From Polytrichum commune (taxonomy: Eukaryota > Streptophyta > Polytrichopsida > Polytrichales > Polytrichaceae), in assembly GCA_950295325.1 (NCBI GenBank), contig OX485805.1, positions 34,273,501-34,337,500 of the forward strand: 64,000 nucleotides of DNA, in the 5' to 3' direction. The translations under genes and the position numbers were made by a program. Each line of letters starts with the position of its first letter. The first letter of the stretch is position 1. Below the pieces are notes generated by a model. It worked only from the letters and a program-made list of their open reading frames with translations. It was not told the DNA's origin and searched no databases. Of the stretch, positions 1-64,000 are shown piece by piece.

Positions 1-8
1 CTTATAAG

Positions 9-430
9 GTTTGGGTCGGTCGACCCAAACCCCTACCCCAGTGTGTTAGAGTTTCTTTCTGACCCTTATGAGGTTTGGGTCGGTCGACCCAAACCCTATC
101 CCAGGGTGTTAGGGTTTATGTCTGATCCTTATCAGGTTTGGGTCGACCGACCCAAACCCCTACCTGGTGTGGGTGGATTTACCCTGTGAAGGTTTGGGTC
201 GGTCGACCCAAACCCCTACCGCAGCTTGGGCGGCTGTAGGTTGACCATGAGAAGGTTTGGGTCGGTCGACCCAAACTTTTTCCCACACCGTGATCGAATT
301 CTGAATGGCCCTGAACCCATCATTGTGCAAGGTTTGAGTTGGTCGACCGAAACCCGACCCCATCCCATGGGCAAGCTGTGGATGACCCTCAATCCATGGT
401 GGCACAGGGTTTAGGTCGGTCGACCCAAAC
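9..430. repeat. Array of seven 22-bp palindromes (left edge)
   Basis: Seven copies of the palindrome with arms GTTTGGGTCG and CGACCCAAAC begin at 9, 73, 136, 192, 255, 332 and 409. Most have central GT; the copy at 136 has AC. The copies at 332 and 409 carry arm substitutions. Spacing is 56-77 bp and the sequence between copies differs, so the palindrome is the conserved part. Open frames here on both strands arise because the palindrome has no stop in any frame; I do not read them as genes. Confidence 0.9.
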
Positions 431-1251
431 CCCCTACCAAAATTTTTTGTGGAATTTTTTTTGGTCTTCCGCACAGTATTGGGAGTTCACATTGTAGTTG
501 TGTTTCAATGTCTTTATCTTCGGTGTCCCTATTGATCATGATGTCTTGCATTTTCCAATATTTGATTCTTTTGGACCCTTACATTGTGTCCATGTGTGTT
601 GAGGTTTGATGTGCATGTGTGTAGGCGTCTGAGGCCAAACCCCCCACCCTTAAGCGTTCGTAGTCCGAGTAGTGGGTTTGGGCTCACATTCCTCCGTGGC
701 ATTGGCCTTAGGCTTGGATGTGTCATTTGATGACTCAAGTGTCCAATTCCTTGCCTTGTACGCGCAAGCCCAAGCGGATATTCCCTTCTTCCTTTTACCA
801 ATGGTTACCTTCACTTCTTTAGGGTCTTTGAGCTCCTCACTAGGTTTGGTTGTTGAGTCCATAGTGCAAGGATCAACTTTTTAACCTCTACTTAATAATT
901 CAATACACCATGCATGGTATGGAAGCATCCAAACACACAAATCTTTATTTGACAATCCAAGTGAATAGTATTAAGAAATATTTTTCTCCAAGGCTTATTG
1001 TCTCACAATCAAAGCATCAAGCCCAACGAGTCTACTCCTCAAGCTTCCTACCCTACCAATCACTTAAACACAACCACCCCAACCTCAAAAACTTAGGAAT
1101 GTGGCTCTTGGTCCATCACAATCACCAAATCCTCATTTTTCTATCTTCCTCCATTTTTTTCATTCAAGGTGAGTAGATTCCCCCATAGAAGAACCCCGGC
1201 AGTCTCCAACAAGACCCTTCCCGAGGTCTCAGTCTCAAATCTCCGGGTGTA
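431..1251. other. Unassigned sequence left of the copia element
   Basis: No recognisable gene. A short minus-strand open frame at 650-862 begins with an ATG and encodes 70 residues rich in Lys, Ser and Thr; it resembles nothing I know and may be chance. Removing the copia insertion joins this stretch to 14112 onward. Confidence 0.4.
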
Positions 1252-1256
1252 ATTTT

Positions 1257-1449
1257 TATTGGGAAATGAAAGGAAGAAGCAAAGAGATCAGCGTAGGAAG
1301 CAAGAACACAATACACAATGGTTGCATACAATGGAGAGAGTGAGTTAGCTCCTTCCCTTATGCCTTTATTTATATGTGTAGGTTAGGACCAGCATTGACA
1401 ACCCATATGGGACAATGTCACCAATGCAACCTAACACTACCTTCCAATA
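1257..1449 (-). repeat. Copia 3' LTR
   Basis: This 193-bp LTR matches 13914-14106 with only a few differences, such as aaatgaaaggaag against aaatgagaggaag near the inner edge. The ends form the inverted pair TATTGG/CCAATA rather than the usual TG/CA. Confidence 0.93.
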
Positions 1450-4400
1450 CTCCCACTTTGCGAGGTGGCATTGTACTCCAACCCCATTATTTCACTTAAC
1501 ATCTCATGCCTATCCCTCGCTAAAGCCTTTGTAAGAATATCCGCTACCATATATTGCGTTGGACAATATTCTAGTTCTACAACATTGTTTTCGATTTTCT
1601 CTCTAATAAAATGATGTTGCACATCTATATGTTTTGACCTATCATGGTTGGTTGGGTTCTTAGCTAATGCCATAGAACCTTGGTTGTCGCCTCCTCTTGT
1701 GCACAACCTACATCCTCCATTAGTTGCCTTAGCCAAATGGCCTCCCTCGTGCATCGGTTCATGGCCATGTACTCCGCCTCCATTGTGGATTGAGCCACCG
1801 TTTGTTGTCGTTTGCTATTCCACGTCACGGCCCCGTCTCCAACGAAGAAAACGTATCCGGAGGTAGACCTTCAGTTTTCCACATCGCCGGCCCAATCCGC
1901 ATCCGAATAACCTTTAAGGTTTATGTGTTGTCCTCCAATGCGCAACCTCATATCAATGGTGCCTTTCAAGTATCGCATAATTCGTTTCACGGCCATCCAA
2001 TGCATCGGACCCGGTTTCGACATAAACCGACTTACCACGCTTACCGCAAATGCGATGTCCGGTCTTGTGGCCACCATTGCGTACATCAACGACCCCACCG
2101 CCCTTTGGTACGGAATGTCCTTCATTTCGTGTGAATGCTCCTCGTATTCCTCCTCCGAAAGCTTCGCCAATGAGGTCTTGGTGTCGAGCGGGGTTGAGAT
2201 GGGCTTGCAATCACTCATGCCAAATCGCTCCAAAATGGTTTCGATGTAGCTTCGTTGATGCATGGTGATGGTGCGCGTCCTCCTATCCCGCTCGAAATGG
2301 ACTCCGAGGAAGAAATGCAACTCGCCGAGGTCGCTCATCTCGAACTCCTTCTCGAGGCTAGATTTCAACTCGTTGATCACGTCCACGTTGCTTGCCAAGA
2401 TGATGAGGTCGTCTACATATATGATTACAATCACAATGTAGTGGCAAGTTTGTAGAACATACAACGAGTGGTCCGCATGGCTCCTCGTAAAGCCTTTGTT
2501 CACAAAGAATATGTGAATGCACTCGTACCACGCTCGTCCGGATTGCTTTAATCCGTAGAGCGATTTCCCCAACTTGCATACGAGGTGCTCTCGGCCTTTT
2601 TGCACAAATCCCTCCGGTTGCTCCATGTAGATGACCACGTGCAATTCGCCGTTCAAGAATGCGGTCTTGACGTCCATTTGATGTATCTCCAAGCCCATGG
2701 CCGCCGCCATTGCGAGGATGACCCTAATGGTGTTGAATTTGGCCACGGGTGCGAAAGTCTCGCCGAAATCCACACCTTCCACTTGCGAGCACCCCTTGGC
2801 CACCAACCTCGCTTTGAAACGCACCACCACGCCGTTGGCATCCTTCTTCGTGCGAAACACCCACTTGCATTTCACGGCCTTGCGGCCCTTCGGCAATGGA
2901 ACCAACTCCCACGTGGCGTTGGCTATGAGAGATTCGTACTCCTCTTGCATAGCCGACTCCCACTCGCTCGCATCACTCGATTCAAATGCTTCTCTCAAGT
3001 TTCTAGGTTCCCCAACCATTGCCATGTTTGCGTGCTCATTGTCTTGGGGTTGCGGAATGTGGTTCTTCCACCATTCCCCAAGAGGTTTACGTGGCCTATC
3101 CGGATACCTAGAATTGCCTATGGTCTCATTGCCATATTGCGGTGGTGGAGGTGGTTTGGTTGCGGTTTTCTTACCGGCGTTAAGTTTCGATGCCTCCGCG
3201 CTACGAGTGGATTTCGCGGCCGATACTTCGGCCTCCGACTCGTCCTCAATGTTCGGCTCCTCTTCGTCCGGCTCCGAAACGTCGCTGCTCGCCTCCAACT
3301 CCTCCGCTTCCGATTTGGGAGATATGTCCACCTTCACCGTCGGTACTTCATCAACTCTCCCACTTGGACAATCCTCCAAATGCGTTTTGTCTTCGAAAAA
3401 CACCACGTCCGGACTCTTGATGATTTTCTTCGTCTCCAAGCACATGAGCCGATACGCCTTGGTGCCTTCGCAATATCCGAGGAACAAACACTTGACGCCC
3501 TTCGCATCCAACTTCGTTCGCCTTTGATCCGGCACCTTCGCGTAAGCCACACATCCGAACACCCGCATGTGCGACACGTGCGGCATCCTCCCGCTCCACG
3601 CCTCCTCGGGTGTCATTCCTTCAACCGCCTTGGTCGGACACCGGTTGCGTACGTACGCCGCATTGCACACCGCCTCCGCCCAAAATTCATGGCCGAGGCG
3701 TTGGGCATGAATCATGGACCGTGCCATCTCCACAATGGTCCGGTTGGCTCGCTCCGCCACGCCGTTTTGTTGCGGCGTGTAAGGTGAGGAGGTTTGCCGT
3801 GCAATGCCATGTTTGCTCAAGAAATCATCAAATGCCTTTGAAATGTATTCCCCCCCGTTATCCGACCTAAGAACCTTCACTACGTGCTCCGATTGCCTCT
3901 CCACCAAGGTTTTCCATTCTTTGAACCTTGCCAACACCTCCTTCTTGGACTTGAGCACGTACACCCAAATCTTGTGTGAGAAATCGTCAATGAAGGTGAG
4001 AAAATACCTTGCGCCTCCAATGGACGCCGTTTTCATAGGCCCGCACACGTCGGAATGCACGAGCTCCAAGATCTTGGTGGCGCGGGTGCCTCCGTCCGTG
4101 GGGAATGGTCGCCTCGCTTGTTTGCCCTCCACACATCCTTCGCATGCGAAGGAATGCACGTCGCCTTGCGCCGCTCCCACGTCCATCCCGCTCACCATGC
4201 TTTGGAGCATTTTCACGCTATTGGCGTTGAGATGCCCCAACCTCTTGTGCCAAAGTTCCAAAGGATGCGAGTTGGCCTCGGAATGCGCCAAAGAACTCAT
4301 TTCGGCCCCATTCAACACGTTGGTGTCCAATTGGTACAAATTGGACTCCAACGACGCCACGCCCAACATCTCGCCGTTGCTCGCCCTCACCACGCATCCC

Positions 4401-4879
4401 AACGAGTTGAAATGCACTTTCAAACCCCTCGAAATGAGCTTGCTCACCGAAAGCAAGTTGGAATGCATTTTCGGCACATGAAGCACGTCGTGCATTCTAA
4501 TGCTCCGCACACGGCCTTTCACGCGTGTTTCCACTAGTATGGAGCCTTTGCCTACGGCATCTACCATGCCGTTATCACCCATAAACACTTTGCGACCCGT
4601 GACGGGTTCGTAAGTGTCGAAAAAATGCTTATGTGGTGTCATGTGTTGCGAGGCCCCCGAATCCACGATCCATCTAGTGGCGGAGCTTTTAGACGCCCCA
4701 TCTCTCGCTACAAATGCAAAATCATCACTCGACCTTGCCATGTTTGAGTTCACCTTGCGTTTCATTCGACAATTACGAGCAATATGGCCCAACTTACCAC
4801 AATTGTACCACCTCGGGCCGTCGCCGCGCCTCTCGTTGTTGTCGAACGCTCGAGGTTGGCGGGACAACTTGGCCGCATC
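1437..4879 (-). pseudogene. Copia pol (zinc knuckle, protease, integrase, RT, RNase H), broken
   Basis: The minus-strand frame carries in order: a zinc knuckle near 4800 (WYNCGKLGHIARNC, first Cys replaced by Trp); an aspartic protease with DSGASQH near 4655; a GAG-pre-integrase segment; an integrase core with HSDVCGP, SDNGGEY and a QQNGVAERANR segment; a copia reverse transcriptase with YVDD near 2410; and the start of RNase H (SDADWAGD). An in-frame TGA at 1871-1873 cuts RNase H, and a frameshift near 1690 separates its last part (ADILTKAL). The frame joins the gag part at 12011 across gypsy-like element 1. The stop, the frameshift and the insertion each inactivate it. Confidence 0.93.
1450..1461 (-). 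other. Copia polypurine tract
   Basis: Read on the minus strand, GCAAAGTGGGAG lies directly before the 3' LTR. This is the expected place and composition for the plus-strand primer of a plant copia element. Confidence 0.75.
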
Positions 4880-5852
4880 TGTCGCGCACCTCTCCATAAG
4901 GAGTGCCCGAAACACCATGGGCACAAGGGGGACCCCGGAGTGACACCCGGGACTTGTGGCGCCATTGGTGAGAGGGCCCAAGTGATCCTAGTGTGGGTGA
5001 GGGCCCCGGGCGTTGGGAACGCCTCCCACCCACAAAGACTAGGAGGCATGAGGGTGAGGCCATGAGTTATGCGTAGCTCATGGCGTGGTGATTCTAGAAA
5101 GCTCAAGAACACCTCAATCGGAGGTGTGAGCTAGGAGTTATGGCCATTTGAGTGGGGCGCTGTCCCGGGACAGCGCCCTGTTACAGCAGTGCCTGGGAGT
5201 GATTCCCGGGACTGCCAAGGTTCAAACAGGCATAACTTCCTCAATACTTGCCCGAATGGGGCAAGTGAGGAGTCCATCGGCATCTACGTGAAACGTAGAT
5301 GAAGATGGAGTGGTTGGTTGTTATGATCAGACATCATACAAGGAAGTTATGATGGTCTGAAGCTGCTGGGCGGTTCTAGGCCCAGCAGCTAAAGGAAAAT
5401 GTCCACTTGGCCCCAACTCTTGGTAGAGAGACAAGAGGTTGGTTGACGGTGGGGTAGGGGCCCCGCGTGAAGTCCTAGAGGCTTATAGGGGTGAGGTGGT
5501 GTGGCCTCACCCACCCGAGGCCGAACGGCACGGCCTCCATTGGCATTGGCCTAATGTGAGGCCATAGTTGCCTAGTATGGTTCGGGTTGTTGTAGTGTTG
5601 CTCCGGCAATGCGATGATCAACATAGGATTGGACTTCCATGGATGGAAGTCCACATCTAAGGAATGGTTACCGATTAAAGGGTGAGTCCCAAAAGCAAAG
5701 TAGGAGGGTTGGTTCCCTCCTATGAACTATAAGGTCCGGGGTAGGAGGAGCTAACCATTAGCATGGCGGAATGCAAATGGTTAGCGCTCGTAACCTTTGC
5801 TAAAATTGAAAATTGGCAAGATTGTCAAAGGGGCTTAGCAAGGGTTGCGACA
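4880..5852 (+). repeat. Gypsy-like element 1, 5' LTR
   Basis: This 973-bp LTR matches 11038-12010. It contains a GC-rich inverted repeat, GCGCTGTCCCGGGACAGCGC, at about 5157-5176, a perfect 20-bp palindrome kept in all eight LTRs of the family. Confidence 0.95.
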
Positions 5853-5854
5853 CT

Positions 5855-5874
5855 TGGTATCAGAGCAGGGTTCC
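5855..5874 (+). other. Primer binding site, element 1
   Basis: TGGTATCAGAGCAGGGTTCC lies two bases after the LTR. It begins like the complement of the 3' end of plant initiator tRNA-Met (TGGTATCAGAGC), the usual primer of plant LTR elements. Confidence 0.9.
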
Positions 5875-5903
5875 AATATTTGAGCTAGCACTTTGAGGTA
5901 GAC

Positions 5904-8900
5904 ATGGCTATCAAAAATGCGGGTTATGATGGTGAGCCCGGGGTTTCCAAAAGGTTGTGAGGCTCAAATTGGAACAAAGATCATGTGTAAATGGAATTTG
6001 ACCATACCATTGGTTCTAATGACAATGGTGGGCATGAGGGTGGATTCGGTGAGGAAAATGGAGTGCTTTGAAAAGGCTCTCGCAAACCTCGAAAAGTATT
6101 CAGGGGCTAGAATACCGAAGCACCCAAAACCTTGGAGGGCATTAATGTTGGATTGAAATTCCAATTCGAAATGCTTAGAAGGTGGTGATGTTGAAATGAA
6201 CTTGGGGCACATGAGGCACGCGGGGTCTCTTAAGGCGTATATGTGCGAATTTCACACCCAAATGAATGGTACATCTAGGATGGACGAGCTTTCTAAGAAA
6301 TGCATCGTTCTAGGTGGGTTTCAAAAGCGGGTGGTGAAAACCATGTTCAAGACCCCAAAGCATCTTGAGGACGTAGTGCGAATCATAAAGATTTGAAGAG
6401 CATTGAAGCCGATGTTCCTAAGAAGAAGTTGGACGGCACATCACCACAAAGTGGGTTTAGCCGAAAGAGGCCCCAAGGAAATGAGCGCAAGTAGTTTGGC
6501 CCATTATACCAAGGCAAATCATGCTAGCTCGTGCCGTGGACGAAATGTGAGAAGGTGGTTTGGTGGTACCAAGCTAGATCATATTTGTGCCACGGACGGA
6601 GTGTTAAAAGTTGGCCTTGCGGACCAAGCCAAACTCATGGTGTTGCCGAGGACCCAATGTTAGACGATGGCTTTGTGGCCAAGGCTAGTAGCCTTAAGCC
6701 AAGGCCAACTATTTTATATCTTGAGGCTCAAATGAATGGGACAAACGTCTAATGGGTTGACAAAGAGGCAAGCCATGCCTTCTTGAGCCCAAAACTCATA
6801 AGGGAGTTGGGGCTTGCCGATTGGTAGAGCGGGCAAGCCCACCAAGGTGCGGTTTGGAAAGGGCAAACCGCATGAGACAAAGGAGGCCGCGATGCATGTA
6901 ACCTTTCAATGTGGGACATTGGATTTTTGTCAAAATTTCACACCAAGTGAAATAGATGAAATGCATGTCATTGTGAAGGCCGCCTTCTTTGAAACTCACA
7001 TGATAGATGTGAGGTGCAAGCCGGTGTGCTTGCGGTGCATTATGATGTGTCATAATGGCAAAGAATTGAAGTTCAAATTGACAAGGACTCCTATGGTAGG
7101 AGGATCTAAGTTGAATTTGGTCTTAATGGACCAAATGAAAAATAGAAAGCATAATGGTCGTGGTTCAATTGGAGCAACTCCAAGGAACGTATGGGGAGGC
7201 TAGGAAAGATGGGCCTCCTCCAAACAACATTGGTGTGATGTTGGTGAGATACAAGGATGTATTCACCAATGTGTTGCCTAAAAAGTTACCGCCAAGGAGT
7301 GGAAAATAACTTTGCTCAACGAGAGATTGAGTTCTTAAGGTATGTGGTGACAAAGGAAGTTGGTGGACGAACATGAAGAATGTCAAGGCAATCCAAAAGG
7401 ATAATTGGCCCTTCATTCAAAAATGGCTTAGGTCATTTGTTGGCCTAGCCAACTACTACCACCACTTCATTCGAGAGTTTTCTAAGATTGTTAGGACCTT
7501 ATTCAACTTATTGAGGAAAATGGCTATCCCAAGAGTGGGATGAGCCTTGTCACCAAGCCTTTGGGGAGCTCAAAAACAAGTTCTTTTCGCCACCCGTGCT
7601 TAAGTTCGCGGACTTTGACAAACCTTTTGAGGTGCATACGGGGGCGAGTGACTTTACCATTGGCGGATGTTGATCCACGATGGATGACCATTGCTTATGG
7701 GAGCATTAAGCTCCATGGTTGCCGAACCTTATGCGACTTGTGAAAGAAATGGCTATCCCAAGAGTGGGTTGAGCCGTGTCTCCAAGTCTTTGGAGAGCTT
7801 AAGACCAAGTTCTCTTCGCCGCCCGTACTCAAGTTTGCGAAATTTGTCAAACCTTTTGAGGTGCATACGGGGGCGAGTGACTTTACCATTGGCGGATGTT
7901 GATCCAAGATGGATGCCCATTGCATATGGGAGTATTAAGCTTAAAGGTTGTCAAACCTTGTGCGACCTATGAAAGAAATAGCTATCTCAAGAGTGGGATG
8001 AGCCTTGCCCCAAAGTCTTTGGGGAGCTTAATACAAAATTGTCTTTGCCACCCGTGTTCAAGTTCGCGGAGCTTGACAAACCTTTTGAGGTGCATACGGG
8101 GGAGGCGAGTGACTTTGCCATTGGCGGATGGTTAACGTAGGATGGATGGCCATTGCATATGAGAGCGTTAAGCTTGATGGTTATCCAACCTTATCCGACT
8201 TGTGGAAGAAATGACTATCCCAAGAGTGGGATGAGCCTTGCCACCAAGTCTTTGGAGAGCTTGAGAGCAAGTGTTTTTAGACGCCCGTGCTCAAGTTCGC
8301 GGAGCTTGACAAACCTTTTGAGGTGCATACGGGGGTGAGCGACTTTGCCAATGGTGGATTATGTGTAATTGGATGGCCATTGCATATGGGAGCATGAAGC
8401 TCGATGGTTGTCAAAGAAGACAACCAACTCATGACAAAGAATTTCTTTGCCGTAGTGCATTGCTTGAAGATGTGGCGACACTATTTGGGGTTGCACATAG
8501 CAAAGGTCTACATGGACAATATGTCCTAAAAGTATTTTGACATTCAAGCGTAAGTGAGCGCCAAGTCATTGCGGTGACATGATAGTTTGGCGCTTATGAA
8601 GGTGGATTTAATCCACAAACCGGACCGTGGAAATGTGGTGCCGGATGCGCTAAGTAGGCCGGAAGAGTTCCAAGCAATGAGAACCATCCAAACCTTGTGG
8701 CTAATGTGTGCTGGCGAAGGAAACTTGTGATGCAAGATACGGGAGGGGTAAATTAATTACCCCAAAGCACAAAAGCTTTTAGGTGAGCTTCGCAAGAGCA
8801 AGGTGCTCAAAGAGGTTAAGTTGGTGGACGGATTGTTCAAGTGCAAACAAAGTCGGGTATTTGTGCCACAAGGCAAGTTGAAGCTATCGGTTTTGAAGGA

Positions 8901-10030
8901 AAAATGTGATAGCCCTATTGCCGGCCATAGAGGAGAAAAAAAAAAAAAACCGCCATAGAATGGTGTCATGGAGGTACCATTGGCGGTTTGTAAAGGAAGA
9001 TATAGCCCACTTTGTGAAGGCTTGAATCAAGGTTCAAATGAACCGAGCCTCTTACCAAAAGCAAGGCGGTTTCTTGCAACCGTTGCCTATCCCGTCAGCG
9101 CCATGGCATAGTATGTGCATGGACTTGATCACAAGTTTGCCGGAGTCACATGGGTATGATGCCATCTTGTTGATGGTAGAGCGGTTTGCCAAGTTGGCAC
9201 ACATGGTGCCGATTGTGGGAGCCGCCACCGCGTTGGAGACCGCATAGCCTTTTCTCAAAGGATGGTTGAGGCACCACGGGTTGCCAAGAGTGATTGTGTG
9301 GGATCAAGATCCAAAGTTCACAAGTGCATTTTCAATGCATTTCTCTAAGGAGGTCGGAATGAAACTAAGGTTTAGCACGGCCTTGCATTCCCAAGTGGAT
9401 GGGAAAGCGGAGGATGTGAATGGAGTCTTGAAGCAATACTTGAGGAACTTGGTGGGGGCGGACCAAGGAGATTTGGCGGACTATGTGGGTCGAGCGGAGT
9501 GTAATTGCAATGTAGCCACGCACTTGGCTACCAATGGGTGGTCTTTGGTGGTGGCTTATGGAGTGGATGCGCTCCAACCTATTAACCTAGCTCTCGAGGG
9601 AGCACATTCAACACTAGAGTTCAACCAAGATGGTGAGGATTTGGCCAAGGATGGTGAACAAGACTTGGAGATGACCAAGTTGTTGGTGGAGAAAGCCCGA
9701 AGGTGCTACGGAGTGCAAGTCAATGCCGGAAGACGCGAAGTGGAGAATGAGGTGGACCAAAAGGTGTTGTTGAATGTGAACAACTTCACTTAGCCGGAAG
9801 GCCTCACTCCAAAGTTCATGTCCAAAATTGGAGCTTTGTTTTCCATTATGGAACAAGTGTTCAAGGACATGTATAGATTGGAATTACTGCCGGAGATCAA
9901 AGTGCATCCGACATTTCATGTCTCATTACGAAAGTCATTTTAGGACGACACCTTGTGTCCCGAACACAAGCAAGTGATTAGGCCACGTCCCGACCTTGTG
10001 GACGTCATTTGGAACATGAGGTAGGAGGGC
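5904..10030 (+). pseudogene. Gypsy-like gag-pol remnant, element 1
   Basis: The gag part spans about 5904-6396 and includes a retrotransposon-gag segment (GSLKAYMCEFHTQMN). A protease-like part follows at 6733-7200; its expected DSGA active site reads DKEA. At 7230-7340 the frame jumps from the linker before RT (YKDVFTNVLP) straight to the end of RT (QREIEF), so the RT palm and its YxDD are absent. An ANYYHHFIREF segment near 7450 leads into RNase H, present as four tandem copies of about 228 bp (about 7520-8340). In these the catalytic HTDAS reads HTGAS. Integrase follows at 8757-9793 and a C-terminal HPTFHVS segment at about 9905. Many stops and shifts are present. Confidence 0.88.
9038..9793 (+). 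pseudogene. Integrase core of element 1
   Basis: The two open pieces (9038-9247 and 9266-9793) share one frame and are separated by a TAG. The acidic residues of a retroviral-type integrase are visible: MDLITSLP (first Asp), VWDQDPKF (second Asp) and DGKAEDVNG (Glu). Sister copies read KAERVNG here. The zinc-binding part lies just upstream (8757-9037) and ends in a stop. It would join element DNA to the genome if translated, but the shared stop makes that unlikely. Confidence 0.85.
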
Positions 10031-11022
10031 ATCCTCAAGTGTAGGAGGCCCAAGTGAAAAGGAAAGAAAATGTACAAAGGAGTAGTTGGTGAAATGGTGA
10101 GGATACCATGAGAAAGAAGCCGTTTGGGTAGCGGCAAGAGACATGATGAACGGCAAGGAATTGGTAAAGCACTTTGAAGAAACTAAGGCTAGACACTCCA
10201 ATGAAATGAAGCCTAGGCATTGATGAGGACATCAATCTCCTTTAGTGGGGGAGAGACGCTAGTAGCACACTTAGCTTCGAGGTTAATTACTCCACAACAT
10301 GAACTTGTTCTTTGACTTGAGGGAATAAAGTCCAAACTTTAGTGGTGCAAAGAGAAAAGTATGAGATGAGGTCCTAGTCTTGTACTTGTGCTTGGTTAAT
10401 GGAAGAGGGGGAATAGACATGCCAAACTAGGTTGGGTAAGCCGAGTAATTGGGGGCCATGGCTAGGAGGGGCCTTGGATAAAACCAAGAAACTTCTTAGT
10501 TGTGGGCTTGTCCGGGCGGGGACAAGGTGATGGCGCGTGCTCATAAAAGTGCTACCCGCGAGCTAACGAGAGTTGGCGCATGGGAGTCATGAACCCATGT
10601 CTCGAAAGAGCAAAGTGGGAACCGAGTCGGGCGGGACTTGGCATCACCCCCGTGCGATCGAGGCGTGGCTTAACAATGGAAAGCCATCTCGGAGTTGCAA
10701 CCGAGACAACTTAGTGGAAGCGTTGAGGTCTCGCCTAGATGTGTCACGTTAGGCTAATGGAGCCTAACGGGGGAGGCCCCAAAGGAGGGGCAACCCAAGT
10801 GAGTCCCAAAGTAGGTGGGTCTACTATAGGTTAGGTCCTTGGATGAGAGATCCAAGGTCGCTAACGGACCACCTAGGAACGACACCTTTGGGACTATGCC
10901 AAATTTGAAGATGCATTGTGGGGGTCGCGCCCTAAGGTAAACACAATGCCGCACCATAGAGGATGGCAACTTGAGAATTGGTGTGCCGACTAAGAGTATA
11001 GTCGATGAGGGCATCGACTCCG
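10031..11022 (+). other. Non-coding tail of element 1 between pol and 3' LTR
   Basis: About 1 kb without a coding frame, conserved in all four gypsy-like elements, so it is part of the element rather than a later insertion. It ends in the purine tract TTTGGTGGGGGTGAG at 11023-11037. Confidence 0.7.
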
Positions 11023-11037
11023 TTTGGTGGGGGTGAG

Positions 11038-12010
11038 TGTCGCGCACCTCTCCATAAGGAGTGCCCGAAACACGATGGGCACAAGGGGGACCCCGGAGTG
11101 ACACCCGGGACTTGTGGCGCCATTGGTGAGAGGGCCCAAGTGATCCTAGTGTGGGTGAGGGCCCCGGGCGTTGGGAACGCCTCCCACTCACAAAGACTAG
11201 GAGGCATGAGGGTGAGGCCATGAGTTATGCGTAGCTCATGGCGTGGTGATTCTAGAAAGCTCAAGAACACCTCAATCGGAGGTGTGAGCTAGGAGTTATG
11301 GCCATTTGAGTGGGGCGCTGTCCCGGGACAGCGCCCTGTTACAGCAGTGCCTGGGAGTGATTCCCGGGACTGCCAAGGTTCAAACAGGCATAACTTCCTC
11401 AATACTTGCCCGAATGGGGCAAGTGAGGAGTCCATCGGCATCTACGTGAAACGTAGATGAAGATGGAGTGGTTGGTTGTTATGATCAGACATCATACAAG
11501 GAAGTTATGATGGTCTGAAGCTGCTGGGCGGTTCTAGGCCCAGCAGCTAAAGGAAAATGTCCACTTGGCCCCAACTCTTGGTAGAGAGACAAGAGGTTGG
11601 TTGACGGTGGGGTAGGGGCCCCGCGTGAAGTCCTAGAGGCTTATAGGGGTGAGGTGGTGTGGCCTCACCCACCCGAGGCCGAACGGCACGGCCTCCATTG
11701 GCATTGGCCTAATGTGAGGCCATAGTTGCCTAGTATGGTTCGGGTTGTTGTAGTGTTGCTCCGGCAATGCGATGATCAACATAGGATTGGACTTCCATGG
11801 ATGGAAGTCCACATCTAAGGAATGGTTACCGATTAAAGGGTGAGTCCCAAAAGCAAAGTAGGAGGGTTGGTTCCCTCCTATGAACTATAAGGTCCGGGGT
11901 AGGAGGAGCTAACCATTAGCATGGCGGAATGCAAATGGTTAGCGCTCGTAACCTTTGCTAAAATTGAAAATTGGCAAGATTGTCAAAGGGGCTTAGCAAG
12001 GGTTGCGACA
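11038..12010 (+). repeat. Gypsy-like element 1, 3' LTR
   Basis: 973 bp, nearly identical to 4880-5852. Differences I noted are C/G in the segment cgaaacaccatggg/cgaaacacgatggg and C/T in cccacccacaaag/cccactcacaaag. Confidence 0.95.
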
Positions 12011-12621
12011 GCATCGTCGCCTTGAGGCTCCTTTTCCTTCCTCTTGGACACCTCGTGCATGAGACGTGCGGTGATGAAGTCCAACTTGAGCTCCGAAATG
12101 GGGCGCGTCTCCAATGCGGTGATCAAATGCTCGAACGAGGGTGGTAGGCTATCGAGCAAGGTCATGACCACGTCCTCGTCCTTCATGGGCACCTCCAAGC
12201 ACGTGAGTTGGTCCGCAAGAGATTTTACCTTGTTGATGTGCGTGAGGATGTCGTCGCCCTCGTCCATCTTGATGGTGAAGAACTTGTGCCTTATGAACAA
12301 GATGTTGGACAAGCTTTTGGTTTCGTGGATGTTGCACAAGGTCTTCCACGCTTCCGCGGGTCCCTTGCATCCTTTGATGTGCGCCAACTCCTTGTCCACC
12401 AAACTCATGGCAATGATGGCGAAGGCTTTCTTGCATCGTCGCTCGTACGCCTTCTTGACTTCGTCGCTCGCCGTAGAAGGCGGTGGCAACTCCGAACCAT
12501 CCACGATCTCCCAAAGATCTTTGGTGGACATGGCCATCTCCAATTTGAACTTATAGAGGTTGAAGTTCTCGCCACCGAACTTGTCAACCGATATAAGTCC
12601 ATCGTTTTCCCTAGAAGCCAT
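12011..12621 (-). pseudogene. Copia gag (UBN2-like), 5' part of the split gag-pol
   Basis: The minus-strand frame starts at an ATG at 12621 (MASRENDGLISVDKFGGENF). It reads through a copia gag domain of the UBN2 type: NLYKFKLEMAMSTKDLW, then a K-rich helical part and LLDSLPPSFEHLITAL. It stops at gypsy-like element 1. The codons on both sides of the target duplication GCATC join in frame to 4879, so gag and pol were one reading frame. The protein would form the particle that packages the RNA. Confidence 0.9.
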
Positions 12622-12729
12622 TTTCAAACCGAATGCAAGCTCCCACTCACTCAATGTAATACAAGGGCTTAGAAACCCTCAAGGAAGTTTAGAAAATGAT
12701 TTTAAACTTTGGAATTAATTCAAGGTTCT

Positions 12730-13678
12730 CACACACTCAAGTCAGCACCTTTCCACTCCAAAGCTAAGCCAAATAACTATATAACCATCAAAAAAGCCAC
12801 AACTAAGCCTTTTGGAACTCAAAACACCTCAAAGTAAGCATAGAATGGATGGATCTCTCAAGTCAGCACCTTTCCACTCCAAAACTAAGCTTAATAACTA
12901 TATAACCATCAAAAAGCCACAACTAAGCCTTTTGGAACTCAAAACACCTCAAAGTAAGCATAGAATGGATGGATCTCTCAAGTCAGCACCTTTCCACTCC
13001 AAAACTAAGCTTAATAACTATATAACCATCAAAAAGCCACAACTAAGCCTTTTGGAACTCAAAACACCTCAAAGTTAGTTTTGAATGGATGGATCTCTCA
13101 AGTCAGCACCTTTCCACTCCAAAACTAAGCTTAATAACTACATAGCCATCAAAAAGCCACACCTAAGCCTTTTGGAACTCAAAACACCTCAAAGTAAGCA
13201 TAGAATGGATGGATCTCTCAAGTCAGCACCTTTCCACTCCAAAACTAAGCTTAATAACTACATAACCATCAAAAAGCCATACTTAAGCCTTTTGGAACTC
13301 AAAACACCTCAAAGTAAGCATAGAATGGATGGATCTCTCAAGTCAGCACCTTTCCACTCCAAAACTAAGCTTAATAACTACATAACCATCAAAAAGCCAC
13401 ACCTAAGCCTTTTGGAACTCAAAACACCTCAAAGTAAGCATAGAATGGATGGATCTCTCAAGTTAGCACCTTTCCACTCCAAAACTAAGCTTAATAACTA
13501 CATAGCCATCAAAAAGCCACACCTAAGCCTTTTGGAACTCAAAACACCTCAAAGTAAGCATAGAATGGATGGATCTCTCAAGTCAGCACCTTTCCACTCC
13601 AAAACTAAGCTTAATAACTACATAACCGTCAAAAAGCCACACCTAAGCCTTTTGGAACTCAAAACACCTCAAACCCTC
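12730..13678. repeat. 120-bp tandem repeats in the copia leader
   Basis: About eight units of 120 bp. The motif CTCAAGTCAGCACCTTTCC recurs near 12738, 12858, 12978, 13098, 13218, 13338, 13458 and 13578. Units differ by only a few bases. They lie between the primer site and gag, in the untranslated leader. The plus-strand open frames here follow from a period divisible by three and are not genes. Confidence 0.93.
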
Positions 13679-13895
13679 AAAATGCGAATCGATCTCACAT
13701 AAACACTCAAGATACAATGAACCTCAACCTAAGGTGTCCTCCACGCTGGTCCAAGTGTCCAAGAATGCTCCAAGGCGCTCCAAAAGTGCTCCAAAACTCC
13801 AAAACTCCACCAAAAGCTTGAAACACCTCCAAATCGCCTCCGATCAGATCCGGCTCTCTCCTACCTCTTCCTAAGTTGATCTCTAAGCTCTAAAG

Positions 13896-13913
13896 CAAAG
13901 TGGGCCCATAACC
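13896..13913 (-). other. Copia primer binding site
   Basis: On the minus strand, GGTTATGGGCCCACTTTG directly follows the 5' LTR. It fits the tRNA-Met primer pattern only in part, so the position is surer than the tRNA. Confidence 0.55.
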
Positions 13914-14106
13914 TATTGGGAAATGAGAGGAAGAAACAAAGAGATCAGCGTAGGAAGCAAGAACACAATACACAATGGTTGCATACAATGGAGAGAGTGA
14001 GTTAGCTCCTCCCCTTATGCCTTTATTTATATGTGTAGGTTAGGACCAGCCTTGACAACCCATATGGGACAATGTCACCAATGCAACCTAACACTACCTT
14101 CCAATA
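13914..14106 (-). repeat. Copia 5' LTR
   Basis: 193 bp, matching 1257-1449, with TATTGG/CCAATA ends and the ATTTT target duplication at 14107-14111. A TATATAAATAAAGG-like stretch inside could be the promoter TATA box on the minus strand. Confidence 0.93.
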
Positions 14107-14111
14107 ATTTT

Positions 14112-15775
14112 GCGCTGTTCTCCAATTGTTCCGCCCGTCATCGCCCGTCACTTTCTTCCTTGAGGCACCTGTTCCCCGCAGACAGAGACCAGCTCCTTGT
14201 TAGCCCTCCTCTAGTTAGGCTAGCTTCGAATTAGCTAGCTCCTGCTTTGCTTGGCCCTTAATTAAGCTGCTCCTAAGTACGGTAGCTAGCTCCTGATTTG
14301 CTTGGCCTTGATTAGCCAGCTCCTACGTAGCTAGCTCCTCTCTGGCTTAACTTCAAATAGTCCGGCTTCTAATTTGCCAGCTCCTTAGTTAGCTCAACTC
14401 GCAATTAGCCTATCTCCTAATTAGCATGGCTCATGATTGGCCTAGATGTCCTTTAAACAATTTGTAACCAACTGCCGGTTCTCCCCGATCATAGCCACCT
14501 TCCCCTAATTAGCTACCATCTGGTGATTCCTTTGATCTCAGCTTGGTTAGTGCAGCTCCCTTGATTTAATTAATGCAGTTCCCAGTCTCGGCTTCAGTTG
14601 CCACCAACAGTCTCGGCTCAACATTACAAGGTCACGGCTCTTGGCTCATGTGTGAAGTGGCCCTGACCAGCAACTGCAGCTAACTAGGCCCAGCTACAGA
14701 GCTAATCCCAGCTTACAGCTTACCCAATCTCGGACTCCCAGCACCTTCTCCAAAAGTCTTGCTCCTTCTTCAACAATTCAGGCCTTTGGCCAAATATTAA
14801 CCATTCAAAATAAGTACCATCATCTAATACCAACTGAGTGTGCCAATTTAATGGTTCAAACTAAGCTCTATAAACTAAATGCTATGAGGTGAACACTATG
14901 AACTAAACACTATCACTAAATGCCTTAAGTCAAATACTATATCTAAGCAATGCAAAACCAATCTAAAAACTAGTTTGCCTCGGTTCTCTACCTAGAACCT
15001 TGCACCACACGTGCACCCTTCTTGCTCCACACACACCCACACACACCACATGAGGTGCCAAGAGGGCAAGAAGAAAAGAGAGCCAAGAGAGGGAGACTAA
15101 CTAACTACACTAATTCACCCCACTAATTTCCCACACATTGCCTCTAAGTACAAGAGTTTTTCCTACTAACTAAGTCACATCCTCCTCATGAGCTCTAAGA
15201 GCTTCACTTCCTAACATCAACAAGAGAGAGCGAGAATGAGAGCAATCCCCCACCTTACCTCGGACCCCCTTGGGAGTGCTCAACCCAAACTTAGCCTCCT
15301 CCACTTTCCGCCGCCATAACTTTCTCCCCTTACCTTCCCAAATTGTCACTCACCACTTTAATTCAAACCACGATGCTTAAATTGTAATTTGATTGGTGCT
15401 TTTAGAATTTGCTTATCCTCCATCTTGCATTCTTCCTTGGACCTTCCCCATTAAGTGGCCACGATGAGGTGGTCCACTTGTGCGCTCAATGTGATCCTCC
15501 ATTCATCCCAATTCGAATGCACTTGCTTCTTGAGTCACCTTGGTTGTCTCCATCCATTGTACTAGCCTACTCACTAACTATTTGATTTAAGCCTTTCCTA
15601 TCTACCCTACTTCACTCCAATCCTTTTCTAAGGTAAAAATACAATAACCACTCACATGCTAGCCTCTTACAACATTGTACTTCTAAGGCTAACATTTCAC
15701 TCTTTTTATATTTTTGTGAAGTGATACACCACTTCAACGCACACCAACTAATATTTTCTAACGCTAAGACTAAAT
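14112..15775. other. Unassigned sequence right of the copia element
   Basis: No gene seen. 14200-14420 holds degenerate repeats built on TAGCTAGCTCCT and TTTGCTTGGCC, with units of roughly 45-75 bp. The rest is AT-rich or pyrimidine-rich without long frames. Confidence 0.4.
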
Positions 15776-15844
15776 GTGGGCACCGCTTTGGGCTCACAAG
15801 GCGCAATGGAGGGAGTTGGTGGAAGAGGGGATTCCTTCTCTGAA

Positions 15845-16801
15845 GACATGGGCAACACCCAATCTTCGTCTGGGGATGAGCTAGACATTGTCGGGAATGA
15901 TAGTTTTGATGACAATGCAAATGAAGGTCATTTGGGGAGTCCTTCGCCATCTGCCCCTTTTTGCCCCATTGTGGAATGTGCGGGGCTTTCACGAGCTTCA
16001 TGGGTGAATTTGGATGTGGTACTTGTTAATGACAATGGAGTTGCTGTGGCGGAGGGTATTTGTCGTAACACACATCCACAAGATTGCATTGATGAAAACT
16101 CCCTTGGCACCGAGGACATTGGAGTTGTTATATTGGAATCACTCGTACATTCCGAAGTGAATCCAACTCATAGGTTTTCGTTGCGAAGGTGGCCGTTGAG
16201 GAATGTGACAATTGATGGGGTTAGCTTGCGCGACCATGAGCGACGACACATCCAAATCCAATAGGAGCTCCAAGCAAACATTCGGCCACGCAAAGGCCTA
16301 TAGAAGTACGATACATTGGCACGTCCTACTCCGTCTGCAAATGAGTGTAAACGTCAAAGGTTGCTCTGTGAGGAGTCTATTAGAGAAGTTGCCACAAAGG
16401 ATTGTTGTGTACATCGTTGTTGCCAATTGTTCCCAAGGGATAAATTGAAGGCCATCCGCGAGGAAATATGGCTTGGAGATTTTCATCTAAGATCCACCAA
16501 AAAACATGATGTCCATAGGGCAATACATGAGAACGGAGCGGGTCGCAAGGTCATCACCCTTGAGAGCATAGACGTGTGTTGTACGGCATGGTACACCATT
16601 CACGGTGTGTCGAAAGCGGAATTTTATAGACAAGCCGCGTATGCCAAGGAAGGCCGTCGTTCCCGTCACCATGGGAACACGGGCTTAAAGAAACCAAGGG
16701 AAGCAACGAGACAAGTAACAGCCACTCTGGCAACCATTATTGTCCCCCTTGCCGATGCAATGCCGTACAAAACACGCACACTCGCAACCGGCGAAAAGGT
16801 T
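15845..16801 (+). pseudogene. Third, truncated copy of the DUF7869-like gene (N-terminal part)
   Basis: The plus-strand reading matches the N-terminal half of the gene at 59606: SSGDELDIVG, CPIVECAGLSRASWVNLDVV, EGICRNTHPQDCIDEN and the later cysteine-rich CCVHRCCQLFPRDKLKAIREE. Stops occur at about 16262 and 16301. The match ends at 16801 after GEKVV, exactly where the terminal repeat of the left large transposon begins. It is more diverged from the other two copies than they are from each other, so it is an older or separate family member cut by that element. Confidence 0.85.
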
Positions 16802-16834
16802 GTAACATTATATTCATTAAATTGAAACTTTCTC
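16802..16834. repeat. Terminal inverted repeat, left copy (transposase-side end)
   Basis: GTAACATTATATTCATTAAA and the following TTGAAACTTTCTC match the complement of 63161-63193 with a few transitions (CATTA here, CACTA there). The element interior continues at right with TCTCAAATTAATATATGG in both copies. Confidence 0.8.
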
Positions 16835-17333
16835 CAGTCTCAAATTAATATATGGATCAAAGAACTTGAAGAGGCCCGAAACTATATTGTCAACAATCTC
16901 AATTATATTATATGTTATAATATCCCAAATCTATGATGTGCGGACATAAGCACATATGGTAGAGCACTCGACACCAACTTCATCAACAAAAACACATTGG
17001 GTAGAGCACTCCAAACAAGTTTCACCCACAAAACATATAAAATATTTTCTATTATTAGCATGCTCAATAGAATATAGACATTGCAACATACAAAGTGCAT
17101 GTAATAAATGCATATTTCTTCATTCGACAATATAGTCCCAAACATAATAATAAGATGAACTTCATTTTTTTTTGAAATATAGTAAATGGATATTCATCCA
17201 ACTCCAAACAATATAGTATTCGTAAGTTCTACCCAAACTCTGCCCCAATTTTGAAGAGCACACATATGTGTAATTTATATTGCTATAATTACGTATTAAA
17301 CTATAATCATGCTAACACAATCCTACCAACTTC
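16835..17333. other. Subterminal region beyond the DUF7869-like gene
   Basis: Non-coding, AT-rich. It contains a direct repeat of GGTAGAGCACTC separated by about 40 bp, also present near 62990-63040 in the right copy. Repeated subterminal motifs are typical of CACTA-like elements, where the transposase binds. Confidence 0.5.
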
Positions 17334-20300
17334 TCATTCAACGTGGGTTGCTTCTTGTGCAATCCGAGTAAGGTTGTCTTTTGCAAAAGTTATGTACTTT
17401 TGAGGGATGGACACTGATCCACTATGGTTTTTCCGTGATTTCCATGCTATGAATATGGAATCTGTATCTACCCAAGATGGACCGTGCTCAGAATCCACCT
17501 TCCATCGAAAGTTAGGGTTTGTATCCCAGCCTGTATAATGCCGAATCACATCTTCATTCCTTGCTGTTGGTCGATAGTACTCCATTTGTATTTGTCGAAA
17601 ATGAGGGCTGGAAGTTACAAAATTGGGTTTGGACAAAGCTCTTGCCACCCACACTGGCTTCGCATATGTCTCGTCTCCAGGACGCAAAATGAGCATATAA
17701 CCTTCATGACAATCCACTGCAATGCAGAAAGATGGTGGGGGACGACTACTAGCAGGCCCCACGTAATGGTCGTCCACATCAAACTCCTCTCGAACCTCTC
17801 CATTTTCCAAAAGACTAGGCTCCGAAGCTTGTACATCGACTCGTGTTTGTGGCCAAAATCCATGCCTCAAAGTATGAGGGCTATCTTGGTGGAGGTCTGC
17901 CAAGGCGGCACGAACACGTGTCCAATAATGTATCCAACTCCCATAACGATGCCAACATGATCCGCCAACATCCGCTATTTTCAAATTCTCCCAATATTGT
18001 ATGAAGCCTGATATACCTTTCAAAATATCCTCCAAATTCTTCATGGCTATTGGCTTGCAAGGCCTAGGCTCCCCATCCGGTAACATGGTCTTTCCATCCG
18101 CATCCACGCGCCACACAAGAAGACCCTCCGGCGGGCTCCAGTCTTGTGTCGTGCACAACAGCTTGTATTGCATGGCCGGGACACCATCGTCACGCATATA
18201 GAAGCGGAATTGTTGTGCCTTCGTATGCCCGATCAATCGGTGAGCTCCACTTCGAATATAAGGTTCTATAAATGCCTTGAAGTCTGGCACCTCCTCAATC
18301 ATATGGGGGATGACAGGAACGTTATCCAAATCCATGTACGACTTCATCAATAACGGGATTGTAGGAAAATCCTCCTCCCGCAACTTCATACTCCACCGCC
18401 CAAAAGATGCATCAATATCATCGTGCGTGTGGCCTACCAATAGGAAGGACACAAAAACCTCCTTGAAAATGCCTTTCGCAACCAACAACGACCAATATGC
18501 AAATACATATCTACTTTTATTGTCCTTGGCACAATTGTCCAATTGGACACGCAAAGTGGGAGGCAACTTCTTGGCAATCACGGGTTCACTGGGTGGCTCT
18601 GGCAACGAATGGAAGCATACATCTTTTCCATCCAACACTGCTTCATATAGAGGTGTTGAACCCGTGTTTTCAAATAACAATCCTGAAGAATAGGCTGGCG
18701 GTTTCTCTAAATCACGTAAAAGCCTTGCAAATGATCCTATCGTGTGGTTTGAATCCACTGGATACAAATCAAGAGCATAATGAGCAAACTTGACATCACC
18801 GTGTCCATGTGCAATCATTCCTGCAATGCCAACCCAACGTGATTAGATATAACTAAACCATTTTGAGTGAATCCATGTTCTCAAGTACATCACGGAATAA
18901 AAAAAACCACAACATTTAGGATATGTCATGACATTGTTTCGAAGTTCACCTGTAACCGATACATGCAACTTAAAAAACCCATCCGTGGCCTTGATTCGAT
19001 TTGCAAAACATGGGGAGGCTATTTTGGCATGGTCCATTTTGTGATGAATGACTGTAAGAACCTTCAAGGGCCTGGAGATGGACAAAGCTCTATTTGTGCA
19101 GTAATCATTACGGTGTGCCTCTTGCATGTTTACGTGCTTGAAATAGTTCAATTGATGCGCTGCATATGACCACGGGTAGATCACTCCATTCTCAAGTTGA
19201 ACACCACGTGCGACCAAAAAAAATCTTCTTTTGGTAAGTTGCACCACCAAAATGGGTCAAAATTTTATCAAATTTTTTTCATGAGTAGATATATACAGTA
19301 CCTATGACATAGTCAAAAGAGGTAACTAAATTTGATGATTTGTTTTTTTCATAAAACATACCATTTCTAACTAGAATGACACAAAATTGAACTAAAACAA
19401 TTACTGAAAAAAATAAAGATGACTAAAAATTTCAAAAAAGTATAGAAAAGATACTATCAATGATTATGTATATGTAGAAAAAATATGATAAGTTTTAAAC
19501 TTATATATGGCATGTAATATAGGGGTAGCAAACTTTGTCCGCACGTGGTGTCAACTTGACAATGAAGTGACCTCCCCGTGCATATGACTCGGTACCCATC
19601 GTGTGTGCATCCCGGAGGCGCTTCAACTTCTCGCAATTAGAGCACCTGGCAAATTTGTCCCCTCGTCTTTTTGTAATGTATTCGCTAAAGTTTTGTTTCT
19701 TGATTGCACTCAATTTTGACAATGAAATTGGCTCCAACCCAATCTTCTCTCCAACTGCATTCACGTCCAATAATATGTCTTTCCATTTTGTGCCTATGGG
19801 AAGAACTTTCTCCACAACCTTTTCACCGGTTGTGAGTGTGCGTGTTTTGTGCGGCATTGCATCGGCAAGGGGGACAATGATGGTTGCTAGAGTGGCCGTT
19901 GCTTGCCTTGTTGCTTCCCTAGGCTTCTTTAAACCCACGTTACCATGGTGACGGGACCGGCGGCCTTCCTTGGTATAAGCAGCTTGTCTATAAAAGTCCG
20001 CTTTCGACACACCATGAATGGTGTACCATGCCTTACAACACACGTCTATGCTTTCAATGGTGATGACCTTGCGACCCGTCCCATTCACATGTATCGCCCT
20101 ATGAACATCAAGTTTTCTTGTGGATCTTAGACGGAAATCTCCAAGCCACATTTCTTCGCGGATGGCCTTCAATTTATCCCTTGGAAACAATTGGCAACAA
20201 CGATGCACACAACAATCCTTTGTGGCAACTTTTCTAATGGACTCCTCCCTGAGCAACCTTTGACGTTGACAATCAGTTGCAGACGGAGCATGACGTGCCA

Positions 20301-20659
20301 ATGTGTCGTACTTTCTTTGACCCTTGCGTGGCCGCATGTTTGATTGCAGCTCCTTTTCGATTTGCATGTGTCGTTGCTCATGTTCATGTAAGGTAACTCC
20401 ATCAATCGTGACATTCCTCAATGGCCACCTGCGGAGGGAGAACCTATGAGTGGGATCCACCTCGGAATGAACGAGCGACTCCAATATGACAACCCCGACG
20501 TCCTCGGTGCCAAGCGGGTTTCATCAATGCAATCTTGCGGATGGGTGTTACGGCAAATCCCCTCCGCCACAACAACTCCACTATCGTTAAGAAGTATCAC
20601 CTCCAAATTCACCCACGAAGCCCTTGAAAGTCCCGTACATTCAACAATGGGACACTGCG

Positions 20660-21635
20660 TGTCGCAACCCTTGCTAGCCCCCCCTTGACCATCTTGCCAA
20701 TTTTCAATTCTAGCAAAGGTTACAAGTGGCTAACCCTTCGCATACCGCCATGCTAATGGTTAGCTCCTCTAACCCCGGACCAATAGTTCATAGGAGGGAA
20801 CCAACCCTCCTACTTTGCTTTCGGGACTCACCCCTTAATCGGTAACCCATTTCCCCAATGTGGACTTCCATCCATGGAAGTCCAATCCTATGTTGATCAT
20901 CGCGTTGCCGGAGCAACACTACAACAACCCGAAGCATACTAGGCAACTATGGCCTCACAATAGGCCAAAGCCCATGGAGGCCTTGCCGTTCGGCCTCGGG
21001 TGGGTGAGGCCACACCACCTCACCCATATAAGCCTCTAGGACTCTACACGGAGCCCCTACCCCACCGCCAACCAACCTCTTGTCTCTCTACCAAGAGTTG
21101 GGGCCAAGTGGACATTTTCCCTTAGCTGCTGGGCCTAGAACCCCCCCAGCAGCTTCAGACCATCATAACTTCCTTGTATGATGTCTGATCATAACAACCA
21201 ACCACTCCATCCTCATGTACGCTTCACGTAGATGCCGATGGACTCCTCCCTTGCCCCATTCGGGCAAGGCTTGAGGAAGTTATGCCTGTTTGAACCTTGG
21301 CAGTCCCGGGAATCACTCCCAGGCACTGCTGTACCAGGGCGCTGTCCCGGGACAGCGCCCCACTCAAATGGCCATAACTCCTAGCTCTCACCTCCGATTG
21401 AGGTGATCTTGAGCATTCTAGAATCACCACGCCATGAGCTACGCATAGCTCATGGCCTCACCCTCATGCCTCCTAGTCTTTGTGGGTGGGAGGCGTTCCC
21501 AACCCCCGGGGCCCTCACCCACACTAGGATCACTTGGGCCCTCTCACCAATGGCGCCACAAGTCCCGGGTGTCACTCCGGGGTCCCCCTTGTGCCCATGG
21601 TGTTTCGGGCACTCCTTATGGAGAGGTGCGCGACA
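20660..21635 (-). repeat. Gypsy-like element 2, 3' LTR
   Basis: 976 bp, TGTCGCAACCC to GTGCGCGACA as read on plus. It matches 26752-27727 apart from scattered substitutions, for example CCAACCCCCGGGG here against CCAACGCCCGGGG. Confidence 0.95.
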
Positions 21636-22649
21636 CTCACCCCCACCAAACGGAGTCGATGCCCTCATCGACTATACTCGTAGTCGGCACACCAATTCTC
21701 AAGTTGCCATCCTCTATGGTGCCGCATTGTGTTTACCTTAGGGCGCGACCCCCACAATGCTTCTTCAAATTTGGCATAGTCCCAAAGGTGTCGTTCCTAG
21801 GTGGTCCGTTAGCGACCTTGGATCTCTCCTCCAAGGACCTAACCTATACTAGACCAACCTACTTTGGGACTCACTTGGGTTGCCCCTCCTTTTGGGGCCT
21901 CCCCCGTTAGGCTCCACTAGCCTAACATGACACATCTAGGCGAGACCTCAACGCTTCCACTAAGTTGTCTCGGTTGCAACTCCGAGATGACTTTCCATTG
22001 TTAAGCCACGCCTCGATCGCACGGGGGTGATGCCAAGTCCCGCCCGACTCGGTTCCCACTTTGCTCTTTCGAGACATGGGTTCATGACTCCCATGCGCCA
22101 ACTCTCGTTAGCTCGCGGGTAGCACTTTTATGAGCACGCGCCATCACCTTGTCCCCGCCCGGACAAGCCCACAACTAAGAAGTTTCTTGGTTTTATCCAA
22201 GGCCCCTCCAAGCCATGGCCCCCAATTACTCGGCTTACCCAACCTAGTTTTGCATGTCTATTCCCCCTCTTCCATTAACCAAACACAAGTACAAGACTAG
22301 GACCTCATCTCATACTTTTCTCTTTGCACCACTAAAGTTTGGACTTTATTCCCTCAAGCCAAAGAACAAGTGCATGTTGTGGAGGAATTAACCTCGAAGC
22401 TATGTTTGCTACTAGAGTCTCTCCCCCACTAAAGGAGATTGATGTCCTCATCAATGCCTACGCTTCTTTTTATTGGAATGTCTAGCCTTAGTTTCTTCAA
22501 AGTGCTTCACCAATTCATTGGTGTTGACCATGTCTCTTGCCGCCACCCAAGCGGTTTCTTTCTCATGGTATCCTCACCATTTCACCAAGTATTCCTTTGT
22601 ACATTTTCTTTTCTTTTCACTTGGGCTTCCTACACTTGAGGATGCCCTC

Positions 22650-25600
22650 TTACCTCATGTTCCAAATGATGTCCACAAGGTCGGGAGGTGGCCTAATCAC
22701 TTGTTTGTGATCGGGCCACAAGGTGTCGTCCTAAAATGACTTTCGTAATGAGACATGAAATGTCGGATGCACTTTGATCTCCGGTGGTAATTCCAACTTA
22801 TATATGTCCTTGACCACTTGTTCCACAATGGGAAACGGAGCTCCAATTTTGGACATGAACTTTGGAGTGAGGCCTTCCGGCTAAGTGAAGTTGTTCACAT
22901 TCAACAACGCCTTTAGGCCCACCTCATTCTCCACTTCGCGTCTTCCGGCATTGACTTGCACTCCGTAGCACCTTCGGGCTTTCTCCACCAACAACTTGGT
23001 CATCTCCAAGACTTGTTTACCATCCTTGGCCAAGTCCTCACCATCTTGGTTGAACTCTAGTGTTGAATGTGCCCCCTCGAGAGCTAGGTTAATAGGTTGG
23101 AGCGCATCCACTCCATAAGCCACCACCAAAGACCACCCCTTGGTAGCCAAGTGCGTGGCTACATTGCAATTACACTCCGCTCGACCCACATAGTCCGCCC
23201 AATCTCTTTGGTCCGCCCCCACCAAGTTCCTCAAGTATTGCTTCAAGACTCCATTCACACGCTCCGCTTTCCCATCCATTTGGGAATGCAAGGCCGTGCT
23301 AAACCTTAGTTTCATTCCGACCTCCTTAGAGAAATGCATTGAAAATGCACTTGTGAACTTTGGATCTTGATCCCACACAATCACTCTTGGCAACCCGTGG
23401 TGCCTCAACCATCCTTTGAGAAAAGGCTATGCGGTCTCCAACGCGGTGGCGGTTCCCACAATCGGCACCATGTGTGCCAACTTGGCAAACCGCCCTACCA
23501 TCAACAAGATGGCATCATACCCATGTGACTCCGGCAAACTTGTAATCAAGTCCATACACATACTATGCCATGACTCCAACGGGATAGGCAACGGTTGCAA
23601 GAAGCCGCCTTGCTTTTGGTAAGAGGTTCGGTTCACTTGGCACTTTAATTCAAGCCTTCACAAAGTGGGTTATATCCTCCTTTATGCACCGCCAATGGTA
23701 CCTCTTTGACACCATTCTATGGCGGTTTTTTCTTTCTCCTCTATGGCCGGCAATAGGACAATCACATTCTTCGTTCTAAATGGATAGCCTCAACTTGCCT
23801 CGTGGCACATACACCCGACTTTGCTTGCACTTGAACAATCTGTCCACCAACTTAACCTCTTAGAGCACCTTGCTCTTGCGAAGCTTACCTAAAAGCATTT
23901 GTGCTTCGGGATAGTTAATTTACCCCTCCCGTATCTTGCATCACAAGTTTCCCTCACCGGCACACATTAGCCACAAGGTTTGGATGGTTCTCATTGCTTG
24001 GAACTCTTCCTGTCTACTTAGCGCATCCGGCACCACATTTCCACGGTCCGGTTTGTGGACCAAATCCACCTTCATAAGCGCCAAACTATATATCATGCCA
24101 CCGCAATGACTTGGCGCTCACTTGCGCTTGTATGTCAAAATACTTTTAGGACACATTGTCCATGTAGACCTTTGTTTTGTGCGACCTCAAATAATGTCGC
24201 CACATCTTCAAGCAATGCACTACGGCAAAGAAGTTCTTTGTCATGAGTTGGTTGTCTTCTTTGACAACCATCGAGCTTTATGCTCCCATATGCAATGGCC
24301 ATCCATCTTACACATAATCCACCATTGGCAAAGGCACTCACCCCCGTATGCACCTCGAAAGGTTTGTCAAGCTCCGCGAACTTGAGCACGGGCGGCGAAG
24401 AGAACTTGGTGTTAAGCTCCCCAAAGACTCGTGACAAACATCATCCCACTCTTGGGATAGCCATTTCTTCCACAAGTCGCACAAGGTGGGACAACCATCG
24501 AGCTTCATGCTCTCATATGCCATGGCCATCCATCTTGCCTCAACATCCGCCAATGGTAAAGTCACTCGCCCCCGTATGCACCTCAAAAGGTTTGTCAAAC
24601 TCCGCGAACTTGAGCACGGGCGGCGAAGAAAACTTGCTCTTAAGCTTCTCAAAGACTTGGTGGCAAGGCTCATCCCACTCTTGGGATAGCCATTTCTTTC
24701 ACAAGTCGCACAAGGTTTGACAACCTTTAAGCTTAATGCTCCCATATGCAATGGGCATCCATCTTGGATCAACATCCGCCAATGCTAAAGTCACTCGCCC
24801 CCGTATGCACCTCAAAAGGTTTGTCAAAGTCCGCGAACTTAAGCACGGGCGGCGAAGAGAACTTGTTTTTGAGCCCCCCAAAGGCTTGGTGACAAGGCTC
24901 ATCCCACTCTTGGGATAGCCATTTTCCTCAATAAGTTGAATAAGGTCCTAGCAACGTTAGAAAACTCTCGAATGAAGTTGTGGTACTAATTGGCTAGGCC
25001 AACAAATGACCTAAGCCCTTTTGAATCAAGGGCCAATTCTCCTTTTGGATTGCCTTGACATTCTTCATGTTCGTCCACCAACTTCCTTTGTCACCACATA
25101 CCTCAAGAACTCAATCTCTCGTTGAGCAAAGTTATTTTTCACTCTTTGGCGGTAATTTTTTTGGGCAACGCATTGGTGAATACATCCTTGTATTTCACCA
25201 ACATCACACCAATGTTGTTTGGGGGAGGCCCATCTTTCCTAGCCTCTCCATACGTTCCTTGGAGTTGCTCCAATTGAACCACGACCATTATGTTTTTTTT
25301 TTTTTTTCATTCGGTCCATTAAGACCAAATTCAACTTAGGTCCTCCTACCATAGGGAGTCATTGTTAATTTGAACTTCAATTCTTTGCCATTATGACACA
25401 TCATAATGCACCGCAAGCACACCGGCTTGCACCTCACATCTATCATGTGAGTTTCAAAGAAGGCGGCCTTCACAATGACATGTATTTCATCTATTTCACA
25501 TGGTGTGAAATTTTGACAAAAATCCAATGTCCCACATTGAAAGGTTACATGCATCGCGGCCTCCTTTGTCTCATGCGGTTCGCCCTTTCCAAACTTCACC

Positions 25601-26700
25601 TTGGTGGGCTTCACCACTCTACCAATCGGCAAACCCCAACTCCCTTGTGAGCTTTGGGGTCATGAAAGAATGCCTTAACTCTTTGTCAACCCATGAGACA
25701 AGCCTCCCATTCATTTGAGCCTCAAGGTACAAAATACTTGGCCTCGGCTTAAGGCTACTAGCCTTGGCCACAAAGCCATCGTCCAACATTTAGTCCTCGG
25801 CAACTTGGCTTGGCTTGGTCCGCAAAGCCAACTTTAAACATTTCGTCCGCGGGACAAATTGGTTTGGTGCCACAAAACCAATTTCTAATAATTTGTCCGC
25901 AAAACAAACATGTTTTGCCTTGGTAGCACAAAGCCACCTTCCCACACTCCGTCCGCGGCACGAACATGAATTGCCTTGGTAGGACAAACCCACCTCCCAA
26001 CATTCCGTCCGCGGCACAAGTATAATTTGCTTTGGAAGCATAAAGCCACCTTTCAACATTCCGTTAGCGGCACCAACATGTTTTGCCTAAGTAAAATGGA
26101 CCAAACAATTTGCACTCATTTCTTTGGGACCTACTTTGGCTAAAGCCACTTGTGGTGATGCGCCGCCGAACTTCTCTTTGGGACCATTGGCTTCAATGCT
26201 CTTGCAAACTTGATGGTCCCCACCGTGTCCTCAAGAAGCCTTGGGGACTTAAACAAGGCATCCACCACCCGCTTTTAAAACCCCACCTAAAATGATGCAT
26301 TTCTTAGAAAGCTCGTCCGTTTTAGGTGTATCCTTCATTTGTGCGTTTGAATAGCGCACATAGGCCTTAAGAGGCCCCGGGTGCCTCATTAGCACCAAAT
26401 TCATTCCAACATCAATACCTTCCAAGCATTTCGAATTGGAATTTCAATCCAACATTAATACCCTCCAAGGTTTTGGGTGCTTTCGGTATTCTAGGCCCCA
26501 AATGTTTTTTGAGGTTTGCGGGAGCCCTTTTCAAAGCACTCCTCCATTTTCCTTACCAAATCCACCCTCATGCCCACCATTGTCATTTGAACCAATGGTA
26601 TGGTCAAATTCCACTTGCACATGATCCTTGTTCCAATTTGAGCCTCACAACCTTTTAGAAACCCCGGGTCACCATCATAACCCGCTTATATGATAGCCAT
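22650..26700 (-). pseudogene. Gypsy-like gag-pol remnant, element 2
   Basis: On the minus strand: gag remnant from about 26700 to 26270; a zone of repeated, degraded Cys-rich units at 26060-25760; protease-like part at about 25730-25330; RT remnant with the same internal deletion near 25100-25250; RNase H repeats at about 24930-24300 (units of about 228 bp, HTGAS in place of HTDAS where readable); integrase at 23880-22881; tail with HPTFHVS near 22770. Frames are broken throughout. Confidence 0.85.
22881..23636 (-). pseudogene. Integrase core of element 2
   Basis: Two open pieces in one frame (23636-23427 and 23408-22881) are separated by the same TAG codon as in the sister elements. MDLITSLP, VWDQDPKF and DGKAERVNG show the Asp, Asp and Glu positions of the catalytic core. 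It has 175 open residues after the stop. Confidence 0.85.
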
Positions 26701-26729
26701 GCTTCCCTCAAAGTGCTAGCTCAAGTATT

Positions 26730-26749
26730 GGAACCCTGCTCTGATACCA
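26730..26749 (-). other. Primer binding site, element 2
   Basis: The complement reads TGGTATCAGAGCAGGGTTCC, identical to element 1, next to the 5' LTR at 26752. Confidence 0.9.
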
Positions 26750-26751
26750 AG

Positions 26752-27727
26752 TGTCGCAACCCTTGCTAGCCCCCCCTTGACCATCTTGCCAATTTTCAAT
26801 TCTAGCAAAGGTTACAAGTGGCTAACCCTTCGCATACCGCCATGCTAATGGTTAGCTCCTCTAACCCCGGACCAATAGTTCATAGGAGGGAACCAACCCT
26901 CCTACTTTGCTTTCGGGACTCACCCCTTAATCGGTAACCCATTTCCCCAATGTGGACTTCCATCCATGGAAGTCCAATCCTATGTTGATCATCGCGTTGC
27001 CGGAGCAACACTACAACAACCCGAAGCATACTAGGCAACTATGGCCTCACAATAGGCCAAAGCCCATGGAGGCCTTGCCGTTCGGCCTCGGGTGGGTGAG
27101 GCCACACCACCTCACCCATATAAGCCTCTAGGACTCTACACGGAGCCCCTACCCCACCGCCAACCAACCTCTTGTCTCTCTACCAAGAGTTGGGGCCAAG
27201 TGGACATTTTCCCTTAGCTGCTGGGCCTAGAACCCCCCCAGCAGCTTCAGACCATCATAACTTCCTTGTATGATGTCTGATCATAACAACCAACCACTCC
27301 ATCCTCATGTACGCTTCACGTAGATGCCGATGGACTCCTCACTTGCCCCATTCGGGCAAGGCTTGAGGAAGTTATGCCTGTTTGAACCTTGGCAGTCCTG
27401 GGAATCACTCCCAGGCACTGCTGTACCAGGGCGCTGTCCCGGGACAGCGCCCCACTCAAATGGCCATAACTCCTAGCTCTCACCTCCGATTGAGGTGATC
27501 TTGAGCATTCTAGAATCACCACGCCATGAGCTACGCATAGCTCATGGCCTCACCCTCATGCCTCCTAGTCTTTGTGGGTGGGAGGCGTTCCCAACGCCCG
27601 GGGCCCTCACCCACACTAGGATCACTTGGGCCCTCTCACCAATGGCGCCACAAGTCCCGGGTGTCACTCCGGGGTCCCCCTTGTGCCCATGGTGTTTCGG
27701 GCACTCCTTATGGAGAGGTGTGCGACA
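26752..27727 (-). repeat. Gypsy-like element 2, 5' LTR
   Basis: 976 bp, paired with 20660-21635. It ends GTGTGCGACA where the partner has GTGCGCGACA. Confidence 0.95.
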
Positions 27728-28095
27728 CTGCGGTACGGAAGATGAAGGTAAATCCAAATGATCTTCATCCGCATTGTCAGCATAGCAGCCTCCCCGACAA
27801 TGTCTAGGTCATCATCAGATGCAGATGGCCAAGTGGCCATGTCATCAGATGACCAATCCCCTATTTCACTGAACCCATCCATTCTGCCTACACACATGAA
27901 CATTGAACATTGTCAAAAAACCACAAAAATTGTAGGTTCAAATCGAAGAACACAAAAACCATCTTATATAAACAAAATTGCAAATACTCAGTGCTCATAC
28001 AAGTTCATATGACTGCTATGCCACTGGGTTTGTAAAGGTTTCGGGTGGCCAGTGGACACACTGTCATCCAGATCCCATCCACACTTAGAGGCTGG

Positions 28096-28744
28096 GTTTG
28101 GGTCGAGCGACCCAAACCTTTTGGGAGGATGGGTTCAGGCTCAATACAGAGAGCACCCACACTTAGGTGTTGGGTTTAAGTCGAGCGACCCAAACCTTTT
28201 GGCAGGATGTGTTCAGGCTCACTACAGACAACATCCACACTTAGGGGCAAGGTTTGGGTCGGGCGACCCAAACCTTTTGGCAGGATGGGTTTAGGGTCAC
28301 TATAGAGAGCACCCACATTTAGGGGGCTGGGTTTGGGTCGAGCGACCCAAACCTTTTGGCAGGATGGGTTCAGGCTCACTACAGACAACATCTACACTTA
28401 GGGGCTGGGTTTGGGTCGAGCGACCCAAACCTTTTGGCAGGATGGGTTTAGGGTCACGACAGGGAGCACCCATACTTAGGGGGCTAGGTTTGGGTCGAGC
28501 GACCCAAACCTTTTGGCAGGATGGGTTTAGGGTCACTACAGAGAGCACCCAAACTTAGGGGGCTGGGTTTGGGTCGAGCGACCCAAACCTTTTGGCAGAA
28601 TGGGTTCAGGTTCACAACAGTGAGCACCCACACTGTAGGGCTGGGTTTGGGTCGATCGACCCAAACCTTGAGGCAGGATGGGTTCAGGCTCACAATAGAG
28701 AGCACCCACACTGTAAGGCTGGGTTTGGGTCGACCGACCCAAAC
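28096..28744 (-). repeat. 78-bp palindrome array, left copy (9 units)
   Basis: Nine units of 78-79 bp, each holding one palindrome, begin at 28096, 28174, 28252, 28331, 28409, 28488, 28567, 28645 and 28723. Centres run AG, AG, GG, AG, AG, AG, AG, AT, AC. This is the reverse complement of the order in the right copy, which has 14 units. The array lies between the TATA box (28960-28966) and the first ATG (27882), that is in the leader or first intron of the DUF7869-like gene. Confidence 0.93.
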
Positions 28745-28959
28745 AATTCCGCAAAATCCGCCTATTTATTCGGGTGATTCTCTATTAATCTATATATAAC
28801 CTATTTGGGTTAACTGAACTCGTAGATGCTTGTTGTAATTAGCTGCTCATGAATGGAAGCGTACACAAACCGTGTATTACAGCTCCAACTTAGAGAGCTT
28901 GCAGCAATCTCAAGATTGGGACATGAAAGAAAGAACCAGCATTTGGGGGGAGTTGGGCT

Positions 28960-28966
28960 CTTTATA
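28960..28966 (-). promoter_or_regulatory. TATA box for the left DUF7869-like gene
   Basis: TATAAAG on the minus strand, in a GC-rich context (GCGGGTAG before, AGCCC after) and identical in the right copy. It points toward the palindrome array and the gene. Confidence 0.6.
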
Positions 28967-29366
28967 CTACCCGCCTCCGCTTTGGGCATCCTCTTTGGAT
29001 GCCTTTCCCGCCTGGTCTCCTTTGGACGTTAATTCAAACCTTCTGACTCAATTTCCCGCTTCTTGTCAATAATAGACAATTTATATTTAGTTTGGCTCTT
29101 CGTTGCCCCAACCATCAAATGAATAATTCAACATATATTTAAAGTTGTTACCACCTTAACTTGGTCAACACTATTCTTCAACTCTTTCATAATTAGTTTT
29201 ATACATGAATACACCACCACCTTCCCTATTGCCATCTCCTTTCTCCTTTTATCATTGTTGTATTTTTTTCTCACATCCTTACTAATACCAAATCCCTATA
29301 TGTAACTTCCATATATCACCATAGTGGATATTTAGTGTTTGAGTTTACATTTAATGTTACTTACTC

Positions 29367-29502
29367 TCATAGGGTTAGTAATAGGAAGTGTATGCGTTCG
29401 TTTTAAGTGTATCAAACACTAACTATCATATAACTAAAACGGATATAAAGATTTTGATACACTACATATGAACGCATACACTGAATACCAATAACCCTAT
29501 GA
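29367..29502. repeat. MITE-like inverted repeat, left copy
   Basis: Arms of about 50 bp (29367-29416 and 29453-29502) begin TCATAGGGTTA and contain GTGTATGCGTTC and AGTGTATCAAA in inverted order around a 36-bp AT-rich loop. The same structure is at 57596-57730. No clear target duplication is visible. Confidence 0.7.
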
Positions 29503-30310
29503 CAATATGTAAGATTATATCTATTAAGGGGTTTTACTCTACTTGTAGTCAAACATTATGGTATATTTCAAACAATATATTGACAAAAGATGTGCCTGTA
29601 TTATAAAACTTCATATACTAAAAGTCACTAAATATAATAGTTAATGCAATTATTTAGACTCTCACATGAGGACTTATATTTTGAAAACAAATAATTAATG
29701 CCATGACAAACTTGAATAATTTGGCCAACTTTCAATTTCCGCTAATTAAAAGAACATATGTTGTGTTGTAATATGTGCACCCAATATTGCTTCATCCTCA
29801 AGGCTCCAAGTGTGACAATAACCTAGTACCTATGTGGAAGTCATTAATGGAACCATAAACCACAAATGACATTTGGCACGTTCAATCTTTCAAGGATGTT
29901 TGAACCTATCGTGAAGTCCCTTGAACTCTACCAATGTGTGTGAGCAAAACATGCAAAGTTCAAAAGGTATGTCCTCATATCATTCACAACATGAAATCTA
30001 CCTTAAATTAATATATAATATTTCACTATTCCAAATAACATGTTAACATGAACAACATCCTATCCATTATAATCTAGTTCTTATGCTTTTCTTACCAGGT
30101 GACAAGGTTATAGGTTAATATTGTATCACCTACTTGTGAGCACAATATCATTTATTTCCTTTAGTGCGTTCATTCATGAAAAACCACACATCCATCTTTC
30201 ACGTTTGTGAATTAGGATGTTGTGATGACAATATACATTTGTATTGGAAACTACAAACACCAAGGCCCATGTCATTTGACCTATGTGCCATCCAGTTATG
30301 GTTTGTGTTG

Positions 30311-30337
30311 TTTAGGGTTTAGGGTTTAGGGTTTAGG
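30311..30337. repeat. Short TTTAGGG telomere-like tract, left copy
   Basis: Just under four units of TTTAGGG, the plant telomere repeat, mirrored as CCCTAAA at 56747-56773. It is too short to be a telomere and is carried by the transposon. Confidence 0.85.
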
Positions 30338-30971
30338 CATCATCAAACATCAAACTGAATGTTTAAATGACTTCATATGATATATGAACTCCATGGGGTT
30401 GCAGTAGATACATTTGTAATCATTTGTTTCTCCCATGTATTTCAAATGTGAACTTCTAAGTACATATATTATTGTTCACTCTAATGCTACTTGTTAGGGT
30501 ATCCATTATAGACTAGAGCATTGTCCTCTACCAACAACCATCATATAAATTACAATACATAATCCTAAACTGTTAACCATGTGAATGGTTACCATATTTA
30601 TATTATTGCACCGTGTAATTGCCTTTGTGGATTGCAATATAATAATTATGACTTACTCCTCTTAGACTTTGTAACACTCTCATATGATTCCATAAATTAC
30701 ATTATTCATACACCAAAACGATAATGGCTACATTCTACGATGTTATCAATTCCAATGGGTGATCATTCAATTGAACACCATTAAAATATGAGTTGGCGAT
30801 GGTGTTAATTTTGTGGAATACCTTAGTCCACGTAGGTTTTTGAGTGGTATTGAATTGCCGCTAATGAATAGCGGGTTAGAAGGCCAGGGCCGGGCGGCCA
30901 AGAGAGGCGCCGGCCCTCCTATGTCCCGCACCTAGGGGCAAGGACAACCAGGAAGGCAATCTCCCTAGGGT

Positions 30972-31056
30972 GGCAGGTGTCAACACCACAAGCCTCGCGG
31001 GCAACCACCTTCACCAAGGAGGTGTCGACACCTGGCAGGGTGTTGGCCCGCGAGGC
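30972..31056. repeat. GC-rich interleaved inverted repeats, left copy
   Basis: GGCAGGTGTCAACACC (30972) pairs with GGTGTCGACACCTGGC (31021), and GCCTCGCGGGC (30992) pairs with GCCCGCGAGGC (31046). The order a-b-a'-b' would form interlocked rather than nested stems. The same set occurs near 56035-56125. Confidence 0.7.
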
Positions 31057-31085
31057 TTCTGAGCCGTTGATGTGCCCGGCGCAAT

Positions 31086-31828
31086 CTAATGGCCCGGATT
31101 CGAGGGTTTAGGGTGACCCCTTCCGCTCTCTCCTTCTCTCCCCTCCTCTTTTTTTCTTTATCTTTTTTTCTTCATCTCTTCCTCCGCGCCAAGCGCCGCT
31201 CTTGGAAACTCCGCCGCCGCTTTCCATAGCGCCGCGCCAAGCGCTTCCACTCCCACCTTTTTATTTTGTCTTGGACGCGCCGCTTCCTGCTTCTTTCTCT
31301 TCATTTCTCTCCTCCTCTCTGATGCTTATCCTCCTTGGCTCTTATTCTATTCTATTTCTCTATTCTTGTTGTAGAATGCACGTATTGAGTGACTTCAGTT
31401 TGGTTTTGTTGTGTTGAAGTCCTTTCTTGTTGCAGAGTGCATGTAGTGAGTGACATCAGATTAGGGTGTGATAGAGAGGTAGTCTCCTCCTCTTCTCTGA
31501 TTCTATTTTGTTTCTCTCTTCTTGTTCTAGAATGCACGCATTGAGTGACTTCAGGTAGGTTTTGTTGTGTTGAACTTTTTTCTTGTTGTAGAGTGCATGC
31601 ATTGAGTGACATCAGATTTGGGTGTGATAGAGAGGCAAAGTTCTTTCAAATTAGGCCTCAGCTTGCAAGAATCAGGGTGTTTGTGAGAGGGTTTTAGTGT
31701 ACTTGTGAGAATCATAGTTCATCTCAGGTGTTTCTGAGTGTAGATTTTTAGTGATATCATAGAGATTCTGGGTTCCGGTTCTAAAAATCAGATTTGAAAG
31801 CAGCTTGAAAGACTATGATCAACAAGGT
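31086..31828 (+). other. Leader exon of the ParB-like gene, left copy (non-coding)
   Basis: This pyrimidine-rich stretch matches the complement of 55363-55990. It ends in a donor-like AAG/GTAAAC at 31828/31829. 31357-31640 holds a tandem duplication of about 156 bp that the right copy lacks. Small open frames here are not conserved between the copies, so I treat it as untranslated leader. Confidence 0.5.
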
Positions 31829-32015
31829 AAACAATTTCACTTGACCTAATTTGCTTCATTTATTTAGGGTCCTATTTCATATACAATGTATAAGCATTGT
31901 ATATCTTGTCTAAACATTAAACATGTTATGGAAATTCAACAGTTTCGGGAGACGACCCAAACCACAATTTAAAATCTAATAAAACATTGAAAACTGGCTT
32001 GAAAATTAAGTTAAA

Positions 32016-32073
32016 GTTTGGATCGTTCGACCCAAACTCTTGCCTCATCATGTTTGGGTCGATCGACCCAAAC
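32016..32073. repeat. Two palindromes at the truncated end of the left copy
   Basis: Copies at 32016-32037 (GGATCG in the left arm, centre TT) and 32052-32073 (centre AT). They match the intron array at 54145-55174. Similarity to the right copy fades just after them. Confidence 0.85.
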
Positions 32074-32091
32074 AGTCAGGGTTGTCTATTG

Positions 32092-32159
32092 TGTCGTGAC
32101 GGAGGGTAATCCCGACATAATGTCGTGCCGTCACGACACGTCTCCGTCACGACATTATG
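32092..32159. repeat. Strong hairpin at the junction of the two large copies
   Basis: TGTCGTGACGGAG (32092-32104) is the exact complement of CTCCGTCACGACA (32142-32154). CATAATGTCGTG (32116-32127) is the exact complement of CACGACATTATG (32148-32159). A third partner, CCGTCACGACA, is at 32128-32138. No copy was seen elsewhere in the window. Confidence 0.85.
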
Positions 32160-32256
32160 ACGGATGATGTCTTTATCCTGCCGGACTTGAATTTTACCGA
32201 ATTTTTTGTGTATTTACATTACCCCATTGCGGACACGTAGGAGTTACGATGTCCAC

Positions 32257-32287
32257 GTAACACTATATTCGTTAAATTGAGACTTTT
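32257..32287. repeat. Terminal inverted repeat, right copy, left end
   Basis: GTAAC, then CACTATATTCGTTAAATTGA, then GACTTTT is the exact complement of 63164-63193. The match extends three bases further out (CAC/GTG). Beyond that, weak similarity continues (TGTCxGCAA and a GTAA-rich stretch), so the true border may lie somewhat outside CACTA. Confidence 0.85.
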
Positions 32288-32806
32288 TGGGCATTTTGAG
32301 ACATTCACATAAATAAGAACAAGGATAAATGGAACACGTATTGGAGAAAGTTGTAAGATGCGAACACTTTGAAGCAGGTGTTTAGACCAAGAACCCCATA
32401 AATAACTCATATTTGTGATGGTTTAGGGTGGGCAATCCAAATCTTAGACCACATTTAAGGGGAAACCTTAAAACATTCATATTATTGAACACAAAATATT
32501 AGAGCTTGTATGAATATGGTTTGGGTAGGGCAATCCAAACCATAGATCTTATTGAAGGGTTAATATGTTAACCAATATAATATTGCATACAAAATATTCC
32601 AAACTCATATTTGTGATGGTTTAGGTAGGGCAATCCAAACCTTAGACCATATGGAAGGGGAAATCATGTCTAACTTGTATTATTGCAAAAAAAAACATAC
32701 AAAGTGTGGCATGTAAAATGCATATCATGCTAACACCACACATGCATTGGATAGTGCGACCCAAAATGTTCTTGCCTATGGCCCAAAACCCTACGCCTAC
32801 TATGGC
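32288..32806. other. 3' region of the cargo unit, with decayed palindromes
   Basis: Non-coding. Three related units are spaced 98-100 bp apart, each with a decayed palindrome of the form GGTTTxGGTAGGGCAATCCA at 32420, 32518 and 32618. The inner part has changed but the outer arms GGTTT and AAACC are kept. Confidence 0.65.
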
Positions 32807-33124
32807 CTATCTAGCCTCGGATACTACCTCTTTTTCTTTTGCTTCATTTTCTTTTGCTTTTTTTTCTTTTGCCTCTTTTTCTTTTGCTGCAGCTTCTTTT
32901 GCTCGCATTGCTTCAACATTCCTGAAAATCTCCGCCCCGCGACTATAGCCATTCTTGGGGTGAACGCCATCAATAACACATTTTGTATTCCGTCGGCCGC
33001 CCGAATTATACGACGAAGAATTCGAATACGATGAAGTGGACTGTCTTGCATTTCTGGTCATGGAGTAGAAACGCTCCAACTCGATGGACGCACTAGACCG
33101 CATAGGTTTACGGGTGGGAGCAAC
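32807..33124 (-). CDS. Last exon of a second minus-strand cargo unit
   Basis: An acceptor GCGTTGCAG precedes the exon at 33124. The frame reads VAPTRKPMRSSASIELERFY, then a Ser/Asn/Tyr-rich stretch, then a Lys/Glu/Ala-rich tail (AKEKEAKEKKAKENEAKEKE) that should be a charged helix or coiled coil, and stops at 32807. Its phase (0) fits the donor of the exon at 40544. Gypsy-like element 3 lies in the intron between them. I recognise no domain and propose no function. Confidence 0.5.
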   Translation of the reverse strand, partial: VAPTRKPMRSSASIELERFYSMTRNARQSTSSYSNSSSYNSGGRRNTKCVIDGVHPKNGYSRGAEIFRNVEAMRAKEAAAKEKEAKEKKAKENEAKEKEVVSEAR

Positions 33125-33167
33125 CTGCAACGCGTCAACGCAAGAACACATGTGTTAGTTTAGGGAG

Positions 33168-34140
33168 TGTCGCAACCCTTGCTAGGTCCCTTAACACTCT
33201 TGCCAATTTTCGTTTCTAGCAAAGGTTACGAGCGCTAACCATTCGCATTCCGCCATGCTAATGGATAGCTCCTCTTACCCCGGACCAATAGTTCATAGGA
33301 GGGAACCAACCCTCCTACTTTGCTTTCGGGACTCACCCCTTAATCGGTAACCCATTTCCCCAATGTGGACTTCCATCCATGGAAGTCCAATCCTATGTTG
33401 ATCATCGCGTTGCCGGAGCAACACTACAACAACCCGAAGCATACTAGGCAACTATGGCCTCACAATAGGCCAAAGCCCATGGAGGCCTTGCCGTTCGGCC
33501 TCGGGTGGGTGAGGCCACACCACCTCACCCATATAAGCCTCTAGGACTCAACGCGGGGCCCCTACCCCACCGTCAACCAACCTCTTGTCTCTCTACCAAG
33601 AGTTGGGGCTAAGTGGACATTTTCCCTTAGCTGCTGGGCCTAGAACCCCCCCTGCAGCTTCAGACCATCATAACTTCCTTGTATGATGTCTGATTCCAGC
33701 AACCAACCACTCCATCTTCATCTACGCTTCACGTAGATGCCGATGGACTCCTCGCTTGCCCCATTCGGGCAAGTGGTGAGGAAGTTATGCCTGTTTGAAC
33801 CTTGGCAGTCCCGGGAATCACTCCCAGGCACTGCTGTACCAGGGCGCTGTCCCGGGACAGCGCCCCACTCAAATGGCCATAACTCCTAGCTCACACCTCG
33901 GATTGAGGTGTTCTTGAGCATTCTAGAATCACCACGCCATGAGCTACGCATAGCTCATGGCCTTACCCTTGTGCCTCCTAGTCTTCGTGGATGGGAGGCG
34001 TTCCCAACGCCCGGGGACCTCATCCACACTAGGATCACTTGGGCCCTTTCACCAACGGCGCCACAAGTCCCGGGTGTCACTCCGGGGTCCCCCTTGTGCC
34101 CATGGTGTTTCGGGCACTCCTCATGGAGAGGTGCGCGACA
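33168..34140 (-). repeat. Gypsy-like element 3, 3' LTR
   Basis: 973 bp, paired with 39471-40443. The first 60 bases (TGCTAGGTCCCTTAACACTC) form a different subtype from elements 2 and 4, which read TGCTAGCCCCCCC. Confidence 0.95.
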
Positions 34141-35149
34141 CTCACCCCCACCAAACAGAGTCGATGCCCTCATCGACTATACTCGTAGTCGGCACACCAA
34201 TTCTCAAGTTGCCATCCTCTATGGTGCGGCATTGTGTTTACCTTAGGGCGCGATCCCCACAATGCATCTTCAAATTTGGCATAGTCCCAAAGGTGTCGTT
34301 ACTAGGTGGTCCGTTAGCGACCTTGGAACTCCTCCAAGCACCTAACCTACACTAGACCCACCTACTTTGAGACTCACTTGGGTTGCCCCTCTTTTGGGGC
34401 CTCCCCCGTTAGGCTCCACTAGCCTAACATGACACATCTAGGCGAGACCTCAACGCTTCCACTAAGTTGTCTCGGTTGCAACTCCGAGATGGCTTTCCAT
34501 TGTTAAGCCACGCCTCGATCGCACGGGGGTGATGCCAAGTCCCGCCCGACTCGGTTCCCACTTTGCTCTTTCGAGACATGGGTTCATGACTCCCATGCGC
34601 CAACTCTCGTTAGCTCGCGGGTAGCACTTTTATGAGCACGCGCCATCACCTTGTCCCCGCCCGGACAAGCCCACAACTAAGAAGTTTCTTGGTTTTATCC
34701 AAGGCCCCTCCAAGCCATGGCCCCCAATTACTCGGCTTACCCAACCTAGTTTGGCATATCTATTCCCCCTCTTCCATTAACCAAGCACAAGTACAAGACT
34801 AGGACCTCATCTCATACTTTTCTCTTTGCACCACTAAAGTTTGGACTTTATTCCCTCAAGCCAAAGATCAAGTTCGTGTTGTGGAATAATTAGCCTCGAA
34901 GTTACGTGTGCTACTAGCGTCTCTCCCCCTCACTAAAGGAGATTGATGTCCTCATCAATGCCTACGCTTCATTTTATTGGAATGTCTAGCCTTAGTTTCT
35001 TCAAAGTGCTTTACCAATTCCTTGGCGTTCATCATGTCTCTTGCCGCTACCCAAACGGCTTCTTTCCATGGTATCCTCATCATTTCACCAACTACTCCTT
35101 TGTACATTTTCTTCCTTTTCACTTGGGATTCCTACACTTGAGGATGCCC

Positions 35150-38100
35150 TCCTACCTCATGTTCCAAATGACGTCCACAAGGTCTGGAGGTGGCCTAATC
35201 ACTTGCTTGTGATCGGGCCACAAGGTGTTGTCCTTAAATGGCTTTAGGAATGAGACATGAAATGTCGGATGCACTTTGATCTTGGGCGGTAATTCCAACT
35301 TATACATGTCCTTGAACATTTATTCCACAATGGGAAACGGAGTTCCAATTTTGGACATGAACTTTGGAGTGAGGCCTTTCGGCTAAGTGAAGTTGTTCAC
35401 ATTCAACAACACCTTTTGGCCCACCTCATTCTCCACTTCGCATCTTCCGGCATTGACTTGCACTCCGTAGCACCTTCGGGCTTTCTCCACCAACAACTTG
35501 GTCATCTCCAAGACTTGTTTACCATCCTTGGCCAAGTCCTCACCATCTAGGTTGAACTCTAGTGTTAAATGTGCCCCCTCGAGAGCTAGGTTAATAGGTT
35601 GGAGCGCATCCACTCCATAAGCCACCACGAAAGACCACCCATTGGTAGCCAAGTGCGTGGCTACATTGCAATTACACTCCGCTCGACCCACATAGTCCGC
35701 CCAATCTCCTTGGTCCGCCCCCACCAAGTTCCTCAAGTATTGCTTCAAGACTCCATTCACACGCTCCGCTTTCCCATCCATTTGGGAATGCAAGGCCGTG
35801 CTAAACCTTAGTTTCATTCCGACCTCCTTAGAGAAATGCATTGAAAATGCACTTGTGAACTTTGGATCTTGATCCCACACAATCACTCTTGGCAACCCGT
35901 GGTGCCTCAACCATCCTTTGAGAAAAGTCTATGCGGTCTTCAACGCGGTGGCAGTTCCCACAATCGGCACCATGTGTGCCAACTTGGCAAACCGCTCTAC
36001 CATCAACAAGATGGCATCATACCCATGTGACTCCGGCAAACTTGTGATCAAGTCCATGCACATACAATGCCATGGCGCCGACGGGATAGGCAACGGTTGC
36101 AAGAAACCGCCTTGCTTTTGGTAAGAGGCTCGGTTCACTTGGCACTTTATTCACGCCTTCACAAAGTGGGTTATATCCTCCTTTATGCACCACCAATGGT
36201 ACCTCTTTGACACCATTCTATGGCGGTTGTTTCTTTCTCCTTTATGGCCGGCAATAGGACTATCATATTCCTCCTTCAAAACCAATAGCCTCAACTTGCC
36301 TTGTGGCACATACACCCGACTTTGCTTGCATTTGAACAATCCGTCCACGAACTTAACCTCTTTGAGCACCTTGCTCTTGCGAAGCTCACCTAAAAGCTTT
36401 TGTGCTTTGGGGTAGTTAATTTACCCCTCCTGTATCTTGCATCACAAGTTTCCTTCGCCGGCACACATTAGCCACAAGGTTTGGATGGTTCTCATTGCTT
36501 GGAACTCTTCCGGTCTACTTCGCGCATCCGGCACCACATTTCCTTGGTCCGGTTTGTGGATCAAATCCACCTTCATAAGCGCCAAACTATCATGCCACTG
36601 CAATGACTTGGCGCTCACTTGCGCTTGAATGTCAAAATTCTTTTAGGACACATTGTCCATGTAGACCTTTGCTTTGTGCGACCCCAAATAGTGTCGCCAC
36701 ATCTTCAAGCAATGCACTACGCCAAAGATGTTCTTTGTCATGAGTTGGTTGTCTTCTTTGACAACCATCGAGCTTCATGCTCCCATATGCAATGGCCATC
36801 CAATTACACATAATCCACCATTGGCAAAGTCACTCACCCCCGTATGCACCTCAAAAGGTTTGTCAAGCTCCGCGAACTTGAGCACGGGCGGCGAAGAGAA
36901 CTTGGTGTTAAGCTCCCCAAAGACTCGTGACAAACATCATCCCACTCTTGGGATAGCCATTTCTTCCACAAGTCGGACAAGGTGGGACAACCATCGAGCT
37001 TCATGCTCTCATATGCAATGGCGATCCATCTTGCATCAACATCCGCCAATGGTAAAGTCAGTCGCCCCCGTATGCACCTCAAAAGGTTTTTCAAGCTCCG
37101 CGAACTTGAACACGGGTGGTAAAGAGGACTTTGTCTTAAGTTCCCCAAAGACTTTGGGACAAGGCTCATCCCACTCTTGAGATAGCCATTTCGTTCACAA
37201 GTCGCACAAGGTTCGACCACCTTTAAGCTTAATGGTCCCATATGCAATGGGCATCCATCTTGGATCAACATCCACCAATGGTAAAGTCACTCGCCCCCGT
37301 ATGCACCTCAAAAGGTTTGTCAAATTCCGCAAACTTGAGCACGGGCGGCGAAGAGAACTTGCTCTCAAGCTTCCCAAAGGCTTTGTGGCAAGGCTCATCC
37401 CACTTTTGGGATAACCTTTTCTTGCACAAGCCGGACAAGGTTCGACAACCATGGCGCTTAATGCTCCTATAAGCAATGGTCATCCATCTTGGATCAACAT
37501 CCGCCAATGGTAAAGTCCTTCGCCTCCATGTGCACCTCAAAATGCTTATGAAAACCCGGAAACTTAACCACATCTTGTGAAGAGAACTTGCTCTTGAGCT
37601 TCCCAAAGGCTTGGTGACAAGGCTCATCCCACTCTTGGGATAGCCATTTTCCTCAATAAGTTGAATAGGATCCTAGCATCCTTCAAAAACTCTCGAATGA
37701 AGTGGTGGTAGTAGTTGGCTAGGCCAACAAATGACCTAAGCCCTTTTTGAATGAAAGGCCAATTCTCCTTTTGGATTGCCTTGACATTCTTCATGTTCGT
37801 CCACCAACTTCCTTTGTCACCACATACCTCAAGAACTCAATTTCTTGTTGAGCAAAGTTATTTTTCACTCCTTGGCGGTAACTTTTGGGCAACACATTGG
37901 CGAATACATCATTGTATCTCACCAACATCCCACCAAAGTGGTTTAGGGGAAGGCCCATCTTTCCTAGCCTCCCCATACGTTCTTTGGAGTTGCTCCAATT
38001 GAACCACGACCATTATGCTTTCTATTTTTCATTTGGTCCATTAAGACCAAATTCAACTTAGATCCTCCTACCATAGGAGTCCTTGTCAATTTGAACTTCA

Positions 38101-39419
38101 ATTCTTTGCCATTATGACACATCATAATGCACCGCAAGCACACCGGCTTGCACCTCACATCTATCATGTGAGTTTCGAAGAAGGCGGCCTTCACAATGAC
38201 ATGTATTTCATCTATTTCACATGGTGTGAAATTTTGACAAAATTCTAATGTCCCACATTGAAAGGTTACATGCATCGCGGCCTCCTTTGTCTCATGCGGT
38301 TTGCCTTTTCCAAACCGCACCTTGGTGGGCTTCACCACTCTACCAATCGGCAAACCCCAACTCCCTTGTGAGCTTTGGGGTCATGAAAGAATGCCTTAAT
38401 TCTTTGTCAACCCATGAGACGAGTCTCCCATTCATTTGAGCCTCAAGGTACAAAACACTTGGCCTCGGCTTAAGGCTACTAGCCTTGGCCACAAAGCCAT
38501 CGTCCAACATTTGGTCCTCGGCAACTTGGCTTGGCTTGGTCCGCAAAGCCAACTTTAAACATTTCGTCCGCGGGACAAATTGGTTTGGTGCCACAAAACA
38601 AATTCCAATAATTTGTCCACAAAACAAACATGTTTTCCCTTGATAGCACAAAGCCACCTTCCCACACTCCGTATGCGGCACGAACATGAATTGCCTTGGT
38701 AGGACAAACCCACCTTCCAACATTCCGTCCGCGGCATGAGTATGATTTGCCTTGGAAGCATAAAGCCACCTTTCAACATTCCGTTAGCGGCACCAACATA
38801 TTTTGCCTAAGTAAAATGAACCAAACAATTTGCACTCATTTCTTTGGGACCAACTTTGGCTAAAGCCACTTGTGGTGATGCGCCGCCAAACTTTTCTTCG
38901 GGACCATCGGATTCAATGATCTTGCAAACTTGATGATCCCCACCATGTCCTCAAGAAGCCTTGGGGACTTAAACAAGGCATCCACCACCCGCTTTTAAAA
39001 CCCCACCTAAAACGATGCATTTCTTAGAAAGCTCGTCCGTTTTAGGTGTATCCTTCATTTGTGCGTTTGAATAGCGCACATAGGCCTTAAGAGGCCCCGG
39101 GTGCCTCATTAGCACCAAGTTCATTTCAACATCCGAACCTTCGAAGCATCTCGAATTGAAATTTCAATCCAACATTAATACCCTCCAAGGTTTTGGGTGC
39201 ATTCGGTATTCTAGCCCCCGAATACTTTTCGAGGTTTGCGGGAGCCTTTTCAAAACACTCCTCCATTTTCCTCACCGAATCCACCCTCATGCCCACCATT
39301 GTCATTAGAACCAATGGTATGGTCAAATTCCATTTACACATGATCTTTGTTCCAATTTGAGCCTCACAACCTTTTGGAAACCCCGGGTCACCATCATAAC
39401 CCGCTTATATGATAGCCAT
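35150..39419 (-). pseudogene. Gypsy-like gag-pol remnant, element 3
   Basis: Minus strand: gag remnant 39419-39000; degraded Cys-rich units 38780-38480; protease-like part 38440-37990 with DKEL in place of DSGA; RT remnant at 37976-37791, where YNDVFANVLP is followed within about a dozen residues by FAQQEIEFLRYVV, so the palm is missing; RNase H repeats at about 37640-36820, reading HTGAS where in frame; zinc-binding and integrase parts 36369-35383; HPTFHVS-type tail near 35270. Confidence 0.87.
35383..36138 (-). pseudogene. Integrase core of element 3
   Basis: It has the same two-piece structure as its sisters (36138-35929 and 35910-35383) with a stop between. MDLITSLP, VWDQDPKF and DGKAERVNG show the three acidic positions. 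The zinc-binding part at 36369-36151 keeps AGHKGE and is closed by a stop. Confidence 0.85.
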
Positions 39420-39448
39420 GCTTCCCTCAAAGTGCTAGCTCAAGTATT

Positions 39449-39468
39449 GGAACCCTGCTCTGATACCA
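39449..39468 (-). other. Primer binding site, element 3
   Basis: The complement reads TGGTATCAGAGCAGGGTTCC, as in elements 1, 2 and 4. Confidence 0.9.
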
Positions 39469-39470
39469 AG

Positions 39471-40443
39471 TGTCGCAACCCTTGCTAGGTCCCTTAACAC
39501 TCTTGCCAATTTTCGTTTCTAGCAAAGGTTACGAGCGCTAACCATTCGCATTCCGCCATGCTAATGGATAGCTCCTCTTACCCCGGACCAATAGTTCATA
39601 GGAGGGAACCAACCCTCCTACTTTGCTTTCGGGACTCACCCCTTAATCGGTAACCCATTTCCCCAATGTGGACTTCCATCCATGGAAGTCCAATCCTATG
39701 TTGATCATCGCGTTGCCGGAGCAACACTACAACAACCCGAAGCATACTAGGCAACTATGGCCTCACAATAGGCCAAAGCCCATGGAGGCCTTGCCGTTCG
39801 GCCTCGGGTGGGTGAGGCCACACCACCTCACCCATATAAGCCTCTAGGACTCAACGCGGGGCCCCTACCCCACCGTCAACCAACCTCTTGTCTCTCTACC
39901 AAGAGTTGGGGCTAAGTGGACATTTTCCCTTAGCTGCTGGGCCTAGAACCCCCCCTGCAGCTTCAGACCATCATAACTTCCTTGTATGATGTCTGATTCC
40001 AGCAACCAACCACTCCATCTTCATCTACGCTTCACGTAGATGCCGATGGACTCCTCCCTTGCCCCATTCGGGCAAGGCTTGAGGAAGTTATGCCTGTTTG
40101 AACCTTGGCAGTCCCGGGAATCACTCCCAGGCACTGCTGTACCAGGGCGCTGTCCCGGGACAGCGCCCCACTCAAATGGCCATAACTCCTAGCTCACACC
40201 TCGGATTGAGGTGTTCTTGAGCATTCTAGAATCACCACGCCATGAGCTACGCATAGCTCATGGCCTTACCCTTGTGCCTCCTAGTCTTCGTGGATGGGAG
40301 GCGTTCCCAACGCCCGGGGACCTCATCCACACTAGGATCACTTGGGCCCTTTCACCAACGGCGCCACAAGTCCCGGGTGTCACTCCGGGGTCCCCCTTGT
40401 GCCCATGGTGTTTCGGGCACTCCTCATGGAGAGGTGCGCGACA
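39471..40443 (-). repeat. Gypsy-like element 3, 5' LTR
   Basis: 973 bp, same subtype as 33168-34140, ending GTGCGCGACA directly before the target duplication GGGAG. Confidence 0.95.
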
Positions 40444-40543
40444 GGGAGGAAGACCCAAATGTGTCACACGTTCATTTTTTAAGTGCAAAATGATTGTAAT
40501 GTGCGGATAACCATGTTTTTTGGGGGGGTTGGGGGGGGTTCAC

Positions 40544-40903
40544 CTTGTCACCGGGGGCGTTCCCGTCGGAGTTGGCGAGGAGGGGCAAGGCATCCCGCAA
40601 AGGAATAGGAAGGGTTCCACTCTTCGTAGGCCGAGCGTCCATCCGCAGCCGCCGTTGAGGTGTACTACTGCCGCCGGGCCGAGAGGGGGATGTCCGGACG
40701 CATATGCGATTTATGCCTTTGAGCGGTGACGGGGACGCAGATCGCCGGAAGATTTGCTTGGGTGGGGGGCTATCGACGACGCCGGCGTCAAGAGGCTCCT
40801 TGGAGTAGCCGATGGTTGACGCGGCGTCGTAAACGGTCTCGTAGAAGAAGCTCCCCAAGTCTGACTCGCTGACGACGTCAATCGAGGGCTCCAAACGCTG
40901 GAG
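40544..40903 (-). CDS. Internal exon of the second minus-strand cargo unit
   Basis: The acceptor CCAATTTTAG precedes the exon at 40903 and the donor AAG/GTGAAC follows at 40544. The 120 codons are open (LQRLEPSIDVVSESDLGSFF, then a Pro/Ser/Arg-rich part). No ATG opens the exon, so it continues from an upstream exon I could not place. That may be the last exon of the ParB-like gene through alternative splicing, or a small lost exon. Gypsy-like elements 4 and 3 sit in the introns on its two sides. No known domain. Confidence 0.5.
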
Positions 40904-40975
40904 CTAAAATTGGAACAAAACAAAACCCAAGGAAAAGGGGGGAGATAGAGCGCGTGAAAATCAAGATACATATGA

Positions 40976-41951
40976 TGTCGCAACCCTTGCTAGCCCCCCC
41001 CTTGACCATCTTGCCAATTTTCAATTCTAGCAAAGGTTACGAGTGGCTAACCCTTCGCATACCGCCATGCTAATGGTTAGCTCCTCTAACCCCGGACCAA
41101 TAGTTCATAGGAGGGAACCAACCCTCCTACTTTGCTTTCGGAACTCACCCCTTAATCGGTAACCCATTTCCCCAATGTGGACTTCCATCCATGGAAGTCC
41201 ACTCCTATGTTGATCATCGCGTTGCCGGAGCAACACTACAACAACCCGAACCATACTAGGCAACTATGGCCTCACAATAGGCCAAAGCCCATGGAGGCCT
41301 TGCCATTCGGCCTCGGGTGGGTGAGGCCACACCACCTCACCCATATAAGCCTCTAGGACTTCACGCGGGGCCCCTACCCCACCGTCAACCAACCTCTTGT
41401 CTCTCTACCAAGAGTTGGGGCCAAGTGGACATTTTCCTTTAGCTGCTGGGCCTAGAACCCCCCAGCAGCTTCAGACCATCATAACTTCCTGGTATGATGT
41501 CTGATCATAACAACCAACCACGCCATCCTCATCTACGCTTCACGTAGATGCCGATGGACTCCTCACTTGCTCCATTTGAGCAAGTCTTGAGGAAGTTATG
41601 CCTGTTTGAACCTTGGCAGTCCCGGGAATCCCTCCCAGGCACTGCTGTACCAGGGCGCTGTCCCGGGACAGCGCCCCACTCAAATGGCCATAACTCCTAG
41701 CTCACACCTCCGATTGAGGTGATCTTGAGCATTCTAGAATCACCACGCCATGAGCTACGCATAGCTCATGGCCTTACCCTCATGCCTCCTAGTCTCCGTG
41801 GGTGGGAGGCGTTCCCAACGCCCGGGGCCCTCACCCACACTAGGATCACTTGGGCCCTCTCACCAACGGCGCCACAAGTCCCGGGTGTCACTCCGGGGTC
41901 CCCCTTGTGCCCATGGTGTTTCGGGCACTCCTCATGGAGAGGTGCGCGACA
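40976..41951 (-). repeat. Gypsy-like element 4, 3' LTR
   Basis: 976 bp, apparently identical to 47064-48039. It carries family-specific changes such as TTGCTCCATTTGAGCAAG in place of TTGCCCCATTCGGGCAAG, a compensated change in both arms of a small hairpin. Confidence 0.95.
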
Positions 41952-42949
41952 CTCACCCCCACCAAACGGAGTCGATGCCCTCATCGACTATACTCGTAGT
42001 CGGCACACCAATTCTCAAGTTGCCATCCTCTATGGTGCGGCATTGTGTTTACCTTAGGGCGCGACCCCCACAATGCATCTTCAAATTTGGCATAGTCCCA
42101 AAGGTGTCGTTACTAGGCGGTCCGTTAGCGACCTTGGAACTCCTCCAAGGACCTAACCTACAATAGACCCACCTACTTTGAGACTCACTTGGGTTGCCCC
42201 TCCTTTGGGGCCTCCCCCGTTAGGCTCCACTAGCCTAACATGACACATCTAGGCGAGACCTCAACGCTTCCACTAAGTTGTCTCGGTTGCAACTCCGAGA
42301 TGGCTTTCCATTGTTAAGCCACGCCTCGATCGCACGGGGGTGATGCCAAGTCCCGCCCGACTCGGTTCCCACTTTGCTCTTTCGAGACATGGGTTCATGA
42401 CTCCCATGCGCCAACTCTCGTTAGCTCGCGGGTAGCACTTTTATGAGCACGCGCCATCACCTTGTCCCCGCCCGGACAAGCCCACTGCTAAGAGGTTTCT
42501 TGGTTTTATCCAAGGCCCCTCCAAGCCATGGCCCCCAATTACTCGGCTTACCCAACCTAGTTTGGCATGTCTATTCCCCCTCTTCCATTAACCAAGCACA
42601 AGTACAAGACTAGGACCTCATCTCATACTTTTCTCTTTGCACCACTAAAGTTTGGACTTTATTCCCTCAAGCCAAAGAACAAGTTCATGTTGTGGAGCAA
42701 TTAACCTCGAAGCTAAGTGTGCTACTAGCGTCTCTCCCCCACTAAAGGAGATTGATGTCCTCATCAATGCCTACGCTTCATTTTATTGGAATCCTTAGCC
42801 TTAGTTTCTTCAAAGTGCTTCACCAATTCATTGGTGTTCACCATGTCTCTTGCCGCTACCCAAACGGCTTCATTCTATCCTCACCATTTCACCAAGTAGT
42901 CCTTTGTACATTTTCTTTCATTTTTACTTGGGCTTCCTACACTTGAGGA

Positions 42950-45900
42950 TGGCCTCCTACCTCATGTTCCAAATGACGTCCACAAGGTGGGGAGGTGGCC
43001 TAATCACTTGCTTGTGATCGGGCCACAAGGTGTCGTCCTTAAATGGTTTTAGGAATGAGACATGAAATGTCGGATGCACTTTGATCTTGGGCGGTAATTC
43101 CAACTTATACATGTCCTTGAACACTTGTTCCACCATGGAAAACGAAGCTCCAATTTTGGACATGAACTTTTGGAGTAATGCCTTTGGGCAAGGTGAAGTT
43201 GTCCACATTCAACAACACCTTATTGGCCCACCTCATACTCCACTTCGCGTCTTCCGGCATTGATTTGCACGCCGTAGCACCTTCGGGCTTTCTCCACCAA
43301 CAACTTGGTCATCTCCAAGACTTGTTTACCATCCTTGGCCAAGTCCTCACCATCTTGGTTGAACTCTAGTGTTGAATGTGCCCCCTCGAGAGCTAGGTTA
43401 ATAGGTTGGAGCGCATCCACTCCATAAGCCACCACGAAAGACCACCCCTTGGTAGCCAAGTGCGTGGCTACATTGCAATTACACTCCGCTCGACCCACAT
43501 AGTCCGCCCAATCTCCTTGGTCCGCCCCCACCAAGTTCCTCAAGTATTGCTTCAAGACTCCATTCACACGCTCCGTTTTCCCATCCATTTGGGAATGCAA
43601 GGCCGTGCTAAACCTTAGTTTCATTCCGACCTCCTTAGAGAAATGCATTGAAAATGCACTTGTGAACTTTGGATCTTGATCCCACACAATCACTCTTGGC
43701 AACCCGTGGTGCCTCAACCATCCTTTGAGAAAAGGCTATGCGGTCTCCAACGCGGTGGCGGTTCCCACAATCGGCACCATGTGTGCCAACTTGGCAAACC
43801 GCTCTACCATCAACAAGATGGCATCATATCCATGTGACTCCGGCAAACTTGTGATCAAATCCATGCACATAGTATGCCATGGCCCCGACGGGATAGGCAA
43901 CGGTTGCAAGAAACCGCCTTGCTTTTGATAAGAGGCTCGGTTCACTTGGCACTTTGTTCACGCCTTCACAAAGTGGGTTATATTCTCTTTTATGCACCGC
44001 CAATGGTACCTCTTTGACACCATTCTATGGCAGCTTTTTCTTTCTCCTCTATGGCCGGCAATAAGACTATCATATTCCTCCTTCAAAACCGATAGCCTCA
44101 ACTTGCCTTGTGTCACATACACCCAACTTTGCTTGCACTTGAACAATCCGTCCACCAACTTAACCTCTTTGAGCACCTTGCTCTTGCGAAGCTCACCTAA
44201 AAGCTTTTGTGCTTTGGGGTAGTTAATTTACCCCTCCCGTATCTTGCATCACAAGTTTCCTTCGCCGGCACACATTAGCCACAAGGTTTGGATGGTTCTC
44301 ATTGCTTGGAACTCTTCCGGTCTACTTCGCGCATCCGGCACCACATTTCCGCGGTCCGGTTTGTGGATCAAATCCACGTTCATAAGCGCCAAACTATCAT
44401 GCCACCGCAATGACTTGGCGCTCACTTGCGCTTGAATGTCAAAATTCTTTTAGGACCCATTGTCCATATAGACCTTTGCTTTGTGCGACCCCAAATAGTG
44501 TCGCCACATCTTCAAGTAATGCACTACGGCAAAGAAGTTGTTTGGCATGAGTTGGTTGTCTTCTTTGATAACCATCGAGCTTCATGCTCCCATATGCAAT
44601 GGCCATCCATCTTAAATCAACAATCCGCCATTGGCAAAGTCACTCACCCCCATATGCACCTCAAAAGGTTTGTCAAGCTCCGCGAACTTGAGCACGGGCG
44701 TCTAAGAGAACTTGCTCTCAAGCTCCCCAAAGACTTGGTGGCAAGGCTCCTCCCAGTCTTGGGATAGCCAATTCTTCCACAAGTCGGATAAGGTCGGATA
44801 ACCATCAAGCTTAACACTCTCATATGCAATGGCCATCCATCTTACGTTAACCATCCGCCAATGGCAAAGTCACTCGCCCCCCCCGTATGCACCTCAAAAG
44901 GTTTGTCAAGCTCCGCGAACTTGAACACGGGTGGCAAAGACAACTTTGTATTAAGCTCCCCAAAGACTTGGGGACAAGGCTCATCCCACTCTTGGGATAG
45001 CCCTTTCTTTCACAAATCGCACTAGGTTCGACAACCATTAAGCTTAATGCTCCCATATGCAATGGACATCCATCTCGGATCAACATCCGCCAATTGTAAA
45101 ATTACTCGCCCCCATATGCACCTCAAAAGGTTTGTTAAAGTCCGCGAACTTAAGCACGGGCGGCGAAGAGAACTTGTTTTTGAGCCCCCCAAAGGCTTGG
45201 TGACAAGGCTCATCCCACTCTTGGGATAGCCATTTTCCTCAATAAGTTGAATAAGATCCTAGGAACCTTAGAAAACTCTCGAATGAAGTTGTGGTACTAA
45301 TTGGCTAGGCCAACAAATGACCTAAGCCCTTTTGAATCAAGGGCCAATTCTCCTTTTGGATTGCCTTGACATTCTTCATGTTCGTCCACCAACTTCCTTT
45401 GTCACCACATACCTCTAGAACTCAATCTCTTGTTGAGCAAAGTTATTTTTCACTCCTTGGCGGCAATTTTTTTTTGGGCAACACATTGGTGAATACATCC
45501 TTGTATCTCACCAACATCACACCAATGTTGTTTGGGGGAGGCCCATCTTTCCTAGCCTCCCCATACGTTCCTTGGAGTTGCTCCAATTGAACCACGTCCA
45601 TTATGCTTTCTATTTTTCATTTGGTCCATTAAGACCAAATTCAACTTAGATCCTCCTACCATAGGAGTCCTTGTCAATTTGAACTTCAATTCTTTGTCAT
45701 TATAACACATCATAATGCACCGCAAGCACACCGGCTTGCACCTCACATCTATCAGGTGAGTTTCAAAGAAGGCGGCCTTCACAATGACATGCATTTCATC
45801 TATTTCACTTGGTGTGAAATTTTGACAAAAATCCAATGTCCCACATTGAAAGGTTACATGCATCGCCGCCTCCTTTGCTTCATGCGGTTCGCCCTTTGCA

Positions 45901-47012
45901 AACCGTACTTTGGTGGGCTTGCCGGCTCTACCCGTCCGCGAGCCCCAACCCCCTTGTGAGCTTTCGGCTCATGAAAGAGTCCGTTGCCTCTTTGACAACT
46001 CATGAGACATATCTCCCATTCATTTGAGCCTCAAGGTATACATGACTTGGCCTTGGCTTAAGGCTACTAGCCTTGGCCACAAAGCCACCATCTAATTCTC
46101 CCTCCACCGCAACAATATGTTTTGGCTCGGTCCGCAAAGCCAACTTTTAACATTTCGTCCGTGGGACGAGTTGGTTTAGTGCCACAAAAGCAATTTCCAA
46201 TAATTTGTCCACAAAACAAACATGTTTTCCCTTGATAGCACAAAGCCACCTTCCCACACTCCGTATGCGGCACGAACATGAATTGCCTTGGTAGGACAAA
46301 CCCACCTTCCAACATTCCGTCCGCGGCATGAGTATGATTTGCCTTGGAAGCATAAAGCCACCTTTCAACATTCTGTTAGCGGCACCAACATATTTTGCCT
46401 AAGTAAAATGAACCAAACAATTTGCACTCATTTCTTTGGGACCAACTTTGGCTAAAGCCACTTGTGGTGATGCGCCGCCAAACTTTTCTTCGGGACCATC
46501 GGATTCAATGATCTTGCAAACTTGATGATCCCCACCATGTCCTCAAGAAGCCTTGGGGACTTAAACAAGGCATCCACCACCCGCTTTTAAAACCCCACCT
46601 AAAACGATGCATTTCTTAGAAAGCTCGTCCGTTTTAGGTGTATCCTTCATTTGTGCGTTTGAATAGCGCACATAGGCCTTAAGAGGCCCCGGGTGCCTCA
46701 TTAGCACCAAGTTCATTTCAACATCCGAACCTTCGAAGCATTTCGAATTGAAATTTCAATCCAACATTAACACCCTCCAAGGTTTTGGGTGCATTCGGTA
46801 TTCTAGGCCCCAAATACTATTTGAGGTTTGCGGGAGCCCTTTCAAAGGACACCTCCATTTTCCTCACCGAATCCACCCTCATGCCCACCATTACCATTAA
46901 AATCAATGGTATGGTCAAACTCCATTTGCACATGATCCTTGTTCCAATTTGAGCCTCACAACCTTTTGGAAACCCCGGGCTCACCATCATAACCCGCATT
47001 TTTGATACCCAT
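42950..47012 (-). pseudogene. Gypsy-like gag-pol remnant, element 4
   Basis: Minus strand: gag remnant 47012-46600; degraded Cys-rich units 46370-46070; protease-like part 46030-45550; RT remnant with the shared palm deletion near 45530-45400; RNase H repeats about 45240-44600; zinc-binding and integrase parts 44176-43220; a C-terminal segment at 43208-42957 with HPTFHVSFLKPFKDD. This tail is more open than in the other copies. Confidence 0.86.
43220..43945 (-). pseudogene. Integrase core of element 4
   Basis: It has two pieces in one frame with the family's shared stop between them. MDLITSLP, VWDQDPKF and DGKTERVNG show the catalytic Asp, Asp and Glu; the Thr before Glu is the residue usual in gypsy integrases. 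The frame ends earlier than in the sisters because of a shift near 43220. Confidence 0.85.
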
Positions 47013-47041
47013 GTTTCCCTCAAAGTGCGAGCTCAAAACTT

Positions 47042-47061
47042 GGAACCCTGCTCTGATACCA
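47042..47061 (-). other. Primer binding site, element 4
   Basis: The complement reads TGGTATCAGAGCAGGGTTCC, next to the 5' LTR at 47064. Confidence 0.9.
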
Positions 47062-47063
47062 AG

Positions 47064-48039
47064 TGTCGCAACCCTTGCTAGCCCCCCCCTTGACCATCTT
47101 GCCAATTTTCAATTCTAGCAAAGGTTACGAGTGGCTAACCCTTCGCATACCGCCATGCTAATGGTTAGCTCCTCTAACCCCGGACCAATAGTTCATAGGA
47201 GGGAACCAACCCTCCTACTTTGCTTTCGGAACTCACCCCTTAATCGGTAACCCATTTCCCCAATGTGGACTTCCATCCATGGAAGTCCACTCCTATGTTG
47301 ATCATCGCGTTGCCGGAGCAACACTACAACAACCCGAACCATACTAGGCAACTATGGCCTCACAATAGGCCAAAGCCCATGGAGGCCTTGCCATTCGGCC
47401 TCGGGTGGGTGAGGCCACACCACCTCACCCATATAAGCCTCTAGGACTTCACGCGGGGCCCCTACCCCACCGTCAACCAACCTCTTGTCTCTCTACCAAG
47501 AGTTGGGGCCAAGTGGACATTTTCCTTTAGCTGCTGGGCCTAGAACCCCCCAGCAGCTTCAGACCATCATAACTTCCTGGTATGATGTCTGATCATAACA
47601 ACCAACCACGCCATCCTCATCTACGCTTCACGTAGATGCCGATGGACTCCTCACTTGCTCCATTTGAGCAAGTCTTGAGGAAGTTATGCCTGTTTGAACC
47701 TTGGCAGTCCCGGGAATCCCTCCCAGGCACTGCTGTACCAGGGCGCTGTCCCGGGACAGCGCCCCACTCAAATGGCCATAACTCCTAGCTCACACCTCCG
47801 ATTGAGGTGATCTTGAGCATTCTAGAATCACCACGCCATGAGCTACGCATAGCTCATGGCCTTACCCTCATGCCTCCTAGTCTCCGTGGGTGGGAGGCGT
47901 TCCCAACGCCCGGGGCCCTCACCCACACTAGGATCACTTGGGCCCTCTCACCAACGGCGCCACAAGTCCCGGGTGTCACTCCGGGGTCCCCCTTGTGCCC
48001 ATGGTGTTTCGGGCACTCCTCATGGAGAGGTGCGCGACA
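47064..48039 (-). repeat. Gypsy-like element 4, 5' LTR
   Basis: 976 bp, apparently identical to 40976-41951, ending GTGCGCGACA before TATGA. Confidence 0.95.
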
Positions 48040-48073
48040 TATGAAGCGTAAATTACACAAAATGGGCAGGCGC

Positions 48074-48108
48074 ATATACACACACACACATACAAACACA
48101 CGTACTGT
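48074..48108. repeat. CA-rich microsatellite after the cargo gene stop
   Basis: An imperfect (CA)n stretch (ATACACACACACACATACAA and on) between gypsy-like element 4 and the stop codon of the ParB-like gene. Confidence 0.7.
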
Positions 48109-48109
48109 C

Positions 48110-48922
48110 TCAAATGAGGTTGTTAAATTTCGCGTGAGATAACAACTCTCTGTACAAATGGTTTCGTGGATCCAAGTATCTCTTGCCTATGGGATTATTC
48201 CTAACAAAATTGTTTACGGGAAGTCCGCTTCCCCAGAGCGCCTGGAGGTATTTACTAAGGTCTAACAAAAATCGGTCCCGGACCTTCTCGACCGTCCACG
48301 TAGGGCACACTATGAAGTTGGCCGTCGGGTTCAACATGTTCTTTGCGGCGCTGTCGTCCACCATGAGCGTGTTCTCGCGGGTGGGGCGGACGTCGTAGGG
48401 GACGCCTATCAAGGACGGTCGCTGGTCCCAAAAAATGGGCTTCAAGACCTTGAGGTATTGGGGGGAAGCGGGGTTGTTTGGTTTTTTGACGACTTTGCCG
48501 TCCTGTGTGTACAATATTCTACAGGCTTCCTGTGCTAGGACCATGCAGGGGGGCTCGATGCCCTTGAAGATGAACTCCACGACCGCATTGGTGTTCTCGG
48601 CCGTCATGGAGCTCCACACGACCACCCACCATCGTTGTTGGGCGATCTGGAGGAAGGTCCGAAGCCACGGGCGGAGGTGAACTAGCTTGCTCTTTATGAA
48701 CGTGGGCGGCCCGTCGTAATTAGCGTCCTCGGGCTTGCAAAAGGGCACTGTGGGGGCCCTAGGGCAATGAACGCACTGCACGAGGACACCGTTCAGGTCT
48801 AACACCAGGAATCGTTTCTTCGGCAGCGGGGGCGGGGCGGGTAAAACCGGGGGGGCCGCCGTGCTGCCCTTTGCGCTCCTTGGAGAAGAGCGTCGGGGAG
48901 CCGCTACGCTATGCTCCGAGCC
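48110..48922 (-). CDS. Exon 5: FCP1/NLI-type phosphatase domain
   Basis: Acceptor TATCCGCAG precedes 48922, phase 0, and the stop is at 48110. After a Pro-rich start the HAD-fold motifs follow: FLVLDLNGVLVQC (motif I, with Asn at the second catalytic position), VVVWSSMTAENT (motif II Ser), a Lys near FWDQR, and LMVDDSAAKNM (the Asp pair). HLRPWLRTFL is the typical helix of this family. FCP1-like enzymes dephosphorylate proteins such as the RNA polymerase II tail. The Asp-to-Asn change occurs in some plant homologues and may lower or abolish activity. Confidence 0.7.
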   Translation of the reverse strand, partial: GSEHSVAAPRRSSPRSAKGSTAAPPVLPAPPPLPKKRFLVLDLNGVLVQCVHCPRAPTVPFCKPEDANYDGPPTFIKSKLVHLRPWLRTFLQIAQQRWWVVVWSSMTAENTNAVVEFIFKGIEPPCMVLAQEACRILYTQDGKVVKKPNNPASPQYLKVLKPIFWDQRPSLIGVPYDVRPTRENTLMVDDSAAKNMLNPTANFIVCPTWTVEKVRDRFLLDLSKYLQALWGSGLPVNNFVRNNPIGKRYLDPRNHLYRELLSHAKFNNLI

Positions 48923-51900
48923 CTGCGGATACGATCGAGAGAAAACGGTGGGCGACTTATGTCATGCTATGTCCAAACGAAGCATTAAGGAAACGAGTGT
49001 TCTTGGTGCAAACACAAAACCAATTGATTCATTTTGGAGGGGGTGCAACAAGGGATACAAGAGAGACAAGAGCATACAAAATACATTCAAACACAATATA
49101 CAAGTATATAGGAGTCAAAAATGGTGATTGTATTGTATACAATGCTCTATGTACATTTTGATTGGGGGGAGCCGCGTTGAACAATGCGTTCAAACTAGCC
49201 TACTTCTAAATCTAAGAAAATTTGAAGAGACGGGCCGCCGTGATGAAGACTTCGTCGCAAGCCGGGGTAGGTGGACGAACGAATGGTCGGGGGGATGTGG
49301 CGAAGGGCGCGAGTGCCGGGGGGGCGACGTGTGTGTGAGTTTAGGGTAGCTAGGGGACACGACCAAGGCAAGAAGACAAAGACCCATGGAGTTTGGGTCG
49401 ACCGACCCAAACTGAGTGGGGTCAGTGCATTACCTCGCCTTGGTCGTGCCTTGACGACGTTGATGCTGGCATCGCCTGCGCTGCCCCACCTCTGTCACCG
49501 CCGCCTCCGACGACGATGTCAACCGCAACCTGCTCCTGCAAAGGCTGACTGTCAGGCCTTTGTCCCAACCCAACCTCCGCATGCGCATCATGCATTGGTT
49601 CATCGACTGGGTTAGGAGTAGAGGTATCACCAGGCCCTTGCGGGCCTTCAACGTCTAACATGGGCTCGTCCACCGGGGTCTGGTCGGGGACGGGGTTTGG
49701 GTCGGCCGACCCAAACCCTGCTGCTTGGCGAGCGTCGCTCTGGGACGCTGCAACGTCGGCACTGTTTGGGTCGGACGACCCAAACATGTGGGGGTCGTCC
49801 CGCTGGTGGTGTGGGGGCGAGAGGATGGGAGGCCGGAGCGGCGGGGGCGCCAACGAGCTGGACGCTCCGGGGACGCGCCAAAGGTTGGGGTCGTCCACCT
49901 GCTGGACGGGCGCGTAAGGACGGGCGTGCGGCTGCAGCAACTGTGCGAAGCTGAAGGAATGCTGCAGCGTGGGCCGCGGGGCGATATCCTGTGGCGGGAA
50001 GCCTGCGGGCAAGTGCGGGAATGAACTCGGGGGAGCCATCACCAATCCCTGCGCCAGCATGCCCTGGATCATTTGCGTGATGAGCTCCGCTTGGGACGGA
50101 GTTTGGGCGATCGCCCTTTGCCGCTCCTGCTCCAACAGGAGAGCCCTCAAGTCCGCGACTTCGTTGCGGACCGAGGGTTCCTCGGCGGCAGCCCTGTGCA
50201 GTCGCACACGCTGCTCCTCGTCTCGGAGCATTTTCGCGTTCGCCTCCTCCACGGTGAGGACCTCCGGTTTCACCCTCACATTCCCGGCGAACGCTCTGGG
50301 GGAGGCAGGATCCGACCTCAGCCTCTTGGCGAGTTCCATGTCGTCCTCGTCCTCTGAGCTTATTGCGATTGTCTCCTCCACCGCATAGTCCCCGTACAGC
50401 TTCTTCCCCTTCATCCTTCTCCGCTCCCTGAAGGTGGCCGTCGCGTCCCTCGAGTACATGTCCTTCGTGTCGTCCACCGTCAACGCGGGCACCAGCCTGC
50501 TTTGCGGCGTGGCAGGCCGCATGGCCTTCTTCCGCTGAGGGGCCTCGGATTCTTGAGTGAATCCTGTTGCCCCTTCCTCCACCTCCCCCTCCACTTTCTC
50601 TGCTTCCTCCTCCTCCTCCTCCTCCCCCCCCCTCCTCCCCAACCTCGCCACCTGCTCCCATCGACGGATTGCCCGGATGCAACCCGATGAGCGGCTCTGG
50701 CAATTGAACGGGGGCACGCATGGCGAATTCACCCGGGTTGATTCGCCTCGCCATATCCAAAGGATTCTCGCCCCCCTCGACTATCTCTTCAACGTAGGAT
50801 CCGGGTATCCAGTCAAGGATGTCCATTTTCTTGGCCAGTGCCTTCTGGGTCCTGTAAAATTGAACATCGGCATCCTCCACATAGGAGTAGATGTTCAACC
50901 CAGACATCTGCACAATCCAAATCAATAGTATTAGTATAAACTAATGAAGAGTAAGGAAAATGACATCCAAAATAAAATAAGAATAGTTAGTTTGGGTCGA
51001 GCGACCCAAACTAGGGCATGCACAGTTTGGGTTGAGCGATCCAAACTAGGGCATGCACAGTTTGGGTTGAGCGATCCAAACTATGTTTGCCCCTAGTTTG
51101 GGTCGCTCGACCCAAACTATGGGCATACCCAGTTTGGGTCGCTCGACCCAAACTAGGGGCAAACATAGTTTGGATCGCTCGACCCAAACCGTCCGTATAG
51201 GGCTTTCAGGGTTCTTTGCTTACCATTGCTGCAAAAATCGGTTTGGATCCCCCGAAAACGTTGAAGATGCAGTCCCCTCTCTTGGTGAGGGTCCTCATCA
51301 TCCGCAGGTAGAACTCCATGCGCAGCTCATCCGCGGGGTAGTTGGCGTACTTCGCCTCGTCATACAAGCTCCTGCTGGTACCCAACCCTTATTGGACTTG
51401 GAAGAGCTTTTCCATCCTGGCTATAGGATGGTTGGGCACCTTAAGTCAGCTTTGTACACGAAGTACAAGCACAACACGTTGACGATCTTCGTCTTCTTGT
51501 CTTTCAACGTGCTGTACGCCCCCTCCGCCGGTGCAGCAACGTAGTGAGATTTCGAGACGGCATACTCCGGCTGCAATTTGCGCACGATCTCGTAAACCTG
51601 CTCTGCCCTCCTGTCCTCGACAATCCAGAGCCAGACGTCGACCTCCCTGAATTTGGGGCTGGCGTAGTCCACGAACTTCGACAAGAAAGGATCGTAAAAA
51701 GGGGTGCTCATAGTCCCCTCGAATGAGGCTCCAGGGATATTCCTGAAATCTATCATTCCGAAGGGGAAGCGGTCCCCAGCTTTAGTCCTGATCGCCTTCC
51801 TGGACTCAGAGCCCGGCCAACCTTGGATCCTGAGAGGCTCGACGGTGACCATGTTGAATTGCGCATCGCCTTCGAAACTGACGATCTTCTTCTCCTTTAT

Positions 51901-54116
51901 GAAGTTGGAGAAGGCCCGCGCTGAGTGTTCGGGAAGCACCCGGTTCCTCCCCCCCTTCACGAGCTTGGATCTGAGGAAGTCGTCTCCCGCCTCCCTCATG
52001 AGTGCCGCCATGGACGCACTAGTGAACTTATATTCGGCTTTGAAGGCCCTCCAGTGCGCCTCGTCGACCTCTCCGTCCACGATGAGCTTCTTCTCTGGCA
52101 CAAGCTTGTGCAGCTCTTGGACGATGGTCGTCTTCTTCTTCCTGTTCTCCGTCCATTCCTTCATGGTGTAGCATGAAGGGACGAAGATCTTGGGTTTGGT
52201 GAAGACGATCTTGGGGTGGACCCAACATCTCTTCGCCGTCATCTCCACGTGTAGGATGTGGGACGCTGCTTTTCCCATCTCTGTCTCGGAAAGACCTTGA
52301 AGCGCTCTGAAGAACTCCCTCACCAGAGGCTTCATTTGCTTGAAGCGCGTAGTCTGGTTGAAGAGCATGCCGGTGTCGGGGTCCATAAGGTCCCCCGTCT
52401 CATGTTTTTCAAAAACACTCCTCCATTTTCCCCACACGGAGTCGGACGCGGTGATCAAATACATTTCTCCTCGCAACTCGTTATACTTTTTTTGCTTGTG
52501 GCTAGCATTGTCTATCGAGGAGAATTTATTGATCATCTGATATTTGAAGTCCTGCACACGTAGCCAACAATTCATGTTAGACAACATCTCATGGAATAAC
52601 AAATGTAACAGCAGTTTGGGTCGATCGACCCAAACTATAAACCTGGTAAAGACAACAAAGCCATGGAAGAGTTTGGGTCGAGCGACCCAAACTATAAACC
52701 TGGTAAAGACAACAAAGCCATGCAAGAGTTTGGGTCGAGCGACCCAAACTATGAATTTGTTGAAGACACTAAAACAATGAAAGAGTTTGGGTCGGTCGAC
52801 CCAAACATACTCACCTCCCATTTGGGGTTCTTATCTTTAGCATTCTCCCTTTCCCTGGGAGGCCTGCCATAAAACTCCCACACCTCCCTCGAGGCCATGA
52901 TGTTTCTGATCCACGATGCCTGATAGGCCCTCTTTTTGTTTCCCATGTTGAAGAACCTGGAGATGTCGCTGAGGACCGTCTCGTTGTCCGACCAAACCAC
53001 CAAAGCCTTCCAAACTTTTAGTCTCTCCTTCTGGTTGTTCGGGTCGTTCCACTCGGTCATCAGCTGGATTTTTTTTGATGCCTCCACACTGTGCTGCCCG
53101 TCAATCAACCAGAAGTCTCCTTTGGAGATTGTCGGCCACATATCAGGCGTCGGCATTCTCTTCAACCCTTGTGGCATGACAACAATCGTCTGCCTGTCGT
53201 CCTTGAACTGCCCGCCCAAGATTTGAGCGACCATCCAGTCGACGTAGGCGTCCTCCTTGGCTCGGACACATTTCTCGGGTGGCGCAAGGTGGCACTGCGC
53301 AATGTTGACCTCGAACTTGAAGTCCCTGCCCATGAAGAAGCAGTGCAGGCATTTTGTTTCGAAGTTGGTGTTTATTTTTTGTATTTCGCCTGCATCCACC
53401 TCCTGGCCAGGCTTCGGCATCCGGAGCTCCGGGGAAACATGCTCGTCAGTCATCACCGATGACTCTCTTCCCCTTTTGGAAGGGGTCGTTTGACGGCTTG
53501 TTGATGGCGTTGTTGTAGTACTTGTCCGTCTCGACTCCACAGGGACCGCCCGCGGTTTCCTCACAGTTTGTGGTCTTGAGGACCCTGCGCCTTCTTCCGT
53601 CGTTGCCTTCCGCCTCACAGGCTGTTGTGTCTTGGGTTTGCTTTGCAGCGCCTTGTTTAGAACCGTGATGGCCTGTTTTAACTTTGTGAACCTGCTCGCA
53701 ACCTTCGTGTTGGTTACACTGCCATCTATGAATATGGCCTCCGGTTGTATGGTTTCAGGGTCGACGCAGGTCTCCTTGGCGTACAGGGGGTCGAAGGGCT
53801 CGGAGAACTGGTGCATGAACATGTGGACGTTCTGCACGGCGGAGTTCTCCAGTATGACGTCTACATAGTCCCCGAGAGACTGGACAGACGCAACCTCCCA
53901 TTCCGTCAGCGTTGCCCAGGTGTGCTGCTCGTGGGTCCCCACCTTCACCACGAATAGCAGCTTGAACATGGATGCCTTCACCACCTGAACGGACCATGCC
54001 AGAACGACGCCATCTTTTGGGACGTAAGAATCGTCCTGTGGAGTTTCATACTCCTGCCAAAGGTGGTCTGGCGCGAGCATGAACCACCTTTCACCTGGTC
54101 TCTTTTTAGGGGCCAT
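48110..54116 (-). CDS. ParB-like / methyltransferase-like / FCP1-like multidomain cargo gene (five exons)
   Basis: Exons by splice sites and frame: 54116-52815, 52551-51440, 51374-51224, 50907-49434 and 48922-48110. Lengths 1302, 1112+151 and 813 are each divisible by three. Exon 4 (1474) is off by one, matching a clear frame change at a 9-C run (50624-50632). With that indel set aside the protein has about 1,616 residues. In order: unknown N-terminal domain; ParB-like DGQH domain (about 270-350, IDGQHS at 338); methyltransferase-like region with TPFYDPF (about 717) and NVFGGSK (about 843), in permuted order; long disordered and coiled linker (about 930-1345); FCP1/NLI-type phosphatase domain from about 1385. 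The gene is transcribed away from the DUF7869-like gene. I know no described protein with this combination. Domain names rest on motifs only. Confidence 0.65.
49391..49412. repeat. Single palindrome in intron 4 of the cargo gene
   Basis: A perfect copy with centre AC, 22 bases past the exon 4 donor. Confidence 0.9.
49434..50907 (-). CDS. Exon 4: disordered linker with palindrome-encoded peptides
   Basis: Acceptor TTGTGCAG precedes 50907. The first part (SGLNIYSYVEDADVQFY) completes the methyltransferase-like fold. The exon then passes through a Gly/Glu-rich stretch where the frame changes at a run of nine C (50624-50632), and continues in the frame with EEEEEEEAEKVEG, an acidic EDEDD segment, a helical ALLLEQERQRA and a Pro-rich tail. 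Two palindromes at 49764-49785 and 49695-49716 are translated as FGSSDPN and FGSADPN. The exon ends at donor GCGAG/GTAATG (49434), phase 0. The indel may be a sequencing error or a disabling mutation. Confidence 0.6.
49695..49785. repeat. Two palindromes inside coding exon 4
   Basis: Perfect arms at 49695-49716 (centre GC) and 49764-49785 (centre GA). These two centres were not seen elsewhere. They add FGSADPN and FGSSDPN to the protein in frame. Confidence 0.9.
50990..51189. repeat. Six palindromes at 35-36 bp spacing in intron 3
   Basis: Copies begin at 50990, 51025, 51060, 51096, 51132 and 51168. They occupy most of the 316-bp intron between exons 3 and 4. The linkers are themselves inverted (CTAGGGCATGCACAG, and later GGGCATACCCAG). 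Centres are AG for the first three and CT for the last three. Confidence 0.9.
51224..52551 (-). CDS. Exons 2 and 3: methyltransferase-like region
   Basis: Exon 2 (52551-51440) follows acceptor GTGTGCAG. Exon 3 (51374-51224) follows a 65-nt intron (GTGCCC...ACCAG) whose removal bypasses a TAG and restores frame. After a Lys-rich helical part come STPFYDPFLSKFVD, then DVWLWIVEDRRAEQVYEIVR and KIVNVLCLYFVYK. Exon 3 gives RMMRTLTKRGDCIFNVFGGS. This resembles class-beta DNA methyltransferases, where a DPPY motif comes before the SAM-binding FxGxG motif. Both motifs are degenerate (TPFY and FGGSK), so activity is doubtful. The alternative is an unrelated Rossmann-like fold. Confidence 0.5.
52614..52806. 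repeat. Four palindromes at 57-bp spacing in intron 1-2
   Basis: Copies begin at 52614, 52671, 52728 and 52785, with centres AT, AG, AG and GT. The repeat unit also holds AAACCTGGTAAAGACAACAA. They fill the 263-bp intron between exons 1 and 2. Confidence 0.9.
52815..54116 (-). CDS. Exon 1: N-terminal and ParB-like domain
   Basis: The ATG at 54116 directly follows an acceptor (TTGGGTTGCAG/ATG), so the leader is a separate exon upstream. Residues 1-160 form a globular domain I do not recognise. 160-225 is Ser/Thr/Arg-rich and disordered. About 270-350 reads CHLAPPEKCVR, QTIVVMPQ and FWLIDGQHSVEASKKIQ. This is the layout of a ParB N-terminal (ParB/Srx) fold, in which IDGQHR lies in the nucleotide-binding pocket. 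In bacteria and phages such domains are often fused to DNA methyltransferases. The exon ends at donor GAG/GTGAGT (52815), phase 0. Confidence 0.65.
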
Positions 54117-55362
54117 CTGCAACCCAAGAAATCGAAACTGTGAGTTTCGGTCGATCGACCCAAAGTATTGCAATGTGCATTTAACATTTGGAGGATTGAC
54201 TCAAACATTACTTAATTTTCAAAGTCGTTTTAAAAGATCTTTTAGATTTTAAATTGTGGTTTAGGTGGTCACCCTGCAATGTTTGAGTCGAGCGACCCAA
54301 ACATGATGAGGCTGCAAATTTAGGTAGTTTAACCCATTCATTTCAGAGTGCAATGTTTGGGTCGAACGACCCAAGGTCCCAAACATTTACTTAATTTTCA
54401 AAGCTCTTTTATATTTTACAATGTGTTTTAGTTCTTCTCCGTGTAATGTTTGGGTCGACCGACCGAAACATGTTAGGCTGTAAATTTAGGTAGCTCAACC
54501 CAATCATTTCAGACTGCATTGTTTGGATCGCACGACCCAAACATTTACTTAATTTTGAATGTTCTTTTATATTTTATAATGTGGTTTGTTCTTCTCCCTG
54601 TAATGTTTGGGTCGAGCGACCCAAACATGATGAGGCTGCAAATTTAGGAAGCTCAACCCATTCATTTCAGACTGCAATGTTTGGGTCGAACGACCCAAAC
54701 ATTTACTTCATTTTCAAAGTTCTTTTATATTTTACTATGTGGTTTGTTCTTCTCCCTGTAATGTTTGGGTCGAACGACCCAAACATGATGAGGCTGCAAA
54801 TTTAGGTAGCTCAACCCATTCATTTCAGACTGCAATGTTTGGGTCGAACGACCCAAACATTTACTTAATTTTCAAAGTTCTTTTATATTTTACAATGTGG
54901 TTTGTTCTTCTCCCTGTAATGTTTGGGTCGAGCGACCCAAACATGATGAGGCTGCAAATTTAGGAAGCTCAACCCATTCATTTCAGACTGCAATGTTTGG
55001 GTCGAACGACCCAAACATTTATTTAATTTTCAAAGTTCTTTTATATTTTACAATGTGGTTTAGTTCTTCTCCCTGTAATGTTTGGGTCGAGCGACCCAAA
55101 TATAATGAGGCTCCAATGTTTGGGTCGCTCGACCCAAACAAGACGCTGCAATGTTTGGGTCGAACGACCCAAACATTTAGTTCATTTTAGGCTGCAATTC
55201 AAATATTTATTATATTTTAATATGAGTTTGGGTGGTCTCCCCAAACTACTGTGTTTCCAAATGCATGTTTAATGCTTGGGCAACATATACAATGCTTATG
55301 CATTGTATATGTAACAGGAACCTAAAGGGAATGATGCAAATTGTGTGCACTGATGCAAATTG
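54117..55362 (-). other. Leader intron of the cargo gene with palindrome array
   Basis: The donor AAG/GTAAGC is at 55363/55362 on the minus strand and the acceptor TTGCAG lies just before the ATG at 54116. Nearly all of it is palindrome array. It matches 31829-32080 of the left copy, which breaks off within it. Confidence 0.6.
54145..55246. repeat. Palindrome array with 158-bp higher-order unit
   Basis: Palindromes begin at 54145, 54281, 54355, 54448, 54521, 54605, 54679, 54763, 54837, 54921, 54995, 55080, 55118 and 55153, with a decayed one at 55226. From 54281 the higher-order unit is about 158 bp and holds two palindromes, usually with centres AG then AA. The linker between pairs also holds a decayed palindrome (TTTAGGTAGCTCAACCCA). 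Confidence 0.9.
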
Positions 55363-55990
55363 CTTACCTTGTCTTTCAAACTCTTGAAAGCTGCTCTCAC
55401 AATCTGCTTCTTACAACCAGACTCAGAAACTCTGTTGTGGCACTAAAGAACAACTCTCACAAAGATCTCAGAAACACAATGAATCTCTCAAGCACCCTAA
55501 AACTTTCTCACAAACCCCCTGATTCTTGCAAACTCAGGCCTAATTTGAAAGACCTCTACCTTTCTATCACACTCGACCGTGCTCACTTCTACTCAACCTA
55601 AAATCACTCCATGCATGAAATTTACAAAACAAGTAAGGAATTCAATACAATAAACCGCTCCGAACTCACTCAAAGCTAACACTCTGGACCAAGAAGAGAG
55701 AATAACAAGAGGAAGACAATAACAAGAGGAATAGAATGAGAGAAGAGGAGGAGAAGCATCATAGAGGAGGACAGGAACGAAGGAGAAAGAAGAATGAAAG
55801 GAAGCGGCGCGACCAAGACAAAAGCAAAAGGTGTGAAAGGAAGCGCTTGGCGCGGCGCTATGGAAAGCGGCGGCGGCGTTTCCAAGAGCGGCGCTTGGCG
55901 CGGAGGAAGAGAGGAAGAAAAAGAGAGAAAGAAAAAAGAGGAGGGGAGAGAAGGAGAGAGCGGAAGGGGTCACCCTAAACCCTCGAATCC
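55363..55990 (-). other. Leader exon of the cargo gene (non-coding)
   Basis: Read on the minus strand this is a pyrimidine-rich leader ending in AAG/GTAAGC at 55363. It could encode a short peptide from an ATG near 55997, but the left copy does not keep that frame, so I treat it as untranslated. The start of transcription is not visible. Confidence 0.45.
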
Positions 55991-56746
55991 GGGCCATTAG
56001 ATTGCGCCGGGCCCATCAACGGCTCAGAAGCCTCGCAGGCCAACACCCTGCCAGGTGTCGACACCTCCTTGGTTAAGGTGGTTGCCCGCGAGGCTTGTGG
56101 TGTTGACACCTGCCACCCTAGGCAGATTGCCTTCCTGGTTGTCCTTGCCCCTAGGTGCAGGACATAGGAGGGCCGGCGCCTCTCTTGGCCGCCCGGCCCC
56201 GGCCTTCTAACCCGCTATTCATTAGCGGCAATTCAATACCACTCAAAAACCTACGTGGACTAAGGTATTCCACAAAATTAACACCATCGCCAACTCATAT
56301 TTTAATGGTGTTCAATTGAATGATCACCCGTTGGAATTGATAACATCGTAGAATGTAGCCATTATCGTTTTGGTGTATGAATAATGTAATTTATGGAATC
56401 ATATGAGAGTGTTACAAAGTCTAAGAGGAGTAAGTCATAATTATATTGCAATCCACAAAGGCAATTACACAGTGCAATAATATAAATATGGTAACCATTC
56501 ACATGGTTAACAGTTTAGGATTATGTATTGTAATTTATATGATGGTTGTTGGTAGAGGACAATGCTCTAGTCTATAATGGATACCCTAACAAGTAGCATT
56601 AGAGTGAACATTAATATATGTACTTAGAAGTTCACATTTGAAGTACATGGGAGAAACAAATGATTACAAATGTATCTACTGCAACCCCATGGAGTTCACA
56701 TATCATATGAAGTCATTTAAACATTCAATTTGATGTTTGATGATGC

Positions 56747-56773
56747 CTAAACCCTAAACCCTAAACCCTAAAC
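56747..56773. repeat. Short CCCTAAA telomere-like tract, right copy
   Basis: Mirror of the tract at 30311-30337; just under four units. Confidence 0.85.
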
Positions 56774-57595
56774 AACACAAACCATAACTGGATGGCACAT
56801 AGGTCAAATGACATGGGCCTTGGTGTTTGTAGTTTCCAATACAAATGTATAATGTCATCACAACATCCTAATTCACAAACGTGAAAGATGGATGTGTGGT
56901 TTTTCGCGAATGAACGCACTAAAGGAAATAAATGATATTGTGCTCACAAGTAGGTGATACAATATTAACCTATAACCTTGTCACCTGGTAAGAAGAGCAT
57001 AAGAACTAGATTATAATATTAGATAGGATGTTGTTCATGTTAACATGTTATTATGGAATAGTGAAATATTATATATTAATTTAAGGTAGATTTCATGTTG
57101 TGAATGATATGAGGACATACCTTTTGAACTTTGCATGTTTTGCTCACACACATTGCTAGACTTCAAGGGACTTCACGATAGGTTCAAACATCATTGAAAC
57201 ATTGAATGTGCCAAATGTCATTTGTGGTTTATGGTTCCATTAATGACTTCCACATAGGTACTAGGTTATTGTCACACTTGGATCCTTGAGGATGAAGCAA
57301 TATTGGGTGCACACATTACAACACAACAGATGTTCTTTTAACTAGCGGAAATTGAAAGTTGGCCAAATTATTCAAGTTTGTCATGGCATTAATTATTTGT
57401 TTTCAAAATATAAGTCCTCATGTGAGAGTGTAAGTAATTGCATTAACTATTATATTTAGTGACTTTTAGTGACTTTTAGTATATGAAGTTTTGTAATACA
57501 TGCACATCTTTTGTCAATATATTGTTTGAAATATACCATAATGTTTGACTACAAGTAGAGTAAAACCCCTTAATAGATATAATCTTACATATTGT

Positions 57596-57730
57596 CACAG
57601 GGTTATTGGTATTCAGTGTATGCGTTCATATGTAGTGTATCAAAATCTTTATATCCTTTTTAGTTATATGATAGTTAGTGTTTGATACACTTAAAACGAA
57701 CGCATACACTTCCTATTACTAACCCTATGA
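57596..57730. repeat. MITE-like inverted repeat, right copy
   Basis: Same inverted arms as 29367-29502, with GTGTATGCGTTC and GAACGCATACAC facing each other. Its presence in both copies shows it inserted before the large element duplicated. Confidence 0.7.
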
Positions 57731-58132
57731 GAGTAAGTAACATTAAATGTAAACTCAAACACTAAATATCCACTGTGGTGATATATGGAAGTTACATATA
57801 GGAATTTAGTATTAGTAAGGATGTGAGAAAAAAATACAACAATGATAAAAGGAGAAAGGAGATGGCAATAGGGAAGGTGGTGGTGTATTCATGTATAAAA
57901 CTAATTATGAAAGAGTTGAAGAATAGTGTTGACCAAGTTAGGGTGGTAACAACTTTAAATAATATATGTTGAATTATTCATTTCATGGTTGGGGCAACGA
58001 AGAGCCAAGCTAAATATACATTGTCTATTATTGACAGAAGCGGGAAATTGAGTCAAAAGGTTTGAATTAACGTCCAAAGGAGACCAGGCGGGAAAGGCAT
58101 CCAAAGAGGATGCCCAAAGCGGAGGCGGGTAG

Positions 58133-58139
58133 TATAAAG
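58133..58139 (+). promoter_or_regulatory. TATA box for the right DUF7869-like gene
   Basis: TATAAAG in the context GCGGGTAG-TATAAAG-AGCCC, identical to the left copy. It is followed by a leader, the 78-bp palindrome array and the ATG at 59606. Confidence 0.6.
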
Positions 58140-58353
58140 AGCCCAACCCCCCCAAATGCTGGTTCTTTCTTTCATGTCCCAATCCTGAGATTGCTGCAAG
58201 CTCTCTAAGTTGGAGCTGTAATACACGGTTTGTGTACGTTTCCATTCATGAGCAGCTAATTACAACAAATATCTACGAGTTCAGTTGTTCCAAATAGGTT
58301 ATATATAGATTAATAGAGAATCACCCGAATAAATAGGCGGATTTTGCGGAATT

Positions 58354-59392
58354 GTTTGGGTCGGTCGACCCAAACCCAACCTTACAGTGTGGGTGCTCTC
58401 TGTTGTGAGCCTGAACCCATCCTACCTCAAGGTTTGGGTCGATCGACCCAAACCCAGCCCTATAGTGTGGGTGCTCACTGATGTGAGCCTGAACCCATCC
58501 TGCCTCAAGGTTTGGGTCGATCGACCCAAACCCAGCCCTACAGTGTGGGTGCTCACTGATGTGAGCCTGAACCCATCCTGCCTCAAGGTTTGGGTCGATC
58601 GACCCAAACCCAGCCCTACAGTGTGGGTGCTCACTGTTGTGAGCCTGAACCCATCCTGCCTCAAGGTTTGGGTCGATCGACCCAAACCCAGCCCTACAGT
58701 GTGGGTGCTCACTGTTGTGAGCATGAACCCATCCTGCCAAAAGGTTTGGGTCGGTCGACCCAAACCCAGCCCTACAGTGTGGGTGCTCACTGTTGTGAGC
58801 CTGAACCCATCCTGCCAAAAGGTTTGGGTTGGTCGACCCAAACCCAACCCTACAGTGTGGGTGCTCACTGTTGTGAGCCTGAACCCATCCTGCCAAAAGG
58901 TTTGGGTCGGTCGACCCAAACCCAGCCCCAAAGTGTGGATGTTGTGTGTAGTGAGCCTGAACTCATCCTGCCTCGAGGTTTGGGTCGCTCGACCCAAACC
59001 CAGCCCTCTAAGTGTGGGTGTTGTCTTTAGTGAGCCTGAACCCATCCTGCCAGAAGGTTTGGGTCGATCGACCCAAACCCAGCCCTCTAAGTGTGGGTGC
59101 TCTCTGGAGTGACTCTAAACCCATCCTGCCAAAAAGTTTGGGTCGCTCGACCCAAACCCAGCCCCCTAAGTATGGGTGCTCATTATCGTGACCTTAAACC
59201 CATCCTGCCAAAAGGTTTGGGTCGCTCGACCCAAACCCAGCCCCCTAAGTATGGGTGCTCCTTGTCGTGACCTTAAACCCATCCTCCCAAAAGGTTTGGG
59301 TCGCTCGATCCAAACCCAGCGCCTAAGTGTGGGTGCTCTCTGTATTGAGCCTGAAACCTCCTCCCAAAAGGTTTGGGTCGCTCGACCCAAAC
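58354..59392 (+). repeat. 78-bp palindrome array, right copy (14 units)
   Basis: Palindromes begin at 58354, 58432, 58510, 58588, 58666, 58744, 58822, 58900, 58978, 59057, 59136, 59215, 59294 and 59371. The period is 78-79 bp, and the last step is 77. Centres run GT, AT x4, GT x3, CT, AT, CT x4. The linker carries CATCCTGCC and GTGTGGGTGCTC. Long open frames on both strands follow from the period and the stop-free palindrome. Confidence 0.94.
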
Positions 59393-59605
59393 CCAGCCTC
59401 TAAGTGTGGATGGGATCTGGATGACAGTGTGGCCACTGGCCATCCAAAACCTTTACGAACCCAATGGCATATTAGTCATATGAACTTGTATGAACACTGA
59501 GTATTTGCAATTTTGTTTATATATGATGGTTTTTGTGGTCTTCGATTTGAACCTACAATTTTTGTGATTTTTTGACAATGTTCAATGTTCATGTGTGTAG
59601 GCAGA
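59393..59605 (+). other. Intron or leader end before the DUF7869-like ATG
   Basis: AT-rich, ending in an acceptor-like TTCATGTGTGTAG five bases before the ATG at 59606. The palindrome array is therefore probably spliced out with a 5' intron. Confidence 0.5.
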
Positions 59606-62600
59606 ATGGATGGGTTTAGTGAAATTGGGGATTGGTCATCTGATGACATGGCCACCTGGCCATCTGCATCTGATGATGACTTAGACATTGTCGGGGCTAC
59701 TATGGCTGACAGTGCGGATGAAGATCATTTGGATTTACCTTCGTCTTCCGTACCGCAGTGTCCCATTGTTGAATGTACGGGACTTTCAAGGGCTTCGTGG
59801 GTGAATTTGGAGGTGATACTTCTTAACGATAGTGGAGTTGTTGTGGCGGAGGGGATTTGCCGTAACACCCATCCGCAAGATTGCATTGATGAAAACCCGC
59901 TTGGCACCGAGGACGTTGGGGTTGTCATATTGGAGTCGGTCGTTCATTCCGAGGTGGATCCCACTCATAGGTTCTCCCTCCGTAGGTGGCCATTGAGGAA
60001 TGTCACAATTGATGGAGTTAGCTTGCGTGAACATGAGCAACGACACATGCAAATCGAAAAGGAGGTGCAATCAAACATGCGGCCGCGCAAGGGTCAAAGA
60101 AAGTACGATACATTGGCACGTCCTGCTCCGTCTGCAACTGATTGTAAACGTCAAAGGTTGCTCGGGGAGGAGTCCATTAGAGAAGTTGCCACAAAGGATT
60201 GTTGTGTGCATCGTTGTTGCCAATTGTTTCCAAGGGATAAATTGAAGGCCATCCGCGAAGAAATGTGGCTTGGAGATTTCCGTCTAAGATCCACAAAAAA
60301 ACTTGATGTCCATAGGGCGATACATGTGAATGGGATGGGTCGCAAGGTCATCACCATTGAAAGCATGGACGTGTGTTGTAAGGCATGGTACACCATTCAC
60401 GGTGTGTCGAAAGCGGACTTTATCGACAAGCTGCTTATGCCAAGGAAGGCCACCGGTCCCGTCACCATGGTAATGTGGGTTTAAAGAAGCCTAGGGAAGC
60501 AACAAGGCAAGCAACGGCCACTCTAGCAACCATCATTGTCCCCCTTGCCGATGCAATGCCGCACAAAACACGCACGCTCACAACCGGTGAAAAGGTTGTG
60601 GAGAAAGTTCTTCCCACAGGCACAAAATGGAAAGACATATTGTTGGACGTGAATGCAGTTGGCGAGAAGATTGGGTTGGAGCCAATTTCATTGTCAAAAT
60701 TGAGTGCAATTAAGAAACAAAACTTTAGCGAATACATTACAAAAAGACGAGGGGACAAATTTGCCAAGTGCTCTAATTGCGAGAAGTTGAAGCGCCTCCG
60801 GGATGCACACACGATGGGTACCGAGTCATATGCAGCGCATCAATTGAACTATTTCAAGCACGTAAACATGCAAGAGGCACACCGTAATGATTATTACACA
60901 AATAGAGCTTTGTCCATCTCCAGGCCCTTGGAGGTTCTTACGGTCATCCATGACAAAATGGACCATGCCAAAACAGCCTCCCCATGTTTTGCAAATCGAA
61001 TCAAGGCCACGGATGGGTTTTTCAAGTTGCATGTATCGGTTACAGGTGAACTTCGAAACAATGTCATGACATACCCTAAATGTTATGGTTTTTTATTCCG
61101 TGATGTACTTGAGAACATGGATTCACTCAAAATGGTTTAATTATATCTAATCACGTTGGGTTGGCATTGCAGGAATGATTGCACATGGACACGGTGATGT
61201 CAAGTTTGCTCATTATGCTCTTGATTTGTATCCAGCGGATTCAAACCACACAATAGGGTCATTTGCAAGGCTTTTACGTGATTTAGAGAAACCGCCAGCC
61301 TATTCTTCAGGATTGTTATTTGAAAACACGGGTTCAACACCTCTATATGAAGCGTTGTTGGATGGAAAAGATGTATGCTTTCATTCGTTGCCAGAGCCAC
61401 CCAGTGATCCCGTGATTGCCAAAAAGTTGCCTCCCACTTTGCGTGTCCAATTGGACAATTGTGCCAAGGACAATAAAAGTAGATATGTTTTTGCATATTG
61501 GTCGTTGTTGGTTGCAAAAGGCATTTTCAAGGAGGTTTTTGTGTCCTTCCTATTGGTAGGCCACACGCACGATGATATTGATGCATCTTTTGGGCGGTGG
61601 AGCATGAAGTTGCGGGAGGAGGATTTCCCTACAATCCTGTTATTGATGAAGTCGTACATGGATTTGGATAACGTTCCGGTTATCCCCCATATGATTGAGG
61701 AGGTGCCAGACTTCAAGGCATTTATAGAACCTTATATTCGAAGTGGAGCTCACCGATTGATCGGGCATACGAAGGCACAACAATTCCGCTTCTATATGCG
61801 TGACGATGGTGTCCCGGCCATGCAATACAAGTTGTTGTGCACGACACAAGACTGGAGCCCGCCGGAGGGTCTTCTTGTGTGGCGCGTGGATGCGGATGGA
61901 AAGACCATGTTACCGGATGGGGAGCCTAGGCCTTGCAAGCCAATAGCCATGAAGAATTTGGAGGATATTTTGAAAGGTATATCAGGCTTCATACAATATT
62001 GGGAGAGTTTGAAAATAGCGGATGTTGGCGGATCATGTTGGCATCGTTATGGGAGTTGGATACATTATTGGACACATGTTCGTGCCGCCTTGGCAGACCT
62101 CCACCAAGATAGCCCTCATACTTTGAGGCATGGATTTTGGCCACAAACACGAGTCGATGTACAAGCTTCGGAGCCTAGTCTTTTGGGAAATGGAGAGGTT
62201 CGACAGGAGTTTGATGTGGACGACCATTACGTGGGGCCGGCTAGTAGTCGTCCCCCACCATCTTTCCTCATTGCAGTGGATTATCATGAAGGTTATATGC
62301 TCATTTTACGTCCTGGAGACGAGACATATGCAAAGCCAGTGTGGGTGGCAAGAGCTTTGTCCAATCCCAATTTTGTAACTTCCAGCCCTCATTTTCGACA
62401 GATACAAGTGGAGTACTATCGACCGACAGCAAGGAATGAAGATGTGATTCGGCATTATACAGGCTGGGATACAAACCCTAACTCTCGGTGGAAGGTGGAT
62501 TTTTAGCACGGTCCATCTTGGGTAGATACAGATTCCATATTCATAGCATGGAAACCACGGAAACACCATAGTGGATCAGTGTCCATCCCTCAAAAGTACA

Positions 62601-62659
62601 TAACTTTTGCAAAAGACAACCTTGCTCGGATTGCACAAGAAGCAACCCACGTTGAATGA
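59606..62659 (+). pseudogene. DUF7869-like putative transposase gene, right copy
   Basis: Starts MDGFSEIGDWSSDD at 59606. A one-base deletion near 60419 shifts the frame (GVSKADF onward). 418 bp present in the left copy are missing at 60826-60834, between two copies of TCATATGCA. The third part follows acceptor GGCATTGCAG at 61173 and runs MIAHGHGDVKFAHYALDLYP to a premature TAG at 62504-62506; the left copy has GAG there. The normal stop would be 62657-62659. The family's LDNCAKDNKSRYVFAYW and VGHTHDDIDASFGRW motifs are intact. The N-terminal half has clustered Cys and basic residues that could bind DNA. Transposase function is inferred from its position and the inverted ends. Confidence 0.82.
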
Positions 62660-63160
62660 GAAGTTGGTAGGATTGTGTTAGCATGATTATAGTTTAATAC
62701 GTAATTATAGCAATATAAATTACACATATGTGTGCTCTTCAAAATTGGGGCAGAGTTTGGGTAGAACTTACGAATACTATATTGTTTGGAGTTGGATGAA
62801 TATCCATTTACTATATTTCAAGCTGCAATTGAAGTTCATCTTATTATTATGCTTGGGACTATATTCTCGAATGAAGAAACATGCATTTATTACATGCACT
62901 TTGTATGTTGCAATGTCTATATTCTATTGAACATGCTAATAATAGAAATCATTTTATATATATTTTTGGGTGAAACTTGTTTGAAGTGCTCTACCCAATG
63001 TGTTTTTGTTGATGAAGTTGGTGTCGAGTGCTCTACCATATGTGCTTATGTCCGCACATCATAGATTTGGGATATTAGAACATATAATATAATTGAGATT
63101 GTTGACAATATAGTTTCGGGCCTCTTCAAGTTCTTTGATCCATATATTAATTTGAGACTA
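62660..63160. other. Subterminal region, right copy
   Basis: Matches the complement of 16835-17333. It contains two copies of GAGTGCTCTACC or close variants in an AT-rich setting. No gene. Confidence 0.5.
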
Positions 63161-63193
63161 GAGAAAGTCTCAATTTAACGAATATAGTGTTAC
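63161..63193. repeat. Terminal inverted repeat, right copy, right end
   Basis: GAGAAAGTCTCAATTTAACG followed by AATATAGTGTTAC. The inner 30 bases are the exact complement of the end at 32257. TAGTG is at 63185-63189. Confidence 0.85.
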
Positions 63194-63220
63194 GTGTGAT
63201 GACATGTCAGCAAAGTAGAG

Positions 63221-63985
63221 GTAAAGTGGGGAATAAAATTACTAGCGCCCGTCCGCCCCCGTTCCCCGTACCCTAACCCCGCTCCCTTAGCCCATTAACA
63301 TGTTCCCTAACCCGTTCCCTACGTTCCCTCCCGTCCGACCCCCCCGTCCAACCTTTTCCCGTCCTCCCTTTTCTCGTCCGACCCCCCGTCCTCCCTCCCG
63401 TTCCCCTCCCCCCTCCCCCGTTCCCCTAATCCCGTTCCCATCCATCCCGTCCTATCCAAACCTCCTAAACCCGCTCCCATCCCCCGCTCCCCACGTTCCC
63501 ACACGCTCCCCGCGTTCCCCCCCGTCCGCCCCCCCCGTTCCCACTTACCTTCCCGTCCTCCCTCCCCGTCCTCCCTCCCCGTCCTCCCCCCGTCCTCCCC
63601 GTCCTCCCCATCCCCCCCCCCCCCCGTCCGACCCTTCCCCCTGCCCGACCCTCACTCCCATCCGACCCCATGTTCCCCCGCGTTCCCACACGTCCGCCCG
63701 CACTCCCCACTCGTTCCCCCCGTCCGACCCTTCCCCCTGCCCGACCCTCACCCCCATCCGACCCCATGTTCCCCCGCGTTCCCACACGTCCGCCCGCGCT
63801 CCCCACCCGTTCCCCCCGTCCGACCCTTCCCCCTGCCCGACCCTCACCCCCATCCGACCCCATGTTCCCCTGCGTTCCCACACGTCCGCCCGCGCTCCCC
63901 ACCCGTTCCCCCCGTCCGACCCTCCCGTCCGACCCTCTCCCCCGTCCGACCTACACCCTCCTTAGTAATATTTTATTACTTTGAT
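63221..63985. repeat. C-rich minisatellite between inverted arms
   Basis: The left arm GTAAAGTGGGGAATAAAATT (63221) and right arm TAGTAATATTTTATTACTTT (63963) are imperfect inverted repeats. Between them about 700 bp is almost purely C-rich on the plus strand, with few A or G. From 63625 it is built of 96-bp units (starts 63625, 63721 and 63817) containing CGTCCGACCCTTCCCCCTGC. The Pro-rich open frame on plus and the Gly-rich frame on minus are by-products of composition. Confidence 0.8.
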
Positions 63986-64000
63986 TTTAACAAAATGGTA

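Follow-up and report, generated by a model that had tools for sequence, protein, structure and literature searches.

Arrays of a 22-bp palindrome in the predicted introns of a large Polytrichum commune DNA transposon with a ParB-fold gene

Analysis of a 64,000-nt stretch of Polytrichum commune DNA (hereafter the window) identified a large DNA transposon, one of whose genes encodes a ParB-fold protein, with arrays of a 22-bp palindrome, GTTTGGGTCG-NN-CGACCCAAAC, in its predicted introns. We consider this association to be real and unusual, and the setting of the palindrome in transposon introns to be new information. With moderate confidence, we propose that the transposon itself encodes a homodimeric protein that binds nucleic acid in a sequence-specific manner, and that the palindrome is the target site of this protein. 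In an open-licence library, searches for palindromes, introns, transposable elements and mosses returned nothing evidently alike among the matches listed, and the matches listed for the GTTTGGGTCG string were unrelated by title.

The palindrome occurs as 44 exact copies in the window, rising to 53, 58 and 60 copies when up to one, two or three mismatches are permitted (positions 9 to 59392), and ten dinucleotide shuffles contained no 22-mer within three mismatches; the original prediction of about 60 copies with shared arms was therefore borne out. As also predicted, the central dinucleotide is free, yet its usage is uneven, as judged from counts over the 60 copies with strands merged: AG/CT 24, AC/GT 15, AT 9 and AA/TT 7, with CC/GG (2), GC (1), GA/TC (1) and CA/TG (1) being rarer. 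The expected array periods of 36, 57, 78 and 158 bp were all recovered, together with one of 63 bp. Contrary to their description as dispersed, the copies are not randomly placed: 42 of the 60 lie in one DNA transposon (element B), 11 in copy A, which is a second and truncated version of the same element, and seven in a 63-bp array at the left of the window (9..430, forward strand), which is 66-67% alike to the array at 58-59 kb and whose owner element exits the window. Searches of IMG/VR and GTDB contigs for the palindrome returned no matches in either.

Element B (32259..63191) was delimited by its terminal repeats and by self-comparison, and spans approximately 16.6 kb without the two LTR elements nested in it and the target duplications of those elements. 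Its 27-bp left terminal inverted repeat, AACACTATATTCGTTAAATTGAGACTT (32259..32285, forward strand), is mirrored by an exact reverse complement at the right end (63165..63191, reverse strand), as in cut-and-paste DNA transposons. Both ends are flanked by ACGT (32255..32258 and 63192..63195), a candidate target duplication which, being self-complementary, is inseparable from the inverted repeat and could be part of it; copy A has TTGT next to its corresponding end. The Sola superfamily, a lead considered for element B, combines a Sola transposase with a 4-bp duplication. In the portion of PMC4455052 available to us, this superfamily is merely listed.

From self-comparison, A and B are two inverted copies of one element, with copy A having a similar end at ~16802 and its likeness to B ceasing near 32074. 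The two are 97% identical over 2371 and 1082 columns, 94% over 3304 and 90.5% over 1023, and 74% identical over 591 columns of the intron-1 array. Copy A retains a 78-bp array of nine palindromes (28096..28744, reverse strand, inverted relative to B) and the start of an intron-1 array (31953..32073, forward strand) with two palindromes at up to three mismatches (32016 and 32052). A third, inverted fragment of the DUF7869 region, 84% identical to 59599-60599, adjoins the end of copy A at 15799-16803, and four tandem TTTAGGG-type telomere-like repeats are found in the intergenic region common to A and B (30310-30337 and 56746-56773).

Element B carries two divergent genes, one encoding a transposase-like DUF7869 protein and the other, spread over multiple exons, a protein with a ParB fold and a NIF-type phosphatase domain. 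With exon boundaries placed by splice signals and the ends of homologues rather than by transcripts, 39 of its 42 palindromes were located in five predicted introns, two in coding exons, and one, a degenerate copy, in the left terminal stretch; the 2,963 bp between the 5' ends of the two genes contain none. The ParB-fold gene, on the reverse strand, was assigned four introns from splice signals: intron 1 (54117..55367; 14 palindromes in a 158-bp array), intron 2 (52552..52814; four in a 57-bp array, the first beginning at intron base 9, with the exon end backed by homologues), intron 3 (50908..51223; six in a 36-bp array) and intron 4 (48962..49433; one at 49391, the acceptor end being approximate). 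Exon 3 (51224..52551) is conserved among homologues, its frame being broken near 51421 in this copy. Exon 4 (49434..50907) is of low complexity, with an apparent frame shift in a GAG-repeat stretch, and contains both coding-exon palindromes (49695 and 49764), which are stop-free in both open frames (FGSADPN/FGSSDPN or VWVGRPK/VWVVRPK). Exon 5 (48110..48961) encodes the NIF (NLI-interacting factor-like) phosphatase domain PF03031. Towards the termini of element B only degenerate palindromes were found, including those at 32421, 32519 and 32619 in a set of 98-bp repeats near the left terminus (32404..32694), where the symmetry of the 22-base form is lost; only 32519 is counted among the 60.

The product of exon 2 (52815..54116) has the ParB/sulfiredoxin fold of a nucleotide-binding domain, as assigned from homologues, alignment and fold; its DGQHS region, R285, N390 and N393 are conserved across an alignment of 33 sequences. 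A sequence profile of this exon retrieved no ParB chains from the PDB, and no relatives of the ParB-fold protein were confirmed in IMG/VR or GTDB. A Pfam scan of 32 members of exon 3 found nothing below E 0.016 and a PDB search nothing useful; the idea of a methyltransferase, raised by the ending FNVFGGSKP, was accordingly dropped.

The DUF7869 gene (PF25273; 59605..62506, forward strand) consists of several exons and is preceded by a 78-bp array of 14 palindromes (58354..59392, forward strand) lying between a TATA-like box (~58133) and the likely start codon. This array probably forms a 5' intron, as judged from the preceding TATA-like box and from the acceptor-like sequence ahead of the start codon, and is the weakest of the five predicted introns. 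The protein shares 49% identity with a Physcomitrium patens homologue (P0048), whose fold suggests that the DUF7869 protein may adopt an RNase H-like fold. No paper on DUF7869 was found in a search of the open-licence literature.

Comparison of the arrays supported the original proposal that the palindrome itself is the part that is kept. Arms were better conserved than spacers in all six array sets (54 array copies of the 60), bearing in mind that copies were chosen by arm similarity, which introduces some bias toward arms: 0.983 vs 0.781 for the 78-bp arrays (23 units), 0.943 vs 0.411 for the left array (7 units), 0.930 vs 0.367 for the array at 51k (6 units), 1.000 vs 0.743 at 52k (4 units), and 0.941 vs 0.762 (8 units) and 0.983 vs 0.897 (6 units) at 54k. 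Flanks, like spacing and setting, differ by cluster, as had been anticipated: among 12 hand-picked representatives, mean pairwise agreement of flanks was 0.34, compared with 0.30 for random sequence, and the highest value (0.78) belongs to the 28k/58k pair, two arrays that are copies of one another. A plain multi-copy repeat was rejected on these grounds, with flanks differing and arms exceeding spacers.

Among the 16 mutated copies of the 60, no Watson-Crick partner was restored by a second arm mutation. A feature absent from the original prediction is that the base pair immediately outside the 22-mer is complementary in 53 of 60 copies (the exceptions being 255, 28723, 51168, 52785, 54355, 58354 and 59136), falling to 18 of 60 for the next pair out, and its letters vary by cluster (G-C 28, T-A 14, A-T 11). 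A plain dimer site does not predict an outer pair that is complementary but variable; such a pair suggests past pairing or past formation of palindromes.

Introns of related genes were also found to hold the palindrome. Most homologues of exons 2 and 3 are 64-92% identical to those of the window and a few 31-61%, from which they were taken to represent other lineages of the ParB-fold gene. Proteins reading past the exon-2 donor contain VWVDRPK, FGSIDPN or LGRPTQ, which are the palindrome translated in its three frames. Exact translated palindromes were present in 15/44 exon-2 homologues (18/44 with up to one change), in 14 cases beyond the donor, within intron 2, and in one case at the N-terminal end, and in 13/45 exon-3 homologues (16/45 with up to one change), where all exact matches lie at the C-terminal end, in intron 3; homologues are not independent of one another in these counts. 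Shuffled proteins, used as controls for both exons, almost never matched. Since only copies close to the end of an exon are visible in read-through translation, absence elsewhere is uninformative.

Near-matches among these homologues were examined in 74 tails (1,520 residues) out of 89 proteins, those without a pattern-recognised exon end having been dropped. Of 19 near-matches with one or two residue changes, 15 can be encoded by a perfect palindrome, compared with control rates of 0.04-0.39 depending on frame and number of changes; the proportion in frame 2 was 3/7. As judged from these translations, the variants of related genes appear to fit two-arm change above the expectation from random mutation. 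Palindrome compatibility alone is weak evidence, and no combined probability is given because rows repeat lineages. Direct two-sided changes were observed in P0195 at base pair 8/15 of the palindrome (two copies) and in P0192 at base pair 5/18 (one copy), and a third P0195 copy with one side visible agrees with its two-sided change. Frame-0 variants such as VSGDRPK (P0141, P0143, P0146) have one side visible and are merely compatible. The four near-matches that do not fit are LCLATQ (P0131), FGRSTQ (P0148), MGRPAQ (P0195), in which the M could be an artefact of the start codon, and LGRPNQ (P0207). A further four windows with three residue changes, which have no control and stand outside the 15/19, were all incompatible with a palindrome. 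Counts over whole proteins (181 compatible windows vs 107-145 in ten shuffles) were unused as evidence because coding windows dominate them. The matching of mutations between arms, suggested as a test in the original prediction, thus failed inside the window, where no pairs were restored, and held in part between lineages.

The tendency of both halves to change jointly in relatives suggests a docking site for a transposon protein. The likeliest binder would be the product of the ParB-fold/NIF-phosphatase gene, which we consider the leading reader because ParB proteins act at parS sites, which are palindromic. Sites placed in introns and 5' non-coding parts could be multiplied by tandem duplication with coding unharmed, and the bound protein may mark the element's own copies. 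The likeliest outcome would be that copies of the element escape silencing, the effect that VANC has on VANDAL elements, or that their transcription is controlled. A dimeric reader evolving together with its site would fit the fixed arm letters, the symmetric change between lineages, and the multiplication in non-coding DNA. Protein binding, the identity of the binder and the anti-silencing outcome are steps that we infer. Counting against this interpretation are the variable outer pair, the near-matches that do not fit a palindrome, the scarcity of the motif among DUF7869 homologues, and the searches that linked exon 2 to no ParB chain and exon 3 to no family. Among the three explanations first offered for the palindrome, a dimer-binding site fares best, and an RNA hairpin found no support from wobble pairs.

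In their proposed mode of action, these arrays are closest to those of VANC, and we claim no membership of a named system. In the portions available to us, Hosaka et al. 2017 (PMC5735166) locate VANC signals in the non-coding DNA of VANDAL (Mutator-like) elements of Arabidopsis (introns, intergenic stretches and termini), with the motif occurring in tandem repeats and co-evolution reported. The target motif varies between related VANDAL elements (PMC5735166, PMC10398659), and host methylation targets the VANC-targeted regions too (Sasaki et al. 2023, PMC10398659), again from the portions of these papers available. Element B resembles VANDAL elements in carrying its motif arrays in non-coding DNA, with 39/42 copies in predicted introns. 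Unlike the sections of PMC5735166 that we drew on, in which VANC sites are also intergenic and terminal, no copies here lie between genes and those near the termini are only degenerate. The VANC21 motif is described there as the 9-base non-palindrome YAGTATTAY and the VANC6 motif as 8 bases, whereas the present site is a 22-24 bp palindrome whose candidate protein has a ParB fold. A Pfam search of the scanned ORFs, of a kind that may miss diverged proteins, named no VANC domain. If the element's own protein does read the sites, element B would exemplify the VANC strategy in another group of transposons and with a protein of another fold. This would provide a ready system for studying joint change of a transposon protein and its targets, in which the two-arm changes between lineages are natural site variants, testable against their own proteins.

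A more elaborate form of protein binding, which we regard as doubtful, is a parS-like system in which the ParB-fold protein would load at the intronic palindromes, spread and coat the element, forming a shield against silencing or organising copies in the nucleus. ParB-parS and KorB operator systems of bacteria and plasmids likewise have palindromic sites clustered next to a gene for a protein with the ParB nucleotide-binding fold, but here the sites are inside introns of a eukaryotic transposon. The GERR-type motif is a feature of ParB, and DGQHS stands in its place here. No eukaryotic transposon with ParB was evident among the matches listed in the open-licence literature search, and a working ParB-type clamp in such an element would be unexpected.

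Similarly unlikely, in our estimation, is a role at the RNA level, whereby hairpins in the intronic parts of transposon pre-mRNA, or duplexes formed there by separate copies, would act in splicing, export or small-RNA production. The confinement of 39/42 element B copies to predicted introns, with none intergenic, would be consistent with such a role, as would the outer pair, complementary yet free in identity in 53/60 copies. For the RNA of intron 2, the folding energy is -101.1 kcal/mol, compared with -61.2 in shuffled sequences (z -8.94), and arms pair between separate copies, but strong folding is expected of any palindrome array. Structure does not require fixed letters, yet the arms are identical across unrelated flanks. 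Further, the window contains no compensated pairs, transitions in the sense RNA show no G-U bias (8 wobble vs 9 mismatch, with 32519 left out and strands assigned by the analyst), and no Rfam matches reached the gathering threshold.

Less probable still is that the DUF7869 transposase-like protein binds the sites for transposition or self-repression, in the manner of subterminal repeats of other DNA transposons. The array of 14 palindromes just upstream of its start codon and the suggested RNase H-like fold argue for this explanation, as do degenerate copies towards the two termini (32421-32619 and 62979), the last of which, at seven mismatches, may be due to chance (15 such copies in the window, mean 11.4 in shuffles). 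In CACTA (En/Spm) elements, many subterminal short motifs per element are bound by the element's TNPA protein. Element B likewise has many copies of a short motif, but its exact copies are in internal introns and not near the ends. Among 120 listed DUF7869 homologues of 251 found, none contained the exact motif and two contained it with one substitution, although exons need not adjoin the array.

The weakest explanation, which we judge improbable, is a self-propagating palindromic insert or introner-like unit that landed in introns by accident: identical cores amid different flanks, the two copies inside exon 4, an outer pair that could reflect palindrome-correcting copying, and the existence of Amoebophrya introner elements with 8-20 nt inverted repeats in the portion of PMC7789003 available to us speak for it, but 53/60 copies belong to two copies of one transposon with none in the four LTR elements of the window, related genes hold the palindrome in their introns, most copies are tandem units that include spacers, and the flanks of the 12 representatives show no steady direct repeat. 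Introner elements, on the same partial source (PMC7789003), likewise tie inverted repeats to introns; here, however, introns 2 and 3 are at positions common to related genes and the repeat does not span intron ends.

An LTR origin of the palindrome was likewise rejected, no copies being present in the four LTR elements. These elements (~4880-12010, 20659-27729, 33166-40443 and 40976-48039) are related to one another and approximately 7 kb each, and are considered recent because their long terminal repeats are 99.6-100% alike. Elsewhere in the window, we identified a Copia-type polyprotein ORF of 1038 aa with RVT_2, rve and related domains (1871-4987, reverse strand), a 120-bp tandem repeat of 7.8 copies with 96% matches (12736-13673), and, directly outside the right end of element B, C-rich tandem repeats (63343-63951).
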